Both the position numbers and the translations under genes were made by a program. A model generated the notes under the pieces. That model did not search any database. It had not been told where the DNA came from and saw only the letters and a program-made list of their open reading frames with translations. A stretch of DNA of 64,000 nucleotides from Rubellimicrobium roseum (lineage in GTDB: Bacteria; Pseudomonadota; Alphaproteobacteria; Rhodobacterales; Rhodobacteraceae): NCBI RefSeq assembly GCF_006152145.1, contig NZ_VDFV01000002.1:62001-126000 (forward strand), written 5' to 3'. Positions 1-64,000 of the stretch are shown here, in pieces. The stretch's first letter is position 1, and each line of letters begins with the position of its first letter.

Positions 1-1767
1 GGCGCGCCAGTCGGTGACCGCCGTCTTGATCGCGATGCCCTGCTGGAGTTGGCTGAGCCAGACGAAGTCCTCGAACCGTTCGGGCCAGCGGAAGTAGCGG
101 AACATCGTCGCCGCGATCCGTGGGTTGCCCCCCGGGCCCCCATCCGGCGAGTTGTTGCGCTGGTGGGATTCGAGCACCGGCGAGGCGATGTTCCAGTCCT
201 CGGGCCCGGCGAAGCGGCGGATCACGTCCATGGACGGATAGGACTGGAAGCCGAACTCGGAGCAGAAGCGCGGGGCCACGTCGCGGTAGTGCTCGAAGGG
301 CTTGCCCTCGTGCCACACGCTCCAGAAGTGCATGTCGCCCGAGCCGTCCTCGTGCCAGGCGTCGCGGAAGTTGAGGTAGCCCGGCGAGGGCGAGGAGGGC
401 CACCAGTTGGCGGTGGGGTCCGTGGCCTTGAGCGCCGTCTCGATGGTGCGGTTCAGGCGGTCGTAGCTGACGAGGTAGCGGTCGCGGTCCTTGCGCGACT
501 CCTCGAACCAGTTCAGCGCGCCGATGAGTTCATTGTCGCCGCACCAGAGCGCGAGGGAGGCATGGTGGTGGATGCGGGCGACGTTCTCGCGCACCTCGGC
601 CTCGACCTCGGCCAGGAAGTCGGGCGTGGAGGGATAGAGATTGCAGGAGAACATGAAGTCCTGCCAGACCATCAGGCCCAGCTCGTCGCAGGCGTCGTAG
701 AAGCTGTCGGGCTCGTAGCGCCCGCCGCCCCAGACGCGGATCATGTTCATGTTGGCGTCGACGGCGGACTGCAGGAGGTCGCGCGTGGCCTTTTCGGTGA
801 TCCGCCCGGCGAGCGCGTCGGTGGGAATCCAGTTGGCGCCCTTGGCGAAGACGGGGCGGCCGTTGACGCGGAAGCCGAAGCTCAGGCCTGCGGCGTCGGG
901 CTCGGTGACGAGCTCGATCCGGCGCAGGCCGATGCGACGGCGCGCGACGTCGCCGCCGATCTGCACCTCGAGATCGTAGAGCGTCTGCGGCCCCATGCCC
1001 GCGGGCCACCAGAAGGAGGGATTCTCCACGTCGAAGATGACGGCCACGCCGCCGTCCTCGAGGAGGCCCTCGGCGGTCTGGCCGGCGAAGGTGATGCGGA
1101 AGGGCGTCCCGTCGGCGTTCTCGGCCCAGGCGGTGACCGTCACGGCGACGCGTCCCCCCTCGTGCTCCTGCGCGACGGCGACCCGCTCGATGCGCGGGGC
1201 CTCGGCGCGTTCGAGCCAGATGCCGCCGGTGATCCCGAAGGGGCAGAGCGCGATGTTCCAGTCCCAGCCCCAGTCGCAGGCCACCTTGCGCAGCATGTTG
1301 CCGTGCGGGATCGGGTTGTTCTGGTGGATGTAGGGCACCGGGAAGGGCTGGGCGGCCGCGCGGGCGGCGGCCTCCTTCGGGGCGGAGTGGAAGGTGACGG
1401 TGATCTCGTTGCGCCCCCGCTGGGCAACCTCGGTCAGGTCCACGCGCCAGGTGCGGAAGGCGTTGGCCGCGTGCAGGACCTCCACGCCGTTCACCCGCAC
1501 GGTCGCCACAGTGTCGAGCCCCTCGACGGCCAGGACGACGCCGGGCTCGGCGAGGTCGACCACGCGCCGGATCGTCCATTCCCGTTCGGCGATCCAGCGG
1601 AGGCGAAGCTCGTTGCGGCCCCAGTAGGGCTCGGCGATCAGGCGCGCCTCGTGCAATGCGGTGATCCCGTCGCCGGGCACGCGCATGGGGCAGGAGTACT
1701 CTCCGGTGTCGTCGGTGAGCGACCAGGACCCGCACAGGTCCTGGATCGCCGAAGGGGGAATGGTCAC
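1..1767 (-). CDS. Glycoside hydrolase family 2, beta-mannosidase-like (partial)
   Basis: GH2 enzyme most like a beta-mannosidase, which releases mannose from the non-reducing end of beta-mannosides. No signal peptide is seen, so it probably works in the cytoplasm on imported sugar. The frame (589 codons) runs off the left edge, so the C-terminus is missing. Visible order is an N-terminal jelly-roll, an immunoglobulin-like domain, then the TIM barrel. Glu413 in WCGDNE fits the general acid/base and Glu504 in CSEFGF the nucleophile. The GTG start at 1767 shares GTGA with the stop of the ABC ATPase gene, making it the last visible operon gene. Another GH2 specificity is possible by eye. Confidence 0.88.
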   Translation of the reverse strand, partial: MTIPPSAIQDLCGSWSLTDDTGEYSCPMRVPGDGITALHEARLIAEPYWGRNELRLRWIAEREWTIRRVVDLAEPGVVLAVEGLDTVATVRVNGVEVLHAANAFRTWRVDLTEVAQRGRNEITVTFHSAPKEAAARAAAQPFPVPYIHQNNPIPHGNMLRKVACDWGWDWNIALCPFGITGGIWLERAEAPRIERVAVAQEHEGGRVAVTVTAWAENADGTPFRITFAGQTAEGLLEDGGVAVIFDVENPSFWWPAGMGPQTLYDLEVQIGGDVARRRIGLRRIELVTEPDAAGLSFGFRVNGRPVFAKGANWIPTDALAGRITEKATRDLLQSAVDANMNMIRVWGGGRYEPDSFYDACDELGLMVWQDFMFSCNLYPSTPDFLAEVEAEVRENVARIHHHASLALWCGDNELIGALNWFEESRKDRDRYLVSYDRLNRTIETALKATDPTANWWPSSPSPGYLNFRDAWHEDGSGDMHFWSVWHEGKPFEHYRDVAPRFCSEFGFQSYPSMDVIRRFAGPEDWNIASPVLESHQRNNSPDGGPGGNPRIAATMFRYFRWPERFEDFVWLSQLQQGIAIKTAVTDWRA

Positions 1768-2852
1768 AGCCGCTCTTCCGTCTTGGCGTCGAACATCGAA
1801 GCCTTGGAAGGGTCGATGCCGATGGTCAAGCGGTCGCCCCGGACGACCCGTGCCTGGCCGTCCATTCGGATGCGGAAGGGTTTTCCGGCCACTTGCGCCC
1901 AGACCAGGGTGTCGGCCCCCATGGGCTCCACGAGATCGACCGTGACCTCGCCCTTGATCGGGGCGGCGTTCACCAGGGCCCCGGTCGCGACGTGCTCGGG
2001 CCGGATGCCGAGGATGGCGGGGCGGTCGGCCACCTGGGGCGCGCCGAGCTGGTAGCCCGCCATGTCGATCTGGAAGCCTTCAGCTCGGAAGGTGCCGCGC
2101 TCGTAGTGGCCGTCGAGGAAGTTCATGGACGGGCTGCCGATGAAGTCGGCCACGTACTTGCTCTGGGGGCGGTTGTAGATCTCGTCCGGGGTGCCGAGCT
2201 GCATGACCTTGCCGCTGCGCATGATGGCGATGCGATCGGCGAGCGTCATCGCCTCCACCTGATCGTGGGTCACGTAGATCATGGTGTTGTCGAGGTCCTG
2301 GTGGAGGCGCTTGATCTCCACCCTGAGGTCGGCGCGCAGCTTGGCGTCGAGGTTCGACAGCGGCTCGTCGAAGAGGAACACGTCCACGTCGCGCACGAGC
2401 GCCCGTCCGATGGCCACCCGCTGGCGCTGCCCGCCCGAGAGCGCGGCGGGCTTGCGGTCGAGGAGCGGCTCGATCTGCAGGATCCTGGCGGCCTTGGCGA
2501 CGCGGGCTTCGATCTCGGCCTGCGCCATGCGGGCGTTCTTCAGCCCGAAGCTCAGGTTCCCCCGCACGGTCATCTGCGGATAGAGCGCGTAGGACTGGAA
2601 CACCATGCCGATGCCGCGCTCGGAAGGCTCCAGCCAGGTGACGTTCCGACCCTTTATGAAGATCTGCCCGTCGGTGGGCTCCAGGAGCCCGGCGATGCAG
2701 TTGAGGAGCGTGGACTTCCCGCAGCCGGAGGAGCCCAGGAGCACCAGGAACTCGCCGTCGTGGATGTCGAGGTTGAGGTCCCTGAGGACCGTGATGGCGC
2801 CGTAGGTGAGCGTCAGGTCGCGGATGCGGACCGAGTGGTTGGGAACGAGCAT
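1764..2852 (-). CDS. Sugar ABC transporter ATP-binding protein (MalK/UgpC/AglK type)
   Basis: Energises import of a sugar by the adjacent permease pair on the inner face of the membrane. The 362-residue protein has Walker A GSSGCGKST at residues 40-48, a signature LSGGQRQR near 140, Walker B ending FLFDEP, a D-loop, and a C-terminal OB-fold (TOBE) regulatory region typical of carbohydrate CUT1 ATPases. The ATG is 3 bases past the permease stop and the gene ends overlapping the beta-mannosidase start, so it is translated from the same mRNA. The substrate is inferred only from the neighbouring hydrolase: probably a beta-mannoside or related glycoside. Confidence 0.95.
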   Translation of the reverse strand: MLVPNHSVRIRDLTLTYGAITVLRDLNLDIHDGEFLVLLGSSGCGKSTLLNCIAGLLEPTDGQIFIKGRNVTWLEPSERGIGMVFQSYALYPQMTVRGNLSFGLKNARMAQAEIEARVAKAARILQIEPLLDRKPAALSGGQRQRVAIGRALVRDVDVFLFDEPLSNLDAKLRADLRVEIKRLHQDLDNTMIYVTHDQVEAMTLADRIAIMRSGKVMQLGTPDEIYNRPQSKYVADFIGSPSMNFLDGHYERGTFRAEGFQIDMAGYQLGAPQVADRPAILGIRPEHVATGALVNAAPIKGEVTVDLVEPMGADTLVWAQVAGKPFRIRMDGQARVVRGDRLTIGIDPSKASMFDAKTEERL

Positions 2853-2855
2853 GGA

Positions 2856-3812
2856 TCAGCCTTTCACGGCGCCCGCGGCGATGCCGCGCACGAAGAGCTT
2901 GCCGGATGCGAAGTAGACGATCAGGGGGACGAGGCCGGTGAGCAGCGTCGCCGCCATGTTGACGTTGTATTCCTTCACGCCCTGGACCGAGTTGACGATG
3001 TTGTTGAGCTGCACCGTCATCGGGTAGTTCTCGGGCCGGGTGTAGACGACGCCGAACAGGAAGTCGTTCCAGATGCCCGTGACCTGGATGATCATCGACA
3101 CCACGAAGATCGGCAGCGACATCGGCAGCATGATCTGGAGGAAGATCCGCCAGAAACCCGCCCCGTCGACGCGCGCGGCCTTGAACAGTTCCTCGGGCAT
3201 CGCGGCGAAGTAGTTGCGGAACAGGAGCACGTTGATGGGCATCCCGAAGATGGTGTGCACCAGCACGAGGCCCCAGAGGGAGCCGTAGAGGCCCAGTTCC
3301 CGCAGCAGGATCACGATCGGGTAGAGCATCACCTGGTAGGGGATGAAGGCGCCGATCAGCAGGATGGCGAAGAAGGTCTCGCTGCCCTTGAAGCGCCAGC
3401 GCGCGAGCGCATAGCCCGACACCGAGGCCACGGCGATGGAGACGATCACCGAGGGCACCAGGATGCGGACCGAGTTCCAGAAGCCGCGCGACAGGCCCTC
3501 GCAGTTGAGGCCGGTGCAGGCCTCGGCCCAGGCCTTGACCCAGGGCTGGAAGGTCACCTCCATCGGCGGGGCGAAGATGTTGCCCATGCGGATCTCGGGC
3601 ATGCCCTTGAGCGAGGTCATCACCATGACCCAGAGGGGCAGCAGGTAGTACACCGAGACGAGGATCAGCGTGCCATAGAGGAAGATGTTGGCGCGGGAGA
3701 AGGCGCGGCGCGGGCGGCGGCCGCGCGGGCCGGTCATGTCGCCCACGCTGCCGGTGCGTTCGTGGACCGGGTCGAGGGCGGCCAGTGTGTTCAGGCTTGC
3801 GGGATCAGCCAC
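2856..3812 (-). CDS. Carbohydrate ABC transporter permease, MalG/AglG type
   Basis: Inner-membrane permease of a CUT1 sugar importer, 318 residues. A basic N-terminal tail of about 40 residues precedes six predicted membrane segments. The cytoplasmic EAA loop that docks the ATPase is visible as EELFKAARVDGAGFWRIF near residue 215. The extended loop after the first helix, with the Cys pair in ACTGLNC, is typical of AglG-like permeases. Its start overlaps the end of the upstream permease by 8 bases, which implies translational coupling and a 1:1 permease ratio. Confidence 0.93.
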   Translation of the reverse strand: MADPASLNTLAALDPVHERTGSVGDMTGPRGRRPRRAFSRANIFLYGTLILVSVYYLLPLWVMVMTSLKGMPEIRMGNIFAPPMEVTFQPWVKAWAEACTGLNCEGLSRGFWNSVRILVPSVIVSIAVASVSGYALARWRFKGSETFFAILLIGAFIPYQVMLYPIVILLRELGLYGSLWGLVLVHTIFGMPINVLLFRNYFAAMPEELFKAARVDGAGFWRIFLQIMLPMSLPIFVVSMIIQVTGIWNDFLFGVVYTRPENYPMTVQLNNIVNSVQGVKEYNVNMAATLLTGLVPLIVYFASGKLFVRGIAAGAVKG

Positions 3813-4740
3813 GCTTCTTGCCTCCGAACTCGAGATAGGCCCAGGGGATCAGGATGATGATGACGCTGAGCAGCATCATGGTCGAGGCGGCGAAGCCCTG
3901 CCCAAGGTTCTGCGCGGCGAACATGGAGTCCATGACGTACTTCGCGGGCACCTCGGAGGAGCCGCCGGGACCGCCGCCGGTCTGCGCGATCACGAGGTCG
4001 TAGACCTTCACGATGCCCGAGGCGATCAGCACCAGCGAGGTCACGAAGACCGGCCGCATCATCGGGATGATGACATGGGTGTAGGTCTTCCAGGTCGGGA
4101 TGCCGTCAATCTTGGCGGCCTTCCAGATTTCCTCGTCCACGCCGCGCAGGCCGGCGAGCATGATGCACATGATGAGGCCGGTGCCCTGCCAGAGAGCGGC
4201 GATCAGGATGCCGTAGATCACGATGTCCGCGTCGTAGAGCGGGTCGAAGGTGAAGCTCTGCCAGCCCCAGGAGCGCACGACCGACTGCAGGCCCAGCTCG
4301 GGATTCAGGATCCATTGCCAGACGAGGCCCGTCACCACGAAGGACAGCGCGAAGGGGTAGAGGATGATGGTGCGGATCACGTCCTCGCCGCGGATCTTGC
4401 GGTCGAGCAGGGCTGCCAGGACGAAGCCGATGGCCAGGGTGAAGATCATCGACAGGATGCCGAAGATCGCGAGGTTCTCGATCGACACGTACCAGCGGGG
4501 CGTGGACCAGAGCCGCTCGTATTGCGAGAGCCCGTCCCATTCGAGCTTGGGCAGCAGGCGCGAGTTCGTGAAGGAATGCACCACGGTCCAGACCGTGCAG
4601 CCGACGAAGATGACGACCGCGACCAGGACCATGGGGAGCGAGGCGATCTTGGCGCTCAGGTTGCGGAACAGGCGCATCGGGCGGCGGGCGGGGGCGGCCC
4701 GCGATTCGGCGATGGCGGACGCCTCGTGCGTGGTGGCCAT
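3805..4740 (-). CDS. Carbohydrate ABC transporter permease, MalF/AglF type
   Basis: Partner permease of the same importer, 311 residues with six predicted membrane spans and a polar N-terminal tail rich in Ala and Arg. The EAA loop reads EEIWKAAKIDGIPTWKTY, followed by a proline-containing helix as in MalF/UgpA. It lies 65 bases downstream of the binding-protein gene, separated by a strong stem-loop, and overlaps the next permease gene by 8 bases. Confidence 0.93.
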   Translation of the reverse strand: MATTHEASAIAESRAAPARRPMRLFRNLSAKIASLPMVLVAVVIFVGCTVWTVVHSFTNSRLLPKLEWDGLSQYERLWSTPRWYVSIENLAIFGILSMIFTLAIGFVLAALLDRKIRGEDVIRTIILYPFALSFVVTGLVWQWILNPELGLQSVVRSWGWQSFTFDPLYDADIVIYGILIAALWQGTGLIMCIMLAGLRGVDEEIWKAAKIDGIPTWKTYTHVIIPMMRPVFVTSLVLIASGIVKVYDLVIAQTGGGPGGSSEVPAKYVMDSMFAAQNLGQGFAASTMMLLSVIIILIPWAYLEFGGKKRG

Positions 4741-4761
4741 TGGGAAGTCCTCCCTGAGGGG

Positions 4762-4795
4762 GGCCGGGGCGCGCGACGGATGGCGCGCCCCGGCC
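4762..4795 (-). promoter_or_regulatory. Strong stem-loop between binding-protein and permease genes
   Basis: A perfect 13-bp inverted repeat (4762-4774 and 4783-4795, arm GGCCGGGGCGCGC) with an 8-base loop lies directly after the binding-protein stop codon and before the first permease. No T-run follows, so it looks less like a full terminator than an mRNA-stabilising or attenuating hairpin. Such hairpins are known between malE and malF and leave the binding protein in excess over the membrane subunits. Confidence 0.75.
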
Positions 4796-4805
4796 GGACG
4801 GTCCG

Positions 4806-6038
4806 TCAGTCGGCGTTGGCGATGATGTCGGAGAAGCGCTGCTGCGCGTCGGCCGCGCTCATGTCGGTCGAGGCCCAGAACTCGGTCATGAGGTCGTTGA
4901 TCTGCTGCGCGGTGTCGGGCGACAGGAGCTGCTCGGTCGCCGGGACGATGTTTCCGGCGGCCAGGATGTCCAGGCCCTTGCGGGTGCAGTCGTTGACGTC
5001 CTCGAGGTTCACGTCCCCGCGCACCGGGAGCGAGCCCTTGGCGGCGTTGAAGCTCACCTGCACCTCGGGCGAGATCAGGAGCTGGGCCAGATCCTTCTGC
5101 GCCTGGGTGACCTCGGGGTCGTCCTGGGCGGGGAAGTAGAAGGCGTCGCCGCCCGTGGAGATCACCTCGGTCACACCCAGGCCGGGAAGGCAGGTGTAGT
5201 CGGTGCCCGCGACCTCGCCCGCGAGGGCGAACTCGCCCTGGGCCCAGTCACCCATGATCTGCGCGCCGGCCTGGTCCGTGATGACGAGGTTGGTGGCCTG
5301 GTTCCAGTCCTGCACGTTCGAGCCCTGCGCGAACTCCCGCGCTTGGGCGGCCGCCTCGAAGACGGAGGTGAACTCGGGGCCCATGACGGCCTCGGCGTCT
5401 TTGTCGCGGTAGACCTTGAGCCAGGCCTCCTCGCCGGCGAGCGCGACCGCCATCACCTGGAAGGCGCCGCCCGACTGCCAGGGCTGTCCGCCCAGCGCGA
5501 GCGGGATCTTGCCGGCGGCGCGAAGCTCGTCGGCGGTGTCCACGAATTCCTGCCAGTTGGTCGGCACGGCCAGGCCCGCGTCCTCATAGGCCTTGTTCGA
5601 CAGCCACATCCACTGCCAGGAGTGGATGTTGACCGGCACGCAGTAGATGCGGCCCTCGTAGGTGCAGGCGTCCAGGAGGTCCGACGGATTGACGAGGTCC
5701 TTCCAGCCGTTGGCCTCGGCCACGTCGGTGAGGTCGAGCAGGAGGCCGGCTTCGATCAGCTCCTCGGCTTGGCGGCCATGGTTGAACTGGAACGCGTCCA
5801 TCGGGTCGCCGCCCAGGATGCGCGAGATCATGATCGGGCGGGCCGTATCGCCGCCTCCGGCGATGGCGCCGTCCACCCAGGTGTGGGTGCCGGTCGCGTT
5901 CAGCGCCTCGGCGAACTTGGCGACAGCGTTGGCTTCGCCGCCGGAGGTCCACCAATGGGTCACCTCGAGGTCGACGGCATGGGCGGCCGTGGCGGCGCAG
6001 AGGGCCGTGGCCCCCAGCAAGCTGGTGGTCAGTTTCAC
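4806..6038 (-). CDS. Sugar ABC transporter periplasmic substrate-binding protein
   Basis: Family-1 extracellular solute-binding protein of 410 residues, AglE/UgpB-like. A Sec signal peptide (about residues 1-21, ending AAHA before VDLEVTHWW) exports it to the periplasm, where it would deliver sugar to the permeases. Aromatic-rich stretches such as HSWQWMWLS fit stacking against a sugar ring. It is first in the leftward operon, preceded by a purine-rich ribosome site (GGAGGAG) and by the LacI-type operator. The ligand is not readable from sequence; the neighbouring hydrolase suggests beta-mannosides. Confidence 0.93.
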   Translation of the reverse strand: MKLTTSLLGATALCAATAAHAVDLEVTHWWTSGGEANAVAKFAEALNATGTHTWVDGAIAGGGDTARPIMISRILGGDPMDAFQFNHGRQAEELIEAGLLLDLTDVAEANGWKDLVNPSDLLDACTYEGRIYCVPVNIHSWQWMWLSNKAYEDAGLAVPTNWQEFVDTADELRAAGKIPLALGGQPWQSGGAFQVMAVALAGEEAWLKVYRDKDAEAVMGPEFTSVFEAAAQAREFAQGSNVQDWNQATNLVITDQAGAQIMGDWAQGEFALAGEVAGTDYTCLPGLGVTEVISTGGDAFYFPAQDDPEVTQAQKDLAQLLISPEVQVSFNAAKGSLPVRGDVNLEDVNDCTRKGLDILAAGNIVPATEQLLSPDTAQQINDLMTEFWASTDMSAADAQQRFSDIIANAD

Positions 6039-6072
6039 GATTTTCTCCTCCCGTGCGGAAACCGTCTCGTTT

Positions 6073-6088
6073 CCTATAACGATTTAGG
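6073..6088. promoter_or_regulatory. Candidate LacI-family operator
   Basis: Imperfect 16-bp palindrome CCTATAACGATTTAGG centred on CG, with 12 of 16 positions symmetric: the size and centre usual for LacI-family operators. It covers the -10 of the leftward sugar operon and lies 66 bases upstream of the divergent LacI-type gene. Repression of the operon by that regulator in the absence of sugar is inferred. Confidence 0.6.
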
Positions 6089-6103
6089 AGTAGAACGAAT
6101 CAA
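6074..6103 (-). promoter_or_regulatory. Promoter of the sugar-uptake operon
   Basis: On the minus strand, TTGATT (6103-6098) and TTATAG (6079-6074) are separated by 18 bases and precede the binding-protein gene by about 35 bases. The -10 is embedded in the palindromic operator, a simple arrangement for repression. Confidence 0.5.
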
Positions 6104-6153
6104 ACGCGGCTGACAAGCGGGATTCGCGCGCCGCCTCTGGGAGGAGAGAAAAC

Positions 6154-7191
6154 GTGAGCGACACGGCGGCCGAAGGGCCCCTGCCCTCCGCTGGCGGACA
6201 CCGGGGAGAGACCCCGACGCTCAAGACCATCGCGCGGATGACGGGCCTTGCCGTGGCGACCGTGTCGCGGGCGCTGGCCGACGCCCCGGACCTGCGGGCG
6301 GACACCAAGGCGCTGGTGCGCAAGGTGGCGGACGAGCTGGGCTATGTCCCCAACCGCGCCGGGTTGCGGCTGCGCACCGGGCGCACGCAGGTGATCGCGC
6401 TCGCCATGTCGCCCGAGCACGACATGATGAACAACACGGCGCGGCTGATCTCCTCCCTGGCCGGGACGCTGCGCGAGACGCCCTACCACCTCAACGTCAG
6501 CTACTTCTTTCCGGGCGAGGACCTGCTGAAGCCGATCCGGCACATCGTGGAGACGGGGCTGGCCGATGCGGTGATCTTCAACCAGACCCTGCCCGACGAT
6601 CCCCGCGTGGCCTGGCTCATGGAGCGGCGCTTTCCCTTCGCGACGCATGGACGGACCCGATGGGCCGACCGGCACGCCTGGGCGGATTTCGACAACCTGG
6701 CCTTCGGGGCCATCGCGGTGCGCCGGCTCGCGCGGGCGGGGCGGCGGCGGATCGCGGTGATCGCGCCTCCGCTCGACCAGAACTACGCCCAGGACATCGT
6801 GGCGGGCGCGACCCTCGCCGCCGCCGAGGCGGGCGTCGAGGTGCGCATCCTGCCCCAGCTCACCAGCGATGCCGCCTCGGCCGTGGTGCAGGAGCGCATG
6901 GCGCAGGTGCTGCCCGAGGGGGTCGACGGCGTGATCTGCGCTTCGACCAACTCGGCCATGGCCACTGTGGCGGCGCTCGAGTCGCTCGGGCTGCGGCTCG
7001 GGCGCGAGATCGATCTCGTGGCCAAGGAGGCCATCCCCTTCCTTTCCCTGTTCCGTCGCGAGATCATCGCGATCCGGGAGGATGTGGGACGGGCGGGCGC
7101 GGTGCTGGCGCGCGCGGCGATGCGCGCGATCCGCGAGCCGGGGGCACCGCCGCTCCAGGACCTCGAGACTCCCCAGGACGACGACCAGTGA
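6154..7191 (+). CDS. LacI-family transcriptional regulator of the sugar locus
   Basis: 345-residue LacI/GalR repressor, AglR-like. The N-terminal helix-turn-helix is at about residues 23-45 (LKTIARMTGLAVATVSRAL), followed by the hinge and a periplasmic-binding-protein-like sugar-sensing domain. A GTG start at 6154 is chosen because GGGAGGAG lies just upstream. It is divergent from the transporter operon and followed closely by two sugar-metabolism genes, so it probably controls both arms. The inducer is unknown. Confidence 0.92.
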   Translation: MSDTAAEGPLPSAGGHRGETPTLKTIARMTGLAVATVSRALADAPDLRADTKALVRKVADELGYVPNRAGLRLRTGRTQVIALAMSPEHDMMNNTARLISSLAGTLRETPYHLNVSYFFPGEDLLKPIRHIVETGLADAVIFNQTLPDDPRVAWLMERRFPFATHGRTRWADRHAWADFDNLAFGAIAVRRLARAGRRRIAVIAPPLDQNYAQDIVAGATLAAAEAGVEVRILPQLTSDAASAVVQERMAQVLPEGVDGVICASTNSAMATVAALESLGLRLGREIDLVAKEAIPFLSLFRREIIAIREDVGRAGAVLARAAMRAIREPGAPPLQDLETPQDDDQ

Positions 7192-7201
7192 AAGGACCGA
7201 C

Positions 7202-8257
7202 ATGACCAGCCAGATCAAGGGCCCGGCGATCTTCCTCGCGCAGTTCGCGGGCGACGCGGCGCCGTTCAACTCGCTGAAGGACATCGCCGGATGGGCGGCG
7301 TCCCTGGGCTACAAGGGCGTGCAGATCCCGACCTTCGACGCCCGGCTCTTCGACCTCGACCGCGCGGCCGAGAGCCAGGACTACTGCGACGAGGTGAAGG
7401 GCATCTGCGCCGACGCCGGCGTGGAGATCACCGAGCTGTCCACGCACCTCCAGGGGCAGCTCGTGGCGGTGAACCCGGCCTACGACCTCGCCTTCGACGC
7501 CTTCGCGCCGGCGCGGCTGCACCGGAACCCGCAGGGGCGGCAGGAATGGGCGGTCGATCAGGTCAAGAAGGGCGCGATCGCCTCGCGCAAGCTGGGGCTC
7601 GACCGGCACGTGGGCTTCTCGGGCTCGCTCGCCTTCCCCTATCTCTATCCCTGGCCGCAGCGGCCCGAGGGACTGATCGAGGAAGCCTTCGCCGAGCTGG
7701 GGCGCCGGTGGCGGCCGATCCTCGACGTCTATGCCGAGAACGGCGTGTCCTACGGCTACGAGATCCATCCGGGCGAGGACATCTTCGACGGCGCGACCTT
7801 CGAGATGTTCCTGGACGCCGTGGGCGGGCACGTCGCGGCGACGATCAACTACGACCCGTCGCACTTCCTGCTCCAGCAGCTCGACTACCTCGCCTTCATC
7901 GACATCTACCACGAGCGGATCACGTCCTTCCACGTCAAGGACGCCGAGTTCAACCCGGACGGGCGGCAGGGCGTCTATTCGGGCTACCAGTCCTGGATCA
8001 ACCGCGCGGGGCGGTTCCGCAGCTTGGGCGACGGGCAGGTGGACTTCAGCGGCATTTTCTCCAAGCTCACGCAGCACGGCTTCGATGGCTGGGCGGTGCT
8101 GGAATGGGAATGCGCGATCAAGTCGCCTGAGCAAGGGGCGGCCGAGGGCGCGCCCTTCATCGCGTCTCATCTGATCGAGCGGGCCGCGAAGGCCTTCGAC
8201 GATTTCGCGGGCGGGGAGCGCGACGAAGCCGCCATCAAGGCGATGCTGGGGCTTTGA
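7202..8257 (+). CDS. Sugar phosphate isomerase/epimerase-like protein (AP-endonuclease-2 TIM barrel)
   Basis: 351-residue xylose-isomerase-like TIM-barrel protein. Candidate metal ligands appear in YGYEIHPGEDIFD, NYDPSHF, SFHVKDAEF and the C-terminal WEWECA. Family members isomerise or epimerise sugars or their keto derivatives, commonly beside Gfo/Idh oxidoreductases as here. The ATG at 7202 is preferred over in-frame upstream starts because AAAGGA lies 6 bases before it and it follows the regulator stop by 10 bases. The substrate cannot be named; a mannose-derived sugar is an inference from context. Confidence 0.88.
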   Translation: MTSQIKGPAIFLAQFAGDAAPFNSLKDIAGWAASLGYKGVQIPTFDARLFDLDRAAESQDYCDEVKGICADAGVEITELSTHLQGQLVAVNPAYDLAFDAFAPARLHRNPQGRQEWAVDQVKKGAIASRKLGLDRHVGFSGSLAFPYLYPWPQRPEGLIEEAFAELGRRWRPILDVYAENGVSYGYEIHPGEDIFDGATFEMFLDAVGGHVAATINYDPSHFLLQQLDYLAFIDIYHERITSFHVKDAEFNPDGRQGVYSGYQSWINRAGRFRSLGDGQVDFSGIFSKLTQHGFDGWAVLEWECAIKSPEQGAAEGAPFIASHLIERAAKAFDDFAGGERDEAAIKAMLGL

Positions 8258-8282
8258 GGATCACGGGACAGGAGGACGCATC

Positions 8283-9407
8283 ATGGCGCAACGACGCCTG
8301 AGACTGGGCATGGTGGGCGGAGGCCGGGGGGCCTTCATCGGGGCGGTGCACCGGATCGCCAGCCGCATCGACGACCGCTGGGAGCTGGTGGCGGGGGCGC
8401 TGTCCTCGGACCCCGAGCGGGCGCGGGCCTCGGCCGAGGACCTGAACATCGCGCCCGACCGGGCCTATTCGGACTTCCGCGAGATGGCGCGGGCCGAGGC
8501 GGCGCGGGCGGACGGCATCGACGCGGTGTCCATCGTGACCCCGAACCACATGCACGCCGAGCCGGCCATCGCCTTCCTTGAAGCCGGCATCCACGTCATC
8601 TGCGACAAGCCGCTGGCGGCGACGCCCGAGCAGGCGCGGCGGATCGCCGAGGCGGTGAATGGGGCCAAGGCCCGGTTCATCCTGACCCACAACTACACGG
8701 GCTACCCGCTCATCCGGCAGGCGCGCGAGATGATCGAGCGGGGCGAGCTGGGCGAGATCCGGCTGGTGCAGGCCGAGTACGCGCAGGACTGGCTGACCGA
8801 GTCGGTGGAGAAGGGCGACAACAAGCAGGCCGCTTGGCGCACCAACCCCGAGATGGCGGGCGCGGGCGCGCTGGGGGACATCGGCACCCACGCCTTCAAC
8901 CTCCTGTCCTTCGTCACGGGGCTGAGGTGCGAATCGCTGCTGGCCGATCTCCAGAGCTTTGGCGCGGGGCGGCAGGTGGACGACAACGGCCATGTGCTGC
9001 TGCGCTTCGGCGGCGGCGCGCGAGGGATGCTCTGGGCCAGCCAGGTGGCGCCGGGCAACGAGAACGGGCTGCGGCTGCGGGTCTACGGCACCAAGGCCGG
9101 GATCGAGTGGCACCAGGAGAACCCGAACGTCATGACCTTCGCGCCGCTCGGAGAGCCCAAGCGGATCGTCACGCGGGGCGGCGCGGGGCTGGGCGGCGGC
9201 GCGGGGCGCTGGACGCGCATCCCGCCGGGGCACCCCGAGGGCTATCTCGAAGGCTTCGCCACCATCTACACCGACGCGGCCGACCTGATCGGAGGCGTCG
9301 GGGACGGCGCGCTGCTCCCGAACATCGATTCGGGGCTCGAAGGGATGTGGTTCATCGAGGCCTGCCAGCGGTCGTCGGGCGCGGGCGGCACCTGGGTCGC
9401 CCGCTGA
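8283..9407 (+). CDS. Gfo/Idh/MocA family oxidoreductase
   Basis: 374-residue NAD(P)-dependent sugar dehydrogenase-like protein. The N-terminal Rossmann fold begins LGMVGGGRGAFIG. CDKPLAATPEQA contains the conserved E(D)KP-type catalytic lysine, and GDIGTHAFNL the conserved His region. AGGAGG precedes the ATG, and the gene is 25 bases after the isomerase-like gene. It probably acts with that protein in converting the imported sugar or its keto form; direction and cofactor are unknown. Confidence 0.92.
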   Translation: MAQRRLRLGMVGGGRGAFIGAVHRIASRIDDRWELVAGALSSDPERARASAEDLNIAPDRAYSDFREMARAEAARADGIDAVSIVTPNHMHAEPAIAFLEAGIHVICDKPLAATPEQARRIAEAVNGAKARFILTHNYTGYPLIRQAREMIERGELGEIRLVQAEYAQDWLTESVEKGDNKQAAWRTNPEMAGAGALGDIGTHAFNLLSFVTGLRCESLLADLQSFGAGRQVDDNGHVLLRFGGGARGMLWASQVAPGNENGLRLRVYGTKAGIEWHQENPNVMTFAPLGEPKRIVTRGGAGLGGGAGRWTRIPPGHPEGYLEGFATIYTDAADLIGGVGDGALLPNIDSGLEGMWFIEACQRSSGAGGTWVAR

Positions 9408-9416
9408 CCCTTTCGG

Positions 9417-9437
9417 GGGCCGGGTTCGTCCCGGCCC
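9417..9437. terminator. Hairpin between convergent genes
   Basis: Perfect 8-bp stem GGGCCGGG / CCCGGCCC with a TTCGT loop, between the convergent oxidoreductase gene and the LOG-family gene. It could end transcription from either side, though no long T-run follows. Confidence 0.55.
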
Positions 9438-10379
9438 TCAGCTTCCGTCCCCCGGCTGGTCGGGCATCCCCGGCCGGGGGGCGTCGGCCGTCCGGCCGGG
9501 GATCTGGTCGCGCTTGCGGCCGCGCCCGGACCAGGTCCGCATCGCCTCCATCGCCTCGTCGGCGGTCTCGACGTAGCGGAAGAGGTCGAGATCCTCGGCG
9601 GCGATCGTGCCCGCCTCGGCCAGCGCCTGCCAGTCGATGATCCGTTCCCAGAAGTCCTTGCCGAAGAGCAGGAAGGGCACCTTGGCCATGCGGCCGGTCT
9701 GGATCAGGGTCAGGGCCTCGAACATTTCGTCGAGCGTGCCGAAGCCGCCGGGAAAGACACAGACCGCCTCGGCCCGCATCAGGAAGTGCATCTTCCGGAT
9801 GGCGAAGTAGTGGAAGTTGAAGCACAGGTCCGGCGTCACGTAGGCGTTGGGGGCCTGCTCGTGCGGGAGCACGATGTTGAGCCCGACGCTGCGCCCGCCC
9901 GCGTCCTGCGCGCCGCGGTTGCCCGCCTCCATCACGCCGGGGCCGCCCCCGGTGGCGATCACGGCGCGCCGGCCCCGGCTTTCGAACAGCGAAGCTTCGG
10001 TGACGAGATAGGCGAAGCGGCGCGCTTCCTCGTAGTACTTCGACAGCGCGGCGAGCGTGGGGGTGCGCGCCTGCCCCGCATGGGCCGCGTCGGGGATGCG
10101 CGCCCCGCCGAAGAGCACCACGGTCGTCTCGACTCCCGCCTCGTCGAGCATGAGCTGGGGCTTGAGAAGCTCCAGTTGCAGGCGGACGGGGCGCAACTCC
10201 TCGCGCAGGAGGAAGTCCTCGTCGGCGAAGGCCAGGCGGTAGGAGGGCGCCTGCGTCTGGGGCGTGACCGGAATCTGGGCCACGGTCTCCCGGTCCTCGA
10301 CGCTGTCGCGCATGGGGTGGCGGAGCGCCGGCTCGGCGGTCAGCGGGGCGTCGGGGCCGGGAAGGGCGTCGTCGTTCAT
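9438..10379 (-). CDS. LOG-family (TIGR00730-type) Rossmann-fold protein
   Basis: 313-residue protein of the LOG / 'lysine decarboxylase-like' family. The two diagnostic motifs are visible: [14 protein letters not shown] and [10 protein letters not shown], which bind nucleotide monophosphate and catalyse phosphoribohydrolase chemistry in cytokinin-activating LOG enzymes. A longer N-terminus than the minimal LOG protein matches the alphaproteobacterial subgroup. The start at 10379 is the first Met with a coherent N-terminus. The bacterial role is uncertain: purine nucleotide salvage or cytokinin-like release. Confidence 0.88.
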
Positions 10380-10517
10380 GGGGGGCGTCCTGTGGTGGTC
10401 CCGAGGGAGATGGCACGGATCGGCGGAAAACCAAACCTGCCGCGGCCTCCCGCCCCGATTGCGCGGCCCCGGGCGCGGCCCTATGAGGCCCGCAACGTCA
10501 ACGCCGGAGATCGCCCC

Positions 10518-11345
10518 ATGTCCCACGCCGCCCTGGAAGCCGCCATCGAAGCCGCCTGGGAGGACCGCGCCTCCCTGACCCCGCAGACGCGGGGCGAGGC
10601 GCGCGACGCCGTGGAGGCGACGCTCGATGCCCTGGACGGCGGCACGCTGCGGGTGGCCGAACGGGGCGCGGACGGGCAGTGGACCGTCAACCAGTGGGCC
10701 AAGAAGGCGGTGCTGCTGGGCTTCCGGCTCAACGACATGGAGCCCATGGAGGGAGGCCCGCAGGGGTCGAGCTGGTGGGACAAGGTCGACACCAAGTTCA
10801 AGGGATGGGGCGAGAACCGCTGGCGCGAGGCGGGCTTCCGCGCAGTGCCGGGCGCGATCGTCCGGCGGTCGGCCTTCATCGGGAAGAACGCCATCCTGAT
10901 GCCGTCCTTCGTGAACCTGGGCGCCCATGTGGGCGAAGGGACGATGGTGGACACCTGGGCGACCGTGGGCTCCTGCGCGCAGATCGGGGCCAACGTGCAC
11001 CTATCGGGCGGCGTGGGCATCGGCGGCGTGCTGGAGCCCATGCAGGCGGGGCCGACGATCATCGAGGACAACTGCTTCATCGGCGCCCGGTCCGAGGTGG
11101 TCGAGGGCTGCATCGTGCGCGAGGGGTCCGTCCTCGGCATGGGCGTGTTCATCGGCAGGTCCACCAAGATCGTGGACCGCGCGACGGGCGAGGTGATGTA
11201 CGGCGAGGTGCCGCCCTATTCCGTCGTGGTGGCCGGGTCGATGCCGTCCTCGAACGGCATCCACCTTTATTGCGCGGTGATCGTGAAGCGGGTGGACGCG
11301 CAGACGCGCGCCAAGACCGGGATCAACGAGCTGCTGCGGGACTGA
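10518..11345 (+). CDS. dapD: 2,3,4,5-tetrahydropyridine-2,6-dicarboxylate N-succinyltransferase
   Basis: Catalyses succinyl-CoA-dependent acylation of tetrahydrodipicolinate in the succinylase branch of lysine/diaminopimelate synthesis. 275 residues, the usual DapD length: an N-terminal helical domain, then a left-handed beta-helix built from hexapeptide repeats (from about residue 110). Recognisable features are the [16 protein letters not shown] segment, [20 protein letters not shown] and [14 protein letters not shown] near the end. The ATG at 10518 gives the standard N-terminus. Cytoplasmic trimer by family. Confidence 0.97.
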
Positions 11346-11352
11346 GCCCCCG

Positions 11353-11733
11353 TCAGGCCGCCAGCACCTGGGCCATGATCTGGCCCAGGTCGCGCTCCTG
11401 GAAGGGCTTCTGCAGGATGGGCTGGGCGGCGAAGCCTTCGGGCAGGCCGCCCGCGCCGTAGCCGGTCGCGAAGGCGAAGGGGATGCCGCGGCGGCGCAGC
11501 TCCTCGGCCACGGGGGTCGTGATCTCGCCGGCGAGGTTCACGTCGAGGAGCGCGGCGTCCACGTCCTCGGCCCCCAGGAGATCCAGCGCCTTGCCGACGC
11601 GCCCGGCGGGGCCTACGACGGTCGCCCCCATGTCGGTCAGGATGTCCTCGATCAGCATGGCGACGATCACCTCGTCCTCCACCACCAGGATGCGCTTGCC
11701 CTGCAAGCCACCGGTGGTCCCCTCGTCCGTCAT
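11353..11733 (-). CDS. Single-domain response regulator (FATGY type)
   Basis: 126-residue stand-alone receiver domain. The acidic pocket is E19-D20-E21, the phospho-acceptor Asp64 (LLDVNL), the switch Thr90 in FAFATGYG and the conserved lysine Lys109 in QKPF. The FATGY motif marks a receiver family common in Alphaproteobacteria, often working in general-stress or phosphorelay circuits. The start at 11733 is preferred over an upstream frame because GGAGAACAGGGA precedes it and the upstream extension is low-complexity. No output domain or partner kinase is adjacent, so the pathway is unknown. Confidence 0.88.
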   Translation of the reverse strand: MTDEGTTGGLQGKRILVVEDEVIVAMLIEDILTDMGATVVGPAGRVGKALDLLGAEDVDAALLDVNLAGEITTPVAEELRRRGIPFAFATGYGAGGLPEGFAAQPILQKPFQERDLGQIMAQVLAA

Positions 11734-11904
11734 TCCCTGTTCTCCATCGTCGCAAGCCTGTCCGGGGATCGGACCGGCGGCGGCCGCAGCGTCGCGGCGC
11801 CTTGGCCCGAGGGCCCCGCTGCTCGTTCCGTCATGTCCCCGCCCGGTTGTCCCGTCCCCACCAGGACGCCACCTAGGGCATGGGAGCGCCACGGCAAATC
11901 CGTT

Positions 11905-12510
11905 CTACCGCCGGCCGATGCGCGGCTCGGTCCCCGCGAGCAGGCGGGTGATGTTGGCGCAGTGGCGGATCAGGATCAGGAGCGCGAGGCCCAGCGCCAG
12001 CGCCGCCATTTCGGGCCGGCCGAGGAGCACGGCCCAGAGCGGCGACAGCACGGCGGCGACCAGGGCCGCGAGCGAGGAGATGCGAAGCGCGGCGGCGGTG
12101 GCGAGCCAGGTCAGGCAGGCGGCGATGCCCACCGGCCAGGCGGCGGCGAGAAGAAGGCCCAGGAAGGTCGCCACGCCCTTGCCGCCCCTGAAGCCCAGCC
12201 AGACCGGAAAGCAGTGGCCCAGGAAGGCCATGAAGCCCGCGACCTGCACCGCGTCCTCGGCCGCGAGCGCGCGGGCCAGAACCACGGCGAGCGCGCCCTT
12301 GCCGCCGTCGAGGAGGAGCGTGGCGGCGGCCGCGCCCTTGCTGCCCGTCCGCAGCACGTTGGTCGCCCCGATGTTGCCCGAGCCGATGGCGCGCACGTCG
12401 CCCAGGCCCAGGGCACGGGTGACGAGGACGCCGAAGGGGATCGAGCCCAGGAGGTAGCCGAAGGCGGCCCAAAGGAGCAGCACGGAACCGGGCGAGACGA
12501 TCTCGGGCAT
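11905..12510 (-). CDS. plsY: Acyl-phosphate:glycerol-3-phosphate acyltransferase
   Basis: Integral membrane enzyme that acylates glycerol-3-phosphate with acyl-phosphate, the first step of phospholipid synthesis. 201 residues with about five membrane segments. All PlsY motifs are present: GSGNIGATN, GGKGA, GHCFPVWLGFRGGKGVAT and RHCANITRLL. The ATG abuts the stop of the upstream pyrC-like gene (12511), so the two are co-transcribed, an arrangement common in Alphaproteobacteria. Confidence 0.96.
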   Translation of the reverse strand: MPEIVSPGSVLLLWAAFGYLLGSIPFGVLVTRALGLGDVRAIGSGNIGATNVLRTGSKGAAAATLLLDGGKGALAVVLARALAAEDAVQVAGFMAFLGHCFPVWLGFRGGKGVATFLGLLLAAAWPVGIAACLTWLATAAALRISSLAALVAAVLSPLWAVLLGRPEMAALALGLALLILIRHCANITRLLAGTEPRIGRR

Positions 12511-13803
12511 TCAGAGGTCCTTGGGAAGGGGCCAGACGCGGCGGCCGGCGACCCAGGTGCCGCGGACGCGGCCCTGCAGGCGCGCGCCGTCGAAGGGGGT
12601 GTTCTTGCTCTTGGACTGCATGGTCCAGCGGTCGAGCACGAAGGGCGCGTGGAGGTCGAAAAGCACGAGGTCGGCGGGCGCGCCCTTCGCGAGACGGCCC
12701 GTAGGCAGGCCCAGGCGGCGGGACGGGTTCAGCGACAAGGCCCGGAAGAGTTGCGGGAGCGACAGGCGGCCGCCGTGGACGAGGCGGAGGCTCGCGGGCA
12801 GCAGGGTTTCGAGGCCCACGGCGCCGGCGGCGGCGGCCTCGAAGGGGAGGCGCTTGCTTTCCTCGTCCTGCGGCGTGTGCTGCGAGCAGAGGACGTCGAT
12901 GAGGCCCGAGGCCAGGGCCTCGACGGCGGCCTCCCGGTCCTCCTCCTGCCGGAGGGGGGGCACGAGCTTGAAGAAGGTGCGGTAGTCGCCCACGTCGAAA
13001 TCGTTGAGCGTGAGATGGTGGACCGAGACGCCCGCCGTCACGTCGAGGCCGCGATCCTTGGCCTGCGCGAGGGCGGGCAATGCGGCGGCGGTCGTGACCT
13101 GATCGGCGTGGAAGCGGGCGCAGGTCATCTCGACGAGCGAAAGGTCGCGCTGGAGGCCCAGACGCTCGGCCATCGGGCTCACGGCGGGAAGGCCGCGGAG
13201 CGAGGCGAACTTGCCGGAGGTCATCACCGCGCCGCGCGACAGGCCGGGGTCCTGGACATGGGTGACGACGAGGGCCTGGAGGCTGCGCGCGTAGGTCAGC
13301 GCGCGGGCGAGGACGCGCGTGTCCTCGGTCACGCGGTCGGCGTCGGTGAAGGCCACGGCGCCCGCGTCCTGAAGAAAGCCGATCTCGGTCATCTCGCGTC
13401 CCTCGCGGCCCTTGGTCAGGGCGGCCATGGGGAGGACGCGGACGGGGCTGTCTTGGCTCGCGCGGCGGGCGACGAATTCGAGGATCTCGGGCGTGTCGAT
13501 CGCCGGATGGGTGTCGGGGCGGGTGACGATGGTGGTCACGCCCCCGGCGGCGGCGGCGAGCCCGGCGGTGCGGAAGGATTCCTTGTGGCGCTCGCCCGGT
13601 TCGGAGACCTTCACGCCCCAATCGACGAGGCCGGGGGCGAGATGGCGGCCCTGGGCGTCGATCACCTCAGCGAAGCGGTCGAGCGCTTCGGGCGCGGCGG
13701 GCAGGACGTCGGCGAGGACCCCGTCCCTGAGCACCAGAGCGCCGGGCGATTCGGTGCCGGCCTCGGGGTCGATCAGGACGGCGTTGTGGATCAGCGTGGT
13801 CAT
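12511..13803 (-). CDS. pyrC: Dihydroorotase-like protein, probably non-catalytic (PyrC'/PyrX type)
   Basis: 430-residue amidohydrolase-fold protein related to class I dihydroorotase. The active-site signature is degraded: the usual D-x-H-x-H after PG(F/L)VD reads D61-W-G63-V-K65, and the later DHAPH motif reads SQHTPQ, so several zinc ligands are missing. This is what is seen in pseudo-dihydroorotases that serve as structural partners of aspartate transcarbamoylase. pyrB lies 1.87 kb upstream on the same strand. ATG at 13803 is chosen because the sequence from MTTLIHNAV is the normal N-terminus. A true dihydroorotase is expected elsewhere. Confidence 0.85.
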   Translation of the reverse strand: MTTLIHNAVLIDPEAGTESPGALVLRDGVLADVLPAAPEALDRFAEVIDAQGRHLAPGLVDWGVKVSEPGERHKESFRTAGLAAAAGGVTTIVTRPDTHPAIDTPEILEFVARRASQDSPVRVLPMAALTKGREGREMTEIGFLQDAGAVAFTDADRVTEDTRVLARALTYARSLQALVVTHVQDPGLSRGAVMTSGKFASLRGLPAVSPMAERLGLQRDLSLVEMTCARFHADQVTTAAALPALAQAKDRGLDVTAGVSVHHLTLNDFDVGDYRTFFKLVPPLRQEEDREAAVEALASGLIDVLCSQHTPQDEESKRLPFEAAAAGAVGLETLLPASLRLVHGGRLSLPQLFRALSLNPSRRLGLPTGRLAKGAPADLVLFDLHAPFVLDRWTMQSKSKNTPFDGARLQGRVRGTWVAGRRVWPLPKDL

Positions 13804-13924
13804 GCCGGTCGCCCCCTGCTGGCTGCCGCCGTCCCTGTAACCCTGCCGTGAGGGCGGCGGCAAGGGCGGGAACTCGGGACGGCATCAGAACATTAGGTGA
13901 ACGATCACCGAAAGGACCGGACCG

Positions 13925-14146
13925 ATGACGGACGCGAACACCAAGCAGCACCCCGAAGGCAATGCCGAGAAGGACCCCAAGGACTGGGTGACGGGCGACG
14001 AGCCGATGACGGGGGCGCAGGCGAGCTACCTCAGGACGCTCTGCGAGGAGACGGGCGAGAACTTCGACGAGGGGCTGAGCAAGGCGCAGGCTTCGGAGAT
14101 GATCGACCGGCTGAAGGCCGAGTCGCCCCGGCTGAAGCACGATTGA
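13925..14146 (+). CDS. DUF3072 family protein
   Basis: 73-residue acidic cytoplasmic protein. The conserved core DPKDWVTGDEPMTGAQASYL followed by a short helical C-terminal half (SKAQASEMIDRLK) matches DUF3072. A good ribosome site (AAAGGA) lies 10 bases upstream of the ATG. A GC-rich hairpin with a three-base loop begins 7 bases after the stop. Function unknown. Confidence 0.85.
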   Translation: MTDANTKQHPEGNAEKDPKDWVTGDEPMTGAQASYLRTLCEETGENFDEGLSKAQASEMIDRLKAESPRLKHD

Positions 14147-14703
14147 GGACGATGGGGGGCTCTGCCCCCCGCGCTTGCGGCGTCTGCCGCTCGCAGGCGC
14201 TCGCGGCCTTCCTCGCGGACGACAGGCCCCGGGCTGTCGTCCGGGCGCTCGGAAGCCCCCGGGATTTTTGGGGCCGGGTAAAGGGCCGGAGCGTTTCCGC
14301 CGCGTCTGGGGGCACGGGGCGGACGGTCTCCGGCGCTGCGCCGGGGGTGCCAGTCCGGGCGCAGGGGGCGCGTCCACGACGCGCGGCGGCTGGCATGGCA
14401 CCAGCGGACCCCGTCCCGGTCCTCAAGGAGCATGTCACCCGGCGGGCGGTTCTCATCGGCCCTGAAGGGCCGGGCACCGGGGGCGCGGGGCGGAGCCTGT
14501 GTTCCGGCACCCGTCGCAAGGAACAGGCTCTCAGGCGAGGGTTAACAGATCCTCACACCACCGAACGGTCCTCCCCCGCTTCGCGCAACACCCCGGCGGG
14601 GAGCAATGAGCCGGACGCAGGGTCATATCGGACGCGACAGGCGGACCGGTTTCAGGCAGGATGGCGGTACCTGCCGGGATTCCCGCCTGACCGAGGTGAG
14701 CCC
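14147..14703. other. Gene-free GC-rich intergenic segment with hairpins
   Basis: No convincing gene. It opens with a perfect hairpin at 14154-14170 (GGGGGGC, loop TCT, GCCCCCC), suitable as terminator for the DUF3072 gene. A second self-complementary block lies at 14255-14274 (GCCCC...GGGATTTTTGGGGC). This composition resembles recurring intergenic hairpin sequences of Rhodobacterales. The rest shows no start with coding character before the esterase at 14704. Confidence 0.5.
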
Positions 14704-15675
14704 ATGACCCTGAGCCGCCGTGCCGTTCTTGCCTCGGGGGCGGGCCTGCTGGCCGCCCCGGCGCTCGCGCAGGACGGCTGCCAGTACGGCCTTCCCCCTG
14801 GACACGTGAAGGGGCCGCCGGTCTGGCGCGACCTCGACCAGGTCGAACTCGACGCGGCCTATCGCCAGGAGGTGTACCATCCCCTCCTTGATGAGACGAA
14901 CGCGCGCATCGCGGCCCTCAGCTTCGAGCTGCGGCTCCGGCGCGGCTACCCCGAGCGGGCGACCTATGGCGAGCACCCCGACGAGGGGATGGACATCTAC
15001 CGCGCCGCGGCCGGGCGTGCCCCGGTCTTCGTCTTCGTCCACGGCGGAACCTGGCGCTACGGCAATGCGGGCGAGTCCGGCTTCGAGGCGGAGATGTTCA
15101 TGGACCGGGGCGCGCATTTCGTGGCCCTCGACTTCTCGGACGTGCGCGAGGCCAACAACGACCTGGGTGTCCTGGCCGACCAGGTGCGACGCGGCATCGC
15201 CTGGGTGGTGCGGAACGCGGGGAGCTTCGGCGGCGACCCCGGGCGGGTCTATATCGGCGGCCATTCCTCGGGCGGGCACCTCGCCGCCGTGGCGCTGACC
15301 ACCGACTGGACCGCCTTCGGGCTGCCCCCGGACGCGGTGAAGGGCGGGCTCCTCATGAGCGGGATGTACGACCTGGAGCCCGTCCGGCTGTCCTACCGCA
15401 GCAACTACATCGCCTTCACCGACGCGATGGAGGAGGCGATGAGCCCGCAGCGGCATCTGGACCGGATCACCGCGCCGGTGGTGGTGAGCTACGGCACGCT
15501 GGAGACGCCGGAGTTCCAGCGGCAGGCCGAGGAGTTCGCCGCGGCGCTGGAGGCGGCGGGCAAGCCCGTCACGCTGGCCGTGGGGCGCGACTACTTCCAC
15601 CAGGACATGTGGGAAACGCTGGGCAACCCTTACGGCGTCAACGGGCGGGCGGCGCTGGGGCTGATGGGGCTCTAG
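14704..15675 (+). CDS. Exported alpha/beta hydrolase (esterase/arylformamidase-like), Tat signal
   Basis: 323-residue alpha/beta hydrolase. The N-terminus [23 protein letters not shown] is a twin-arginine type signal with an A-x-A cleavage site, so the mature enzyme is probably periplasmic. The oxyanion motif HGGTW begins at His113 and the nucleophile is Ser188 in GHSSGG. A catalytic His is plausible in RDYFHQDMW. The fold resembles BD-FAE/kynurenine-formamidase-like esterases; the substrate is unknown. GAGGTGAG precedes the ATG. Its 3' end overlaps the convergent pyrB stop by 4 bases, and it sits between pyrB and its usual partner pyrC. Confidence 0.85.
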
Positions 15676-16634
15676 GCCTCGCCCAGGGCCGCGCGTCCCC
15701 GGGCCGCGCGGAGGTTCTGGGCGAGGAGGTCCATGGCGGCCATCCTCACGGCGACGCCCATCTCGACCTGGGTCTGGATGACGCTGCGGTTGATGTCGTC
15801 GGCGAGGGTGCCGTCGATCTCCACGCCGCGGTTCATGGGGCCGGGATGCATGACGATGGCGTCGGGGGCGGCGTGGGCGAGCTTTTCGGCGTCGAGCCCG
15901 TAGCGATGGAAGTATTCACGCTCCGAGGGGACGAAGCCGCCGTCCATCCGCTCCTTCTGGAGGCGCAGCATCATCACCACGTCGACGCCCTTCAGCCCCT
16001 CCTCCATGTCGTGGAAGACCTCGCAGCCGAAGGCGTCGATGCCGGGGGGCATGAGCGTGGGCGGGGCCACGAGGCGGATGCGGTTCTCCATCTTGTGCAG
16101 GAGCAGGATGTTGGAGCGGGCCACGCGGCTGTGGGCGATGTCGCCGCAGATGGCGATGGACAGGCGGTGGAGCCGGCCCTTGGCGCGGCGGATGGTGAGC
16201 GCGTCGAGAAGCGCCTGCGTCGGATGCTCGTGCCGGCCGTCGCCGGCGTTGAGGACGGCGCAGTTCTGGACCTTCTGCGACAGGAGGTCCACGGCGCCGG
16301 ACTGGGGGTGGCGCACCACGAGGAGGTCGGGGCGCATGGCGTTGAGCGTCAGTGCCGTGTCGATCAGCGTCTCGCCCTTCTTCACGGACGACGCGGCCAC
16401 GCCCATGTTCATCACGTCGGCGCCGAGCTTGCGGCCCGCGAGCTCGAACGAGGACTGCGTGCGGGTCGAGGGCTCGAAGAACATGTTGACCTGCGTGAGG
16501 CCCTGAAGCGCGTCGCCGCCGGGCAGGCCCTTGCGGTTCCGTTCGGCGTAGGTGTCGGCGAGGTCGAGGAGGGTCGCGATCTCCTGGGGGTGCAGGGGCT
16601 CGATGCCGAGGAGATGGGGCTGGCGGAAGGGCAT
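15672..16634 (-). CDS. pyrB: Aspartate carbamoyltransferase catalytic subunit
   Basis: Condenses carbamoyl phosphate and aspartate in pyrimidine synthesis. 320 residues, ordinary length. Carbamoyl-phosphate motif S56-T-R-T ([11 protein letters not shown]), the 80s loop SSVKKGE at 81-87, HPTQ at 136-139 and the C-terminal HPGPMNRG are all intact. No regulatory pyrI is adjacent. The nearby pyrC-like gene looks catalytically dead, suggesting a PyrB-PyrC' dodecamer as described in Pseudomonas. Transcription runs leftward, convergent with the Tat esterase. Confidence 0.97.
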
Positions 16635-16672
16635 GGGCGGGCGCTCCTCGTGCGGGGTGCCCGTCCTTTACG

Positions 16673-17449
16673 TCAGCCGGACCACGCCTGCCAGAGGAGC
16701 CGCAGGGCGAGCGCGACCGAGACGACGACGAGAAGCGGGCGGATGAGCCCCGCCCCCACGCGCACGGCCAGGCGCGAGCCCACCTGCGCGCCGGCGAACT
16801 GCGCCGCGCCCATGCAGAGGCCCACGAGCCACCAGGGCTGCGCCACGAGGGCGAAGACCAGGAGGGAGCCCAGGTTGGAGGCGAAGTTCAGGAGCTTTGT
16901 GTGGGCGGTGGCCTTGAGGAGGCCGTGGCCGCGCAGGGACACGAAGGCCAGCATGTAGAAGCTGCCGGTGCCGGGGCCGAGGATGCCGTCGTAGAAGGCG
17001 AGGCCGGGAACGGCGGTGGCGTTGAAGGTCCGGGGCGGGATGCGCTCGGCCCGGTCCTCGTCGTCGAGGCCCTTGCGGAAGCCGAAGTAGAGCGCGACGG
17101 CGATGAGGAGGATGGGGAGGACGGCGCGGATCGCCTCGGCCGGGAGCTGGGCCGCAAGGAGGGAGCCGCCGCCTGCGGCCAGGGCCGCGAGGAGAGCGGG
17201 TCCTGTCTGGGTCCGCAGGTCCACCTGACCGGCGCGCGCGTAGTGGATCGCGGCCGAGGCGGTGCCGAAGGTGCCCTGGAGCTTGTTGGTGGCGAGCGCC
17301 GTCACCGGGGGGGCCCCCGCGAGGAGGATCGCGGGCAGCGCGAGGAGGCCGCCGCCGCCCGCGATGGAGTCGATCAGGCCGGCGGCGAAGGCCGCGAGGA
17401 CGAGGAGCCCGAGGATCTCGGGCGCGATGGGCAGGAGGTCGGAGATCAT
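16673..17449 (-). CDS. TSUP (TauE/SafE) family membrane transporter
   Basis: 258-residue inner-membrane protein with about seven to eight hydrophobic segments. The duplicated TSUP signatures are visible: GLIDSIAGGGGLLALPAIL near the N-terminus and FYDGILGPGTGSFYML in the second half. The family exports sulfite, sulfonates or other organic anions; substrate unknown here. Start ATG at 17449 overlaps the serB stop as ATGA, so it is translationally coupled to serB. Confidence 0.9.
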   Translation of the reverse strand: MISDLLPIAPEILGLLVLAAFAAGLIDSIAGGGGLLALPAILLAGAPPVTALATNKLQGTFGTASAAIHYARAGQVDLRTQTGPALLAALAAGGGSLLAAQLPAEAIRAVLPILLIAVALYFGFRKGLDDEDRAERIPPRTFNATAVPGLAFYDGILGPGTGSFYMLAFVSLRGHGLLKATAHTKLLNFASNLGSLLVFALVAQPWWLVGLCMGAAQFAGAQVGSRLAVRVGAGLIRPLLVVVSVALALRLLWQAWSG

Positions 17450-18315
17450 GTGGCGAAGTCGTCCCGTGCGTAGCCCTGGAGGTAAAGGAGCGCCGTCAGG
17501 TCGCCGTGGTTGACCCGGAGGCGGCATTCGGCCTGCACCGCCGGCTTGGCATGGAGCGCCACGCCCGCGCCCGCGAGCCGCAGCATCCCGAGGTCATTCG
17601 CGCCGTCGCCCACGGCCAGCACGTCCTGCGGGCCGATCCCGAGGCGGGCCGTCACCTCCTCCAGCGCGGCGACCTTGGCCTCGCGGCCCAGGATCGGCTC
17701 GGCCACCTCGCCGGTGAGGCGGCCGTCGCGGGCGAGGAGCGTGTTGGCGCGGGCTTCGTGGAAGCCCAGATGCGCGGCGACGGGCCGGGCGAAGCCGAGG
17801 AAGCCGCCCGAGACGAGGACGGCGTGCGCGCCCTGGGCCTTCATGGTGGCCAGAAGCTCCCTCCCGCCCGGCACGTAGGTGATGCGGTCGCGCAGGACGT
17901 CGACGATGACGGTTTCGGGGAGGTCCTTGAGGAGCCCCACCCGTTCGCGCAGGGCGCCCTCGAAGCCGATCTCGCCGTTCATGGCGCGGGCGGTGATGGC
18001 GGCGACCCGGTCCCCCACCCCGGCCACGGCGGCGAGTTCGTCGATGCATTCCTGCCGGATCATCGTCGAGTCCATGTCCGCGAGGAGCATCCGCTTGCGC
18101 CGGTTCACGGCCGGCTGCAGCAGGAGGTCGACCCCCTGCCCCTGGCACGTCTCCCAGGCGGCCCAGAGGTCGGCGGGCTCGGCGGCGACCTCGAACTCGG
18201 CGGCCTCCCGCGCGGCGAGCCAGCGGAGGGGACCGCCGGTCCAGCGGGCGCGGAGGTCCTCGATGAGCGAGTCGGGGAGCCCGCCCGGAGGGGCGATCAG
18301 GGTGACGACGTGCAT
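17446..18315 (-). CDS. serB: Phosphoserine phosphatase
   Basis: Last step of serine synthesis (phosphoserine to serine). 289-residue HAD-superfamily enzyme: nucleophile Asp80 in D80-M-D82-S-T, motif II VLVSGGF, motif III lysine region around GREAKVAALEE and motif IV GDGANDLGML. The N-terminal about 75 residues form the small SerB extra domain. It is divergent from serC/serA in the ancestral layout; the integrated element now separates them by 22.6 kb. Confidence 0.97.
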   Translation of the reverse strand: MHVVTLIAPPGGLPDSLIEDLRARWTGGPLRWLAAREAAEFEVAAEPADLWAAWETCQGQGVDLLLQPAVNRRKRMLLADMDSTMIRQECIDELAAVAGVGDRVAAITARAMNGEIGFEGALRERVGLLKDLPETVIVDVLRDRITYVPGGRELLATMKAQGAHAVLVSGGFLGFARPVAAHLGFHEARANTLLARDGRLTGEVAEPILGREAKVAALEEVTARLGIGPQDVLAVGDGANDLGMLRLAGAGVALHAKPAVQAECRLRVNHGDLTALLYLQGYARDDFAT

Positions 18316-18355
18316 CCGAAGTTTCCGATCGTAGTCGCGGCCGCCCTTGTGGCGG

Positions 18356-18386
18356 CGCGTTCGCGGCGGATTAGCCGCAAAACGCG
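18356..18386. repeat. Imperfect palindrome in the serB-serC spacer
   Basis: Nested inverted repeats: outer arms CGCGTT (18356-18361) and AACGCG (18381-18386), inner arms GCGGC and GCCGC around GGATTA. It lies 40 bases upstream of the serB start and just upstream of the ancestral serC promoter, so it could be an operator or cruciform. No regulator can be assigned. Confidence 0.35.
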
Positions 18387-18388
18387 AC

Positions 18389-18417
18389 TTGCGGAACCCC
18401 GGTCCGCTTCCCTACAC
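18389..18417 (+). promoter_or_regulatory. Ancestral serC promoter, now cut off from serC
   Basis: TTGCGG (18389-18394), a 17-base spacer and CTACAC (18412-18417) on the plus strand. Transcription would begin 6-8 bases later, exactly at the attachment core. Before integration this would have been directly in front of serC. It now fires toward the 3' end of the minus-strand integrase gene. Confidence 0.5.
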
Positions 18418-18424
18418 CTGTCGG

Positions 18425-18448
18425 TGGGACACCCCTCCCCAACGAGGG
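18425..18448 (+). repeat. attL: left copy of 24-bp attachment core
   Basis: A 24-bp sequence, TGGGACACCCC... ending ...CCCAACGAGGG, is repeated perfectly at 41031-41054. It lies 10 bases beyond the stop end of the integrase gene. Flanking sequence differs completely on the inner side, as expected for attL/attR. Confidence 0.9.
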
Positions 18449-18458
18449 TTGTGGGCTG

Positions 18459-19469
18459 TCACGAGATTTCCCTTCCTTTCAAGTATGTTGCAAATCCTTC
18501 GTTGCTGACCTGTGTCACTGGCGTGCCAAAAATCGCATCAGTGAGGGTCGGATCGTCTATCGCGTGGGCATAGGTCCGCAGGACCGTGGTGGCATCCTTC
18601 CAGCCCCCGAGCTTGGCCACCGTCTTGACGTCATTCCCGGCTCTAAGGAGCGTCGTGGCGAAGCCATGGCGGCAGGAGTGCGGGGTGAGGCGCTCAATGC
18701 CCGCGCGTTCGCATACGTTGTTCCACGTCTGCCGAACGCTGTCCCGCGCTGCCCAGGGGAAGACCTTGGTCTCAGGCTGCCGGTTCGATGGAATATTGGC
18801 GAGCGCGGCAAGTACAGGCGGGGGCAAGTGGGCGATGCGAGTGTCCAGCACCTTGTTCTGCCGAATGGTCACCAGGCGACGCGTCAGATCCACGTCTCCC
18901 CAGGTGATGGCCATCGCCTCACTGATGCGGGCTCCCGTTCCCAGCATGAGGAGGCAGAGCGCCCCGAGATGCGGAGACGCATGCGCCGCGAAGGCTTCTG
19001 CCCATTCTTTTGTCGCCGGGCGCTTGGGCGCCGTCTCCTCCTTGAACCTCTTACCCTTGATGGGCGGACACCAGCCCAACTCGGCCGCGAAGTTGATGAT
19101 GGCCACCGTAGGCTTGATGACCTGTCGGTTCCGGGTCGCCGCTTTCCCGTTGGGGTAGAGCTTGCGTGCGCTCTGGCGAATGGCCTCGGCTGTGATCTGG
19201 CGGACGGGTGTGTCGCGCCAGTGGTCCTCGATCTTGTCCAGGAAACGTGTCGGCTTCTCAGCCTCGCGATAGGCTATGGCCGCCTGCGCGAAGGTCAGGT
19301 GCGCGGCCGGCCCATCGAGATGACCTTTCCAGGCGCGGGACTCGGCGTCCGACGCGATGCGCTGGGCAAGGGTTTTGTCCGTCGTGCCCGTAGAGCCTCG
19401 TAATCTCCGACCGGCGACGGTCCCGCGGTAGTGCCAGATTTGGCCGCGGCGGTAGAGTTTGACGGGCAT
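18459..19469 (-). CDS. Tyrosine-type site-specific integrase
   Basis: 336-residue phage-type tyrosine recombinase that integrates and excises the element. N-terminal arm-binding and core-binding regions (residues 1 to about 150) precede the catalytic domain: Arg181 (GARISEA), Lys206, His264-x-x-Arg267 (HSCRH), Trp290 in the His/Trp position and nucleophile Tyr300 (RTYAHA). All catalytic residues are intact. It lies next to attL, with its 3' end nearest the attachment core. Confidence 0.95.
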   Translation of the reverse strand: MPVKLYRRGQIWHYRGTVAGRRLRGSTGTTDKTLAQRIASDAESRAWKGHLDGPAAHLTFAQAAIAYREAEKPTRFLDKIEDHWRDTPVRQITAEAIRQSARKLYPNGKAATRNRQVIKPTVAIINFAAELGWCPPIKGKRFKEETAPKRPATKEWAEAFAAHASPHLGALCLLMLGTGARISEAMAITWGDVDLTRRLVTIRQNKVLDTRIAHLPPPVLAALANIPSNRQPETKVFPWAARDSVRQTWNNVCERAGIERLTPHSCRHGFATTLLRAGNDVKTVAKLGGWKDATTVLRTYAHAIDDPTLTDAIFGTPVTQVSNEGFATYLKGREIS

Positions 19470-19651
19470 GGCCGCGCGTCCTCCAGCAGCATGTCGCAGT
19501 GATGAGGTAGGAGCACCATGCGTTTGCCCCAGATGCAGCAGGCTCCCAGCGCCCGTGCACGTTGCCGGACAGCGCGTTCGGAGAAGCCGTAATGACCAGC
19601 GAAGTCCTCGGGAGTCACGTAGTCCCGCAGCATGTCAGGACGGGTCGACAT
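19295..19651 (-). CDS. Small helix-turn-helix protein, possible excisionase
   Basis: 118-residue frame whose first about 55 residues (VTPEDFAGHYGFSERAVRQR) look like a MerR/excisionase-type winged-helix DNA-binding domain. The remainder overlaps the integrase N-terminus by 175 bases and is Arg/Pro-rich, so the true end is uncertain. It overlaps the upstream gene by 17 bases. Position before int suggests an excisionase or directionality factor; this is inference. Confidence 0.5.
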   Translation of the reverse strand: MSTRPDMLRDYVTPEDFAGHYGFSERAVRQRARALGACCIWGKRMVLLPHHCDMLLEDARPCPSNSTAAAKSGTTAGPSPVGDYEALRARRTKPLPSASRRTPSPAPGKVISMGRPRT

Positions 19652-20378
19652 CGCGGGCCTCTTTTGTGCAGTTAGGCGTCAAGCGAGCCAGTGCGTTGAG
19701 GCCAGCAGCCCCCAGCGTCCGCGTCGTTTCCAGGCAGCGTGTCGGCTCATACGAGGCGTCGGATGCAGTCGAGCGTTGCATGAAGCCAAGGATGATAGCG
19801 TAGTTGCCCTCGCCCGTGCCCCTGGGGAGATCTTCTGTTTCCCAACTTGGCCCCTTGAGTTTCACCCCTGCGGTCATCCTGCCACCTTGGTCACGAAGTT
19901 CGATCTGGTCGAACTCCAGAAATTCATGGTGAGGCGCGTACTCGAGAAACAGTTGGTGCAAGATATCAAGGAAGGTCGTTTCGGTTCGCCCAGCGTCGTA
20001 GTGAACACGCAGGCACCGCCTCGACAGGACCTCTTCAGCTTCCCTAATCTGCTCGTCTCTTCTCGGCAGATTTCGCTCGGGTACGGGGAAAAGCACATCT
20101 CTCACGTGACCGTCGCCTGGGTCGAACGCCAGGAGCCAAAGTGGCAGGCTCCACATCCGCCGAACGGCTTCGGGAGCCTTCGTCGGACCCTCTGGGGTCA
20201 GGGTGAGACCTAGAAGAGCAGGAAAGTCAGACGATTTGAGTGCCGCCGAACCCCGCCCGAGGGATGCAGACAGGAGCTTGCTCGCCTGCCCCACTTTGAT
20301 GATGGAGTTCGCGCGAGGAACGTCGCCCCCCAGCACGTCAACCATCCACTCATGTGCTTGCTTCACGGTTCCAGACAT
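19635..20378 (-). CDS. Hypothetical protein of the element
   Basis: 247 residues, no signal peptide or membrane span, no family recognised. The middle part (ERNLPRRDEQIREAEEVL, HHEFLEFDQIEL) is rich in charged residues. It overlaps the helix-turn-helix gene downstream and so belongs to the integrase transcription unit. Function unknown. Confidence 0.6.
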   Translation of the reverse strand: MSGTVKQAHEWMVDVLGGDVPRANSIIKVGQASKLLSASLGRGSAALKSSDFPALLGLTLTPEGPTKAPEAVRRMWSLPLWLLAFDPGDGHVRDVLFPVPERNLPRRDEQIREAEEVLSRRCLRVHYDAGRTETTFLDILHQLFLEYAPHHEFLEFDQIELRDQGGRMTAGVKLKGPSWETEDLPRGTGEGNYAIILGFMQRSTASDASYEPTRCLETTRTLGAAGLNALARLTPNCTKEARDVDPS

Positions 20379-20521
20379 GGAACTCGAATATCATTCGATT
20401 TAGAACTCTGCAAGACTTTCTGGAATGCGGTTCGACTTTCTTCGTCGTCTCGCGGCCCTCTGCGCCTCGGGGACTTGTTGCGCGCCTGCAGTCCCAAATC
20501 GTGAGTGTGTAAACGCGTGCC

Positions 20522-20698
20522 ATGGTCCGGTATCGCTCCGGCAAGTCGCTGCGCCTCAGTCAGCAAGCTGGTGGTGCCGCGCGGCTGGAGGGCAACCGCC
20601 GCCGCAGCAACGGGGCGCTCGCCATGGGTCTTGGTGGCTGCGCGATGGCTTCGCCGGTCAGCCGGGCGTGGAAGGGCTACTGGCAGCGGGCGGCTTGA
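20522..20698 (+). CDS. Possible 58-residue basic protein
   Basis: Open frame from ATG 20522 (MVRYRSGKSLRLSQQAGG) to a TGA inside the first operator palindrome. It is basic, and its last codons (KGYWQRAA) lie in the 25-bp repeat found again at 21301-21325. No good ribosome site and no family, so it may be only a remnant. It is the only coding candidate in the 360-bp stretch 20379-20738. Confidence 0.25.
   Translation: MVRYRSGKSLRLSQQAGGAARLEGNRRRSNGALAMGLGGCAMASPVSRAWKGYWQRAA
20670..20694 (+). repeat. 25-bp direct repeat, copy 1
   Basis: Identical to 21301-21325 (begins GGAAGGGCTACTGGC). The two copies lie 631 bp apart and bracket the tandem operators, the 62-residue gene and the WYL-like gene, suggesting a past recombination or insertion boundary. 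Confidence 0.7.
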
Positions 20699-20738
20699 GG
20701 TATTTACATACCTCAAGCCTTGGGGTATTATGATACCT
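20694..20738. promoter_or_regulatory. Tandem palindromic operators
   Basis: Two palindromes with the shared plan AGGTAT-N4-ATACCT. The first (20694-20717) has perfect 10-bp arms CTTGAGGTAT around TTAC. The second (20723-20738) reads GGGTAT-TATG-ATACCT. Centres are 25 bp apart and the second ends against the ATG at 20739. Geometry fits cooperative binding by a dimeric regulator; which protein binds is unknown. Confidence 0.6.
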
Positions 20739-20927
20739 ATGAGGTTAACCGATGCTCAGCTCTCTCACTTTCTAGGCCGGCTTAGCTGGGAGGCTGCGGC
20801 TGGACTAGGAGCGTTTGAGACTCTTTCCCCGCACTTGGCGGGCGATACGGCCCAGATCCACTTAAGGGCTATCCAGTCAGTCCTGGCTCAGATGCACCGC
20901 CTCAATGAGGCGGTCGCCGTAAACTGA
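20739..20927 (+). CDS. 62-residue small protein controlled by tandem operators
   Basis: Begins MRLTDAQLSHFLGRLSWEAA and is mostly helical with no recognised family. No Shine-Dalgarno is present: the operator runs up to the ATG, so the message may be leaderless, or start at the in-frame ATG at 20730. Its end overlaps the convergent WYL-like gene by 51 bases. Possibly an autoregulated antitoxin-like or regulatory protein; function unknown. Confidence 0.45.
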   Translation: MRLTDAQLSHFLGRLSWEAAAGLGAFETLSPHLAGDTAQIHLRAIQSVLAQMHRLNEAVAVN

Positions 20928-21248
20928 CTTGTCAAAGGCATGGCTCGGGAAGAACGTGTCTGCGCGCACGCTGACTTGAGCCAGCTTCCTCACTTCAAAA
21001 GGCCGAGGCTCCCAAGCGTTCAACGGAACGCCTGACGTGCGTAGCACCACGGCCAGGAGCAGGACGTCCCTGTCATCCTCGCCCCGATAGAGCGCGTAAG
21101 GCGCTAGCACGAGATCGCTGCTCTCATGCTTGGCATTGATGAGGCGTCGTTCAGCTAGTGCTGTCTCGATGTCCTTGGTGTCAGGGTCGTTGGGGCGGGC
21201 GGGCGGCCTGATGTGCGTAATGCCAAGCCCTAGGCCTAAACTCACCAT
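20877..21248 (-). CDS. Stand-alone WYL-like domain protein
   Basis: 123 residues. The pattern IETALAERRLINAKHES, LAPYALYRGEDDRD, then LLAVVLRTSG and PFEVRKLAQVSV resembles the WYL ligand-sensing domain (repeat AI..RR, PY.L......L.., R.F.L.RI). No helix-turn-helix is attached. A ribosome site CGGAGAC lies before the ATG. WYL proteins often regulate phage-defence or stress genes; assignment is by pattern only. Confidence 0.5.
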   Translation of the reverse strand: MVSLGLGLGITHIRPPARPNDPDTKDIETALAERRLINAKHESSDLVLAPYALYRGEDDRDVLLLAVVLRTSGVPLNAWEPRPFEVRKLAQVSVRADTFFPSHAFDKSVYGDRLIEAVHLSQD

Positions 21249-21300
21249 CTTAGTCTCCGCAGTTGACGATGAGGCAGCGTGACACGCCGCCCGGTGAGGC

Positions 21301-21325
21301 GGAAGGGCTACTGGCAGCGGGCGGC
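21301..21325 (+). repeat. 25-bp direct repeat, copy 2
   Basis: Second perfect copy of the sequence at 20670-20694, in the same orientation, between the WYL-like gene and hicB. It is followed directly by TGA in the frame that also ends the first copy's frame. Confidence 0.7.
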
Positions 21326-21388
21326 GTGATGCTCATCCCCGCCGCTGCCCAATCCGCAAAGACGCGACGGGCAACGGTTCGGGCGGCT

Positions 21389-21784
21389 CTAGCAGGCGCT
21401 CTGCTTACTCAGCATTATAGCCCCGATGGGCATATCCACCGGAGTCTCGCCCAAGCTGCGCCAACGAGTCTTTGCTGGCTCCTTGCCCTTCGCCGCTAAG
21501 GCGGCCTTGAGGCTGGCAATCTCCTCGGTCTGACGGGCGATGGTTTCATTCATTCGGTTCAGCATTGCGCGCACTTCAGCCTCGGCTTCCCCAGGCTGCG
21601 GGATATGGACTCCGCGCTCCGACTGAACTTCCATCCAAGCACCCATTGCCTCGCGAGCGTCGGCAATAGCAGCAGCCTCAGTATCCCCGTCGCCCATGCA
21701 CCCCGGCAGGTCGGGGAAGTAGGCCATGAAGCCTCCACCATCTTCAGCAGTGAGGGGGCGAACGACGATCACGTAGTCAGTCAT
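21389..21784 (-). CDS. hicB: HicB-family antitoxin
   Basis: 131 residues from MTDYVIVVRPL. The N-terminal half is the HicB partial RNase-H fold: the GGGFMAYFPDLPGCMGDGDT segment is diagnostic, followed by EAAAIADAREAMGAWMEV. The C-terminal half is a helical, probably coiled-coil extension rather than a clear helix-turn-helix. ATG at 21784 is preferred over an upstream Met because it places the start 8 bases inside the hicA end. It should neutralise HicA and may autoregulate. Confidence 0.88.
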   Translation of the reverse strand: MTDYVIVVRPLTAEDGGGFMAYFPDLPGCMGDGDTEAAAIADAREAMGAWMEVQSERGVHIPQPGEAEAEVRAMLNRMNETIARQTEEIASLKAALAAKGKEPAKTRWRSLGETPVDMPIGAIMLSKQSAC

Positions 21785-22082
21785 TAGCATCCTCCTTTCG
21801 TGATGTGTAGTTGCGATGAGCATGGGCAAAACTCACCAGTTCTCTGATATAGGGCGCCTTGATCGGTTTGGCGCTGGGGATGGTCAAAGAGTCGCGGATG
21901 TGGGGGCTCGACACGACGTGGTGAGATCCTCGCTTGGGCTTGCGGAACTCCAAGCCCTCCTGTTTGCATAATGTCTGAACGTCCGCAATCGTCCAGTCCC
22001 CTTGAGGGGCAGCAGCCATCCGATCAAGTAGCTTCTTTCCCTTGGACAGTTTAGTCCCCCGCTCTTCAAGATCACGGCACAT
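21777..22082 (-). CDS. hicA: HicA-family toxin (mRNA interferase)
   Basis: 101 residues; the last about 85 match HicA: KGKKLLDRMAAAP, then the double-stranded-RNA-binding-like core with the catalytic His in KRGSHHVVSSP and IPSAKPIKAPYIRELV. HicA cleaves mRNA when freed from HicB. The ATG at 22082 gives a slightly long N-terminus; SKGKKLLDR is the usual beginning, so the true start may be inside. Order hicA-hicB with overlap is the classical layout. Confidence 0.85.
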   Translation of the reverse strand: MCRDLEERGTKLSKGKKLLDRMAAAPQGDWTIADVQTLCKQEGLEFRKPKRGSHHVVSSPHIRDSLTIPSAKPIKAPYIRELVSFAHAHRNYTSRKEDAND

Positions 22083-22126
22083 GCAGGGTTAAACCTCTGT
22101 GAGCCACGCAGTCTGGTCAAGCGGAC

Positions 22127-22531
22127 TCAGGCTAGCCGCCACTTATACCGCCCCGCCATCCCCTCCAGCCTCACCCACCCCGCCGCCTTCATATCGCTCA
22201 GAGCGCCGGAGACGCGCGCCCGTGCCGCTTGCCGGGGCAAGTCAGGCGCCACCACCGCCGCGATCTGAGCCGCCGTCAGTGGCCCGCTCCGTAGCGCGTC
22301 GAGGATGCCTCGCCGCAGCGTTCCCCGCTTGAAATGCTTCGGCACCTTGCGCGGGATCGGCAGCGTGGCTGGATCGACGCCATACTGCCGCAGCAGCGCG
22401 TCCACATGGGCCAAGCCGTCCCGCTCGTCGCGCAGGATGGCGGCTCGCATGTGGTGCAGGACGCTGACCACATGGGCGTCGGTGAGGTGGTGGAACTGGT
22501 AGCGTAACACGGGACTAGGGTAACCCGGCAT
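22127..22531 (-). CDS. Small winged-helix protein of the element
   Basis: 134 residues. The C-terminal part (RRGILDALRSGPLTAAQIAAVV, then ARVSGALSDMKAAGWVRLEG and YKWRL) has the helix-turn-helix-wing pattern of a small DNA-binding regulator. The N-terminal part is helical. No family can be named. It is a leftward gene 44 bases before hicA. Confidence 0.55.
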   Translation of the reverse strand: MPGYPSPVLRYQFHHLTDAHVVSVLHHMRAAILRDERDGLAHVDALLRQYGVDPATLPIPRKVPKHFKRGTLRRGILDALRSGPLTAAQIAAVVAPDLPRQAARARVSGALSDMKAAGWVRLEGMAGRYKWRLA

Positions 22532-22700
22532 GCCGCCAGCCGGCAGAATTGTCGCGGTGCTGTTGATAGGTCGCGCTCATGCAGCAAGGCGCTGACCACG
22601 AGGTCTGTCAGGCCGGGCAGACCAACCCGAGCGGGGCAGGATGCCGTCGTGCGCTTGCAACCCAACGCCGATACCCCCGCGTGAGCACCCTCCAGCGCTG

Positions 22701-23534
22701 TCAGCCAGGTCCCACGACGTCTGGCCCAGTATCGTTTCCAGCATCAGTTGTGTTCGCGACACGGTATGTTCTTAGCGCCTCGTCCCCTTCCCTCACGAGA
22801 AGGCCACGGTCCACGAACCGCTTCAGGACATTGTAGAGGCCGGTGCGCTGCCTCGTGAGGGACGCGGCCACCTCCGGGTGAGACCGGGACATACGAACAA
22901 GAATTTGACTGCTCGTGAGGGGCTCACCGGCAGACCTGAGTACGGCGAGAACCGCGTCCGACGTCGGCGCCTCGCGCAGGGGTGACCGAGGCTCCACATC
23001 CGGAGCCTTGCCCTTCGTAATAACCCTCATGTGTGCTCGATAGGCAGCGAGGAGAAAGGCATGACCGTTATGACGGCGGACCACCTCCGCGGCTTCTAGC
23101 CGTGAAAGAGCACCGTGGAAGCTCTTATCGGAGTAGGAGCCGCGCTTCGCAACGAAGTCTCCGAGAGCCACACGCAGATCCGCGTAGGACAGGAAGCCCT
23201 TTGGCGACTGTTCCAAAGCTTTGCGGATCTCTGAACGGTACGAGGGATGGCCGCCTTGAGGCGTATCATCCTTGTCGTCGCTTTCAGACCGTGCGGCTTC
23301 TGCGTTGGCGCCATTCGGTGCAGGCTGCTGCGAGTCCACGAGTGGCAACGACATGACAGACGAGAGGAGCTGTCGAAAGGCTTCCAGATTGCTCCGAAGC
23401 TCCTGTGCTCGCCGGCTTGCCTCAGCCGCCTCCGCCTCCGCCGCGACGGCATCAGCTTCTAGACGGCGCAAATGGCCGATCGTCAGGATCGGCTGGTCGT
23501 CAGGAAGACGCGAGTGGAGGAAGTCATAGGACAT
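22701..23534 (-). CDS. Coiled-coil protein with two winged-helix-like segments
   Basis: 277 residues. An Ala/Glu-rich coiled coil occupies about residues 25-60 (EADAVAAEAEAAEASRRAQE), then an acidic linker, then two winged-helix-like stretches (RSEIRKALEQSPKGFLSYADL and SDAVLAVLRSAGEPLTSSQI). GAGGGG precedes the ATG. Probably DNA-binding; role unknown. It is divergent from the MmeI-like gene and may regulate it, which is inference. Confidence 0.6.
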   Translation of the reverse strand: MSYDFLHSRLPDDQPILTIGHLRRLEADAVAAEAEAAEASRRAQELRSNLEAFRQLLSSVMSLPLVDSQQPAPNGANAEAARSESDDKDDTPQGGHPSYRSEIRKALEQSPKGFLSYADLRVALGDFVAKRGSYSDKSFHGALSRLEAAEVVRRHNGHAFLLAAYRAHMRVITKGKAPDVEPRSPLREAPTSDAVLAVLRSAGEPLTSSQILVRMSRSHPEVAASLTRQRTGLYNVLKRFVDRGLLVREGDEALRTYRVANTTDAGNDTGPDVVGPG

Positions 23535-23945
23535 GCCCCTCTGTAACGACGACTTCCCCTAGGTCAAGTTCTTTGTGGAGGTGGAAGAATGAGGGGGAGC
23601 CGGCACTGCACCCGCCACGTCGGCCGGACGCTCAACGGCAGCGCTGTCGTCCGCTGTCCGAGCCCGGCCGGTGTCGCTGTAATTTCCATGTCAGCATGAA
23701 GGTCGCCCCATGGCATCTAAGGATCGGAGGTGCATCACAGGAACACAGCGACGGCGGGCACCCGAGGCAGCCACCACAGAGACCCGAGCTTCCGCAACAA
23801 TTACGCCCCAGTCGGCAGCACTGGATTTCTCGGATCCTGAATAACCAATGCTGAACGCAAGACCGCCATGTGACCGCCCGAAACCCGTCTGAGCCTGGCG
23901 GAAAACGGGGGCGGCCGAAACGCCTCCCGGAGCGGAGGGCGGGTT
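23535..23945. other. 411-bp intergenic region upstream of the restriction enzyme
   Basis: Divergent spacer. It holds a possible 44-codon frame at 23710-23844 (MASKDRRCITGTQRRR..., preceded by AAGG) with no recognisable family. No repeat or strong hairpin was seen. Promoters for both flanking genes are expected here, but none stands out clearly. Confidence 0.4.
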
Positions 23946-26900
23946 GTGGAGGCGAACAAGTTCATCGCGCAGTGGGTGGGTGCTGGTGGAACGGAACGGC
24001 AGAACTCCCAATCCTTCCTCCTCGATCTGTGCGAACTCTTGGGCGTGGACCGGCCAAGCAGCCACACGCAAGGCGACTATGTGTTCGAACGCCCCGTGGT
24101 TCACGAAGAGCGGGGCATCCGCACCACCCGCTTCATCGACCTCTACCACCGGGGTCGCTTCATCCTTGAGTCGAAGCAATCTTCTCTGAGGATCAAGCGC
24201 GGCCCCCCCGACCCCGACCAACCCGACCTCGGCCTGGACGCCTCGGAGGCGCAGGCCCCCCGTGGGACGGCCGAGTGGGACCGGCTCATGGGGCGGGCCT
24301 TCCTTCAGGCCAAGGGCTACGTGGCCGACCTGCCCTCGGACCACCCCGCGCCGCCCTTCCTCATCCTTGTCGACGTGGGCCACGTCATCGAGCTTTACGC
24401 CGACTTCAGCGGACAGGGGCGCAACTATACCCAGTTCCCCGACCGCAACTCGTTCCAGATCACCATGGACCGGCTGCGCGACCCGGAGATGCGCAAGACC
24501 CTGTGCCTTGTCTGGCAGGACCCGGCTGCGCTCAACCCCGCCCGCCGCGCCGCCGAGGTGACGCGCGATGTGGCCGAGCGCTTGGCTCGCGTCGCTGCCC
24601 GGCTGGAGACCCGCCAGAACCCTGGCGAGGTGGCAGGCTTCCTTATGCGCTGCCTCTTCACCATGTTCGCGGAGGACACGGCCCTTCTGCCCAAAGACAG
24701 CTTCCGCAGCCTCCTGCGGGACCTCCTCGACCGGCCCCACGACTTTGTGCCCGCGCTGGAGTCGCTTTGGGCCAACATGGACCGGGGTCACTATGACGGC
24801 TCCCTGGGCGCCAAGCTCCGCCGGTTCAATGGCGGGCTCTTCCGCGACAACACCGCCCTTCCGCTCGACCGCGAGGGCATCGCGGAACTGTCGATTGCCG
24901 CGAGCCGCGACTGGCGCGACGTGGAGCCCGCCATCTTCGGCACGCTGCTGGAGCGCGCCCTTGACCCCCGCGAGCGCTCGCGCCTCGGCGCGCACTACAC
25001 TCCCCGCGCCTATGTGGAGCGGCTGGTGGTCGCCACCGTCATCGACCCTCTGCGGGAGGACTGGGACGACGCGCAGGCCACCATCTCCGAGCGCGTGAAG
25101 GGAGGCGACGAGGCCGGCGCTCTGGCCGAGGCCCGCGCCTTCCACCATAAGCTCTGCACCACGCGCGTCCTCGACCCTGCCTGCGGCACCGGCAACTTCC
25201 TGTATGTCACGCTGGAGCTGATGAAGCGCCTGGAGGGCGAGGTGCTGGAGCGCATCGAGGGACTGGGCGGGCAGGATAGCCTCAAGCTCTCGGGCGAGAC
25301 GGTGGACCCTTCACAGTTCCTGGGGCTGGAGACCAACCCCCGCGCCGCCGCGATTGCCGAGGTGGTGCTCTGGGTCGGCTACCTGAAGTGGCAGCTCCGC
25401 ACCGGGGGCCTATCGGCCATCCCCGATCCGGTCCTGGAGGCCCACCGGAGCATTGAGCAGCGCGACGCTGTTCTGGCCTGGGACGACCGGCGCCCACGCT
25501 TGGGGCCGGATGCCGCCCCGCTCACGGCCTGGGACCGCATCACCATGAAGCCGCATCCCGTGACGGGCCTGCCTGTGCCCGACGGCGACGCGCGCGTGGC
25601 GGCTTACGACTATGTCAAGCCGCGCCGGGCGGACTGGCCCGAGGCCGAGTTCATCGTGGGCAATCCTCCGTTCATCGGCGGCAAGGACATGCGGGCCGAA
25701 CTGGGAGACGGCTATGCCGAGGCGCTCTGGCGCGCGCGGCCCGAGGTGCCGGGCGGGGCCGACTTCGTGATGCAATGGTGGGACGAGGCGGCGCGGCGGC
25801 TGGCGGACACCAAGGGACGGCTGCGGCGCTTCGGCTTTATCACCACCAACAGCATCACCCAAACCTTCAGCCGCCGCGTGGTGGAGCGGCACCTTGGGGG
25901 CAAGGAGCCGCTGTCGCTCGCTTTCGCGGTGGCGGACCACCCCTGGGTCAAAGGCGCGGATCGGGCCAATGTCCGCATCGCCATGACAGTGATGCGCCGG
26001 GGTAAGCGCGAGGGCGTGCTGGGCCGCGTCATCGAGCAAAGCGACCTCGACAGCGACGCGCCCGTGGTCCGGCTGGGATTAGGGCGAGGAACAATCAGCG
26101 CTAGGCTGGCGCTGGGGGCGGACGTGACGGCGGCCGAACCGCTTCTGTCCAACGAAGGACTGTCGAGCCCCGGCGTGAAGCTTCATGGGGCAGGCTTTAT
26201 CGTCACACCTGCACAGGCGCGGGCGCTGGGACTAGGCACCGTGCCGGGCCTGGAACGGCATATCCGCCCCTACCTCAATGGCCGGGACCTCGCCCAACGC
26301 TCGCGCGGCGCGATGGTGATCGATCTTCACGGACTGACTGCCGAGCAGGTTAGGGACCGCTTTCCGTCGGTTTATGAGCACGTCACGGATCATGTGAGGC
26401 CGCACCGAGAGGAGAATAAGCGGGACAGCTACCGCGATAAGTGGTGGGCCTTTGGGGAGCCCCGAGCGGACTTGCGCGCCTTCACGCAAGCGCTGCCTCG
26501 ATTTATCGTGACGGTCGAGACAACCCGTCACCGGCTCTTCCGCTTTCTGCCTACTGGAACGCTGCCGGACAACATGCTTGTCACTGTTGGCCTCAGCGAC
26601 GCGGTTGCACTGGCGTTACTGTCCTCTCGCGTTCATGTCGGCTGGGCGATTGCGGCGGGTGGCTGGCTCGGGGTTGGCAACGATCCGCGTTACAGCAAGA
26701 CAAAGACTTTTGATCCCTTCCCTTTGCCTACACTCCTAACGGATCCTATGCCCGACGGTCATGCCGCCGCTCTTCGCGACCGCCTGCGCGACATTGGCGA
26801 GCGCCTGGAGGCCTTCCGCTCCGAGCGGCTAGCAGCTCTCCCCCAACTCACCTTGACGGACCTCTATAACCTTCTGGAGCGCTGCCGGGAGGCGTTTAAC

Positions 26901-27494
26901 GGCGGCCCGCACCTCTCGGACGAGGAGCGCGAGGACCACGCCCGCGCCCATATTTCGATCTTAGCCGAGCTTCACGACGACCTCGACCGCGCGGCGCTGG
27001 GCGCCTGGGGCTGGGACGAACTCGCCCCCGCTCTGGTGGGCCGACCCGGCGCGACGCTCCCCAGCGACCTCAAGTCGCCCGAGCAGGAGGAGGCCGAGAA
27101 CGAACTGCTGGCCCGCCTCGTCGCGCTCAACGCCGAGCGCCGGGCCGAGGAGGCGCGCGGCCAAGTCCGTTGGCTTCGCCCGGCCTATCAGGCACCTCGC
27201 TTGGGCGCCAAGGTTCCCGGCGCCGAGCAGCAGCGCGAGATGGAGGTGCCCCTTCCTGCCAACCTGCCTGACTCGCGTGCGTGGCCCGACGAGCCCCGTC
27301 ACCAGTTCTCCGAGGTGCGCGTGCTGCTGGAGGAGGCCGTGGTTGCGCTGTCGCCCGAGGATGTGGCCCGCGCTTTCAAGGGTCGCCTGACCCCCAAGCG
27401 CCGCGAGCGCGTGCGAGAAGTGCTTACCATCATGGCAGATCTGGGCATCGCGAGGCGAGCCGAAGGAGCTGGCCTATTTGCCGCCCGTCGGTAA
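23946..27494 (+). CDS. MmeI-like single-chain (Type IIL) restriction-modification enzyme
   Basis: 1182-residue protein combining nuclease, N6-adenine methyltransferase and target recognition in one chain. Nuclease motif Asp65-X9-Glu75-Ser-Lys77 (FIDLYHRGRFILESKQ) matches the D-X9-ExK of MmeI. A helical spacer (about 200-370) precedes the methyltransferase: motif I DPACGTGNF at 410-418 and motif IV NPPF at 573-576. The region from about 720 to 900 is the likely target-recognition domain, followed by a helical C-terminal domain. GTG start at 23946 with GGAGGG upstream. A solitary modifying methylase is the alternative if the nuclease is inactive. Confidence 0.88.
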   Translation: MEANKFIAQWVGAGGTERQNSQSFLLDLCELLGVDRPSSHTQGDYVFERPVVHEERGIRTTRFIDLYHRGRFILESKQSSLRIKRGPPDPDQPDLGLDASEAQAPRGTAEWDRLMGRAFLQAKGYVADLPSDHPAPPFLILVDVGHVIELYADFSGQGRNYTQFPDRNSFQITMDRLRDPEMRKTLCLVWQDPAALNPARRAAEVTRDVAERLARVAARLETRQNPGEVAGFLMRCLFTMFAEDTALLPKDSFRSLLRDLLDRPHDFVPALESLWANMDRGHYDGSLGAKLRRFNGGLFRDNTALPLDREGIAELSIAASRDWRDVEPAIFGTLLERALDPRERSRLGAHYTPRAYVERLVVATVIDPLREDWDDAQATISERVKGGDEAGALAEARAFHHKLCTTRVLDPACGTGNFLYVTLELMKRLEGEVLERIEGLGGQDSLKLSGETVDPSQFLGLETNPRAAAIAEVVLWVGYLKWQLRTGGLSAIPDPVLEAHRSIEQRDAVLAWDDRRPRLGPDAAPLTAWDRITMKPHPVTGLPVPDGDARVAAYDYVKPRRADWPEAEFIVGNPPFIGGKDMRAELGDGYAEALWRARPEVPGGADFVMQWWDEAARRLADTKGRLRRFGFITTNSITQTFSRRVVERHLGGKEPLSLAFAVADHPWVKGADRANVRIAMTVMRRGKREGVLGRVIEQSDLDSDAPVVRLGLGRGTISARLALGADVTAAEPLLSNEGLSSPGVKLHGAGFIVTPAQARALGLGTVPGLERHIRPYLNGRDLAQRSRGAMVIDLHGLTAEQVRDRFPSVYEHVTDHVRPHREENKRDSYRDKWWAFGEPRADLRAFTQALPRFIVTVETTRHRLFRFLPTGTLPDNMLVTVGLSDAVALALLSSRVHVGWAIAAGGWLGVGNDPRYSKTKTFDPFPLPTLLTDPMPDGHAAALRDRLRDIGERLEAFRSERLAALPQLTLTDLYNLLERCREAFNGGPHLSDEEREDHARAHISILAELHDDLDRAALGAWGWDELAPALVGRPGATLPSDLKSPEQEEAENELLARLVALNAERRAEEARGQVRWLRPAYQAPRLGAKVPGAEQQREMEVPLPANLPDSRAWPDEPRHQFSEVRVLLEEAVVALSPEDVARAFKGRLTPKRRERVREVLTIMADLGIARRAEGAGLFAARR

Positions 27495-27695
27495 GGCATG
27501 GCCAGGACAGCGCCAAATCGTCCGACAGACACAGCGACGATGTATTGTGCGACGTCAGAGCAAGCCTGCCATCCTTGGCTTGGCGATCTGTCCGCACGGT
27601 CTGCCGCCGCACCCAACCGTATGCCCGTAGGGGGTGCGCCCAAAGGCACGCGGCGTTGCACCGCAATGGCAAGCCGGAAGCCCGAACGCAAACAA

Positions 27696-27713
27696 GCCCC
27701 CGTTTCCGAGGGC
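27696..27713 (-). terminator. Rho-independent terminator of the leftward small-gene operon
   Basis: On the minus strand a 7-bp stem GCCCTCG / CGGGGGC (one G-U pair) caps with GAAA and is followed by TTGTTTG. It lies 36 bases after the stop of the 160-residue protein. The rest of 27495-27748 shows no gene. Confidence 0.65.
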
Positions 27714-27748
27714 CTGTGTCTGGTCGACTCACGTTGTGCGCCGGACGG

Positions 27749-28231
27749 TCAACCGGCCATCCGGTGCGCCTGCACACCTGCTTTCCAGCCCTCGAGGGCC
27801 TGCTCCAGCGGGATGCCTTGTTCTAGTCTGGCTTTGACGGCGTCGTGCAAAAGCCGCACCTCCACATCATCGAACTGCTTCAGAGCGTTGGTGAACTCCT
27901 TCTCCTTGAGTGTCGCCCGGCGAAAGACGGCTGCCATTCCCTTCACCTCGCCGGAGATGAGCCAGTCGAGCGAGACGCCCGAGTCGAGCATCCAGTCGAG
28001 GAGAGCATCGGTCATGAGGGGCCCACCCGCCGGGTCCTCCTCGTCGTAGGTCAGAGTTGGAGGCGTCAGGCCAAACCAGTCGCAGCAGGCGGCGATACGC
28101 CCCTCGATGGTGGACAGGTCGGGCTCGCCCGTCGCTACAGCCGAAGCTGCGACAGACTGAGCCACGAAGGTGGATGCGAGCATGGCAGGGGCGGCGCTCA
28201 GAAGGGCACGGCGCGTGGTAAGCATGGTCAT
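27749..28231 (-). CDS. Twin-arginine small protein A of the element
   Basis: 160 residues from MTMLTTRRALLSAAPAMLAS: a twin-arginine motif, a hydrophobic stretch and an A-x-A-like site suggest a Tat-type signal. The mature part is acidic and helical (ALLDWMLDSGVSLDWLISGE, then VRLLHDAVKARLEQG). Start overlaps the upstream gene as ATGA, so the pair is translationally coupled. No family recognised. The DWLISGE segment resembles a motif near the end of some phage helix-turn-helix proteins, so a cytoplasmic role is possible. Confidence 0.6.
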   Translation of the reverse strand: MTMLTTRRALLSAAPAMLASTFVAQSVAASAVATGEPDLSTIEGRIAACCDWFGLTPPTLTYDEEDPAGGPLMTDALLDWMLDSGVSLDWLISGEVKGMAAVFRRATLKEKEFTNALKQFDDVEVRLLHDAVKARLEQGIPLEQALEGWKAGVQAHRMAG

Positions 28232-28584
28232 TGCAGCACTCCCGCCACGAGGGTTTCGCACTCAAGGCAGATGGACTCAGGCAGGGCCCATTCGCCCCGG
28301 CCGGAGCACACGGCCACCTTCGCCGCCAGATCCTCAAGGCAGGTCACCGGCGCGTCGGCAATGGCGTGCTCCAGATCGACGGCGACGTCCACGAGGGCGG
28401 TGAACTCCTCCTCGGGCATGTCGCGGGGGGCGGCATCGGAAAGGGCGCGGGCCTCTTTCCACTGGCGGTAGAGGCTTAGGATGGCTGTGTCCGTGGTGGA
28501 CTGCACGGAGGCGGCCAGGACGGCAGGCATGGCAAGGGCCGGAGCCGCCCGCAGGAGCGAGCGACGGGTGATCGGGGCAGTCAT
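28228..28584 (-). CDS. Twin-arginine small protein B of the element
   Basis: 118 residues with an N-terminus MTAPITRRSLLRAAPALAMP very similar in plan to protein A: twin arginine, hydrophobic core, then a mostly helical acidic domain with four cysteines (VTCLED, AVCSGRG, ICLECETL). Co-translated with protein A through an ATGA overlap. Unknown function; the shared signal and coupling suggest a two-component exported pair. Confidence 0.6.
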   Translation of the reverse strand: MTAPITRRSLLRAAPALAMPAVLAASVQSTTDTAILSLYRQWKEARALSDAAPRDMPEEEFTALVDVAVDLEHAIADAPVTCLEDLAAKVAVCSGRGEWALPESICLECETLVAGVLQ

Positions 28585-28661
28585 GTCGGATGTCTCCTCA
28601 GTCTTCAGGATGGTTCATGGGCAGGCAGCACACAGGCGGGCTGCCCATGATTGCTGGCAGG

Positions 28662-28976
28662 TCAAGCGGCCATGGCTTCTGCGTCGCGGAGGGTGAGGCG
28701 GAGAGTACCGAGGCGCTGAATCCCCGCCCAGCCAAGGCGGTCGGTGTTCTCCAGATCTTCGACCTCGGCGCGGATCACATGGGCCGGGCGGGACAGCTTG
28801 GCCGCCATCTGAGCCTCATAGGCGAGGATGCCGCGCTCGTTAGCCCAAGCCGCTTTGAGGGCTTCGGACAGGTATTGCGCGGGCTTGCCGGTGCGGCGCG
28901 CCCAAGCGGTATGTCGAGCCCAGGCCCAAGCGAAAGCCATCAAACGGCGACGGTCGATTTTGGGTGTGCTGGCCAT
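28662..28976 (-). CDS. Hypothetical small phage-type protein
   Basis: 104 residues: a basic Trp-rich N-terminal half (RRRLMAFAWAWARHTAWARR) and a helical C-terminal half. It is first in the leftward small-gene unit, transcribed from the operator-controlled promoter shared with the XRE gene. Probably expressed when the XRE repressor is lifted. No family recognised. Confidence 0.6.
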   Translation of the reverse strand: MASTPKIDRRRLMAFAWAWARHTAWARRTGKPAQYLSEALKAAWANERGILAYEAQMAAKLSRPAHVIRAEVEDLENTDRLGWAGIQRLGTLRLTLRDAEAMAA

Positions 28977-29016
28977 CAGGACTTCCCTTTCGCTCGTGTG
29001 ATGTCATATACATGAA

Positions 29017-29034
29017 ACAGGCAACATTGCCTGT
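29017..29034. promoter_or_regulatory. Operator between XRE regulator and the leftward operon
   Basis: An 18-bp palindrome ACAGGCAA-CA-TTGCCTGT with perfect 8-bp arms, plus a half-site ACAGGCGA at 29044-29051. On the minus strand TTGACA (29037-29032) overlaps its edge as a -35, so the palindrome fills the promoter spacer. This is the classic layout of a phage repressor site; the adjacent XRE protein is the obvious ligand. Confidence 0.65.
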
Positions 29035-29064
29035 CAACATCAAACAGGCGAGGTCGCCGAAATA

Positions 29065-29334
29065 ATGTCTATCACGGCACGGCAGGCGACGGCGGCGAGG
29101 GCGGCACTGGGGATCACCCGGGAGGAACTGGCTGCCGCTGCGAAGGTGGGTGTTCGCACCATCACGGACTTCGAGCGGGGCGCGCGGGAGCCCATCGCTG
29201 CCACGCGGGGCGCGCTGCAAGCCGTCTTGGAGGCCCGAGGGGTGGAGTTCCTGCCCGATGGCGGGGTGAGGGTATCAGGGGCCGTATTGGCCGCCCTGGA
29301 CGAGCGCAAAGGCAAGGGCGACGCGGCCGAATGA
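29065..29334 (+). CDS. XRE-family transcriptional regulator
   Basis: 89-residue Cro/CI-type DNA-binding protein. The helix-turn-helix spans about residues 18-40 (ITREELAAAAKVGVRTITDFERG) followed by ALQAVLEARGVEFLPDGGVRV, the usual extended end of this XRE subgroup. There is no ligand or cleavage domain. Divergent from the leftward operon over a clear operator, so it probably holds a lysogeny-type switch. Confidence 0.88.
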   Translation: MSITARQATAARAALGITREELAAAAKVGVRTITDFERGAREPIAATRGALQAVLEARGVEFLPDGGVRVSGAVLAALDERKGKGDAAE

Positions 29335-29633
29335 TCTGGAAGCGTAGCACTCGCGACTGGCGCCTTCCCGCAGAGGACGACACGAGCCCCAGGGCGGATC
29401 TGCTGCGGGCCATCCGCATGGTCGAGAAGGAGCAGACCGGGGTTACCTGGAGCGGCTTAGGCTGCGCGGGCCTTGCGATCTGGCGCTACGAGGAGTCCCT
29501 CGGCACGACCGGAGCGCTATTGGTGATGATGGGCGTGATTGCGCTGATCTCCATCCACAACCAAGTCAGCGCGCTTCGAATTGACGGCTTTAAACGCGAA
29601 CTGCGCAGCCTCCCACCGAAGTGGCCGTCGTGA
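29331..29633 (+). CDS. Small membrane protein coupled to the XRE gene
   Basis: 100 residues with two hydrophobic stretches (about 43-50, weak, and 62-79, ALLVMMGVIALISIHNQV) and charged tails. It starts inside the XRE stop (ATGA overlap), so the two are made together. Function unknown; a membrane partner that modulates the regulator or an exclusion-type protein are possibilities. Confidence 0.6.
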   Translation: MIWKRSTRDWRLPAEDDTSPRADLLRAIRMVEKEQTGVTWSGLGCAGLAIWRYEESLGTTGALLVMMGVIALISIHNQVSALRIDGFKRELRSLPPKWPS

Positions 29634-29657
29634 AGGACGCCCCGCCAGCCGCTCAGG

Positions 29658-30011
29658 TCATCTGCAGAACATGGTCGAGGTCGAGATGGACCAGCGGTAG
29701 CCCTGCTGATCGACGCCGCGCGATCCCAACGGCCCAGGTCCGTATGAAATGTCGAGTTCGATTACGCTGGCCTGCCCACTCCCCCAGAAGATGACGACAT
29801 ACGTGCTGTAGGGCGTGTAGCTGAGGCTGCCGGTCTCCCGGTTCAGATCCGACCCGCTCAGGATGTTGGCCTCAACGCGATACTTCGCCCCCGTGCCGAC
29901 ATACTCGGCGCAGACCTCCACAACTTGGACGGCTGCGGCGGCAGAGACAGGCGCATCGAGGAAAGCTCCGGCGACGAGGGCTCGGAGCATAGCATGGGGA
30001 GAGCGGGGCAT
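29658..30011 (-). CDS. Small secreted protein of the element
   Basis: 117 residues from MPRSPHAMLRALVAGAFLD, with a Sec-type signal ending near SAAAA. The mature part is beta-rich (YRVEANILSG, YSTYVVIFWGSGQASVIELDISYG) and has two cysteines, one near each end, that could pair. No homologue recognised. Convergent with the membrane-protein gene. Confidence 0.5.
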   Translation of the reverse strand: MPRSPHAMLRALVAGAFLDAPVSAAAAVQVVEVCAEYVGTGAKYRVEANILSGSDLNRETGSLSYTPYSTYVVIFWGSGQASVIELDISYGPGPLGSRGVDQQGYRWSISTSTMFCR

Positions 30012-30146
30012 GGTGCGACTCGGTGGTGGGGCTTGCCTCACCCTCTTGCCGTCGATCACGCGGGGCAAGTGGAAGAGGACGCCGTTTTCCGGTGTTATTG
30101 GAACCGGCGCAGGGCCTCGCGATGACAGTGGCGTGGTGACTTCACC

Positions 30147-30224
30147 TAAATCGGGCGGCAGCCTGACCGGGGATAAATCGGCGTTGTGATGGCGACCGGA
30201 AGTAAATCGGCCCAGCCGGTCGCC
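30147..30224. repeat. TAAATCGG repeats and a 9-bp inverted repeat
   Basis: TAAATCGG occurs at 30147-30154, 30174-30181 and 30203-30210 (spacing 27 and 29). The last two sit in a longer unit GACCGG-N3-TAAATCGG. The third copy lies in the loop of a perfect inverted repeat GGCGACCGG (30191-30199) / CCGGTCGCC (30216-30224). It lies just beyond the ejection-protein operon, so it may be its terminator, a protein-binding array, or the relic end of an IS21-like element. Confidence 0.5.
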
Positions 30225-30241
30225 AGGAGCCTCACCGAGGC

Positions 30242-32041
30242 TTAGCGGCCGCCACGCAGGTAGTTGGTCGTCGCGATGGGCGTAGCCCCCTGGGAGAGGG
30301 CTGCGAGCGCATTGGGCTGGCGCTGGAAAGCATCGAGCGTCGCCCGCGAGGCATCATCCAGTCCCACCATGAGGGGCAGCGCCCGCGCCTGTCCGCGCAC
30401 CGTGGCATCAGCGATGGCCTGCGCTCCAGAAGCCATCACTGGCAAGGCAGCGGCAATGGGTCCGGCGCCCCCGAAGCCCACCCCCGCCGTCGCAGCCCAC
30501 CCCTGGAGGCTCTTGGGTGAGAACAGGTCGGCAAAGCCCCGCAGCGCCCGCACGGCATTGGTGCCCCGGGCGATCTCCCGCATGGCCTGACGCTCGACGT
30601 CGTTGAAGCCGCGCAGGTTGCGAGGGTTGCGGATGAACGTGCGGAAACGGCTCGCGAGCGCCGCCTCGAAGCCACCCTGAGCGTTGCTTGCGTCCTCGAT
30701 GATCGTCTCTACGCGCTCCAGGCGGCGGGCACGCCCCCAGATCTCGCGGGCCAGACGCAGGGGCTCGCTGTCATCCCCCAATCCCTCGATCACGTCGTCA
30801 ATGTGGTCGATGACGAGGCTTGCCAGCCGGCGCTCGTCAGGCTCGATGGATCGGGCGACGACACCCGCCACGCGACGGGCCAGTTCCAGGCGCCCGAGGC
30901 CCTGATCCCCCGAAGCGACCTCCTGCAACTCGTCCAGCGCGACGCCAAGGCGGGGATGCAAGCGCGGATGGTAGCCCTCCTGACGCACCGCATCGGCAGT
31001 GTCGGTGGCGAGCTGCGCCAGCCGGGACTGAGGCACGACCACACCCGAGGCGTCGGACGCGTCATAGAGGCTCTGGGCTGTCGACTTGAGCCCTGCCACG
31101 GTCTCGGCCGCCGGCGTGCCCTGGAGCGCCTGAGCGGCCCGCAGGAAGCCCTGTCCGATGCCGGTGATCGCCGCAGCCCCGACGCCGCCCGTGACGGCTC
31201 CCAAGGCCGCTCCGAGCGTCCGGTCGTCCACCGTTTCGTCCAGGCCACCGACACCGTCCATGGCGCCGTACATGCCCCCTGTGGTCGCACCCACGCCCGC
31301 CGCGCGGCCAATGCGAGCCAAGGAGCCGACGCCACCATTGATGACGCGGGCCGCAAGGCCGCCCGGCCCGACGAGGCCCCCGCCGATCTCCGCCGCAATG
31401 GCCAGCCCAGGGCGCTGATCCCAAAGTTGCTCCTCCTGCTCGCGATAGAAGTCGCGCCGCTCCTCGTAGGAGCCCCGGCCCAGAAGTTCATCCACGCGCC
31501 CGGCGGCCTCGTCACCCACCAAGCCGAAGGTCATCGCCTCGCCGGCCTTGTTCAGCGCAGCACCGATGGCCTCGCCTGCATTCAGCGTGGTCGGGTCGTT
31601 GTCGCCCCACAGGAAGCCCCGTGCCTCGCGCCCGGCGCTTGCCAGCCAGTTGCGGGCCTCCGGACTGACCGGCAGGGACGTTCCCGGGGCAAAGGGCACC
31701 ACACCCTCCCCAGCGGCGGCACGGGCCGACAAAGCCCATTCCGGCACGTCTTCTGGCGCGGGGATCGGCAGGCCATTGGCGTCATACGCCACACCTTCGT
31801 CAGGGTCGGACGGCAACGCGGCCGAAGACTGGGGGGCGTTGGCTTCCGGCGCAGCGCTACGGACCGGAGGCATCTGCCCGACCGGCATGTCCAGGCGGGG
31901 GTCCTGACTGGGTTGCGGCTCGCGCGTTACGGCGCCTTGACGCGCAGCCTGCGCCATTCGGGCGAGGCGCTGGGCCGAGGCGGTGTCCCCGGCTTCATGC
32001 GCGTTGCGAAGGGCGCGGATGATCTGGTCATAGTCGGCCAT
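30242..32041 (-). CDS. Putative phage ejection / internal virion protein (large)
   Basis: 599 residues. Begins with the repeat-like helix IIRALRNAHEAGDTASAQRLA seen in many podovirus-type ejection proteins, then a Pro/Ala-rich linker, and a long Gly/Ala-rich amphipathic central region (about 220-310) that could insert into membrane. The C-terminal half is helical. Such proteins leave the virion and help DNA enter the cell. No lytic or enzymatic motif was seen. Start overlaps the upstream gene end by one base. Confidence 0.6.
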   Translation of the reverse strand: MADYDQIIRALRNAHEAGDTASAQRLARMAQAARQGAVTREPQPSQDPRLDMPVGQMPPVRSAAPEANAPQSSAALPSDPDEGVAYDANGLPIPAPEDVPEWALSARAAAGEGVVPFAPGTSLPVSPEARNWLASAGREARGFLWGDNDPTTLNAGEAIGAALNKAGEAMTFGLVGDEAAGRVDELLGRGSYEERRDFYREQEEQLWDQRPGLAIAAEIGGGLVGPGGLAARVINGGVGSLARIGRAAGVGATTGGMYGAMDGVGGLDETVDDRTLGAALGAVTGGVGAAAITGIGQGFLRAAQALQGTPAAETVAGLKSTAQSLYDASDASGVVVPQSRLAQLATDTADAVRQEGYHPRLHPRLGVALDELQEVASGDQGLGRLELARRVAGVVARSIEPDERRLASLVIDHIDDVIEGLGDDSEPLRLAREIWGRARRLERVETIIEDASNAQGGFEAALASRFRTFIRNPRNLRGFNDVERQAMREIARGTNAVRALRGFADLFSPKSLQGWAATAGVGFGGAGPIAAALPVMASGAQAIADATVRGQARALPLMVGLDDASRATLDAFQRQPNALAALSQGATPIATTNYLRGGR

Positions 32042-33528
32042 CAGCGCGTCCCTCCTTGCATGTAGAACCTCACGAGCTCGTCGTCGTCCATGTCATTAGG
32101 GATGGACGCTGGGGGCGTGAGGGCGGGATCAGCGCTGACATCGGCAGACGAGCCACCAGACAGCCGCAACTGTGCCGTGGTCAGGATGCCCCGCAGTTCG
32201 CTCAGTGCGTCGCGATAGTCCGCCTCGCTCTGGGCTGTGTCGAGTCGACCGATGGCTTGCGTGGCTTTCAGGCCTTCGGTTTCGGTGATGGCGCCGCCCC
32301 CCTTCAGGCTTTCGAATGCCTGGAGGAAAGCTTGCCCCTCCAGTTGGCGTGCGCGCGCCCCGAAACGGCGCATGGGCGTGCCAGGCAGGGCCTGCGTCCA
32401 CGACCACATGCCGGTGGACCAGCCCATCGCCGGATCGTTGAGGATGCCGTCGATGGTGCCGATCATCGACTGAACGGAGGCAGGGTCGATGCGCCCCGCT
32501 TCGGCGCCGGTCGGTCCTTCCACAATCTCCACGGTTCCATCAGGACGGACGCGGGTGGTGGTGCCGCGCGGCGGGTCGATGGCCTGCTCGTATTCGATGC
32601 GGGTCATCGGAACGCGGCCGGCAGCGTTCTCCTCCGCCGCATACCGCTGATACTCATCTGCGGGCGGCGGGTTCTCCAGTTGCTCCACCTGCAATTCTAG
32701 GCGGCGGCGCTCCAGTTCGGCTGTGGGGTCGGGCTGCGTATAATCCGCAATCACCTCGCCCGTCCCCCTGTCGAGCAGGCGGTCACCCATGATGACAGTC
32801 TCCCGCTCCAGCGCCTCAGGCGCTCCGGTGCCAGAGATCGGCGACAGCGTTCCGCCCTCTATGGTGAACAGAGCGGCAGGGTCCTCTACCTGGGCGCCGG
32901 GATACATCTCTGCGACCTGCGCCCCCGTGATGATCTGCGGCTCGGCGGTTTCGACGCCCGAGAACACCGGCTGACCGTGCGTGTCGCCGCCGACGTAGCG
33001 AGCCACGCCGTTCTGGTCCTCGCGGATCTCCGGATCGGGCTGCGTGAACCACTCGCGGTCAAGGCCCGCAGCAGCAGCCATGGACGGGAACGCTTCCATG
33101 GGAGGCACGGGAAGCCGCTGCGACTCGAAGATGGCAGTCCAAGCCTCGGGGTCCTGCGCTTCCCACGCCTGCGAGGCGGCGCGCATGAGGCGCTGGTCCG
33201 CTTCGTTCAGTTCGAGTTGCTGCGCCTCGGCCTGTTCAGCCGCGAACCGCTGGCCCTCAAGGTCGCGCGTCTGGTGCGCCGAGAGCAGCGTTGACGCCCT
33301 CTCCGGATCAATCGCCGCAAGCGCGTTGATGGCCACAGTGTCACCCCGAAGCGCGTTGGCTCCGTGCTGGTCAGCCCAGCCACGGAGTGCGTTCTGCTGC
33401 TGGATCTCCCGCATCGTGGCCCCGTTCTGGAGGCCTACGGTGAAGGGGTCGCCGCCCGACGGGGAGACGGACCTGAAGAACGAGGTATCAACGGCCGGGC
33501 GCTGAAAGCGGAAGACATCGCCGTTCAT
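32041..33528 (-). CDS. Putative phage virion / ejection-associated protein
   Basis: 495 residues, acidic and largely helical. The C-terminal region contains FLQAFESLKGGGAITETEGL..KATQAIGRL, a motif that recurs in phage structural or ejection proteins, and a central coiled coil (ELERRRLELQVEQLENPP). Directly upstream of the larger ejection-like gene with a 1-base overlap. Function inferred from this motif and the neighbour only. Confidence 0.6.
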   Translation of the reverse strand: MNGDVFRFQRPAVDTSFFRSVSPSGGDPFTVGLQNGATMREIQQQNALRGWADQHGANALRGDTVAINALAAIDPERASTLLSAHQTRDLEGQRFAAEQAEAQQLELNEADQRLMRAASQAWEAQDPEAWTAIFESQRLPVPPMEAFPSMAAAAGLDREWFTQPDPEIREDQNGVARYVGGDTHGQPVFSGVETAEPQIITGAQVAEMYPGAQVEDPAALFTIEGGTLSPISGTGAPEALERETVIMGDRLLDRGTGEVIADYTQPDPTAELERRRLELQVEQLENPPPADEYQRYAAEENAAGRVPMTRIEYEQAIDPPRGTTTRVRPDGTVEIVEGPTGAEAGRIDPASVQSMIGTIDGILNDPAMGWSTGMWSWTQALPGTPMRRFGARARQLEGQAFLQAFESLKGGGAITETEGLKATQAIGRLDTAQSEADYRDALSELRGILTTAQLRLSGGSSADVSADPALTPPASIPNDMDDDELVRFYMQGGTR

Positions 33529-33638
33529 TGGATGTCCCTGGTTATCTGCTTGATGGTCATTGCCGTGTCCTTTCTTTGGATCGTTGGGCGGGGCCCGCCT
33601 GCAGGCAGCCCAGGGTTGTGTCCTGGAGAGGTCGTCAT
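33525..33638 (-). CDS. 37-residue hidden coupled gene
   Basis: Short frame beginning MTTSPGHNPGLPAGG and ending QITRDIQ. Its ATG overlaps the stop of the 89-residue protein gene as ATGA, and its TGA overlaps the ATG of the 495-residue gene as ATGA. Coupling at both ends argues that it is translated, at least as a bridge. A second in-frame ATG (AMTIKQIT) follows AAAGGA and may be the main start. Function unknown. Confidence 0.45.
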   Translation of the reverse strand: MTTSPGHNPGLPAGGPRPTIQRKDTAMTIKQITRDIQ

Positions 33639-33904
33639 CCGATCAGGGCCTCGGTCTCACGTGCCTTGCGGGCGAGTTCGTTGACCAGCTTGCGGCTTTC
33701 GACCCACTCCCGGGAGCGCATGCCGTGCTTCCAGGTCGGGTGAGACGGTCCCGCCGGGTGACCACCTCCAGCTCCATGGAAGTGGCAGACGTTCCAGCCT
33801 GTGACGGCCGGTACGCGGCAGGGCTCCCCTGTCCGTTTTGAGTGCGCGGTGCAGCGAGGGGCGGCGTTCGCCCGGTCCATGGGGTTGTCGTCAGCTTTCT
33901 GCAT
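33635..33904 (-). CDS. Small Cys/His-rich phage protein (HGGxSTG-like)
   Basis: 89 residues. RCTAHSKRTGEPCRVPAV..WNVCHFHGAGGG has four potential metal ligands (Cys, Cys, Cys, His) in the pattern of the small 'HGGxSTG/ HGGAP' phage proteins that sit near terminase or replication genes. The rest (SREWVESRKLVNELARKARE) is a basic helix. Probably a zinc-stabilised nucleic-acid-binding protein. Confidence 0.6.
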   Translation of the reverse strand: MQKADDNPMDRANAAPRCTAHSKRTGEPCRVPAVTGWNVCHFHGAGGGHPAGPSHPTWKHGMRSREWVESRKLVNELARKARETEALIG

Positions 33905-34457
33905 CCGACCCTCCCCCGTGGGTCACGGTTCCCACGATGGCCTGCGCGCCGGGCTCCACGTTGACCCGCTCTACCCGGACAACCTGCTGGCCTTTGGAGC
34001 GGTAGCGCTTGAGCGTCTCGACTTGGGCCGTGAAGGTACGCGCGAGCTTGTTAAGTGCCCGCTCGGCCGCGTCCTGCTGGGGGATGGTCTGGACGTGGTT
34101 GAGCCGGCGGGCCATCGTCATCGTTGCCTGGTGGACAGCCGCCATCTGTGTGACGAGCAGCAGCTCGGCCGGGTCGCGCGGCTTCATCTCGCTCACGAAG
34201 GTCAGGGCGCAGTTCGTCACGGTCTCGCTAACGCGGTGCCCATGGTCACCCAAGGCGGCGAGCTGCATGGCGATCCAGTGGGACACCTCGGGAGCACCGG
34301 CCGCCTTGGTGATGCTGGTCCAGTCGCCCGCGATCTGGGTGCGTAAGGTGCTGTCGTCTGCCATCGACAGTCCCAGCCGAGGCACGCCGCGCTCCTCGGC
34401 AGGCTTGAGCTTCGGCACCTTGTGGTCCTTCACAAGCGGGGTCTCTGGGCTCGTCAT
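33891..34457 (-). CDS. Conserved phage hypothetical protein
   Basis: 188 residues from MTSPETPLVKDHKVPKLK. A helical core (LLLVTQMAAVHQATMTMARR, AERALNKLARTFTAQVETLKR) ends with QQVVRVERVNVEPGAQAIVG, a tail I recognise as recurrent in alphaproteobacterial prophages without a known role. The start is placed at 34457 because the upstream extension is a shadow of the neighbouring gene. It overlaps the next gene by 14 bases. Confidence 0.6.
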   Translation of the reverse strand: MTSPETPLVKDHKVPKLKPAEERGVPRLGLSMADDSTLRTQIAGDWTSITKAAGAPEVSHWIAMQLAALGDHGHRVSETVTNCALTFVSEMKPRDPAELLLVTQMAAVHQATMTMARRLNHVQTIPQQDAAERALNKLARTFTAQVETLKRYRSKGQQVVRVERVNVEPGAQAIVGTVTHGGGSDAES

Positions 34458-34479
34458 GTCTTCTCTCCAGACGTCGCGA

Positions 34480-35310
34480 TCAGTGGATGGTGGGCTCGGC
34501 AGCCCGCAGGACGGCCCGGCGGTGCCCTTCCAGCTCATCAGGGAGGTCGTCCCCCTCGAAGACATGGAAGGAAGCGTCGGCGATCTGGCCGCGCAGGAGG
34601 GACCAGACGATGCGCCAGAGCGTGCGTTCGCAGGTCAGCGGGCTGCGGGTCACGAATGATGGCGACCCCGGCGTGCCTGCATCGATCATGCCCGCGCAGT
34701 AGCCTTCGGGCTGACGCCAGACGTAGACGAGACGTCCGCCCTGATAGCCCGCCGGAGCGATGGCCAGGATCTCACCCCAGCTTGGCAGGCAGACCTGGGC
34801 CGCCCAGTTCGCGGCGGCGTTCGATCCGCCCAGCCCCACGACGGAGTTCGCATCGAGGCCGACACGGTGCAGATGTACGAAAGCCTCCGCCGCCGACACC
34901 GTCACCCCGACGCCCTCCAGCAGATCGCCCCACGCCGCGGACGGGCAGAACTTCTTGGCCTCCCAGAGCATGGCACCGGCCGACAGGGCAGCTTCCGCTT
35001 CCTTATGGGCATGGAGCGTGCAGGCTATGGCACTGGTCAGAGCGGCGTCCCGGAGGGTCGCGAGGCGCCGCAGCGGAAAGGCCTGCTGCTCCGCAAAGGA
35101 TCGCGCGAGGGTGGCAAAGGCAGCACCAGGAGCGCGACCCTTGTGCAAACCTTGCGGTTCGGGCGCCTCCGCCTCGCGCGCGCGCGTATTGGTTGCAGAA
35201 CTCTCCGCCCTCGGATGCCCCGCGGCAGCGCATGTGTCAGCCCCGCTGCTGGGCCCCTCGGGCGCGAAGGTCCGTCTGTCGCGCCAGATCTGGTCAACAT
35301 ATGTAACCAT
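34480..35310 (-). CDS. DUF3102-like phage protein
   Basis: 276 residues. The central stretch EAALSAGAMLWEAKKFCPSAAWGDLLEGVGVTVSAAEAF has the 'LW.AK....G.W..wl' pattern of DUF3102, a helical domain found in phage and plasmid proteins. The C-terminal half contains several Trp and Cys residues with no clear fold. The ATG shares one base with the stop of the primase-polymerase gene. Confidence 0.55.
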   Translation of the reverse strand: MVTYVDQIWRDRRTFAPEGPSSGADTCAAAGHPRAESSATNTRAREAEAPEPQGLHKGRAPGAAFATLARSFAEQQAFPLRRLATLRDAALTSAIACTLHAHKEAEAALSAGAMLWEAKKFCPSAAWGDLLEGVGVTVSAAEAFVHLHRVGLDANSVVGLGGSNAAANWAAQVCLPSWGEILAIAPAGYQGGRLVYVWRQPEGYCAGMIDAGTPGSPSFVTRSPLTCERTLWRIVWSLLRGQIADASFHVFEGDDLPDELEGHRRAVLRAAEPTIH

Positions 35311-36422
35311 TAGACCTCTCCCCCTGCCCCCCCGCCCCCATGGAGCGGCGTGACGTTCGCGCTGGGGGTCAGCGGGCGAGCCAAGCGATAAGTCCGGGCC
35401 CGTCGTCCTGCGCAGTGGTTCGCAGCTACCTGAAGCAGACCTCGGCTCAGAAGCATGTCGCGGGCAGCAGCGAAGCGACGACGCGTCAGGTCGGTGTGCC
35501 CGGCCTCAAGCATGCCTGTGTGGTCAAGCGCGAAGGCGTAGCCCGGCCGATGCCCATGCTGGTCCTGGAGCGTGATGAAGAGGGCGACTGCATCAGAGCG
35601 GTTGGGGGCTCCTTTGAGCGCATCCAGCGCCTGACGCTCCACCCTGAAGGCGCTCGCACGACCGCAGTACACATGCCCCTCCAATCGGCAGCGCCACGCC
35701 CATTCGCCGATCCGTCGCACCTCCTCCTCGGGCAGGGTGGTCGGCGATACGCAGAGATGATCGCGAACTGATGTCAGCGCCTCCTGCATTTCGATCAGGC
35801 TGTTGACCGACCCGACCGTAGCAATGGCAGCCTTGAGGAGTGCATCATGCCGCCCGCCTTCCGGCACTGGCTCTCCTGCCCCGAGAAGTCGTGCGGCCGA
35901 CTTCGAGCGGGAGAGCGCAATGACGGGCAACTCGTCCTGGCCGAGCACGCCCTTGGCCGTGAAGTAAGCCCCACCGTCAGGTCGGACGGAGCCTGGCCCC
36001 ATGACGTAGCTTGTGGCTCCCCGCTTGAGATCCACCGCATGCCCTTCGCCGCGGAGGTTGGGATAGACCGGTCGCTCGATGTTGGGCGCGCGATAGAAAA
36101 GGTGCCGTCCCCTCGGGGTCCGAATGTGGACCGGTGACGCGCCAAACCGCGCCTCCATGACCGAGACCAGAGCCGGGTCGTCACTGTCGCAGTCGATAAC
36201 GGCGAGGCCACCCAGCCGGATGCCGTAGCAGGTCGAGCCAGTCCGGTGCATCGGCGCGAGGACACGCTTCAAGGGCAGCCGCGCCGTTCCTGAGAAACCA
36301 AGGAGCGGCGCCTTGCCGTCTGCCCCCCGGCCAAGTGGCAGGAGGCTGAAGCCAGCGCCATGGAGGCGAGCCATCTCAGAGGGCAGGCTGCTGACGGCGA
36401 GATCGAAGGCGCGGGCGTTCAT
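35310..36422 (-). CDS. Bifunctional DNA primase/polymerase (AEP/Prim-Pol type)
   Basis: 370 residues. The archaeo-eukaryotic-primase-type catalytic domain occupies about residues 10-200: metal-binding Asp77-Cys-Asp79 (AVIDCDSDD), then HIRTPRGRHLFYR and VDLKRGATSYVMGPGS, as in the bifunctional Prim-Pol family of mobile elements. The C-terminal 170 residues are a helical domain of unknown role. The start ATG (36422) overlaps the HNH stop. Likely primes replication of the element with the TOPRIM-helicase. Confidence 0.82.
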   Translation of the reverse strand: MNARAFDLAVSSLPSEMARLHGAGFSLLPLGRGADGKAPLLGFSGTARLPLKRVLAPMHRTGSTCYGIRLGGLAVIDCDSDDPALVSVMEARFGASPVHIRTPRGRHLFYRAPNIERPVYPNLRGEGHAVDLKRGATSYVMGPGSVRPDGGAYFTAKGVLGQDELPVIALSRSKSAARLLGAGEPVPEGGRHDALLKAAIATVGSVNSLIEMQEALTSVRDHLCVSPTTLPEEEVRRIGEWAWRCRLEGHVYCGRASAFRVERQALDALKGAPNRSDAVALFITLQDQHGHRPGYAFALDHTGMLEAGHTDLTRRRFAAARDMLLSRGLLQVAANHCAGRRARTYRLARPLTPSANVTPLHGGGGAGGEV

Positions 36423-36694
36423 GCCGCCTTGTCCTTCTTTTCCATCGCGTGAAGCGCCTTGTGGTGCGTCCGGCAGAGCCACTGGACGACAAGGGGCGTG
36501 TCGTAAGAAGGGTGATGGGCCTCGCTCCTCGGGTCACCGCAAACCTCGCAGGGCTTCTGTTGAACGAGGCCGCGCTTGAGCCCGGAGCGAAGCGCCGAGT
36601 GAGCCCAGTACTTCTGCGGGTTCCGCTCCCGCCAAGCTTCCTGTCGCGTGGGTTTCCGAGGAGGAAGAACGGTCGGATTGATGGGGTCGCTCAC
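36419..36694 (-). CDS. HNH-like endonuclease protein
   Basis: 91 residues with a compact zinc-binding HNH core: CEVCGDPRSEAHHPSYDTP..WLCRTHHKALH (Cys pair, HH, Cys and HH). GTG start at 36694 overlaps the stop of the upstream 54-residue gene as GTGA. Phage HNH proteins of this size nick DNA and often assist packaging or replication; the exact role is unknown. Confidence 0.72.
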   Translation of the reverse strand: MSDPINPTVLPPRKPTRQEAWRERNPQKYWAHSALRSGLKRGLVQQKPCEVCGDPRSEAHHPSYDTPLVVQWLCRTHHKALHAMEKKDKAA

Positions 36695-36855
36695 AGGCAG
36701 ACGTCTCCGAAGACCAGGGGTGCAAGGAAGCGGGCGGTGGCGTCATCGAGACCGCAGCGGCGGCGCAGGATGGCGGCGCACAGGCAAAGGAGCCCACGCC
36801 CGGCGTGCCCGTCAGGAGCATCAGGCCAGAGGGAGGAGAGAAGGGGAGAAAGCAC
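36691..36855 (-). CDS. 54-residue hidden gene with GTG start
   Basis: Frame from GTG 36855 to TGA 36691: VLSPLLSSLWPDAPDGHAGR, then a Cys/Arg/Leu-rich end (LCAAILRRRCGLDDATARFL). AAGGAT lies 9 bases before the GTG, and the stop overlaps the next gene as GTGA, both signs of a translated gene. An opposite-phase frame here is a shadow. Function unknown. Confidence 0.5.
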   Translation of the reverse strand: MLSPLLSSLWPDAPDGHAGRGLLCLCAAILRRRCGLDDATARFLAPLVFGDVCL

Positions 36856-36925
36856 GGCAGAGGGATCCTTGTTGAAGGATCGACCCGAATGCGCTATCTA
36901 TTCCGAAGCACCCGAAAATAGACAG

Positions 36926-36957
36926 ACACCCGCAAGGCCGATCCGGTCTGCGGGTGT
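36926..36957. terminator. Bidirectional-looking hairpin terminator
   Basis: Perfect 8-bp stem ACACCCGC / GCGGGTGT with an internal GGCC...GGTC extension in the loop. On the plus strand TTTT follows. On the minus strand it lies 5 bases after the stop of the AlpA-like gene, so it would end that message before the small-gene/primase operon. Confidence 0.72.
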
Positions 36958-36961
36958 TTTT

Positions 36962-37162
36962 CTATGCAGCGTTCGTTTCACGCCGGGCTTCGGCTCGGGC
37001 AATGACGGCCTCGATGTCGGAGCGGCGCCAGCGGCTCATTCCGCCAATCTTGATTGGCGGAGCGATGGTGCCATCCGCAACTCGGCGCCGGAACGTCGCA
37101 ACGGATGCGCCGATCATGGCGGCACCATCCTTGTCGCGGATCAGAGGATCGGTGAAGGTCAT
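36962..37162 (-). CDS. AlpA-like helix-turn-helix regulator / excisionase
   Basis: 66 residues: LIRDKDGAAMIGASVATFRRRVADGTI..PPIKIGGMSRWRRSDIEAVI is the AlpA/MerR-type winged-helix pattern. Family members act as excisionases or as activators of satellite (PICI) and P4-like operons. Followed immediately by a strong hairpin. Whether it controls integration or replication here is open. Confidence 0.8.
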   Translation of the reverse strand: MTFTDPLIRDKDGAAMIGASVATFRRRVADGTIAPPIKIGGMSRWRRSDIEAVIARAEARRETNAA

Positions 37163-37230
37163 TTGATCAGTCTCGCGCTTGGTTGCGTGAGGCCGACGCT
37201 ATTTGACGGTGAATCGGAAAGGAAACCCCA

Positions 37231-38142
37231 TTAAGCTCGGCGCTTTTTGGGGGTGCCACCAGGAATGCTCTCGAAGAAGTAGGCGAGTGCTGCAAGCACC
37301 GGATCAGCGTGATCATCTGATGCCGATCCCTGCTGCGCGTTCAAGACCGTCATCCCATTTGGGCGCAAGAGCTCATCAATATCGCGAACGTTCTGCAGGT
37401 AGGTCTTTGCCGCCTGGTTAATCTTGAATGCGCGTATGGCGTCCACATCGACACCGAAAGCATCGAGAGCAGCCGCTGCTATCGTGCATCCGCAGACTGG
37501 TGGCTTCTCACCCCGGAAGTACTGAGCCTTCTCACCGCCCGTTGGATAACCGGCAACCATCTTGAGCCGATCCGCTATGCCGACCAGAAGGGTGTCTCGA
37601 TGAGCATTGCTCGGCCGGTTGGCTGGCTCCCGGCGAACCTTGTCCAACTCCCAGAGAACGCCGCACGCCAAGCTTTTGGCTTCCTCCGGCGTTTCGATCC
37701 CTTCCCAGAGGTTAAGGCCAATCCTCTTGAGAAGCTCACGAGCCACTTTGGGGCTTGAGTCGAAGAGCTCGGTCAAAACTCCTTCACGGGACTCGCGGAA
37801 GTGGTATCCAAAGGATCCGCGCTTTCCAGGAATCCCACCCTCAATCCGAAACGGCACCACCTCTTTCTCCAGCATCTCCATGGCAGGATCTAGTTGGAGC
37901 ACGTAGACCCCCCGGTCGGCGGCATATCTGGCGACAACCGAGCACGCGTATTGGAGACTGGAGAGTAGCAACTCTTCTTCCGAGAGATGCTCTCTGGGCC
38001 ATGTGGATCCCAGGTAAAGCCTCCGTCCCTGTGCAGCTTCAGAAACGAACTCGATTGGTGCCAAGCCGCCGGTTGGTCGTAGAGCGTTCCCATAGGGAAT
38101 CTGCATCTCGTGGTAGAGTTGCCTGAGAACCTCGACGTTCAT
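37231..38142 (-). CDS. Hypothetical protein with lower GC content
   Basis: 303 residues, no signal peptide or membrane segment, family not recognised. Charged, mixed alpha/beta composition; a possible Cys pair in PPVCGCTIAAAALDAF. The codon use is visibly less GC-biased than the flanking genes, suggesting more recent acquisition. Its ATG overlaps the stop of the upstream 98-residue gene, so the two are coupled. Confidence 0.65.
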   Translation of the reverse strand: MNVEVLRQLYHEMQIPYGNALRPTGGLAPIEFVSEAAQGRRLYLGSTWPREHLSEEELLLSSLQYACSVVARYAADRGVYVLQLDPAMEMLEKEVVPFRIEGGIPGKRGSFGYHFRESREGVLTELFDSSPKVARELLKRIGLNLWEGIETPEEAKSLACGVLWELDKVRREPANRPSNAHRDTLLVGIADRLKMVAGYPTGGEKAQYFRGEKPPVCGCTIAAAALDAFGVDVDAIRAFKINQAAKTYLQNVRDIDELLRPNGMTVLNAQQGSASDDHADPVLAALAYFFESIPGGTPKKRRA

Positions 38143-38435
38143 CCTTGGGCATCCTCCATGCCATCGCCCGTGGTGGCGGTTTCCAGTGGATCCTGCATGA
38201 GCGTGTGAACCTGGTTCAGTGCATCAACCAAGGTATCCTCGGCCTCAGCGCCGGCTTCAGCCAACTCGGCAATCCGCTCCTGATTGCCCTCCTCAAGGGC
38301 GTCCTCATAGGCGTCCAAGACATCGACCAGCGTCATGGCAGCGCCAGTGACGGCCATGAAGGCCTTGCGCTCGTCTATTGCCTCCAGAAGGGCCTCGTAG
38401 GCCTCCTTCCAGGCCTCCGCCACGCCAAGCGGCAC
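38139..38435 (-). CDS. Acidic helical protein, coupled to the next gene (possible 5' frameshift)
   Basis: 98 residues from GTG 38435: strongly acidic helices (EAWKEAYEALLEAIDERKAF, LDAYEDALEEGNQERIAELA). AGGA precedes the GTG. A second reading is that the natural N-terminus starts at ATG 38503 (MIDDAPSDPLA) in another phase and joins this frame (LFAIARVQDEDVPLG) by a one-base shift near 38470. Stop overlaps the next start as ATGA. Function unknown. Confidence 0.55.
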   Translation of the reverse strand: MPLGVAEAWKEAYEALLEAIDERKAFMAVTGAAMTLVDVLDAYEDALEEGNQERIAELAEAGAEAEDTLVDALNQVHTLMQDPLETATTGDGMEDAQG

Positions 38436-38807
38436 GTCTTCGTCCTGAACGCGTGCGATGGCGAAGAGGGCGCAAGGGGATCGCTAGGGGCGTCGTCAAT
38501 CATAGGTGACTCCAAGAAGGCGTTGCAGAGATCGAGGAAGAGGTGCGCCGTCATTCATGTTGGCTCTTGATGCACGCGGCAGAGGCGTCCGCATCGACCA
38601 AGAGCCATGACGGTCACCGGGGCCTCAGCCCCTCGGGCAACAGTAGAAAGGCGTGCACCCCGCCTCTCAGGGCGGGTGCAGCGCTATAGGGGGTATGGGG
38701 GTGTGTGTGGCTAGGGGGTTGAAGGGGGTTTGCAGGGAGGGTTGAAGCCACTTCCGTAGGGTGGGTTGAACTGGGGTTGAAGGGGGTTGAAGCGGCCCGC
38801 GTGAGCA
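38436..38807. other. Non-coding region with terminator, short coupled frames and iterons
   Basis: Between the primase-helicase and the acidic protein. From right to left: the iteron array (38716-38792); a hairpin at 38654-38680 (TGCACC...GGTGCA with one bulge) followed on the minus strand by CGCCTTTCT, a probable terminator of the helicase message; then two tiny ATGA-overlapping frames (38555-38608, 17 residues; 38496-38558, 20 residues) of doubtful coding value. Confidence 0.45.
38716..38792 (+). repeat. Five-copy GGGTTGAA(G/C) iteron array, candidate replication origin
   Basis: Copies start at 38716, 38739, 38763, 38774 and 38784 (GGGTTGAAG four times, GGGTTGAAC once), with spacings of 23, 24, 11 and 10 bp, close to whole helical turns. 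The block is G-rich on the plus strand and lies 16 bases past the end of the primase-helicase gene. Position and phasing fit initiator-binding iterons. Confidence 0.6.
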
Positions 38808-40691
38808 TCATCGGATCGCTCTCATCAGGAACTTTACGCGCCGCGAGGGCGGGCCTTCCTCTCCGATTGCAAGGGTGCCGTTGCTCAGAAGGCTGTTCAT
38901 CGCAGCCGCGAAAGCGTTCTTGGTAACACCTTCGGACTTTGGGTGCTTGGCGAATTGCGAGGGGGCATAGGTCGAGGCGCCTGCATGGTTCACCCGGCGT
39001 CCCTGGCTCGTGAACTCGTCCAAGAGCTTCAGAAACACCCGCTCGGCCTTGGCTCCTGCCGCCATCTTGTCGAGGCCCGACGGCGCCACGTCGGCCACGA
39101 AGACCCCGCCGCGCCACGTCATGCCGATCTCGCCTCCGACCCGGCTGTAGTTCGCCTTCTTGGTCGTGAGCACCCGCTTGTCCGGCTCAGGCTCATGCCC
39201 GTCCTGGATGATGCGGGACAAGTAGAGCCGCGAGCGCACCGAGTTGTTCCAGGCCGTAGATCCCGACGAACCCGAGCCGGAGGTTAGGCCTGTGAGCGAC
39301 GGGTGCCCCAGCAGCATTACGGCGCAGCGCTGCCGGATCGCGAGTCCCCGCAGGATCCCGATGAACTGGCGCACCTTCATGCGATCGTTCTCGTTGGCTG
39401 GATACACGTCCGCGAGCGTGTCTATCACGACAAGAGCCGGCTGCTCGTCGGCGGCGCGGGCCTCCAGTTCCTGGAAGAGCGCCGAGGCCATCAAGGCCAG
39501 TCCGCTCTCCACTGCCAGAAGCGCGTCCTCGCCCGCAAGGCTGCGAAGCGTCAGACCCTCGATGTCGTCATAGGTTCGTCCGATGGCCCGGAGGATGTCG
39601 TCGGTGCGGCGATGCAGCTCGTCGTCGTCATCCTCGGCTGAAAGGTAGATGACCCGTCCTTGCGCGACATCCATCCCGAGCCAGCCGCAGCCTGAGGCCA
39701 CGGCGATGCCAAGCTGATGCGCCAAGAGTGACTTGCCGGTCCCTCCGTCGCCCGAGAACAGAGTCACGGTTCGATCGGGCACAAGGCCGGGCACCAGCCA
39801 GGGGCGCTCGGGCACCGGCCTGCCCTTGAGGCTCGCCGCCGAGTAGAAGCGCGAGGCCCGTGAAGCCGCCTCGTTGTGCGCCGTCTCCTGAGGCCGCCAC
39901 GGCTGGGTCTCTTGGCAGAGCCTCAGCAGCTCCTCGATGTCGCCATCTGACGCGATCCAGTCCGACACGTCGCCCTTCTCAGGGAGGCCCGGGAGAGCCA
40001 CAATCCGCACCTCGGCTGCGGTCTCTAGCAGACTCTCCGCAACCTGACGCGCGTGCGCCCGGCCAGCCTCATCGTTGTCAGGCAGGATATAGACGATGCG
40101 GCCGGTGAACCACCGGTTGAGGTCGGAGGTCCACTTGCCAGCCCCCTCTGAGGCGGTCGTGGCGACCAGCCCAAGGCGGTCCAGCGCGTCTGCGTCCTTC
40201 TCGCCTTCTGCAATCAGCACAGGTGCATGGGGGGACGCCAGGAGCTCCGGCAACCTGTAGGGCACCTTCGGACCTTTGGGCTTGCCCTTGGCCCAGCCTG
40301 TGCCTGTCCAGTGCTCCTGCGGGAAGCTCTTGGGGTCCTTAAGGCGGGTCACCTTGAGGTAGGGCGTGCCGTCTTCGAGATGGTAGACGTATTCCGCGAC
40401 TTTGCGCTGCGGCCGTCCCGGGCCACCCTGCCGCTCCTTGTCTCCCCGAGGGGTCCAAGGCGCCCGGCCAAGGCACTGGAGCACGTGGTCGCGGCATTTC
40501 TGCCAGTCGTCGCCTGCGTGACTGTGCACGACGAAGCCGTCCGGGTTGTCGGGCGCCAGCTTGACCGACAGGCTGCGGTCCTTGGGGCTGTGACCGGGTC
40601 CAGGCGCATTGATGCTCTCGGGACCGGTCACATCACCGTCCAGAGCAGCCGCCAAATTGCGCAGGCTGAGGATTGGTTGATGCATGGTCAT
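38808..40691 (-). CDS. TOPRIM primase / RepA-type AAA helicase of the element
   Basis: 627 residues. The TOPRIM core has EGEKDADAL with Glu162/Glu164 and the D-x-D of ILPDNDEAG (Asp205, Asp207). A RecA/RepA-like ATPase follows: Walker A GDGGTGKS at 314-321, Walker B region ALVVIDTLADV and a C-terminal helix-turn-helix-like segment. Fits a replicative primase-helicase or origin-unwinding protein. Start at 40691 overlaps the upstream small-gene stop as ATGA; a second Met is two codons in. Confidence 0.87.
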   Translation of the reverse strand: MTMHQPILSLRNLAAALDGDVTGPESINAPGPGHSPKDRSLSVKLAPDNPDGFVVHSHAGDDWQKCRDHVLQCLGRAPWTPRGDKERQGGPGRPQRKVAEYVYHLEDGTPYLKVTRLKDPKSFPQEHWTGTGWAKGKPKGPKVPYRLPELLASPHAPVLIAEGEKDADALDRLGLVATTASEGAGKWTSDLNRWFTGRIVYILPDNDEAGRAHARQVAESLLETAAEVRIVALPGLPEKGDVSDWIASDGDIEELLRLCQETQPWRPQETAHNEAASRASRFYSAASLKGRPVPERPWLVPGLVPDRTVTLFSGDGGTGKSLLAHQLGIAVASGCGWLGMDVAQGRVIYLSAEDDDDELHRRTDDILRAIGRTYDDIEGLTLRSLAGEDALLAVESGLALMASALFQELEARAADEQPALVVIDTLADVYPANENDRMKVRQFIGILRGLAIRQRCAVMLLGHPSLTGLTSGSGSSGSTAWNNSVRSRLYLSRIIQDGHEPEPDKRVLTTKKANYSRVGGEIGMTWRGGVFVADVAPSGLDKMAAGAKAERVFLKLLDEFTSQGRRVNHAGASTYAPSQFAKHPKSEGVTKNAFAAAMNSLLSNGTLAIGEEGPPSRRVKFLMRAIR

Positions 40692-40873
40692 GCGAGCACC
40701 GCCCCGGATTTGTAGACCCGTTCGACGCTGTTGGACTCACGATCCCAAAAGAAGAGGCTTGCCCGGAGGCGCCCTGGTCGGGCATACAGATGATGAAGAC
40801 CAGCAGTCTTGCTAACAGCCCCGGTTGCGCCCGCCAGCGCGCCGGGGTTTTTGCTTGTCTGGACCCGTGACAT
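40688..40873 (-). CDS. 61-residue leader gene of the replication operon
   Basis: MSRVQTSKNPGALAGATGAV then a basic aromatic tail (RASLFFWDRESNSVERVYKS). Its TGA overlaps the helicase ATG as ATGA, so it is translationally coupled to it. No family recognised. It is the first gene of the leftward replication unit, whose promoter should lie in 40874-41000. Confidence 0.5.
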   Translation of the reverse strand: MSRVQTSKNPGALAGATGAVSKTAGLHHLYARPGRLRASLFFWDRESNSVERVYKSGAVLA

Positions 40874-40995
40874 CTGCCTGAGCCGCTCGACCTGCACTGA
40901 CGTGCGTGTGTCAGATTTGTGCCGCTGATGCCGCGAGGTCGGTACATCGTTCTGCACATTGGAGCACGGTTCAGCAGGGGCGAACCGCTGGTCTC

Positions 40996-41024
40996 TTGCT
41001 TTTTTTACTGGGGTTCCGTAGGGG
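40996..41024 (+). promoter_or_regulatory. Element-derived promoter-like sequence in front of serC
   Basis: TTGCTT (40996-41001), 17-base spacer, TAGGGG (41019-41024). The distance from the -10 to the attachment core is 6 bases, against 7 for the native promoter at 18389-18417. The -10 is a poor match, so strength is uncertain, but the matched geometry suggests it replaces the native serC promoter after integration. Confidence 0.35.
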
Positions 41025-41055
41025 CGTCCTTGGGACACCCCTCCCCAACGAGGGG
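41021..41055 (+). promoter_or_regulatory. serC: serC leader RNA hairpins (possible serC motif)
   Basis: Two hairpins that share bases. One pairs GGGGCGTCC (41021-41029) with GGGACACCCC (41032-41041), with one mismatch. The other pairs CCCCTC (41038-41043) with GAGGGG (41050-41055) around CCCAAC. Both use 41038-41041, so only one can form at a time. Location just before serC fits the serC leader motif reported in Alphaproteobacteria; I recognise it by position and sequence flavour, not by alignment. Confidence 0.45.
41031..41054 (+). repeat. attR: right copy of 24-bp attachment core
   Basis: Identical over 24 bp to 18425-18448. It lies 24 bases upstream of the serC ATG and inside the serC leader hairpins. 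The base after the core (G41055) belongs to the chromosome and completes the 6-bp stem that attL cannot form. Confidence 0.9.
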
Positions 41056-41078
41056 CCATATACCTGGAAGGGTAGATC

Positions 41079-42233
41079 ATGACGCGCGAGACGCCGCAGG
41101 CCAAGCCTGCGAACCCCCGTTTCTCCTCGGGCCCCTGCGCCAAACCCCCCACCTGGAGCCTCGATACGCTGTCCGGCGCGAGCCTTGGCCGGTCGCACCG
41201 CGCCGCCGAAGGCAAGGCGCGGCTGAAGCGCGCCATCGACCTGACGCGCGAGGTCCTGCAGGTCCCCGACACCCATCGCATCGGCATCGTGCCGGCGTCC
41301 GACACCGGGGCCGTCGAGATGGCCATGTGGACCCTGCTGGGCGAGCGGCCGGTGGAGATGGTTGCCTGGGAGTCGTTCGGCGAAGGCTGGGTCACGGATG
41401 CGGTGAAGCAGCTCCGGCTCGATGCGCGGGTGCATCGCGCCGATTACGGGCGCATCGTGGACATGGCGGCGCTGGACTACGACCGCGACGTGGTCTTCAC
41501 CTGGAACGGCACGACCTCGGGCGTGCGGGTGCCTTCGGGTGACGTGATCCCGGCCGACCGCAAGGGGCTGACGATCTGCGACGCGACCTCGGCGGCCTTC
41601 GCGCAGGAGCTGCCCTTCGACAAGCTCGATGTGGTGACCTTCTCCTGGCAGAAGGTCATGGGCGGGGAGGCGGCGCATGGTGTCCTGATCCTCGGGCCCC
41701 GCGCGGTGGAGCGGCTGGAGTCGTTCACGCCGGACCGGCCGCTGCCGAAGATCTTCCGGCTGACCAGCAAGGGCAAGCTGATCGAGGGCATCTTCCAGGG
41801 CGAGACGATCAACACGCCGTCGATGCTCTGCGTCGAGGACTGGATCGTGGCAATGGAGTGGGGCCAGGCCATCGGCGGGCTGCCGGCGCTGATCGCCCGC
41901 GCCGACGCCAATGCGCAGGCCGTGTGGGACTTCTGCGCGGCGCGGCCCTGGATCGTGAACCTCGCCGAGGACGAGGCCACGCGGTCGAACACCTCCGTCT
42001 GCCTGAAGTTCACCGATCCGCGCATCACCGACGGCGCGGCCTTCGCAAAGGCCGTGGCGAAGCGGCTGGAGCAGGCGGGCGCGGCGCTGGACGTGGGCGC
42101 CTATCGCGACGCGCCCCCCGGCCTGCGGGTCTGGTGCGGGGCGACGGTGGAGCGGGCGGACATCGAGGCGATGCTGCCCTGGCTCGACTGGGCGTTCCAC
42201 GAGGAGATCGCCAAGGTCGCTCAGGCGGCGTGA
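41079..42233 (+). CDS. serC: Phosphoserine aminotransferase
   Basis: Transaminates 3-phosphohydroxypyruvate with glutamate in serine synthesis (and acts in PLP synthesis in many bacteria). 384 residues; fold-type I aminotransferase with N-terminal [11 protein letters not shown] and the PLP lysine Lys192 in [15 protein letters not shown]. The length and sequence are of the alphaproteobacterial SerC branch. GGAAGGG lies 9 bases before the ATG. The coding region is undisturbed, but its original promoter is now on the other side of the integrated element. Confidence 0.96.
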
Positions 42234-42272
42234 TCCGGCGGCGGGGGGCGACCCCGCCCTGCCCCATCCCAT

Positions 42273-42291
42273 GGCGGGCATTCGGCCCGCC
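42273..42291. promoter_or_regulatory. Stem-loop between serC and serA
   Basis: Perfect 7-bp stem GGCGGGC / GCCCGCC with an ATTCG loop in the 89-base spacer. No T-run follows, so it could attenuate or stabilise the serC-serA message rather than end it. Confidence 0.5.
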
Positions 42292-42322
42292 ACCCCCTCA
42301 GATTTCATTCATGGAGCCCCTC

Positions 42323-43918
42323 ATGGCCCCCCGCGTGCTCATCTCGGACGAACTCTCGACCGCCGCCGTTCAGATCTTCAAGGATCGCGGCGTGGAGGTC
42401 GACTACCAACCCAAGCTCGGCAAGGACAAGGACGCCCTGCTGGCGATCATCGGCAACTACGACGGCTTGGCGATCCGGTCCGCGACCAAGGCGACGGAGA
42501 AGCTGCTCGCCGCCGCCACGAACCTCAAGGTGATCGGGCGCGCGGGCATCGGCGTGGACAACGTGGACATCCCGGCCGCGTCCAAGAAGGGCATCATCGT
42601 GATGAACACGCCCTTCGGGAACAGCATCACCACCGCCGAGCACGCCATCGCGATGATGCTGGCCGTGGCGCGGCAGATCCCGGAGGCGAATGCCTCCACC
42701 CATGCGGGGAAGTGGGAGAAGTCGCGCTTCATGGGGGTGGAGCTGACCGGCAAGACGCTGGGTGTCATCGGCGCGGGCAACATCGGCTCCATCGTCTGCG
42801 ACCGGGCACGGGGGCTCAAGATGAAGGTCGTGGCCTACGACCCCTTCCTGGGCGAGGAGCGGGCCGACCAGATGGGCGTGGAGAAGGTGGAGTTGGACGA
42901 GCTGTTCCGCCGCGCCGACTTCATCACGCTCCATGTGCCGCTGACCGACCAGACCCGCAACATCCTGAGCCGCGAGGCGATTCAGAAGCTGAAGCCGGGC
43001 GTGCGGATCGTGAACTGCGCGCGGGGCGGGCTGGTCGATGAGGAGGCGCTGGCCGAGGCGCTGAAGAGCGGCCATGTGGCGGGGGCGGCCTTCGACGTCT
43101 TCGCCGTCGAGCCCGCGACGGATTCGCCGCTGTTCGGGCTGCCCAACGTGGTGGTGACGCCGCATCTGGGCGCCAGCACCACCGAGGCGCAGGAGAACGT
43201 GGCCCTGCAGGTGGCCGAGCAGATGGCCGACTACCTGCTGACGGGCGCGGTGAGCAACGCGCTCAACATGCCGTCGGTGACCGCCGAAGAAGCCAGGGTG
43301 ATGGGGCCGTGGATCCGGCTTGCGGGGCATCTGGGCAACTTCGTGGGGCAGATGACGGACGAGCCCATCACGGCGATCAACGTGCTGTATGACGGGATCA
43401 CGAGCACGATGAACCTCGCGGCGCTGAACTGCGCGGTGATCGCGGGGATCATGCGGCGGGCGAACCCGGACGTGAACCTCGTCAGCGCGCCGGTGATCGC
43501 GCGGGAGCGGGGCATCCACATCTCGACCACCCGGCAGGACCAGTCGGGCATGTTCGAGGGCTACATCAAGGTCACGGTCGTGACCGAACTGCGCGAGCGG
43601 TCGGTGGCGGGGACCGTGTTCTCGGACGGCAAGCCTCGGTTCATCCAGATCAAGGGCATCACGGTGGACGCCGAGATCGGGGCGAACATGGTCTACACCA
43701 CCAACGAGGACGTGCCGGGCATCATCGGCGCGCTGGGGCAGACCATGGGCGAGAACGGCGTGAATATCGCCAACTTCACGCTGGGCCGCAGCCACCGGGG
43801 CGGCGAGGCCATCGCGATACTCTACGTGGACGATCCGGTGCCCGAGCCGATCCTTGACCAGTTGCGCGGGACGGGGATGTTCCAGCAGGTCAAGGCGCTG
43901 CAGTTCGACATGGCGTGA
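42323..43918 (+). CDS. serA: D-3-phosphoglycerate dehydrogenase
   Basis: First committed step of serine synthesis, NAD-dependent oxidation of 3-phosphoglycerate. 531 residues, the long form: catalytic and NAD domains (GxGxxG at 150-155, VIGAGNIG; catalytic Arg234, Glu263, His281), an intervening ASB domain and a C-terminal ACT domain (TTNEDVPGIIGALGQTMGEN) likely to sense serine. GGAG 6 bases upstream selects ATG 42323 over an in-frame ATG at 42311. Same strand and probably same mRNA as serC. Confidence 0.97.
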   Translation: MAPRVLISDELSTAAVQIFKDRGVEVDYQPKLGKDKDALLAIIGNYDGLAIRSATKATEKLLAAATNLKVIGRAGIGVDNVDIPAASKKGIIVMNTPFGNSITTAEHAIAMMLAVARQIPEANASTHAGKWEKSRFMGVELTGKTLGVIGAGNIGSIVCDRARGLKMKVVAYDPFLGEERADQMGVEKVELDELFRRADFITLHVPLTDQTRNILSREAIQKLKPGVRIVNCARGGLVDEEALAEALKSGHVAGAAFDVFAVEPATDSPLFGLPNVVVTPHLGASTTEAQENVALQVAEQMADYLLTGAVSNALNMPSVTAEEARVMGPWIRLAGHLGNFVGQMTDEPITAINVLYDGITSTMNLAALNCAVIAGIMRRANPDVNLVSAPVIARERGIHISTTRQDQSGMFEGYIKVTVVTELRERSVAGTVFSDGKPRFIQIKGITVDAEIGANMVYTTNEDVPGIIGALGQTMGENGVNIANFTLGRSHRGGEAIAILYVDDPVPEPILDQLRGTGMFQQVKALQFDMA

Positions 43919-43923
43919 TGCGG

Positions 43924-43949
43924 AGCGGGAGGTCCAAGGACCCCCCGCT
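43924..43949. terminator. Bidirectional hairpin between serA and the lipocalin-like gene
   Basis: Stem AGCGGG-A-GGTCC / GGACC-C-CCCGCT (12 positions, one mismatch) with a two-base AA turn, between the convergent genes. Fits a shared terminator, although the T-tract is short. Confidence 0.6.
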
Positions 43950-43952
43950 TCG

Positions 43953-44993
43953 TCAGTAGCCGGTCATTTCCAGGTAGCCCACGCCCGCGTGGGAGCCGGT
44001 GACGGTCACGGGCCCCTCCCAGTAAGGGACGGAGGTCGCCATCCAGGCCTGGGGGTTCAGCGCCTCGACCGTCGCGTCGAGGCCGCGGTCGGGCAGCCGG
44101 ACGCGCCAGCGGGTGGGGATCTCGCGTTGGGCCCCCTCGCCGTCGGTCACGTCCGAGGTCGCCAGCGGCTCGGCGGCGAAGGCGCCGTTCGGGAAGGGCG
44201 TGGGCGTGCCATCGGGCGCGATCCAGGTGGCGGCGGTGAAGGCGTCGCCGCCCTCCTCGTTCAACCGGAAGGCCATGAGCTTTTCCCCGGTGTCGAAGGA
44301 CAGCGAGAACCAGTCCCAGCCCACCTGCCGGTCGGCGAGCGGCTGGGAGGACCATTCACGGTCAAGCCAGGCGGTGCCGGTCACGGGGATCTCGCCGTCG
44401 GGGAGGGTCAGGGTGCCGTCGACGGCGAAGAAGGGCTGGGAGTAGTAGTGGCTGGCCTGCCCGTCCTCGGACTTGACGCTGTAGCCCTGGTCGCCTTGCA
44501 AGACGATGGGGCCCTGGGCGGTGAGCGTCACGTCGTAGCCCCAGTCGGGGCCCTGCGCGGTGAGGGTCGCGGTGTCGAAGTTGGGGCCGGCGAGACGCCA
44601 TTCGTCGATCCAGGCCTCGAACGGGTCGGCCGTGACGCCCGCCTGGCCTGTGGCGCCGCGGGCGAGGCGCTCGGTGACGAAATGCGCCTCGGGCGTGGTG
44701 ACGGCGGCGTGGCCCATCCAGACCTGGGCTTCGGGCGCGCCTCCGGGCGCGAGGGCCGAGCGGAAGAGCGTCCACTGGAAGCCGTAGGGGGTGCCGTCGG
44801 GGCCTGTCAGGTTCGCCGTGATGTACCACCATTCGATGCGGAAGGTGGGATGCGCCCCGTGGTCCCGTGGAAAGGCGAACCCGTATCCGGGCTGCGGGAG
44901 GGCGTAGCCTTCGGCCGAGGTGCCAAGGCCCGCGAAGCCCTGCGCCTGGGCGGCCAGGGGGCAGAGGGCAAGGACGAGGGTCCTAGCGTTCAT
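43953..44993 (-). CDS. Secreted AttH/CrtC-like lipocalin-domain protein
   Basis: 346 residues with a signal peptide (MNARTLVLALCPLAAQAQ). Two lipocalin-like halves carry the AttH signatures FRIEWWYITANL near residue 52 and GTAWLDREWSSQ in the second half. The family includes carotenoid hydratase-like CrtC and the AttH protein that accompanies AttE/F-type ABC transporters. It overlaps the FtsX-type permease gene by 11 bases. Probably a periplasmic hydrophobic-ligand carrier or hydrolase working with the exporter; substrate unknown. Confidence 0.85.
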   Translation of the reverse strand: MNARTLVLALCPLAAQAQGFAGLGTSAEGYALPQPGYGFAFPRDHGAHPTFRIEWWYITANLTGPDGTPYGFQWTLFRSALAPGGAPEAQVWMGHAAVTTPEAHFVTERLARGATGQAGVTADPFEAWIDEWRLAGPNFDTATLTAQGPDWGYDVTLTAQGPIVLQGDQGYSVKSEDGQASHYYSQPFFAVDGTLTLPDGEIPVTGTAWLDREWSSQPLADRQVGWDWFSLSFDTGEKLMAFRLNEEGGDAFTAATWIAPDGTPTPFPNGAFAAEPLATSDVTDGEGAQREIPTRWRVRLPDRGLDATVEALNPQAWMATSVPYWEGPVTVTGSHAGVGYLEMTGY

Positions 44994-47370
44994 CCGAGAA
45001 CACCTTGAGGAGGATCGACGGCGGCACGCGGGCGAGGCGGATCGCGGGCCAGAGGGCGGCGAGCGCGGCGGCCAGCAGCGCCAGCGCGAAGAGGCGCAGC
45101 CAGTCCCAAGGGAAGAGGAACATCGGCAGCCGCCAGCCGAAGGCCTCGACGTTGACGACCGCCAGAAGCACCCAGGCCAGCGCGAGGCCCAGGGGAAGCG
45201 CGGCCAGCGCGGTCAGGGTCGACAGGCCCACGGCGCGGATCAGCTCCAGCCGGCCCAAGGTCGCGCGCCGCGTGCCCAACGCCCAGACGGGGGCGAGCTG
45301 CGGCAGGCGGATCGAGGCCAGCGTCAGGAGCGACATGAGGAGCGCGAAGCCCGCGACGGCGAGCGTGAGGACGTTCAGCGCGGCGGTGACCGCGAAGGTG
45401 CGCTCGAAGATGCCGAGCGAGATGGCCTTGAGGTTCGACTGGTTCACCACCTGATCTGGGTCGAGGCCCAGGTCGGTCACCAGCCGCTCGGCCAGCGCCG
45501 GGACCCCTTCGGCGGGCAGGCGCAGGCCGAAATTGACGGGGACCACCTCGGGGAAGGTCTGGCGGAACAGCGCCTCGGTCAGGATCGCCTCGCCCACCGG
45601 ATTGCCGTAGTCGCCGTAGATGCCGAGGATCGGGAGGGTGACGGCGCCAGTGACCTGGAGATCGTCGCCCACCGACAGGCCCGCACGGCGGGCGAGCTGC
45701 TCGTTGACGAGGAGCCCCTGCCCCGCCGCGAGCCGGTCCCAGGCGTCGGGGACGGCGGACAGGAAGCGCCAGTTCTCGCGGTAGGTGGGGTCGTCGCGCA
45801 GGATCTGGACCTGCGCGGGCAGGCCCGCGAGGGGGCGCTCGATCTCGGCGATGGGGAGGACGCGGGTGCCCGAGGGCAGCGCGGCGAGGAAGGCGTTCAC
45901 GCGGTCGGGGGAGGAGACGCCGACATAAAGCTCGGGCGCGAGGCGCTGGTCGAGGAAGTCCACGAAGGTCTGGCGGAAGCTGCTGACCATGGTCGAGACG
46001 CCGACGTTGGCGGCCATGGCGAGGAGCAGCGCCATCAGGGCGAGGGAGAGGCCGGGAAGCTCGGCGCGGGAGTCGGCCCAGATCCACTGGGGCAGCGCCT
46101 CGCGGGCGAAGCGGCTGCCCAGCGCGAGGACGCGGTCGAGGAGGAGCGGGAGGAGAAGCGCGCCGCCGATCATCAGGCAGCCGAGCGTGACGAAGCCGCC
46201 GACGAGCCCGCCGCCCCAGAGGCCGACGAGAAGCGCGACAAGGAGGAGGACGAGGCCCGCGACACCCTGCCGGATGGCGCGGCGCGCGGCCCAGCGGGCG
46301 CCGGCACGGCGGGTGCCTCCGGCGAGGAGCGGCGTGGTGGCGAGGCGGCGGAAGGCGCTGGCCGCCGCCGCCGCGGTGCCCACCAGCGCGATGGCCATGC
46401 CGGAGAGCGCCCAGAGCGGCCGGAAGCGGAGCGTGCCCGCGACCTCGGCGCCATAGAGGCCCTGGAGGGTGCCCGCCACGTCCGGCAGGAGCGCGGCGGC
46501 GATGAGGTAGCCCAGCAGGAGCCCGATCCCCCCGGCGACGAGGGCGAGAAGCGCCAGTTCCGCCGCCATGAGCGCGATCAGGAGGCCGAGCGGCATCCCC
46601 ATGGCGCGCAGCGTGCGGACGGTGGCGCGGCGCTGCTCGAAGGCGAGGCCCACCGCGCCATGGACGATGAAGAGCCCGACCGCGAAGGACAGGAGCCCGA
46701 AGGCGGTGAGGTTGAGGTGGAAGCTGTCCGTGAGCGCCGCCGGGTCGGTCCCCTGATCGGGAGCCTGGAGGCGGAGGCCGGGGGCGACCTCAGCCAGCGG
46801 GACCTGCCGCAGGGGCTGGACGGGGGCGAGCAGGAGGCTCGTGAAGCCGTCGATTTCCAGGACGCGCTGGGCGGTCACGATGTCGGTCAGGACCGTGCCG
46901 GGCGCGGCCTCCTCGGAGGCCAGGAGCGTGGCGCCCGTGTCGGGAAGCTGGGCCAGCACCTCCTCGCGCCCCAGGAGCGCGCCCTGCGGCGCGAGGAAGG
47001 CCTGGAGGTCGGCGGTGTCGGCCTCCTCGATGGGGCCGGTGTCCACGGGCGTCGTCAGGGGGTCGATGCCCAGGAGGCGGGCGCGGCCCAAGCGCCCCTC
47101 GACCACGGGGCTCGCGAGCCAGCCCGCGCGGCGCAGGGCGACCCAGGTCGCCTCGGGGATGGTCGCGCCCTCGGGCGGGAGGAGGCGCGACAGGCGCCCC
47201 TCGCCCAGCGTCTCGCTGGCTTCGGTGTAGGAGGCGCGGGCCTCGCCGTTGATGGCCTGCACGCCGGACCAGAGCGCGGTGGCGAGCGCGAGGCCCGCGA
47301 TGAGGGTGAAGAGCTGGAGCTTGTGGCGGCGCCAGTGGGACAGGAGCGCCAGAAGGCCAGCCGCGATCAT
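44983..47370 (-). CDS. FtsX/LolC-type ABC transporter permease
   Basis: 795-residue inner-membrane protein. N-terminal membrane anchor (about residues 20-40), a large periplasmic domain, then two FtsX-type three-helix blocks (about 250-400 and 660-780) with a second periplasmic domain between. Works with the ATPase encoded 7 bases upstream, in extracting or exporting a lipid or hydrophobic compound, or in mechanotransmission like MacB/LolC. The following AttH-like gene overlaps its 3' end. Confidence 0.9.
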   Translation of the reverse strand: MIAAGLLALLSHWRRHKLQLFTLIAGLALATALWSGVQAINGEARASYTEASETLGEGRLSRLLPPEGATIPEATWVALRRAGWLASPVVEGRLGRARLLGIDPLTTPVDTGPIEEADTADLQAFLAPQGALLGREEVLAQLPDTGATLLASEEAAPGTVLTDIVTAQRVLEIDGFTSLLLAPVQPLRQVPLAEVAPGLRLQAPDQGTDPAALTDSFHLNLTAFGLLSFAVGLFIVHGAVGLAFEQRRATVRTLRAMGMPLGLLIALMAAELALLALVAGGIGLLLGYLIAAALLPDVAGTLQGLYGAEVAGTLRFRPLWALSGMAIALVGTAAAAASAFRRLATTPLLAGGTRRAGARWAARRAIRQGVAGLVLLLVALLVGLWGGGLVGGFVTLGCLMIGGALLLPLLLDRVLALGSRFAREALPQWIWADSRAELPGLSLALMALLLAMAANVGVSTMVSSFRQTFVDFLDQRLAPELYVGVSSPDRVNAFLAALPSGTRVLPIAEIERPLAGLPAQVQILRDDPTYRENWRFLSAVPDAWDRLAAGQGLLVNEQLARRAGLSVGDDLQVTGAVTLPILGIYGDYGNPVGEAILTEALFRQTFPEVVPVNFGLRLPAEGVPALAERLVTDLGLDPDQVVNQSNLKAISLGIFERTFAVTAALNVLTLAVAGFALLMSLLTLASIRLPQLAPVWALGTRRATLGRLELIRAVGLSTLTALAALPLGLALAWVLLAVVNVEAFGWRLPMFLFPWDWLRLFALALLAAALAALWPAIRLARVPPSILLKVFSDER

Positions 47371-47377
47371 GCGCCCC

Positions 47378-48042
<665 letters not shown>

Positions 48043-48046
<4 letters not shown>

Positions 48047-49173
48047 GCCGGGGCCAGGGCCTGGGCCCGGCCTTTCAGCGTGGCGAAGGACAGGGCCACC
48101 CCCAGCGACACCATCGACACGATCCAGAACACGCCCTCCTCTCCGGTCGTGGCGAGGATAGGCCGCAGCAGGATCGGGCCAAGGGTCCCGCCCAGGAGCG
48201 CCATGGTCAGGATCGCCGCCGTCATGCGGCCATCGGGGCCCAGGACCCCGATGGCCCAGACGTAGTAGGCCGGGAAGATCACGCCCACGAAGGCGCCCGC
48301 CAGGATGAAGCCCAGGCCCGGCGCGCCCAGCGCGGCGGCGGCCATGCAGGCCGAGGCGCCGAGCAGGCCGAAGAGGAACAGCGGCCCCGGCGGGATGCGC
48401 GCGGCCAGCCAGTAGAGCGCGATGCGGGCGGCGAGGTAGGTGACGAAGAAGCCCGAGGTGAGCTGGGCCGCCGCCTCGGACGACAGGCGGGCGTCGATCA
48501 GGGCCGAGGCGCCGAAGCCGGTGATCGCGCCTTCGATCAGGCCGTTCCAGAAGATGAAGAGCGTGACGAGAAGCCTCTTCTGTCGCAGGTCGGGCAGGCC
48601 GCGCGTGAGGGGCGCGTCGTCGCGGGGGGACAGCAGGAGCGCCACGACCGACAGGGCGGCGATGGCGCCCATGACGGGGCCGGGGCTTTCGCCCGCCAGC
48701 AGGAAGAGGAGCGGCGCGCCGATGGCGCCCAGCCCGAAGAAGGCGTTGACGAGGCCCACCATGCCGGGGCCCCGGTCGCCGAAGCCCGCCAGGAAGGCGC
48801 GGTTCACCGCCACGCAAAGGAAGCCGAAGCCCGCCCCGGCAACGGCGGCGGCCAGCAGCATCAACCCCCAGGCGGGGCCGAGCGCGAGGCCCAGGGTGCC
48901 GAGCCCCAGCGCCACGAGGCCCGCGCGCTGGCCCAGGGGCAGGCCGAAGACGCCCGCCAGCACCGCCGCGAAGGAGCCCGCGCCCTGCGCGGCGAGGAGG
49001 GCGCCGCCCTGCCCCTCGGCAAGGGCGTAGGTCTCGGACCAGGCGGGCAGCGCCACGCCGTAGAGCGAGACGAGGTTGCCGGTCAGGAAGAAGGCGAGCG
49101 CGCCCGAGGCGAACAGGCGCGAGGCGAAGCCGGGGACGGGGGTCCCGGCCTGGGAGGCGATGGCGGAGGTCAC
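48043..49173 (-). CDS. MFS transporter
   Basis: 376 residues with about twelve hydrophobic segments and little else, consistent with a compact major-facilitator permease; the GQRAG and LRQKR loops supply the usual basic residues. GTG at 49173 is taken as start because upstream codons are low-complexity. It heads the ABC-exporter operon through a GTGA overlap, so it may transport a related small molecule. Substrate unknown. Confidence 0.82.
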
Positions 49174-49351
49174 GGCGGGGCTTTCCTGGGGGGAGGTCGC
49201 GCCCCCAGACTTGGCGCAACGCCGGGGGGACTTCCAGAGGCCGCCGCATCGGAACGCTCGGGGAGGCCGGGCGTTGGGACAGGAGCCCCCCAAGGGGAGC
49301 CCAGGGTCCCGCCCGGCGGGGCCGATCCAGCAGCATCAGGAGGACGAGGCC

Positions 49352-49624
49352 ATGGTAGGCTCGCACGACAAGAGCGATCAGGGACCGCTGCCCGGCCGCC
49401 AGACCGAGGTTCCGAACGCCGGACCCGGGTTCCCGGCCGAACACGACCTCAAGCGCGCCAAGGAGGTGCCCCAGAGCATCCGCGAGCGCATCGACGAGAC
49501 GGGCGTGACGCGCGAAACCCCCGGCCTGAAGGAGACGGGCGACCTTCGCGGGCCGCTGGGCGACAACCAGGACAGCCGCGGGCGCGGCACGACCCAGGAG
49601 AAGGACGTCTATCAGGACAAGTGA
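49352..49624 (+). CDS. Small hydrophilic, probably disordered protein
   Basis: 90 residues, rich in Gly, Asp, Glu, Lys, Arg and Pro, with no hydrophobic core (for example [20 protein letters not shown]). An unusually strong ribosome site AGGAGG lies 9 bases before the ATG, so it is probably well expressed. The composition recalls stress or hydrophilin-like proteins; no family recognised. Confidence 0.65.
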
Positions 49625-49651
49625 GCCTGAGGCCGCCTCGGGCGGCGCAGG

Positions 49652-49667
49652 GTGGGCTTCGGCCCGC
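49652..49667. terminator. UUCG-capped hairpin between convergent genes
   Basis: GGGC-TTCG-GCCC at 49654-49665 with one further pair, between the hydrophilic-protein gene and the convergent 105-residue gene. Short but with a very stable tetraloop. Confidence 0.4.
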
Positions 49668-49672
49668 GCGCC

Positions 49673-49990
49673 CTACGGCTCCTTGCCCAAACCAGCGAAC
49701 CAGTCGGCGTAGGGAGTGGTCCGCGCCATCCGGCGCTTGAAGTCTGGGCTCCCGTCGGTCCACCAGACCGGCCCGCGCTCGCCCAGGGCCCGCTTGGCGG
49801 CGTCCACGCGGGCGCGGGCCTGACGCGTGGCCTCGGGCTCGCCCTTCGCGTCGCGCACGGCGCGGCGGGCGGACATGAGGTCGCGCACCAGCGCCTCGCG
49901 CGTTGCCGGGTCGAGCGCGGGATTCGCCATGCGCCAGAGCCGGCCGCGCACGACGAAGTAGCGGCCGTCGGGCGTGACGGGGTATCTCAC
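49673..49990 (-). CDS. Conserved small protein coupled to tdh
   Basis: 105 residues: [20 protein letters not shown], then long charged helices and [21 protein letters not shown] recognise the layout as a conserved alphaproteobacterial hypothetical, without known function. Its ATG overlaps the tdh stop as ATGA, so it is the third gene of the kbl-tdh operon. Confidence 0.72.
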
Positions 49991-51008
49991 GCCCAGTCGA
50001 GGACGACCTTGCCGCTTTTCCCCGACAGCATCGCCTCGAAGCCCTGCCGGTAATCGTCGGCCTTGAAGCGGTGGGTGATGACCTTGCGCACGTCCAGGCC
50101 GTTCTCCAGCATCGCGATCATCTTGTACCAGGTCTCGAAGATCTCGCGGCCGTAGACGCCCTTGAGGGTGAGGGCCTTGAGGACGATGCGGCTCCAGTCC
50201 ACCGGGCTTTTTCCGGGCGGGATGCCGAGGAGCGCGATGCGCCCGCCCATCACGAGGCTTTCCACCATCTGGTCGAGCGCCTGCTGGCTGCCCGACATCT
50301 CCAGGCCGACGTCGAAGCCCTGCACCATGTGGAGGCGGGACATCACCTCCCTGAGGTCCTCCTGCGCGACGTTCACGGGAGTCACGTCCGCGACCTGCGC
50401 GGCGAGGTCGAGGCGCAGGGGGTTCACGTCGGTGATGACGACATGGCGCGCGCCCACGTGCCGGGCCACGGCCGCCGCCATGATGCCGATGGGGCCCGCG
50501 CCGGTGATCAGGACGTCCTCGCCGATCAGGTCGAAGCTCAGCGCCGTGTGGACGGCGTTGCCGAGGGGGTCGAGGATGGCGCCGATCTCGTCGTCGATCG
50601 TGTCGGGCAGCGGCACGGCGTTGAAGGCCGGGAGGCGCAGGTATTCCGCGAAGGAGCCGGGCTCGTTCACGCCGATGCCGCGCGTCTCGGGGTCGAGGTG
50701 GAAGCGGCCCGAGCGCGACTGGCGCGAGGTCTTGCCGATCAGGTGGCCCTCGCCCGAGACGCGCTGGCCCAACTTGAGGTCGGTCACGTCGCGGCCCAGG
50801 GCCACGATCTCGCCCGCGAACTCGTGGCCCGTCACGAGCGGCGTGGGGACGGTGCGGGCGGCCCAGGCGTCCCAGCTCCAGATATGGATGTCGGTCCCGC
50901 AGATGCCGGTCTTGCGGACCTTGATGAGCACGTCGTCGGGGCCGATGGCGGGCTCGGGCACGTCCTTGAGGGTGAGGCCCTCGCCTGGGGCCTCCTTTAC
51001 CAGCGCCT

Positions 51009-51012
<4 letters not shown>
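49987..51012 (-). CDS. tdh: L-threonine 3-dehydrogenase (structural-zinc lobe lost)
   Basis: Oxidises threonine to 2-amino-3-ketobutyrate with NAD. 341 residues, the E. coli length. Catalytic zinc ligands Cys38 ([10 protein letters not shown]) and His63-Glu64 (TGHEFAG) are intact, and the Rossmann motif [10 protein letters not shown] is present. The region that holds four structural-zinc cysteines in E. coli reads [20 protein letters not shown] here, with none. Start overlaps the kbl stop as ATGA. Confidence 0.95.
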
Positions 51013-52199
<1,187 letters not shown>

Positions 52200-52410
52200 G
52201 CGCCGTCTCCTTGCGGGCCCTACCTAGGGTGCCGCCCGGCCCGAACCAAGCGCTTGGCGGGATGCGGCAAATCATGTCGCATCGTGGCCCTTCCCAAGCG
52301 GAGGGATTGCCCCTATGTGCCACCAATCCGCCGGGTTGCCCCTGCGGACGGGCCTTGCTGGACGACATCCCGGCTTGCGCCGTCACACGAACCCTACAGG
52401 AGACACTCCG

Positions 52411-52680
52411 ATGTCGATCACCGCCGAAGACAAGGCCCGCATCCTTTCCGATTTCGCGACGAAGCCCGGCGACACCGGCTCGCCCGAGGTGCAGGTCGCG
52501 ATCCTGAGCTCGCGCATCGCCACGCTGACCGAGCACTTCAAGACGCACAAGAAGGACAACCACGGCCGCCGCGGCCTTCTCATGATGGTGGCGCAGCGCC
52601 GCAAGCTGCTCGACTACCTCAAGGGCAAGGACGAGGCCCGCTACCAGTCCCTGATCGAGCGTCTGGGCCTGCGCCGCTAA
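52411..52680 (+). CDS. rpsO: 30S ribosomal protein S15
   Basis: 89-residue primary 16S rRNA-binding protein. The S15 signature is present: [40 protein letters not shown] and LLDYLKGKD. Ribosome site AGGAGA 7-8 bases upstream. Followed by a terminator hairpin and then pnp, the conserved rpsO-pnp arrangement; the spacer message is usually a site of RNase processing. Confidence 0.98.
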
Positions 52681-52690
52681 GAGACGACCG

Positions 52691-52728
52691 AACCGCGCCC
52701 CTCGAACCGAAGACCGGGGGGCGCGGTT
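52691..52728 (+). terminator. rpsO terminator
   Basis: Perfect 11-bp stem AACCGCGCCCC (52691-52701) / GGGGCGCGGTT (52718-52728) followed by TCCTTAT, 10 bases after the rpsO stop. Probably partial read-through into pnp. Confidence 0.8.
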
Positions 52729-52879
52729 TCCTTATCCGACGACGGGCGTCGGCCGGGCTCGACCGGCGCCTCGCACAGACAGAGCCAGGGGCAATGCGGC
52801 CCCTCCGAAAACCGGCCCCCAGGAAATGGAAGTGACAGGGGGGCATCACAGGCGCGAAGGCGCGCCGGAAGGACACCCG

Positions 52880-55018
52880 ATGTTCAACGAACACAAGAAA
52901 TCGATCCAGTGGGGCGGCGAGACGCTGACGCTGGAAACGGGCAAGGTCGCCCGTCAGGCGGATGGCAGCGTCATCGCCACGCTGGGCGAGACCTCGGTCA
53001 TGGCGAACGTCACCTTCGCCAAGGAGCCGAAGCCGGGCCAGGACTTCTTCCCCCTGACCGTGCACTACCAGGAGAAATTCTACGCCGCCGGCAAGATTCC
53101 GGGCGGCTTCTTCAAGCGCGAGGCGCGCCCTTCGGAGAAGGAGACGCTGACGTCGCGCCTGATCGACCGGCCGATCCGGCCGCTGTTCGTCCCGGGCTTC
53201 CGCAACGAGGTGCTCGTGATGTGCACCGTGCTGAGCCATGACCTCCAGAACGAGCCGGACATCGTGGCGATGATCGCGGCCTCCGCCGCGCTGACCCTGT
53301 CGGGCGTGCCCTTCATGGGCCCGATCGGCGCGGCGCGCGTGGGCTTCGTCAACGGCCAGTACGTGCTGAACCCGCAGGTCGACGACATCCAGGGCATCCG
53401 CAACAAGCCCGAGCAGCGGCTCGACCTCGTGGTGGCGGGCACCAAGGACGCCGTCATGATGGTGGAGTCCGAGGCCTATGAACTCTCCGAGCAGGAGATG
53501 CTGGGCGCGGTCACCTTCGCGCACGAGCAGATGCAGCCGGTCATCGACCTCATCATCGACCTCGCCGAGGCCGCGGCCAAGGAGCCCTTCGACTTCGAGC
53601 CGGTGGACTATTCGGCCTTGTCGGCGCGGGTGCGGGCCCTGGGCGAGACCGCCATGCGCGAAGCCTTCGCGCTGCGCGTGAAGCAGGACCGCGTGGCGGC
53701 CATCGACGCCGCCGTCGAGACCATCAAGGCGGGCCTCTCCGAGGAGGAGCGGGCCGACCCGAGCCTCAAGGCGGCGCTCAAGGACCTCGAGTCGAGCGTG
53801 CTGCGCGGCGACATCGTGCGCGGCGGCAAGCGGATCGACGGGCGCGCGCTCGACGTGGTGCGCCCCATCGTGAGCGAGACGGGCGTGCTGCCCCGGACCC
53901 ACGGCTCGGCGCTGTTCACGCGCGGCGAGACGCAGGCGCTGGTCGTGACCACGCTGGGCACCGGCGACGACGAGCAGTTCATCGACGCGCTGCACGGCAA
54001 CTTCAAAGAGAACTTCCTGCTGCACTACAACTTCCCGCCCTATTCGGTCGGTGAAGTCGGCCGCGTGGGCTCGCCCGGACGTCGCGAGATCGGCCACGGC
54101 AAGCTCGCCTGGCGCGCGCTGCAGGCGGTGCTGCCCGCGCCCACGGACTTCCCCTACACGATCCGCGTCGTGTCGGAGATCACCGAGTCGAACGGCTCCT
54201 CCTCGATGGCCTCCGTCTGCGGCGGATCGCTGTCGATGATGGATGCGGGCGTGCCGCTGAAGGCCCCCGTAGCCGGCGTGGCGATGGGCCTCGTGCTGGA
54301 AGAGGACGGCCAGTGGGCCGTGCTGACCGACATCCTGGGCGACGAGGACCACCTCGGCGACATGGACTTCAAGGTCGCGGGCACCGAGGCCGGGATCACC
54401 TCGCTCCAGATGGACATCAAGGTCGCGGGCATCACGCCCGAGATCATGGGCAAGGCGCTTGAGCAGGCCAAGGCCGGCCGGCTGCACATCCTGGGCGAGA
54501 TGGCCAAGGCGCTGACCAGCGCGAACGCCTTCAGCGTCCACGCGCCGCGCATCGAGACGATGACCATCCCGACCGACAAGATCCGGGAAGTGATCGGCTC
54601 GGGCGGCAAGGTCATCCGCGAGATCGTGGAAGTATCGGGCGCCAAGGTCGACATCAACGACGACGGCACCATCAAGATCGCGTCGTCCAACGGGGACGCG
54701 ATCAAGAAGGCCTACGACATGATCTACTCGATCGTGGCGGAGCCCGAGGAAGGCGGCGTCTACAAGGGCACGGTCGTCAAGATTGTGGACTTCGGCGCCT
54801 TCGTGAACTTCTTCGGCAAGCGCGACGGCCTCGTGCACGTGTCCCAGATCGAGAACCGCCGCCTGAACCATCCGTCGGATGCGCTGAAGGAAGGCCAGGA
54901 GGTCTGGGTCAAGCTTCTGGGCTTCGACGACCGCGGCAAGGTGCGTCTGTCGATGAAGGTCGTCGACCAGGCGACCGGCCAGGAGATGGCCAAGGAAGAG
55001 GCTCCGGCGGCCGAGTGA
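52880..55018 (+). CDS. pnp: Polynucleotide phosphorylase
   Basis: 3'-5' phosphorolytic RNase of the degradosome and cold response. 712 residues: two RNase-PH domains (first about 1-150, second about 310-540) joined by a helical domain, then KH ([20 protein letters not shown]) and S1 ([19 protein letters not shown]). Catalytic [19 protein letters not shown] and [16 protein letters not shown] are intact. GGAAGGACA precedes ATG 52880. No truncation. Confidence 0.98.
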
Positions 55019-55079
55019 TTCACCGCCTCGGGCGCGGGTCCCCCAGGGGGCCCGCGCCTGCCTTGCGGGGACCGGAACC

Positions 55080-55778
55080 ATGGACGACATCACCCACTGC
55101 CTGACCATCGGAAGCCGCCCGGACCTGCTGGCGGCAAGCCTCGACAGCCTCTCGCCCGAGCTGCGCGCCGTGCGGACGCTGGCCGTCAACGACTTCGGCG
55201 ACGCCGAAAGCAGCGCCGTGCTGCTGGATCGCTGCCCCAACGGGCGGATCGTGGGGACCGGGGCCCCGCGCCAGGGCCAGCACCGCGTCATCGACGCGAT
55301 GTACGCCGAGGTGACGACCCCCTTCATCTGGCACGACGAGGACGACTGGGCCTACACCCGGCACGACTTCCTCGACCCTGCACGGCATCTCCTGGAGGTC
55401 GAGCCCTCGCTTTCGGCCGTGTGCTTCCGGGGGATCTCGGACTTCACCTGGTTCACCGAGGCCGACCGTGCGCGCATCCGCCACGAGGAGCGCGACGGCG
55501 TCCGCTACGCCTGCCTCGACCGGCTGCACGACCAGTGGCACGGCTGGACCTTCAACCCGCACCTCGCGCGGCGCGCGCTCTGGGAGGAGCTGGGCGGCTT
55601 CGCCCGCTTCGAGAAGGAGCGACACGTCTCGCGCCACCTGCGGGCGCAGGGAAAGGTTGTGGCCTTCCTCGAGCCCGGCTTCTGCCACCACATCGGCGAC
55701 CAGCGCACCACCATGCCGCGCCCGCCCAAGCGCTTCGCGCGCCTGAGGGACTGGTGGCGCGGCCGCAGCCCGGGCTGA
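55080..55778 (+). CDS. GT-A-type glycosyltransferase-like protein
   Basis: 232 residues. The fold is suggested by an N-terminal CLTIGSRPDLLAASLDSL and by WHDEDDW, which contains a D-x-D-like metal-binding motif for a nucleotide sugar, followed by a conserved FCHHIGDQR end. No membrane span. Directly upstream of a family-25 glycosyltransferase with only 3 bases between, so both probably act on the same surface glycan. Donor and acceptor unknown. Confidence 0.7.
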   Translation: MDDITHCLTIGSRPDLLAASLDSLSPELRAVRTLAVNDFGDAESSAVLLDRCPNGRIVGTGAPRQGQHRVIDAMYAEVTTPFIWHDEDDWAYTRHDFLDPARHLLEVEPSLSAVCFRGISDFTWFTEADRARIRHEERDGVRYACLDRLHDQWHGWTFNPHLARRALWEELGGFARFEKERHVSRHLRAQGKVVAFLEPGFCHHIGDQRTTMPRPPKRFARLRDWWRGRSPG

Positions 55779-55781
55779 GCC

Positions 55782-56564
55782 GTGACCGCCGTCACCTATC
55801 TCATCAACCTCGACGGCTCGGACGAGCGGCTGGCCCTGGCCACGCGCGCGCTGGAGGCGCAGGGCCTCGGCTTCGAGCGGGTGGCAGCCTTCGACGGGCG
55901 GGGCGTGCCGCCCGCGTCCCTGCCGGGCTACGACGAGGCCGGCGCGCTGGCCTACATGGGACGGACGCTCCGGGGCGGCGAGATCGGATGCTACCTGAGC
56001 CACCTCGACTGCGCGCGCCGCTTCCTCGCGACCGGGGCCCGCTTCGCCGTCGTGCTGGAGGACGACATGGCGCCCGTCCCCGGCGCGGCGCGGGTTCTGG
56101 GCGAGGTCCTGGACTGGCTGGCGGGGCAGCCCGGGGACTGGGACCTGTGCAACATCGGCGCGGGGAAGCGGAAGTTCTTCACGCCGTTGCGGGACTTCGC
56201 GGGCGAGGGGACGACCCATGTGCTGGGCCGCGCGCACTACTTCCCGATGACCACGACGGGCCTGATCTGGTCGCGCGAGGGAGCGGGCCGATTCGTCGGG
56301 GGCCACGCGCGGATCGACGCGCCGGTGGACAACCATTTCCGCCGCTGGCTGACGGCCACCGACCGGGGGCTCGCGGTCTGGCCGCCGCTCGTCCGGCCCA
56401 CGGGGGCCGAGAGCGAGATCGACGCCCCCGGTGCCCGGCGCAAGGTCGAGGGGCGCCGCCCGCTCTATGGGCTCGTCAAGCAGCGCCGGCTGTGGGGCGA
56501 CAAGGCGCGGGCCGCCTTTCACAAGCTGCGGCGGGGGCTGGGCGGAACCGCATCCGGCGGGTGA
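55782..56564 (+). CDS. Glycosyltransferase family 25 (LPS-type)
   Basis: 260 residues. INLDGSDERLA and GGEIGCYLSHLDCARRF plus VVLEDDMAP are the hallmarks of GT25 LPS glycosyltransferases. GTG start at 55782. C-terminal region basic, suggesting membrane association. With the preceding gene it probably adds sugar to lipopolysaccharide core or a related surface polymer. Confidence 0.87.
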   Translation: MTAVTYLINLDGSDERLALATRALEAQGLGFERVAAFDGRGVPPASLPGYDEAGALAYMGRTLRGGEIGCYLSHLDCARRFLATGARFAVVLEDDMAPVPGAARVLGEVLDWLAGQPGDWDLCNIGAGKRKFFTPLRDFAGEGTTHVLGRAHYFPMTTTGLIWSREGAGRFVGGHARIDAPVDNHFRRWLTATDRGLAVWPPLVRPTGAESEIDAPGARRKVEGRRPLYGLVKQRRLWGDKARAAFHKLRRGLGGTASGG

Positions 56565-56652
56565 ACGGCGTTGCCGGGCCCGCTCCGGCCAAGATAGAAC
56601 GGAAGGCGGGGCGTCCCCTTCGGCCGCCCGATTCGAACGAGGACGACCACGC

Positions 56653-57312
56653 ATGCTGACCCGCCGCCGCTTCATCGCCGCCTCGGCGCTGGCGCTCGCC
56701 GCCGGGCGTGCCGCCGCGCAGGAGCTCGTCTCCGCCGAGGCGCCGCTCATCGAGGACCCGGGCCCGCTCCGGCTGAACATCGGGCCACAGGCGGTGCAGG
56801 CCTCGCTGACGCTGCCCCCCGACTTCGACGGCGACTACGAGATCCCCGACCGGTTCCGCGCGCGCGTGGTGCAGGTGGCGCCGGGCCTCGTGCCGAACGA
56901 CATCCACATCGTGCCGCAGAGCCATTACCTTTATTTCATCCTGCCGGGCGACTACGCCATCCGCTACGGCGTGGCCGTGGGGACGGAGGGGCTCGGCTGG
57001 CATGGGCAGGCGGTGATCGGCCGCAAGGTGGAATGGCCGTCCTGGCGGCCCACGGACGAGATGATCGACCGCAACCCGGACCGCTACGCCAAGTACGCCG
57101 ACGGGATGCCGGGGGGCCCCGACAACCCGCTGGGCGCGCGGGCGCTGTACTTTTTCCAGGGCGAGCGCGACACGGCGATCCGGGTCCACGGCACGGTGGA
57201 CCCCACCTCGATCGGGCACAACGCCTCGAACGGCTGCTTCCGCATGTACAACAGCCACGTCATCGACCTTTACGACCGCGTGCCGCTGGGCGCGCGGGCC
57301 TACGCCTACTGA
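56653..57312 (+). CDS. L,D-transpeptidase (YkuD domain), Tat-exported
   Basis: 219 residues. Signal MLTRRRFIAASALALAAGRAA with three consecutive arginines indicates Tat export. YkuD catalytic motif: His179 (RVHGT) and Cys195 in SNGCFRM with Arg197. It would form 3-3 crosslinks in peptidoglycan or attach proteins to it. The first of two adjacent YkuD genes of related sequence, sharing KVEWPSWRPT. Confidence 0.92.
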   Translation: MLTRRRFIAASALALAAGRAAAQELVSAEAPLIEDPGPLRLNIGPQAVQASLTLPPDFDGDYEIPDRFRARVVQVAPGLVPNDIHIVPQSHYLYFILPGDYAIRYGVAVGTEGLGWHGQAVIGRKVEWPSWRPTDEMIDRNPDRYAKYADGMPGGPDNPLGARALYFFQGERDTAIRVHGTVDPTSIGHNASNGCFRMYNSHVIDLYDRVPLGARAYAY

Positions 57313-57423
57313 GGGTCGCAGATAGGCCACGGTCGAATGAAAACGAACGGCCGCCGGGGCGACTCGGCGGCCGTTCTGCTAGGCTTGCCCCGAGCAGAAC
57401 ACGCAGGGAAACAGGCCCGCACC

Positions 57424-57978
57424 ATGACAACCCGCCGAAGCTTTCTCGCCGCCGCGGCGGCGAGCGTCTTGGCCGCGCCCGCGCTGGCGCGGGACGTCGT
57501 CCGCATTCCGCCCGACTGGCTGCCCACCGACGTGGACATCGCGCCCGGCGTGCCCTTGGGCGAGATCCATGTCGACGTGGAGAACACCTGGCTTTACTGG
57601 ACCATCGGGGAGGGCCGCGCGCGGCGCTACAAGATCGCCGTGGGGGCGCCGGGGCGCAACTTCCGGGGCGTGGCCACGGTCGCCCGCAAGGTCGAATGGC
57701 CCTCGTGGCGGCCCACGCCCGAGATGGTCGCCATCGAGCCGCATGTCTACGGCAAGTTCCGGGGCGGCCTGCCGGGCGGGCATCCGATGAACCCGCTGGG
57801 GGCGCGGGCGCTCTACCTGTACCAGGACGGGCGCGACACGTTCTTCCGCATCCACGGCACGCCGCAGCCCTGGACCATGGGGCAGAGCTTCTCCTCAGGC
57901 TGCCCGCGCATGATCAACGAACACATGATCGACCTTTACGACCGGGTGCCGGTCGGGACGCGGGTGATCTCGCTCTGA
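57424..57978 (+). CDS. Second L,D-transpeptidase (YkuD domain), Tat-exported
   Basis: 184 residues starting MTTRRSFLAAAAASVLAAPA, a Tat-type signal. Active-site His144 (FRIHGT) and Cys160 in SSGCPRM with Arg162. Shares RKVEWPSWRPT and LYDRVP with its neighbour, so it probably arose by tandem duplication. ATG 57424 is chosen because an upstream in-frame Met would hide the signal. The 3' end overlaps the convergent catalase-like gene by 65 bases. Confidence 0.92.
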   Translation: MTTRRSFLAAAAASVLAAPALARDVVRIPPDWLPTDVDIAPGVPLGEIHVDVENTWLYWTIGEGRARRYKIAVGAPGRNFRGVATVARKVEWPSWRPTPEMVAIEPHVYGKFRGGLPGGHPMNPLGARALYLYQDGRDTFFRIHGTPQPWTMGQSFSSGCPRMINEHMIDLYDRVPVGTRVISL

Positions 57979-59626
57979 GCGGGGGCGCGACGCGATCGGC
58001 CGCCAGCGCCGTGGCGACCCCGAAGACCGCATGCAGGAGCGCGTGCTGGGCGAGGTTGGCGGGCTCGTCGCGCCAGGGCCTGGGCGTGACGCCCAGGGCG
58101 GGGCCCACCACGCCATAGGCCAGCGCCCAGAACCCGACCCCGAAGGCGAGCCCCGCCGCCACCGGCGAGCCCTCGCCCTTGTGGACCGCGCCGTAGCCCG
58201 CGCCGGCCAGGGCCGACAGCGCGAGATGTCCGCCGTGGCCCAGCGCCTCCTCGCGGGCCGAGCCAGACCTGTCGGGATGCTCGGGGCGGCCCAGCGTGCG
58301 GCGCTCGAGGGTCACCAGTTCCGAGGCCCGTCCCTGGGCGGCGCCCATCCCGGCGATGACCCCCGACAGGAGGAGCCCCGCCGCCAGACCTCCGGCGGCG
58401 CCGGCGACGGCATGGCGCATCGTGTCGTTCACTGGCTGGCCCCAGGCCCCGTCGCGCGCGTCCGGCGTTCCGGGACGCCGGCCTTCGCGGCCCGGGGCCG
58501 TGCCGTAGGTCATAGCCGGCTCATCGACGAGCCGCAGCCCGCGCGAGGGCTCGGCGATGGGGCAGCCGTTCCGCTGCGACCGGAAGCGGGCCGCGTTGTC
58601 GTAGGTGCCCCGGCGGGCGCGGTTGATGCCACCCAGCGGCTGGTGCGCGGCCAGCCCGTGCCAGGGGCTAAAGGCCAGGCCGTCGTCCACCTGCCGCGCG
58701 CGGGCCTCGCTCCAGGCGGGCTGGCGCGGCGCGGTGATCCGGGCCACGGCGACGTAGGGGCTCTCCTCCTCGGGCCAGGGCACCGAGGCGTCCTCGATGG
58801 GCATGGTCTCGGCCTTGGTGCGGAGCTGGACGCGCAGCTCCCATTCGGCGTCCTGCTCGCGGAAGACGTCGATGACCGCCTCGCGCAACCCGTTCGGGCG
58901 GCCTTGCACGTCCACGGGCTGGCCGGTCAGCGCGACGAGGCCGGGCGAGACCGGGGCCAGCGACAGCTTGGCCACGTGGTCGCCGTAGAGGAAGGGCGTC
59001 TGGGTGTAGAAGGTCTCGCCCAGGGGATGCGTGATCGGCTGGCCGCCGAGGGTGGTGAGCGTCGGGCTCTTGGACCCCATCGCCTCGACCGCGGCCTCGG
59101 CGCCACGCAGGGTGGCGGACAGGCCCTTCTTCCAGCCCTGCCCGGTGTCGGTCGTAGCGGCAAGGAGCGACAGGTTCCCCGCGAAGGCCTTGGGGTCGGG
59201 CGCGGCGAAGGCGGGCGCGTTCGCCATGACGAAATCCTGAGTCCGCCCGCCCTCGGAGCCGGGCAGGCGCTCGCCCTCGACGCCCATCACCTTGATCGCC
59301 ATGCCGCGCGGTGCGGACACGGTGTCGTCGAGCACGTCGCCGGGGTTGGTCGAAAGCCGCATGACCACCCGGTAGGTGCCCGGCCGGGCGAAGAGCCCCT
59401 GCGCCAGCTCGGGCGGCAGGCCGCCCGGCACCCGCATCTCGCCCTCGATCAGGCCATGGCTCTTGGCGTGGACGCTGCGCAGGGCGTGGCCGTAGTCCTT
59501 CAGGGTCGTTTCCTGGATCCGGCGCATCGCCGCGTCGAGCGTGGCGATGGTCTCGGCCTCGTCCGGGGCCGGGCGTTCGAGGTCGGCCGCAGGGGACCGG
59601 GGCGGGGCGGAAACGGTCGAGGTCAT
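57914..59626 (-). CDS. Catalase-family protein fused to a C-terminal membrane domain
   Basis: 570 residues in one frame. Residues 1 to about 365 match the heme catalase-like family (RVVMRLSTNPGDVLDDTVSAPRGMAIK, and FSPWHGLAAHQPLGGINRARR before RFRSQRNG). After a Gly/Arg-rich linker, residues about 400-545 form a compact membrane domain with about four hydrophobic helices (HAVAGAAGGLAAGLLLSGVI, AFGVGFWALAYGVVGPALG), resembling DUF1440/YagU-type proteins. This could tether a peroxidase-like domain to the membrane. A sequencing or stop-loss fusion of two genes is possible. Confidence 0.78.
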   Translation of the reverse strand: MTSTVSAPPRSPAADLERPAPDEAETIATLDAAMRRIQETTLKDYGHALRSVHAKSHGLIEGEMRVPGGLPPELAQGLFARPGTYRVVMRLSTNPGDVLDDTVSAPRGMAIKVMGVEGERLPGSEGGRTQDFVMANAPAFAAPDPKAFAGNLSLLAATTDTGQGWKKGLSATLRGAEAAVEAMGSKSPTLTTLGGQPITHPLGETFYTQTPFLYGDHVAKLSLAPVSPGLVALTGQPVDVQGRPNGLREAVIDVFREQDAEWELRVQLRTKAETMPIEDASVPWPEEESPYVAVARITAPRQPAWSEARARQVDDGLAFSPWHGLAAHQPLGGINRARRGTYDNAARFRSQRNGCPIAEPSRGLRLVDEPAMTYGTAPGREGRRPGTPDARDGAWGQPVNDTMRHAVAGAAGGLAAGLLLSGVIAGMGAAQGRASELVTLERRTLGRPEHPDRSGSAREEALGHGGHLALSALAGAGYGAVHKGEGSPVAAGLAFGVGFWALAYGVVGPALGVTPRPWRDEPANLAQHALLHAVFGVATALAADRVAPPLRARSPASRPAPGRKGRSCVR

Positions 59627-59802
59627 GGCAGGCTCCGGGGGATCGAGGGCGGGACGCGCCGGGCGAACCCCCAGCGCAGCGCGCGGTTCCGGTCGGTCGG
59701 GGCTTCGCGCCCTACGACTTTGTGACGGTGCCGTCGCGGGAACTCCTGTCCGCTTCCGGGCATTGGCCGCCTGAACCGGTTCGGATTCCGAAAGGATCTT
59801 CC

Positions 59803-61140
59803 ATGCATTCCCTGCTGAGAACGACCACCGCGAGCGCGGCGCTCGTGGCGGCCCTGACGCTTTCGCCCGTGGCCCTGCTGGCGCAGGACGCCACCGGCGA
59901 CGACGCGGCCACGCCCGACGACACGGCCCAGGACGACGCGACCACCCAGCCCATGGCCGAGGAGGGCACCCAGACCGCCGCGGCGGGCGAGCCAGCCCAG
60001 CCCACGGCCGAGATGCAGCAGGTGCTGGACCAGTTGGCCGAACTGGGCGCGGACCCGATCGGCACGCTGCCGCCCGAGGAGCAGCGGCAGGAGCCCACGC
60101 CCGCCGACGCCGTCATGGCGGTGATGGAGGAGCAGGGCATCGAAACCCCGCCCGAGCTGGCGGCGATTGCCACGCGCGACCTCACCTATCCGGCCGCCGA
60201 CGGCTCGGAGCAGCCGCTGCGCGTCTACACGCCCGAGGGCGAGGGCCCCTTCCCGCTGATCGTCTACTATCACGGCGGGGGCTGGGTGATCGCGGACATC
60301 GACACCTACGACGCCTCGGCGCGGGCGCTCGCGGCCGGGGCCCAGGCGGTCGTGGTCTCGGTGGAATACCGCCACGCCCCCGAGAACCCCTTCCCGGCGG
60401 CGCACGAGGACGCCAACGCCGCCTATGCCTGGATCATCGAGAACTCGGGCACGCTGAACGCCGACGCCGAGCGGCTGGCGGTGGCGGGCGAGAGCGCGGG
60501 CGGCAACCTCGCCATGAACGTGGCCATCAACGCCCGCGACGCGCAGCTCATCCAGCCCGATCACATGCTGCTGGTCTATCCGGTGGCGGGCAACGACATG
60601 GAGACGCCCTCCTACCAGACCTACGCGGACGCGCAGCCCCTGTCGCGCGACGCGATGATGTGGTTCGTGGAGCACGTCTTCACGGATCCGTCCCAGACGG
60701 CCGACCCGCGCATCAACCTCGTGGACCGGACGGATCTGGCGGGGCTGCCGCCCGCGACGGTCATCAACGCGCAGATCGACCCGCTGGCCAGCGAGGGCGA
60801 GGCGCTGGCCGAGGCCCTGACCGCGCAGGGCGTGGACGTGCAGCAGATGACCTATCCGGGCGTCACGCACGAGTTCTTCGGCATGGGCGCGGTGGTGCCC
60901 GAGGCGAAGGAGGCGACGGACATGGCGAGCTTCGCGCTGCGCACCGTCTTCGAGGCGCGCGATCCGGCGACGGCGGAGGCCCCGGCCAACGAGGTCACGG
61001 ACGTGGAGGCGACGGCCGCCGAAGGCGACGACACCGCTGTAGAAGGCGGGCTGGAGCCCGTCGATGGCGCGGTCCAGCAGGAGAACGCCGCTCCGGCGGC
61101 CGAGGCCGTCGAGGGCGACGCGGCCCCTGCCGAGCAGTAA
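59803..61140 (+). CDS. Exported alpha/beta hydrolase (HSL-type esterase/lipase) with acidic tails
   Basis: 445 residues. Sec-type signal (about 1-28), then a long acidic low-complexity stretch (to about 115), the hydrolase, and another acidic Ala/Glu-rich tail (about 385-445). Oxyanion HGGGW at 157-161 and nucleophile Ser231 in GESAGGN, with a catalytic His in PGVTHEFFG, identify the hormone-sensitive-lipase family. Substrate unknown. Confidence 0.86.
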   Translation: MHSLLRTTTASAALVAALTLSPVALLAQDATGDDAATPDDTAQDDATTQPMAEEGTQTAAAGEPAQPTAEMQQVLDQLAELGADPIGTLPPEEQRQEPTPADAVMAVMEEQGIETPPELAAIATRDLTYPAADGSEQPLRVYTPEGEGPFPLIVYYHGGGWVIADIDTYDASARALAAGAQAVVVSVEYRHAPENPFPAAHEDANAAYAWIIENSGTLNADAERLAVAGESAGGNLAMNVAINARDAQLIQPDHMLLVYPVAGNDMETPSYQTYADAQPLSRDAMMWFVEHVFTDPSQTADPRINLVDRTDLAGLPPATVINAQIDPLASEGEALAEALTAQGVDVQQMTYPGVTHEFFGMGAVVPEAKEATDMASFALRTVFEARDPATAEAPANEVTDVEATAAEGDDTAVEGGLEPVDGAVQQENAAPAAEAVEGDAAPAEQ

Positions 61141-61148
61141 GCGCCTTG

Positions 61149-61172
61149 GCCCGGCCCCCAGCGGGGCCGGGC
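61149..61172. terminator. Terminator-like hairpin between convergent genes
   Basis: Perfect 10-bp stem GCCCGGCCCC / GGGGCCGGGC with CAGC loop, between the esterase and the peroxiredoxin genes. No T-run, but position and stability fit a shared terminator. Confidence 0.6.
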
Positions 61173-61201
61173 TGCGGCCCCGGACGGGGCGAAGGGCCGG
61201 C

Positions 61202-61855
61202 TCAGGCCGGTAGCTTGGTCTTGCGCAGGTAGGGCAGGACGGTGGTGAACTCGCCGAACTTCGCCCGCGCCTCGTCGTCCTTGACGGCGACGGGGATGAT
61301 GACGTCGTCGCCGGGCTGCCAGTCGGCCGGGGTGGCCACGCCGTTCTTCACCGAGGCCTGCAGCGCGTCCACCGCCCGCAGGATCTCGGAGAAGTTGCGG
61401 CCCACCGTCATCGGATAGGTCATCGACAGCTTCAGCTTCCTGTCCGGGCCGATGATGAAGACCGACCGCACCGTTGCCGTGTCGTTGGGCGTGCGGCCGT
61501 CGGGCAGGTAGGCCTCGGCCGGAAGCATGTCGAAGGCCTTGGAGATGGCGAGGTCCTGGTCGGCCGCGATGGGGAAGGTCGGCTCGGCGGAGCCCGCGAC
61601 CTTGATGTCCTCCTTCCAGCGGAGGTGGTCCTCGACCCCGTCCACTGACACGCCCAGCACCTTGACGCCGCGCTTCTTCCACTCCTCGTCGAGCCGCGCG
61701 ACGGCGCCGAACTCGGTGGTGCAGACGGGGGTGAAATCCTTGGGATGGCTGAAGATCACCGCCCAGGAGTCGCCCACCCAGTCATGGAGGCTGATGGTTC
61801 CCTGGTCGGTCTCGACCCGCAGGTTCGGGATGGTGTCGTTGATGCGCAGGCCCAT
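61202..61855 (-). CDS. Peroxiredoxin, 1-Cys Prx6 type
   Basis: 217 residues. Peroxidatic Cys45 in HPKDFTPVCTTE; C-terminal arm VDALQASVKNGVATPADW is typical of Prx6-like enzymes, and no resolving Cys is visible. Reduces hydrogen peroxide and organic peroxides in the cytoplasm, with glutathione or another thiol. ATG 61855 gives the standard MGLRINDTIPN start. Divergent from the aldehyde dehydrogenase. Confidence 0.95.
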   Translation of the reverse strand: MGLRINDTIPNLRVETDQGTISLHDWVGDSWAVIFSHPKDFTPVCTTEFGAVARLDEEWKKRGVKVLGVSVDGVEDHLRWKEDIKVAGSAEPTFPIAADQDLAISKAFDMLPAEAYLPDGRTPNDTATVRSVFIIGPDRKLKLSMTYPMTVGRNFSEILRAVDALQASVKNGVATPADWQPGDDVIIPVAVKDDEARAKFGEFTTVLPYLRKTKLPA

Positions 61856-61963
61856 GTCGCGGCTCCCCTTGGCGATGTCGTGGCCCGGCCTTGGCCGGGC
61901 GATGGCCCGGGCAATATAGTGAGCGGACCGTGGGGACGCCACGGCACCTCTGAGGGGACGGCC

Positions 61964-63388
61964 ATGATCGACAAGCGCAGCTTCTACATCGGCGGGCAAT
62001 GGGTCGAATCGCGGGACGGGCGCGAGCACGTGGTCATCGATCCCTCGACCGAGGAAGGCGCCGTGACGATCATGCTGGCGGGCCCGCAGGACGTGGACGC
62101 CGCCGTGGACGCCGCCAAGGCCGCCCTGCCCGCCTGGGCCGAGACCGACCCGCAGGAGCGCCGCGCGCTCGCCGGGCGCATCCTGGAGCAGTACGGGCGG
62201 CGCGAGCGCGACTTCGCCGAGGCGATCAGCCGCGAGATGGGCGCTCCCATCGACTTCGCGCTGGCCGAGCAGGCCCCCTCCTTCTCGTGGCACCTAGAGA
62301 ACTTCCTGACGGCCTTCGACCGGATCGAATGGCTGCGCCCGCTGGGCCCCAGGGGCAGCATGATCGCGATGGAGCCTATCGGCGTGGTGGGGCTCATCAC
62401 GCCGTGGAACTGGCCGGCCAACCAGATCGCGCTCAAGGTGATCCCGGCGCTGCTGGCCGGCTGCACCTCGGTCCTCAAGCCGTCCGAGCAGGCGCCGCTC
62501 TCGGCGGTGGTGGTGGCCGAGATGCTGCACGACGCCGGATGCCCGCCCGGCGTGTTCAACCTGATCCAGGGCGACGGGGCGGGCGCGGGCACGCGGCTGT
62601 CCACCCACCCGGACGTGGAGATGATCTCGTTCACCGGCTCGACCCGCGCGGGGCGGGCGATCACGGTGGCGGCAGCCGACACGTTCAAGCGCGTGACGCT
62701 GGAACTGGGTGGCAAGGGCGCGAACCTCGTCTTCGCCGACGCGGACGAGCGGGCGGTCGAGCGCGGCGTGCGGCACGTCATGGAGAACACCGGCCAGAGC
62801 TGCAACGCGCCCGCGCGGATGCTGGTCGAGCGGCCCGTCTACGAGCAGGCGGTCGAGATCGCGCGCGGCGTGGCCGAGGCGACGACGGTGGGCCCCGCCT
62901 CCGAGCCCGGCCCGCATATCGGCCCGGTGGTGAACGCGCGGCAGTGGGAGCACGTGCAGGGCCTGATCCAGAAGGGGATCGAGGAGGGCGCGCGGCTGGT
63001 GGCCGGCGGCCCCGGGCGGCCCGAGCACCTGAACCGCGGCTTCTTCGTGCGGCCCACGGTCTTTGCGGACGTGGTCCCCGGCATGAGCATCGAGAAGATC
63101 GAGATCTTCGGCCCCGTCCTGTCCATGCTCCCCTTCGACACCGAGGAGGAGGCGCTGCGGATCGCCAACGACACCGACTACGGGCTCACCAACTACATCC
63201 AGACGCAGGACGAGGCGCGGCGGCACCGCCTCGCGCGCAGGCTCAAGTCCGGCATGGTCGAGATGAACGGCCAGAGCCGCGGGCGCGGCGCGCCCTTCGG
63301 CGGCACCAAGGCTTCGGGGCGCGCGCGCGAGGGCGGCGCCTGGGGGATCGAGGAGTTCCTGGAGGTGAAGTCCATCTCGGGCTGGTGA
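61964..63388 (+). CDS. Aldehyde dehydrogenase family protein
   Basis: 474 residues, NAD(P)-dependent. Catalytic Cys280 (NTGQSCNAPAR), Glu247 in LELGGKGAN and Asn149 (TPWNWP) are all present; Rossmann motif FTGST at 223-227. Closest by eye to broad-specificity aldehyde dehydrogenases of amine or aromatic catabolism. Divergent from the peroxiredoxin over a 108-base spacer. Confidence 0.94.
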   Translation: MIDKRSFYIGGQWVESRDGREHVVIDPSTEEGAVTIMLAGPQDVDAAVDAAKAALPAWAETDPQERRALAGRILEQYGRRERDFAEAISREMGAPIDFALAEQAPSFSWHLENFLTAFDRIEWLRPLGPRGSMIAMEPIGVVGLITPWNWPANQIALKVIPALLAGCTSVLKPSEQAPLSAVVVAEMLHDAGCPPGVFNLIQGDGAGAGTRLSTHPDVEMISFTGSTRAGRAITVAAADTFKRVTLELGGKGANLVFADADERAVERGVRHVMENTGQSCNAPARMLVERPVYEQAVEIARGVAEATTVGPASEPGPHIGPVVNARQWEHVQGLIQKGIEEGARLVAGGPGRPEHLNRGFFVRPTVFADVVPGMSIEKIEIFGPVLSMLPFDTEEEALRIANDTDYGLTNYIQTQDEARRHRLARRLKSGMVEMNGQSRGRGAPFGGTKASGRAREGGAWGIEEFLEVKSISGW

Positions 63389-63491
63389 GGCCTGGTCCCG
63401 CATCCGCGCACAGGGCCGGTTCGGGCGAAGGGAATTGGGTCCCCGGCCCCTCATCGCCTATCTCTCCGCCGTAAGGCTTGCGGAGGATGCG

Positions 63492-64000
63492 ATGACGGAC
63501 AGGATCAACGGGCTGCATCACGTCACGATGCTGGCGTCGGGCGCGGCGGCGAACAACGCCTTCTACACGCAGGCGCTGGGCCTGCGCCGCGTCAAGACGA
63601 CGGTGAACTTCGACGCGCCGGACGTCTACCACCTGTATTTCGGGGACGGGCTGGGGCGGCCGGGGACGGTGATGACCTCCTTCCCCTTTCCGAACGCCGC
63701 CCGCGGCAAACGGGGCACGGGCGAGGCCGCGCTGACCGCCTTCGCGGTGCCGGTGGGCAGCCTTCCGGCCTGGGAGGAGCGGCTCGCCCCCCTGGGCCCG
63801 ACCACGCGCGAGATCGCCTTTGGCGAGGAGCGGCTGCTGACCGAGGGACCCGACGGGGAAAGCCTCGCGCTCGTGGAGGTCGCGGGCGACGACCGGACGC
63901 CCTGGACCGAAGGGGGCGTGGGCGTGGAGACGGCGATCCGGGGCTTCCATTCGGTGACGCTCGCGCTGCGCGACGTGGGGGCGACGGCGGACCTCCTGCG
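63492..64000 (+). CDS. VOC-family ring-cleaving dioxygenase-like protein (partial)
   Basis: The first about 169 residues only; the gene runs off the right edge. NGLHHVTMLASGAAANNAFY, FYTQALGLRRVKTTVNFDAPDVYHLYFGD and GFHSVTLALRDVGA show two glyoxalase/VOC modules as in the MhqO-type ring-cleaving dioxygenases. GGAGG lies just upstream of the ATG. Metal ligands would include the His in LHHVT. Substrate class (hydroquinone-type) is by family only. Confidence 0.85.
   Translation, partial: MTDRINGLHHVTMLASGAAANNAFYTQALGLRRVKTTVNFDAPDVYHLYFGDGLGRPGTVMTSFPFPNAARGKRGTGEAALTAFAVPVGSLPAWEERLAPLGPTTREIAFGEERLLTEGPDGESLALVEVAGDDRTPWTEGGVGVETAIRGFHSVTLALRDVGATADLL

Follow-up and report, generated by a model that had tools for sequence, protein, structure and literature searches.

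Based on the comparative evidence collected in this study, the 22.6 kb of integrase-bearing DNA inserted upstream of serC in Rubellimicrobium roseum is best explained as an integrative element whose integrase targets hairpin 1 of the serC leader RNA and whose own DNA replaces the serC promoter such that serC stays on, a reading to which we assign a probability of about 0.85. To proceed as proposed, the tyrosine integrase would recombine the element's 24-bp core with leader hairpin 1 at the transcription start, and the right end of the element would supply a promoter (TTG at -36, TA at -13) in the host's own register, to which about half of the elements would add a terminator-like hairpin placed upstream. 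The serC promoter would be replaced without switching serC off, the anatomy being conserved and continued transcription being what that anatomy predicts. Features of the window, that is, the whole 64,000-nucleotide stretch of DNA analysed, are collected in Table 1.

Table 1. Coordinates of the serC-leader element, its junctions and neighbouring genes (window positions)
Feature	Position	Strand	Evidence and remarks
serB, phosphoserine phosphatase, divergent neighbour of the native serC promoter	17446..18315	-	TIGR00338, 203.8 bits (cut-off 144)
Native serC promoter, now severed from serC	18389..18418	+	TTG 18389-18391, TA 18413-18414
attL core, partial copy of serC-leader hairpin 1	18425..18448	+	RF00517, 30.6 bits, below cut-off
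Bridging ORF, 5' part	18425..18462	-	GTG overlaps the int stop (GTGA), then MTAHNPRWGGVS
Tyrosine integrase (int), 336 aa, 3' end towards the left core	18459..19469	-	PF00589, 96 bits; phrog_1
MmeI-like type IIG restriction enzyme-methyltransferase (cargo)	23946..27494	+	four MmeI Pfam domains; PADLOC 1413 bits
Prim-Pol primase/polymerase	35310..36482	-	PF09250, 50 bits
Toprim + AAA_25 primase-helicase	38808..40691	-	PF13481, 128.8 bits; Toprim matches below cut-off
Bridging ORF, 3' part	40688..41030	-	126 codons in all once the ends are joined
Terminator-like hairpin and T-run, towards serC	40818..40852	+	-22.6 kcal/mol for 40818-40858, z -2.26
TGACACA heptamer, probable integrase arm-type site	40907..40913	-	+134 from the core's TGGGG; presumed function
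Element-borne serC promoter (putative)	40996..41024	+	TTGCTT 40996-41001, 17 bases, TAGGGG 41019-41024, 6 bases, then core; native register, read from sequence
serC leader RNA, restored at the right junction	41028..41080	+	RF00517, 60.8 bits (gathering score 35)
attR core, leader hairpin 1	41031..41054	+	
serC, phosphoserine transaminase	41079..42233	+	TIGR01365, 597 bits

Two identical cores, 22606 bp apart, bound the element as the sequence-only reading had proposed, and the integrase gene lies between them, adjoining one of the two repeats. Together with flanking letters the core forms a 29-nt direct repeat (93%) that is among the two longest listed for 17900-41600; a genome-wide search allowing up to one mismatch returned 2 copies only, and the G+C content is 0.65 within the element versus 0.70-0.72 outside. 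The serC side is flanked by serA (TIGR01327, above its cut-off). In relatives the left and right flanks join at the core: 20 of 31 oriented loci consist of divergent serB, one leader and serC. These loci comprise 30 from a near-exact core search together with one from the same-genus genome G291 (G numbers denote genomes, L numbers loci), and empty sites were defined by a divergent serB within 400 bp and serC downstream, such that 11 loci were dropped on the serB criterion, two of them occupied sites.

The core had been placed at the presumed serC transcription start, and there it is; what had been missed is the identity of the DNA, for the core is the conserved 5' end plus first hairpin of the serC leader RNA. 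The RF00517 match covers the full model length upstream of the serC start at 41079, and the target is thus a cis-regulatory RNA. Putative start sites are described as sitting directly before the serC motif, whose last hairpin would contain the ribosome-binding site (PMC1273637); with the core at the leader's 5' end, integration would therefore occur inside the regulatory RNA, at its first bases. That 2005 paper found no ligand for the serC leader and, in its description of the leader, makes no mention of an attachment site (PMC1273637). Literature searches, judged mostly from their listings, returned no published naming of the leader as an attachment site. Once the element has integrated, a full leader is present at the right junction and a remnant of it at the left. 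Because the core regenerates hairpin 1 and the host retains hairpin 2 together with the ribosome-binding site, the leader is, by its sequence, whole after integration; in the other carriers its serC-side copy scores 62-75 bits. Within the class, 115 of 385 genomes have a leader match at E<=1e-3, and under stricter filters a second copy was found in G000 only. Separately, G244 has two serC leaders above the cut-off (L034, L038), both at contig ends and with no integrase at E<=1e-70, which could represent a duplication, an assembly effect or another element.

The case for promoter replacement is carried by the register, counted from the first G of the leader's GGGACACC. Of the 20 empty sites, 19 have TTG at -36 and all have TA at -13. 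Given this invariant TA at -13/-12, TACACC (18413-18418) is the better reading of the native -10: the promoter letters reported earlier, TTGCGG (18389) and CTACAC (18412), are in place, and the frame of the -10 required correction. The native spacer in this genome is then 18, and the native TTG of the window lies one base outside the family register. On the element-borne side of the serC junctions, TTG occupies the native -35 place in 28/28 elements and TA the native -10 place in 26/28 (22/22 and 21/22 in the elements first collected, 6/6 and 5/6 in the six fetched later); in the two elements that miss the TA, G397 and G896, it is displaced by a single base. Near-identical sequences make up nine of the 28 right ends, and kinship was considered by merging: at 80% identity or above, 20 groups remain (TTG in 20, TA in 18), and at 70%, 12 groups (TTG in 12, TA in 10). 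The spacing TTG-N20-TA recurs at 11 of 49720 other positions in the first 22 right ends, a background of 0.0002. Since four of the six later elements are at least 90% identical to earlier ones, fresh tests are provided by G896 and G859 only: G896 has the TTG and its TA off by one, G859 has both. On a position matrix built from the empty sites, 19 of 22 element-borne sites fall within the top 1.7% of their own right ends (exceptions G221, 6.5%; G396, 5.9%; G397, 16.5%), the window's own site scoring -3.2 (top 1.5%). The mean is 0.0 for element-borne versus 15.4 for native sites, so equal promoter strength is not claimed. A consensus promoter and terminator scan of the window's right end listed nothing; with no more than a TTG/TA pair for a promoter and a bulge in the hairpin, both features are probably beyond the reach of such a scan.

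The swap of the serC promoter that had been proposed from the single sequence is thereby supported beyond chance, at the level of the DNA letters. Because the register is kept across junctions, promoter replacement gives the impression of a conserved design, and integration appears unlikely to cost serC its expression. Host serC can probably stay on after integration and, if the swap works, would now depend on element DNA. The opposite outcome had been considered on grounds of a weak new -10, with serC cut off from its promoter, expression lowered, and partial serine auxotrophy or a switching of serC by excision as the consequence. The native promoter is indeed displaced by 22.6 kb, and the element-borne sites do score below the native ones on the empty-site matrix; nevertheless, 18 of 20 distinct right ends keep the register, which would be surprising were expression lost, and the serC-side leader is intact in the other carriers. 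The supposed weakness of the -10 finds no support, the TA being the strongest -10 feature that the native sites share. We consider a polar loss improbable.

Another explanation would have the TTG/TA pair serve not as a promoter at all, and mark integrase binding sites or a conserved coding frame instead. Heptamers of the type TGGCACA/TGACACA are found 11 bp apart at fixed distances from the core in most right ends (+123/+134; +133/+144 in G399 and G400), with none in the right ends of G309 and G221, and similar heptamers occur near the 3' end of int in most elements; both sets are probably integrase arm sites. Furthermore, the TTG/TA letters fall within an open frame on the other strand. Against this, the host's empty sites show both motifs at the same place, the Mesorhizobium elements G399 and G400 keep the motifs though the frame is absent from them, and the amino acids encoded there are not conserved as codons. 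A purely non-promoter role of the pair is held to be very improbable.

Hairpins facing serC with a folding energy at or below -15 kcal/mol are present in 13 of 28 right ends, the window's included, as compared to 1 of 28 on the opposite strand, and this suggests insulation rather than phage control. The proposal that serC-serA comes under the control of the element's own operon, as could happen through read-through when the element is induced, draws on serC now adjoining element DNA and is nonetheless scarcely probable and unsupported for the window, where the primase-helicase gene of the right end points away from serC and a terminator-like hairpin stands between the element's genes and the serC promoter, facing serC, although 15 of 28 right ends are without a strong one.

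That the integrase targets leader hairpin 1 is consistent with the distribution of its close relatives. All 29 of 29 close integrases in genomes (50-64% identical, together with the window's own) adjoin a serC-leader core. The same-family sample of 394 genomes contained 14 with an integrase at E<=1e-70, followed by the core in 14/14. Nine loci came from a named-genome search; one of them, L061, belongs to the genome already counted as G256, and in the remaining 8/8 the core is beside int; the core of L057 has one extra base and was recognised by reading the sequence, the pattern search having missed it. A further seven close integrases, 7/7 beside the core, came from 390 genomes sampled at order level, together with three distant ones (34-39% identity), 0/3 beside the core. 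Named carriers include Shimia, Marivita, Paracoccus and Mesorhizobium, and int is interrupted in carriers G056, G396, G401 and G859. Both ends lie on one contig in 18 of 28 elements and on different contigs in 10, so that the ends of the latter are presumed pairs. No claim is based on the integrase tree, in which 11 of 31 inner branches stay open and the outgroup sits on long branches (G402, with a partial integrase, and G377 were left out). No intact tRNA was found at the loci of three outgroup integrases, and the sole tRNA match from Rfam, a weak one, was at L139 (23.8 bits, below cut-off); T-arm-like letters at L139 and L141, read by eye only, hint at tRNA-gene targets.

Seven loci from viral contigs were considered, three of which (L066, L067, L070) end within 63 bases of int and are outside the tally. 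Weak leader matches near int were obtained in three of the four readable loci (L069, 20.4 bits; L071, 26.5 bits; L072, 21.4 bits), with the core of L069 about 670 bp away from int. No leader core was recognised by Rfam at the fourth, L068, whose integrase is 57% identical; by eye, heptamers like the probable arm sites are seen there at about 11000-11250, with a different core, possibly a diverged leader. The integrase of Bradyrhizobium phage ppBeUSDA76-2 is 54% identical, in a record that ends at the int gene.

The joined ends of the element (attP) reveal an additional feature. An open reading frame crosses the core in 25 of 28 elements (20/22 and 5/6; absent from the joined ends of G399, G400 and G859) with a length of 72-229 codons, and attP lies inside this frame, whose first part is not conserved as protein. 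The peptide crossing the core reads RWG(G/R/E)VS, with RWGGVA in G395 and HWGRVS in G056. The start of the frame overlaps the int stop in 13 of 25 elements and lies 2-56 nt after it in nine, int being interrupted in three; its stop overlaps the next start codon (ATGA) in 23 of 25, the exceptions being G094 and G402. In the window, the ATGA overlap joins the bridging-ORF stop to the primase-helicase start. The gene after the overlap comprises at least 68 aa in 22 of 23 elements and is interrupted after 19 aa in G056. The bridging ORF is predicted to be whole only in the circular form: in the integrated state the frame enters host DNA, where it stops after 12-16 codons in 12 of 24 elements read (16 in the window) and runs longer in the remaining 12, staying open to the end of the stretch in G349. 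In five elements (G094, G309, G221, G258, G394) the bridging frame holds with the attR core only, not with the attL core. The attL cores of the same five show small differences from the intact attR leader, as if the left remnant drifts once free of selection. The DNA outside attL in L120 (G094) and L119 (G151) resembles the right end of another element, with its TTGCT...TA pattern, which suggests tandem elements at serC.

A conserved protein as the product of the bridging ORF was considered and rejected for the first 47 codons, where differences amount to 0.374, 0.399 and 0.392 by codon position and pN/pS is 0.86, no different from the other forward frames; with no codon-position signal, the conserved letters of this part, which make up the promoter and, in most elements, the heptamers, are conserved at the level of DNA. 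After the core, G+C by codon position is 0.505, 0.549 and 0.462, versus 0.63, 0.48 and 0.74 in the next genes. All 20 rows keep the frame open, as compared to 11.5 +/- 1.9 in column shuffles that ignore kinship (never more than 17 in 500 shuffles); the remaining two forward frames are open as often as such shuffles lead one to expect, and 15 of 20 rows also have one reverse frame open across much the same region. Shuffles of each element, likewise ignoring kinship, gave 0.004 to 0.27. We infer translation through the joint, with a product that is little constrained. The C-terminal part of the ORF is a real domain in G309, G396, G256 and G151, and it matches a separate gene, the next one, of G050.

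At attL, the displaced host promoter has TTG and TA both in register in 18/22 and 6/6 elements, the window's TTG again one base off, and it points into the 3' end of int in antisense direction (window 18389-19469). Being in register, it could allow antisense RNA to int to be made when the element is integrated. Upon excision, int would lead across the joint into the core-crossing ORF, whose stop overlaps the first far-end gene; the open frame and the overlapping stops would tie translation of the far-end operon to the circular state. Taken together, the two ends might work in both directions as a single device around the serC leader. To the right, integration would give serC a cassette of terminator, promoter and leader, and to the left, excision would link int to the far-end operon via an ORF constrained mainly to stay open. 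Ribosomes starting at or near the int stop would be carried across attP into the first far-end gene, such that translation across attP acts as an excision sensor, with the far-end operon on in the circle only; in the integrated state, the displaced serC promoter would run antisense to int. This extension of the promoter-replacement reading is offered tentatively, and we regard it as rather doubtful in its entirety.

Attachment sites of integrative elements are usually the ends of tRNA, small-RNA or coding genes. As regards the replacement of a gene's 5' end, there is a clear analogy to the dusA islands, integrase-bearing elements that enter the 5' end of their target gene and bring a replacement sequence, with putative -10/-35 regions reported before and after integration (PMC4482086). 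The serC elements are alike in 5'-end entry and in a replacement sequence with promoter boxes, and a replacement promoter is likewise found at their 5' junction, as far as sequence can tell. They differ in their target, a coding 5' end for dusA and, for serC, a non-coding, cis-regulatory leader RNA lying at the start site, and in that promoter register was compared here over 28 elements. In mycobacteriophage BPs, which exhibits integration-dependent immunity, attP lies in an ORF and integration changes the product (PMC4557955). Location of attP inside an open reading frame is thus shared; in BPs, however, the repressor loses its C-terminal end, whereas in the serC elements an unconserved ORF is deprived of its start and uncoupled from the gene that follows. 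By this analysis, 5'-end replacement (dusA) and attP within a gene (BPs) are known, and the serC leader as target together with the attP-crossing ORF would be new.

These results have importance in that the elements enter a conserved regulatory leader belonging to a serine-synthesis operon, and in that the promoter is kept in register over diverged right ends, in Rhodobacteraceae as well as in Mesorhizobium. Carriers and empty sites constitute natural promoter-swap pairs for the serC leader, the two strands of attP may serve opposite jobs, and the integrase clade could become a site-specific tool in alphaproteobacteria.

Gene content varies between the elements. Five small relatives of about 10-11 kb (G397, G050, G094, G309, G221) have a large terminase; four of them also have head genes and a primase-helicase or replication initiator, and for G309 one protein only was scanned. 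No tail genes were detected among the scanned proteins of the five, which we take to resemble capsid-forming phage satellites (cfPICI). Terminase and head genes without tail genes characterise cfPICI; the element in the window differs, with no terminase or head gene among 26 ORFs scanned by Pfam and 10 by PHROGs. Restriction-modification cargo is found in the window and in G286 (type III). Further observations within the window are a HicB-like antitoxin domain at 21389-21829 (PF15919, 34.3 bits) and, at 30242-33528, a pair of neighbouring genes for which PHROGs gave matches to an internal virion protein (weak) and to a protein released on phage entry.
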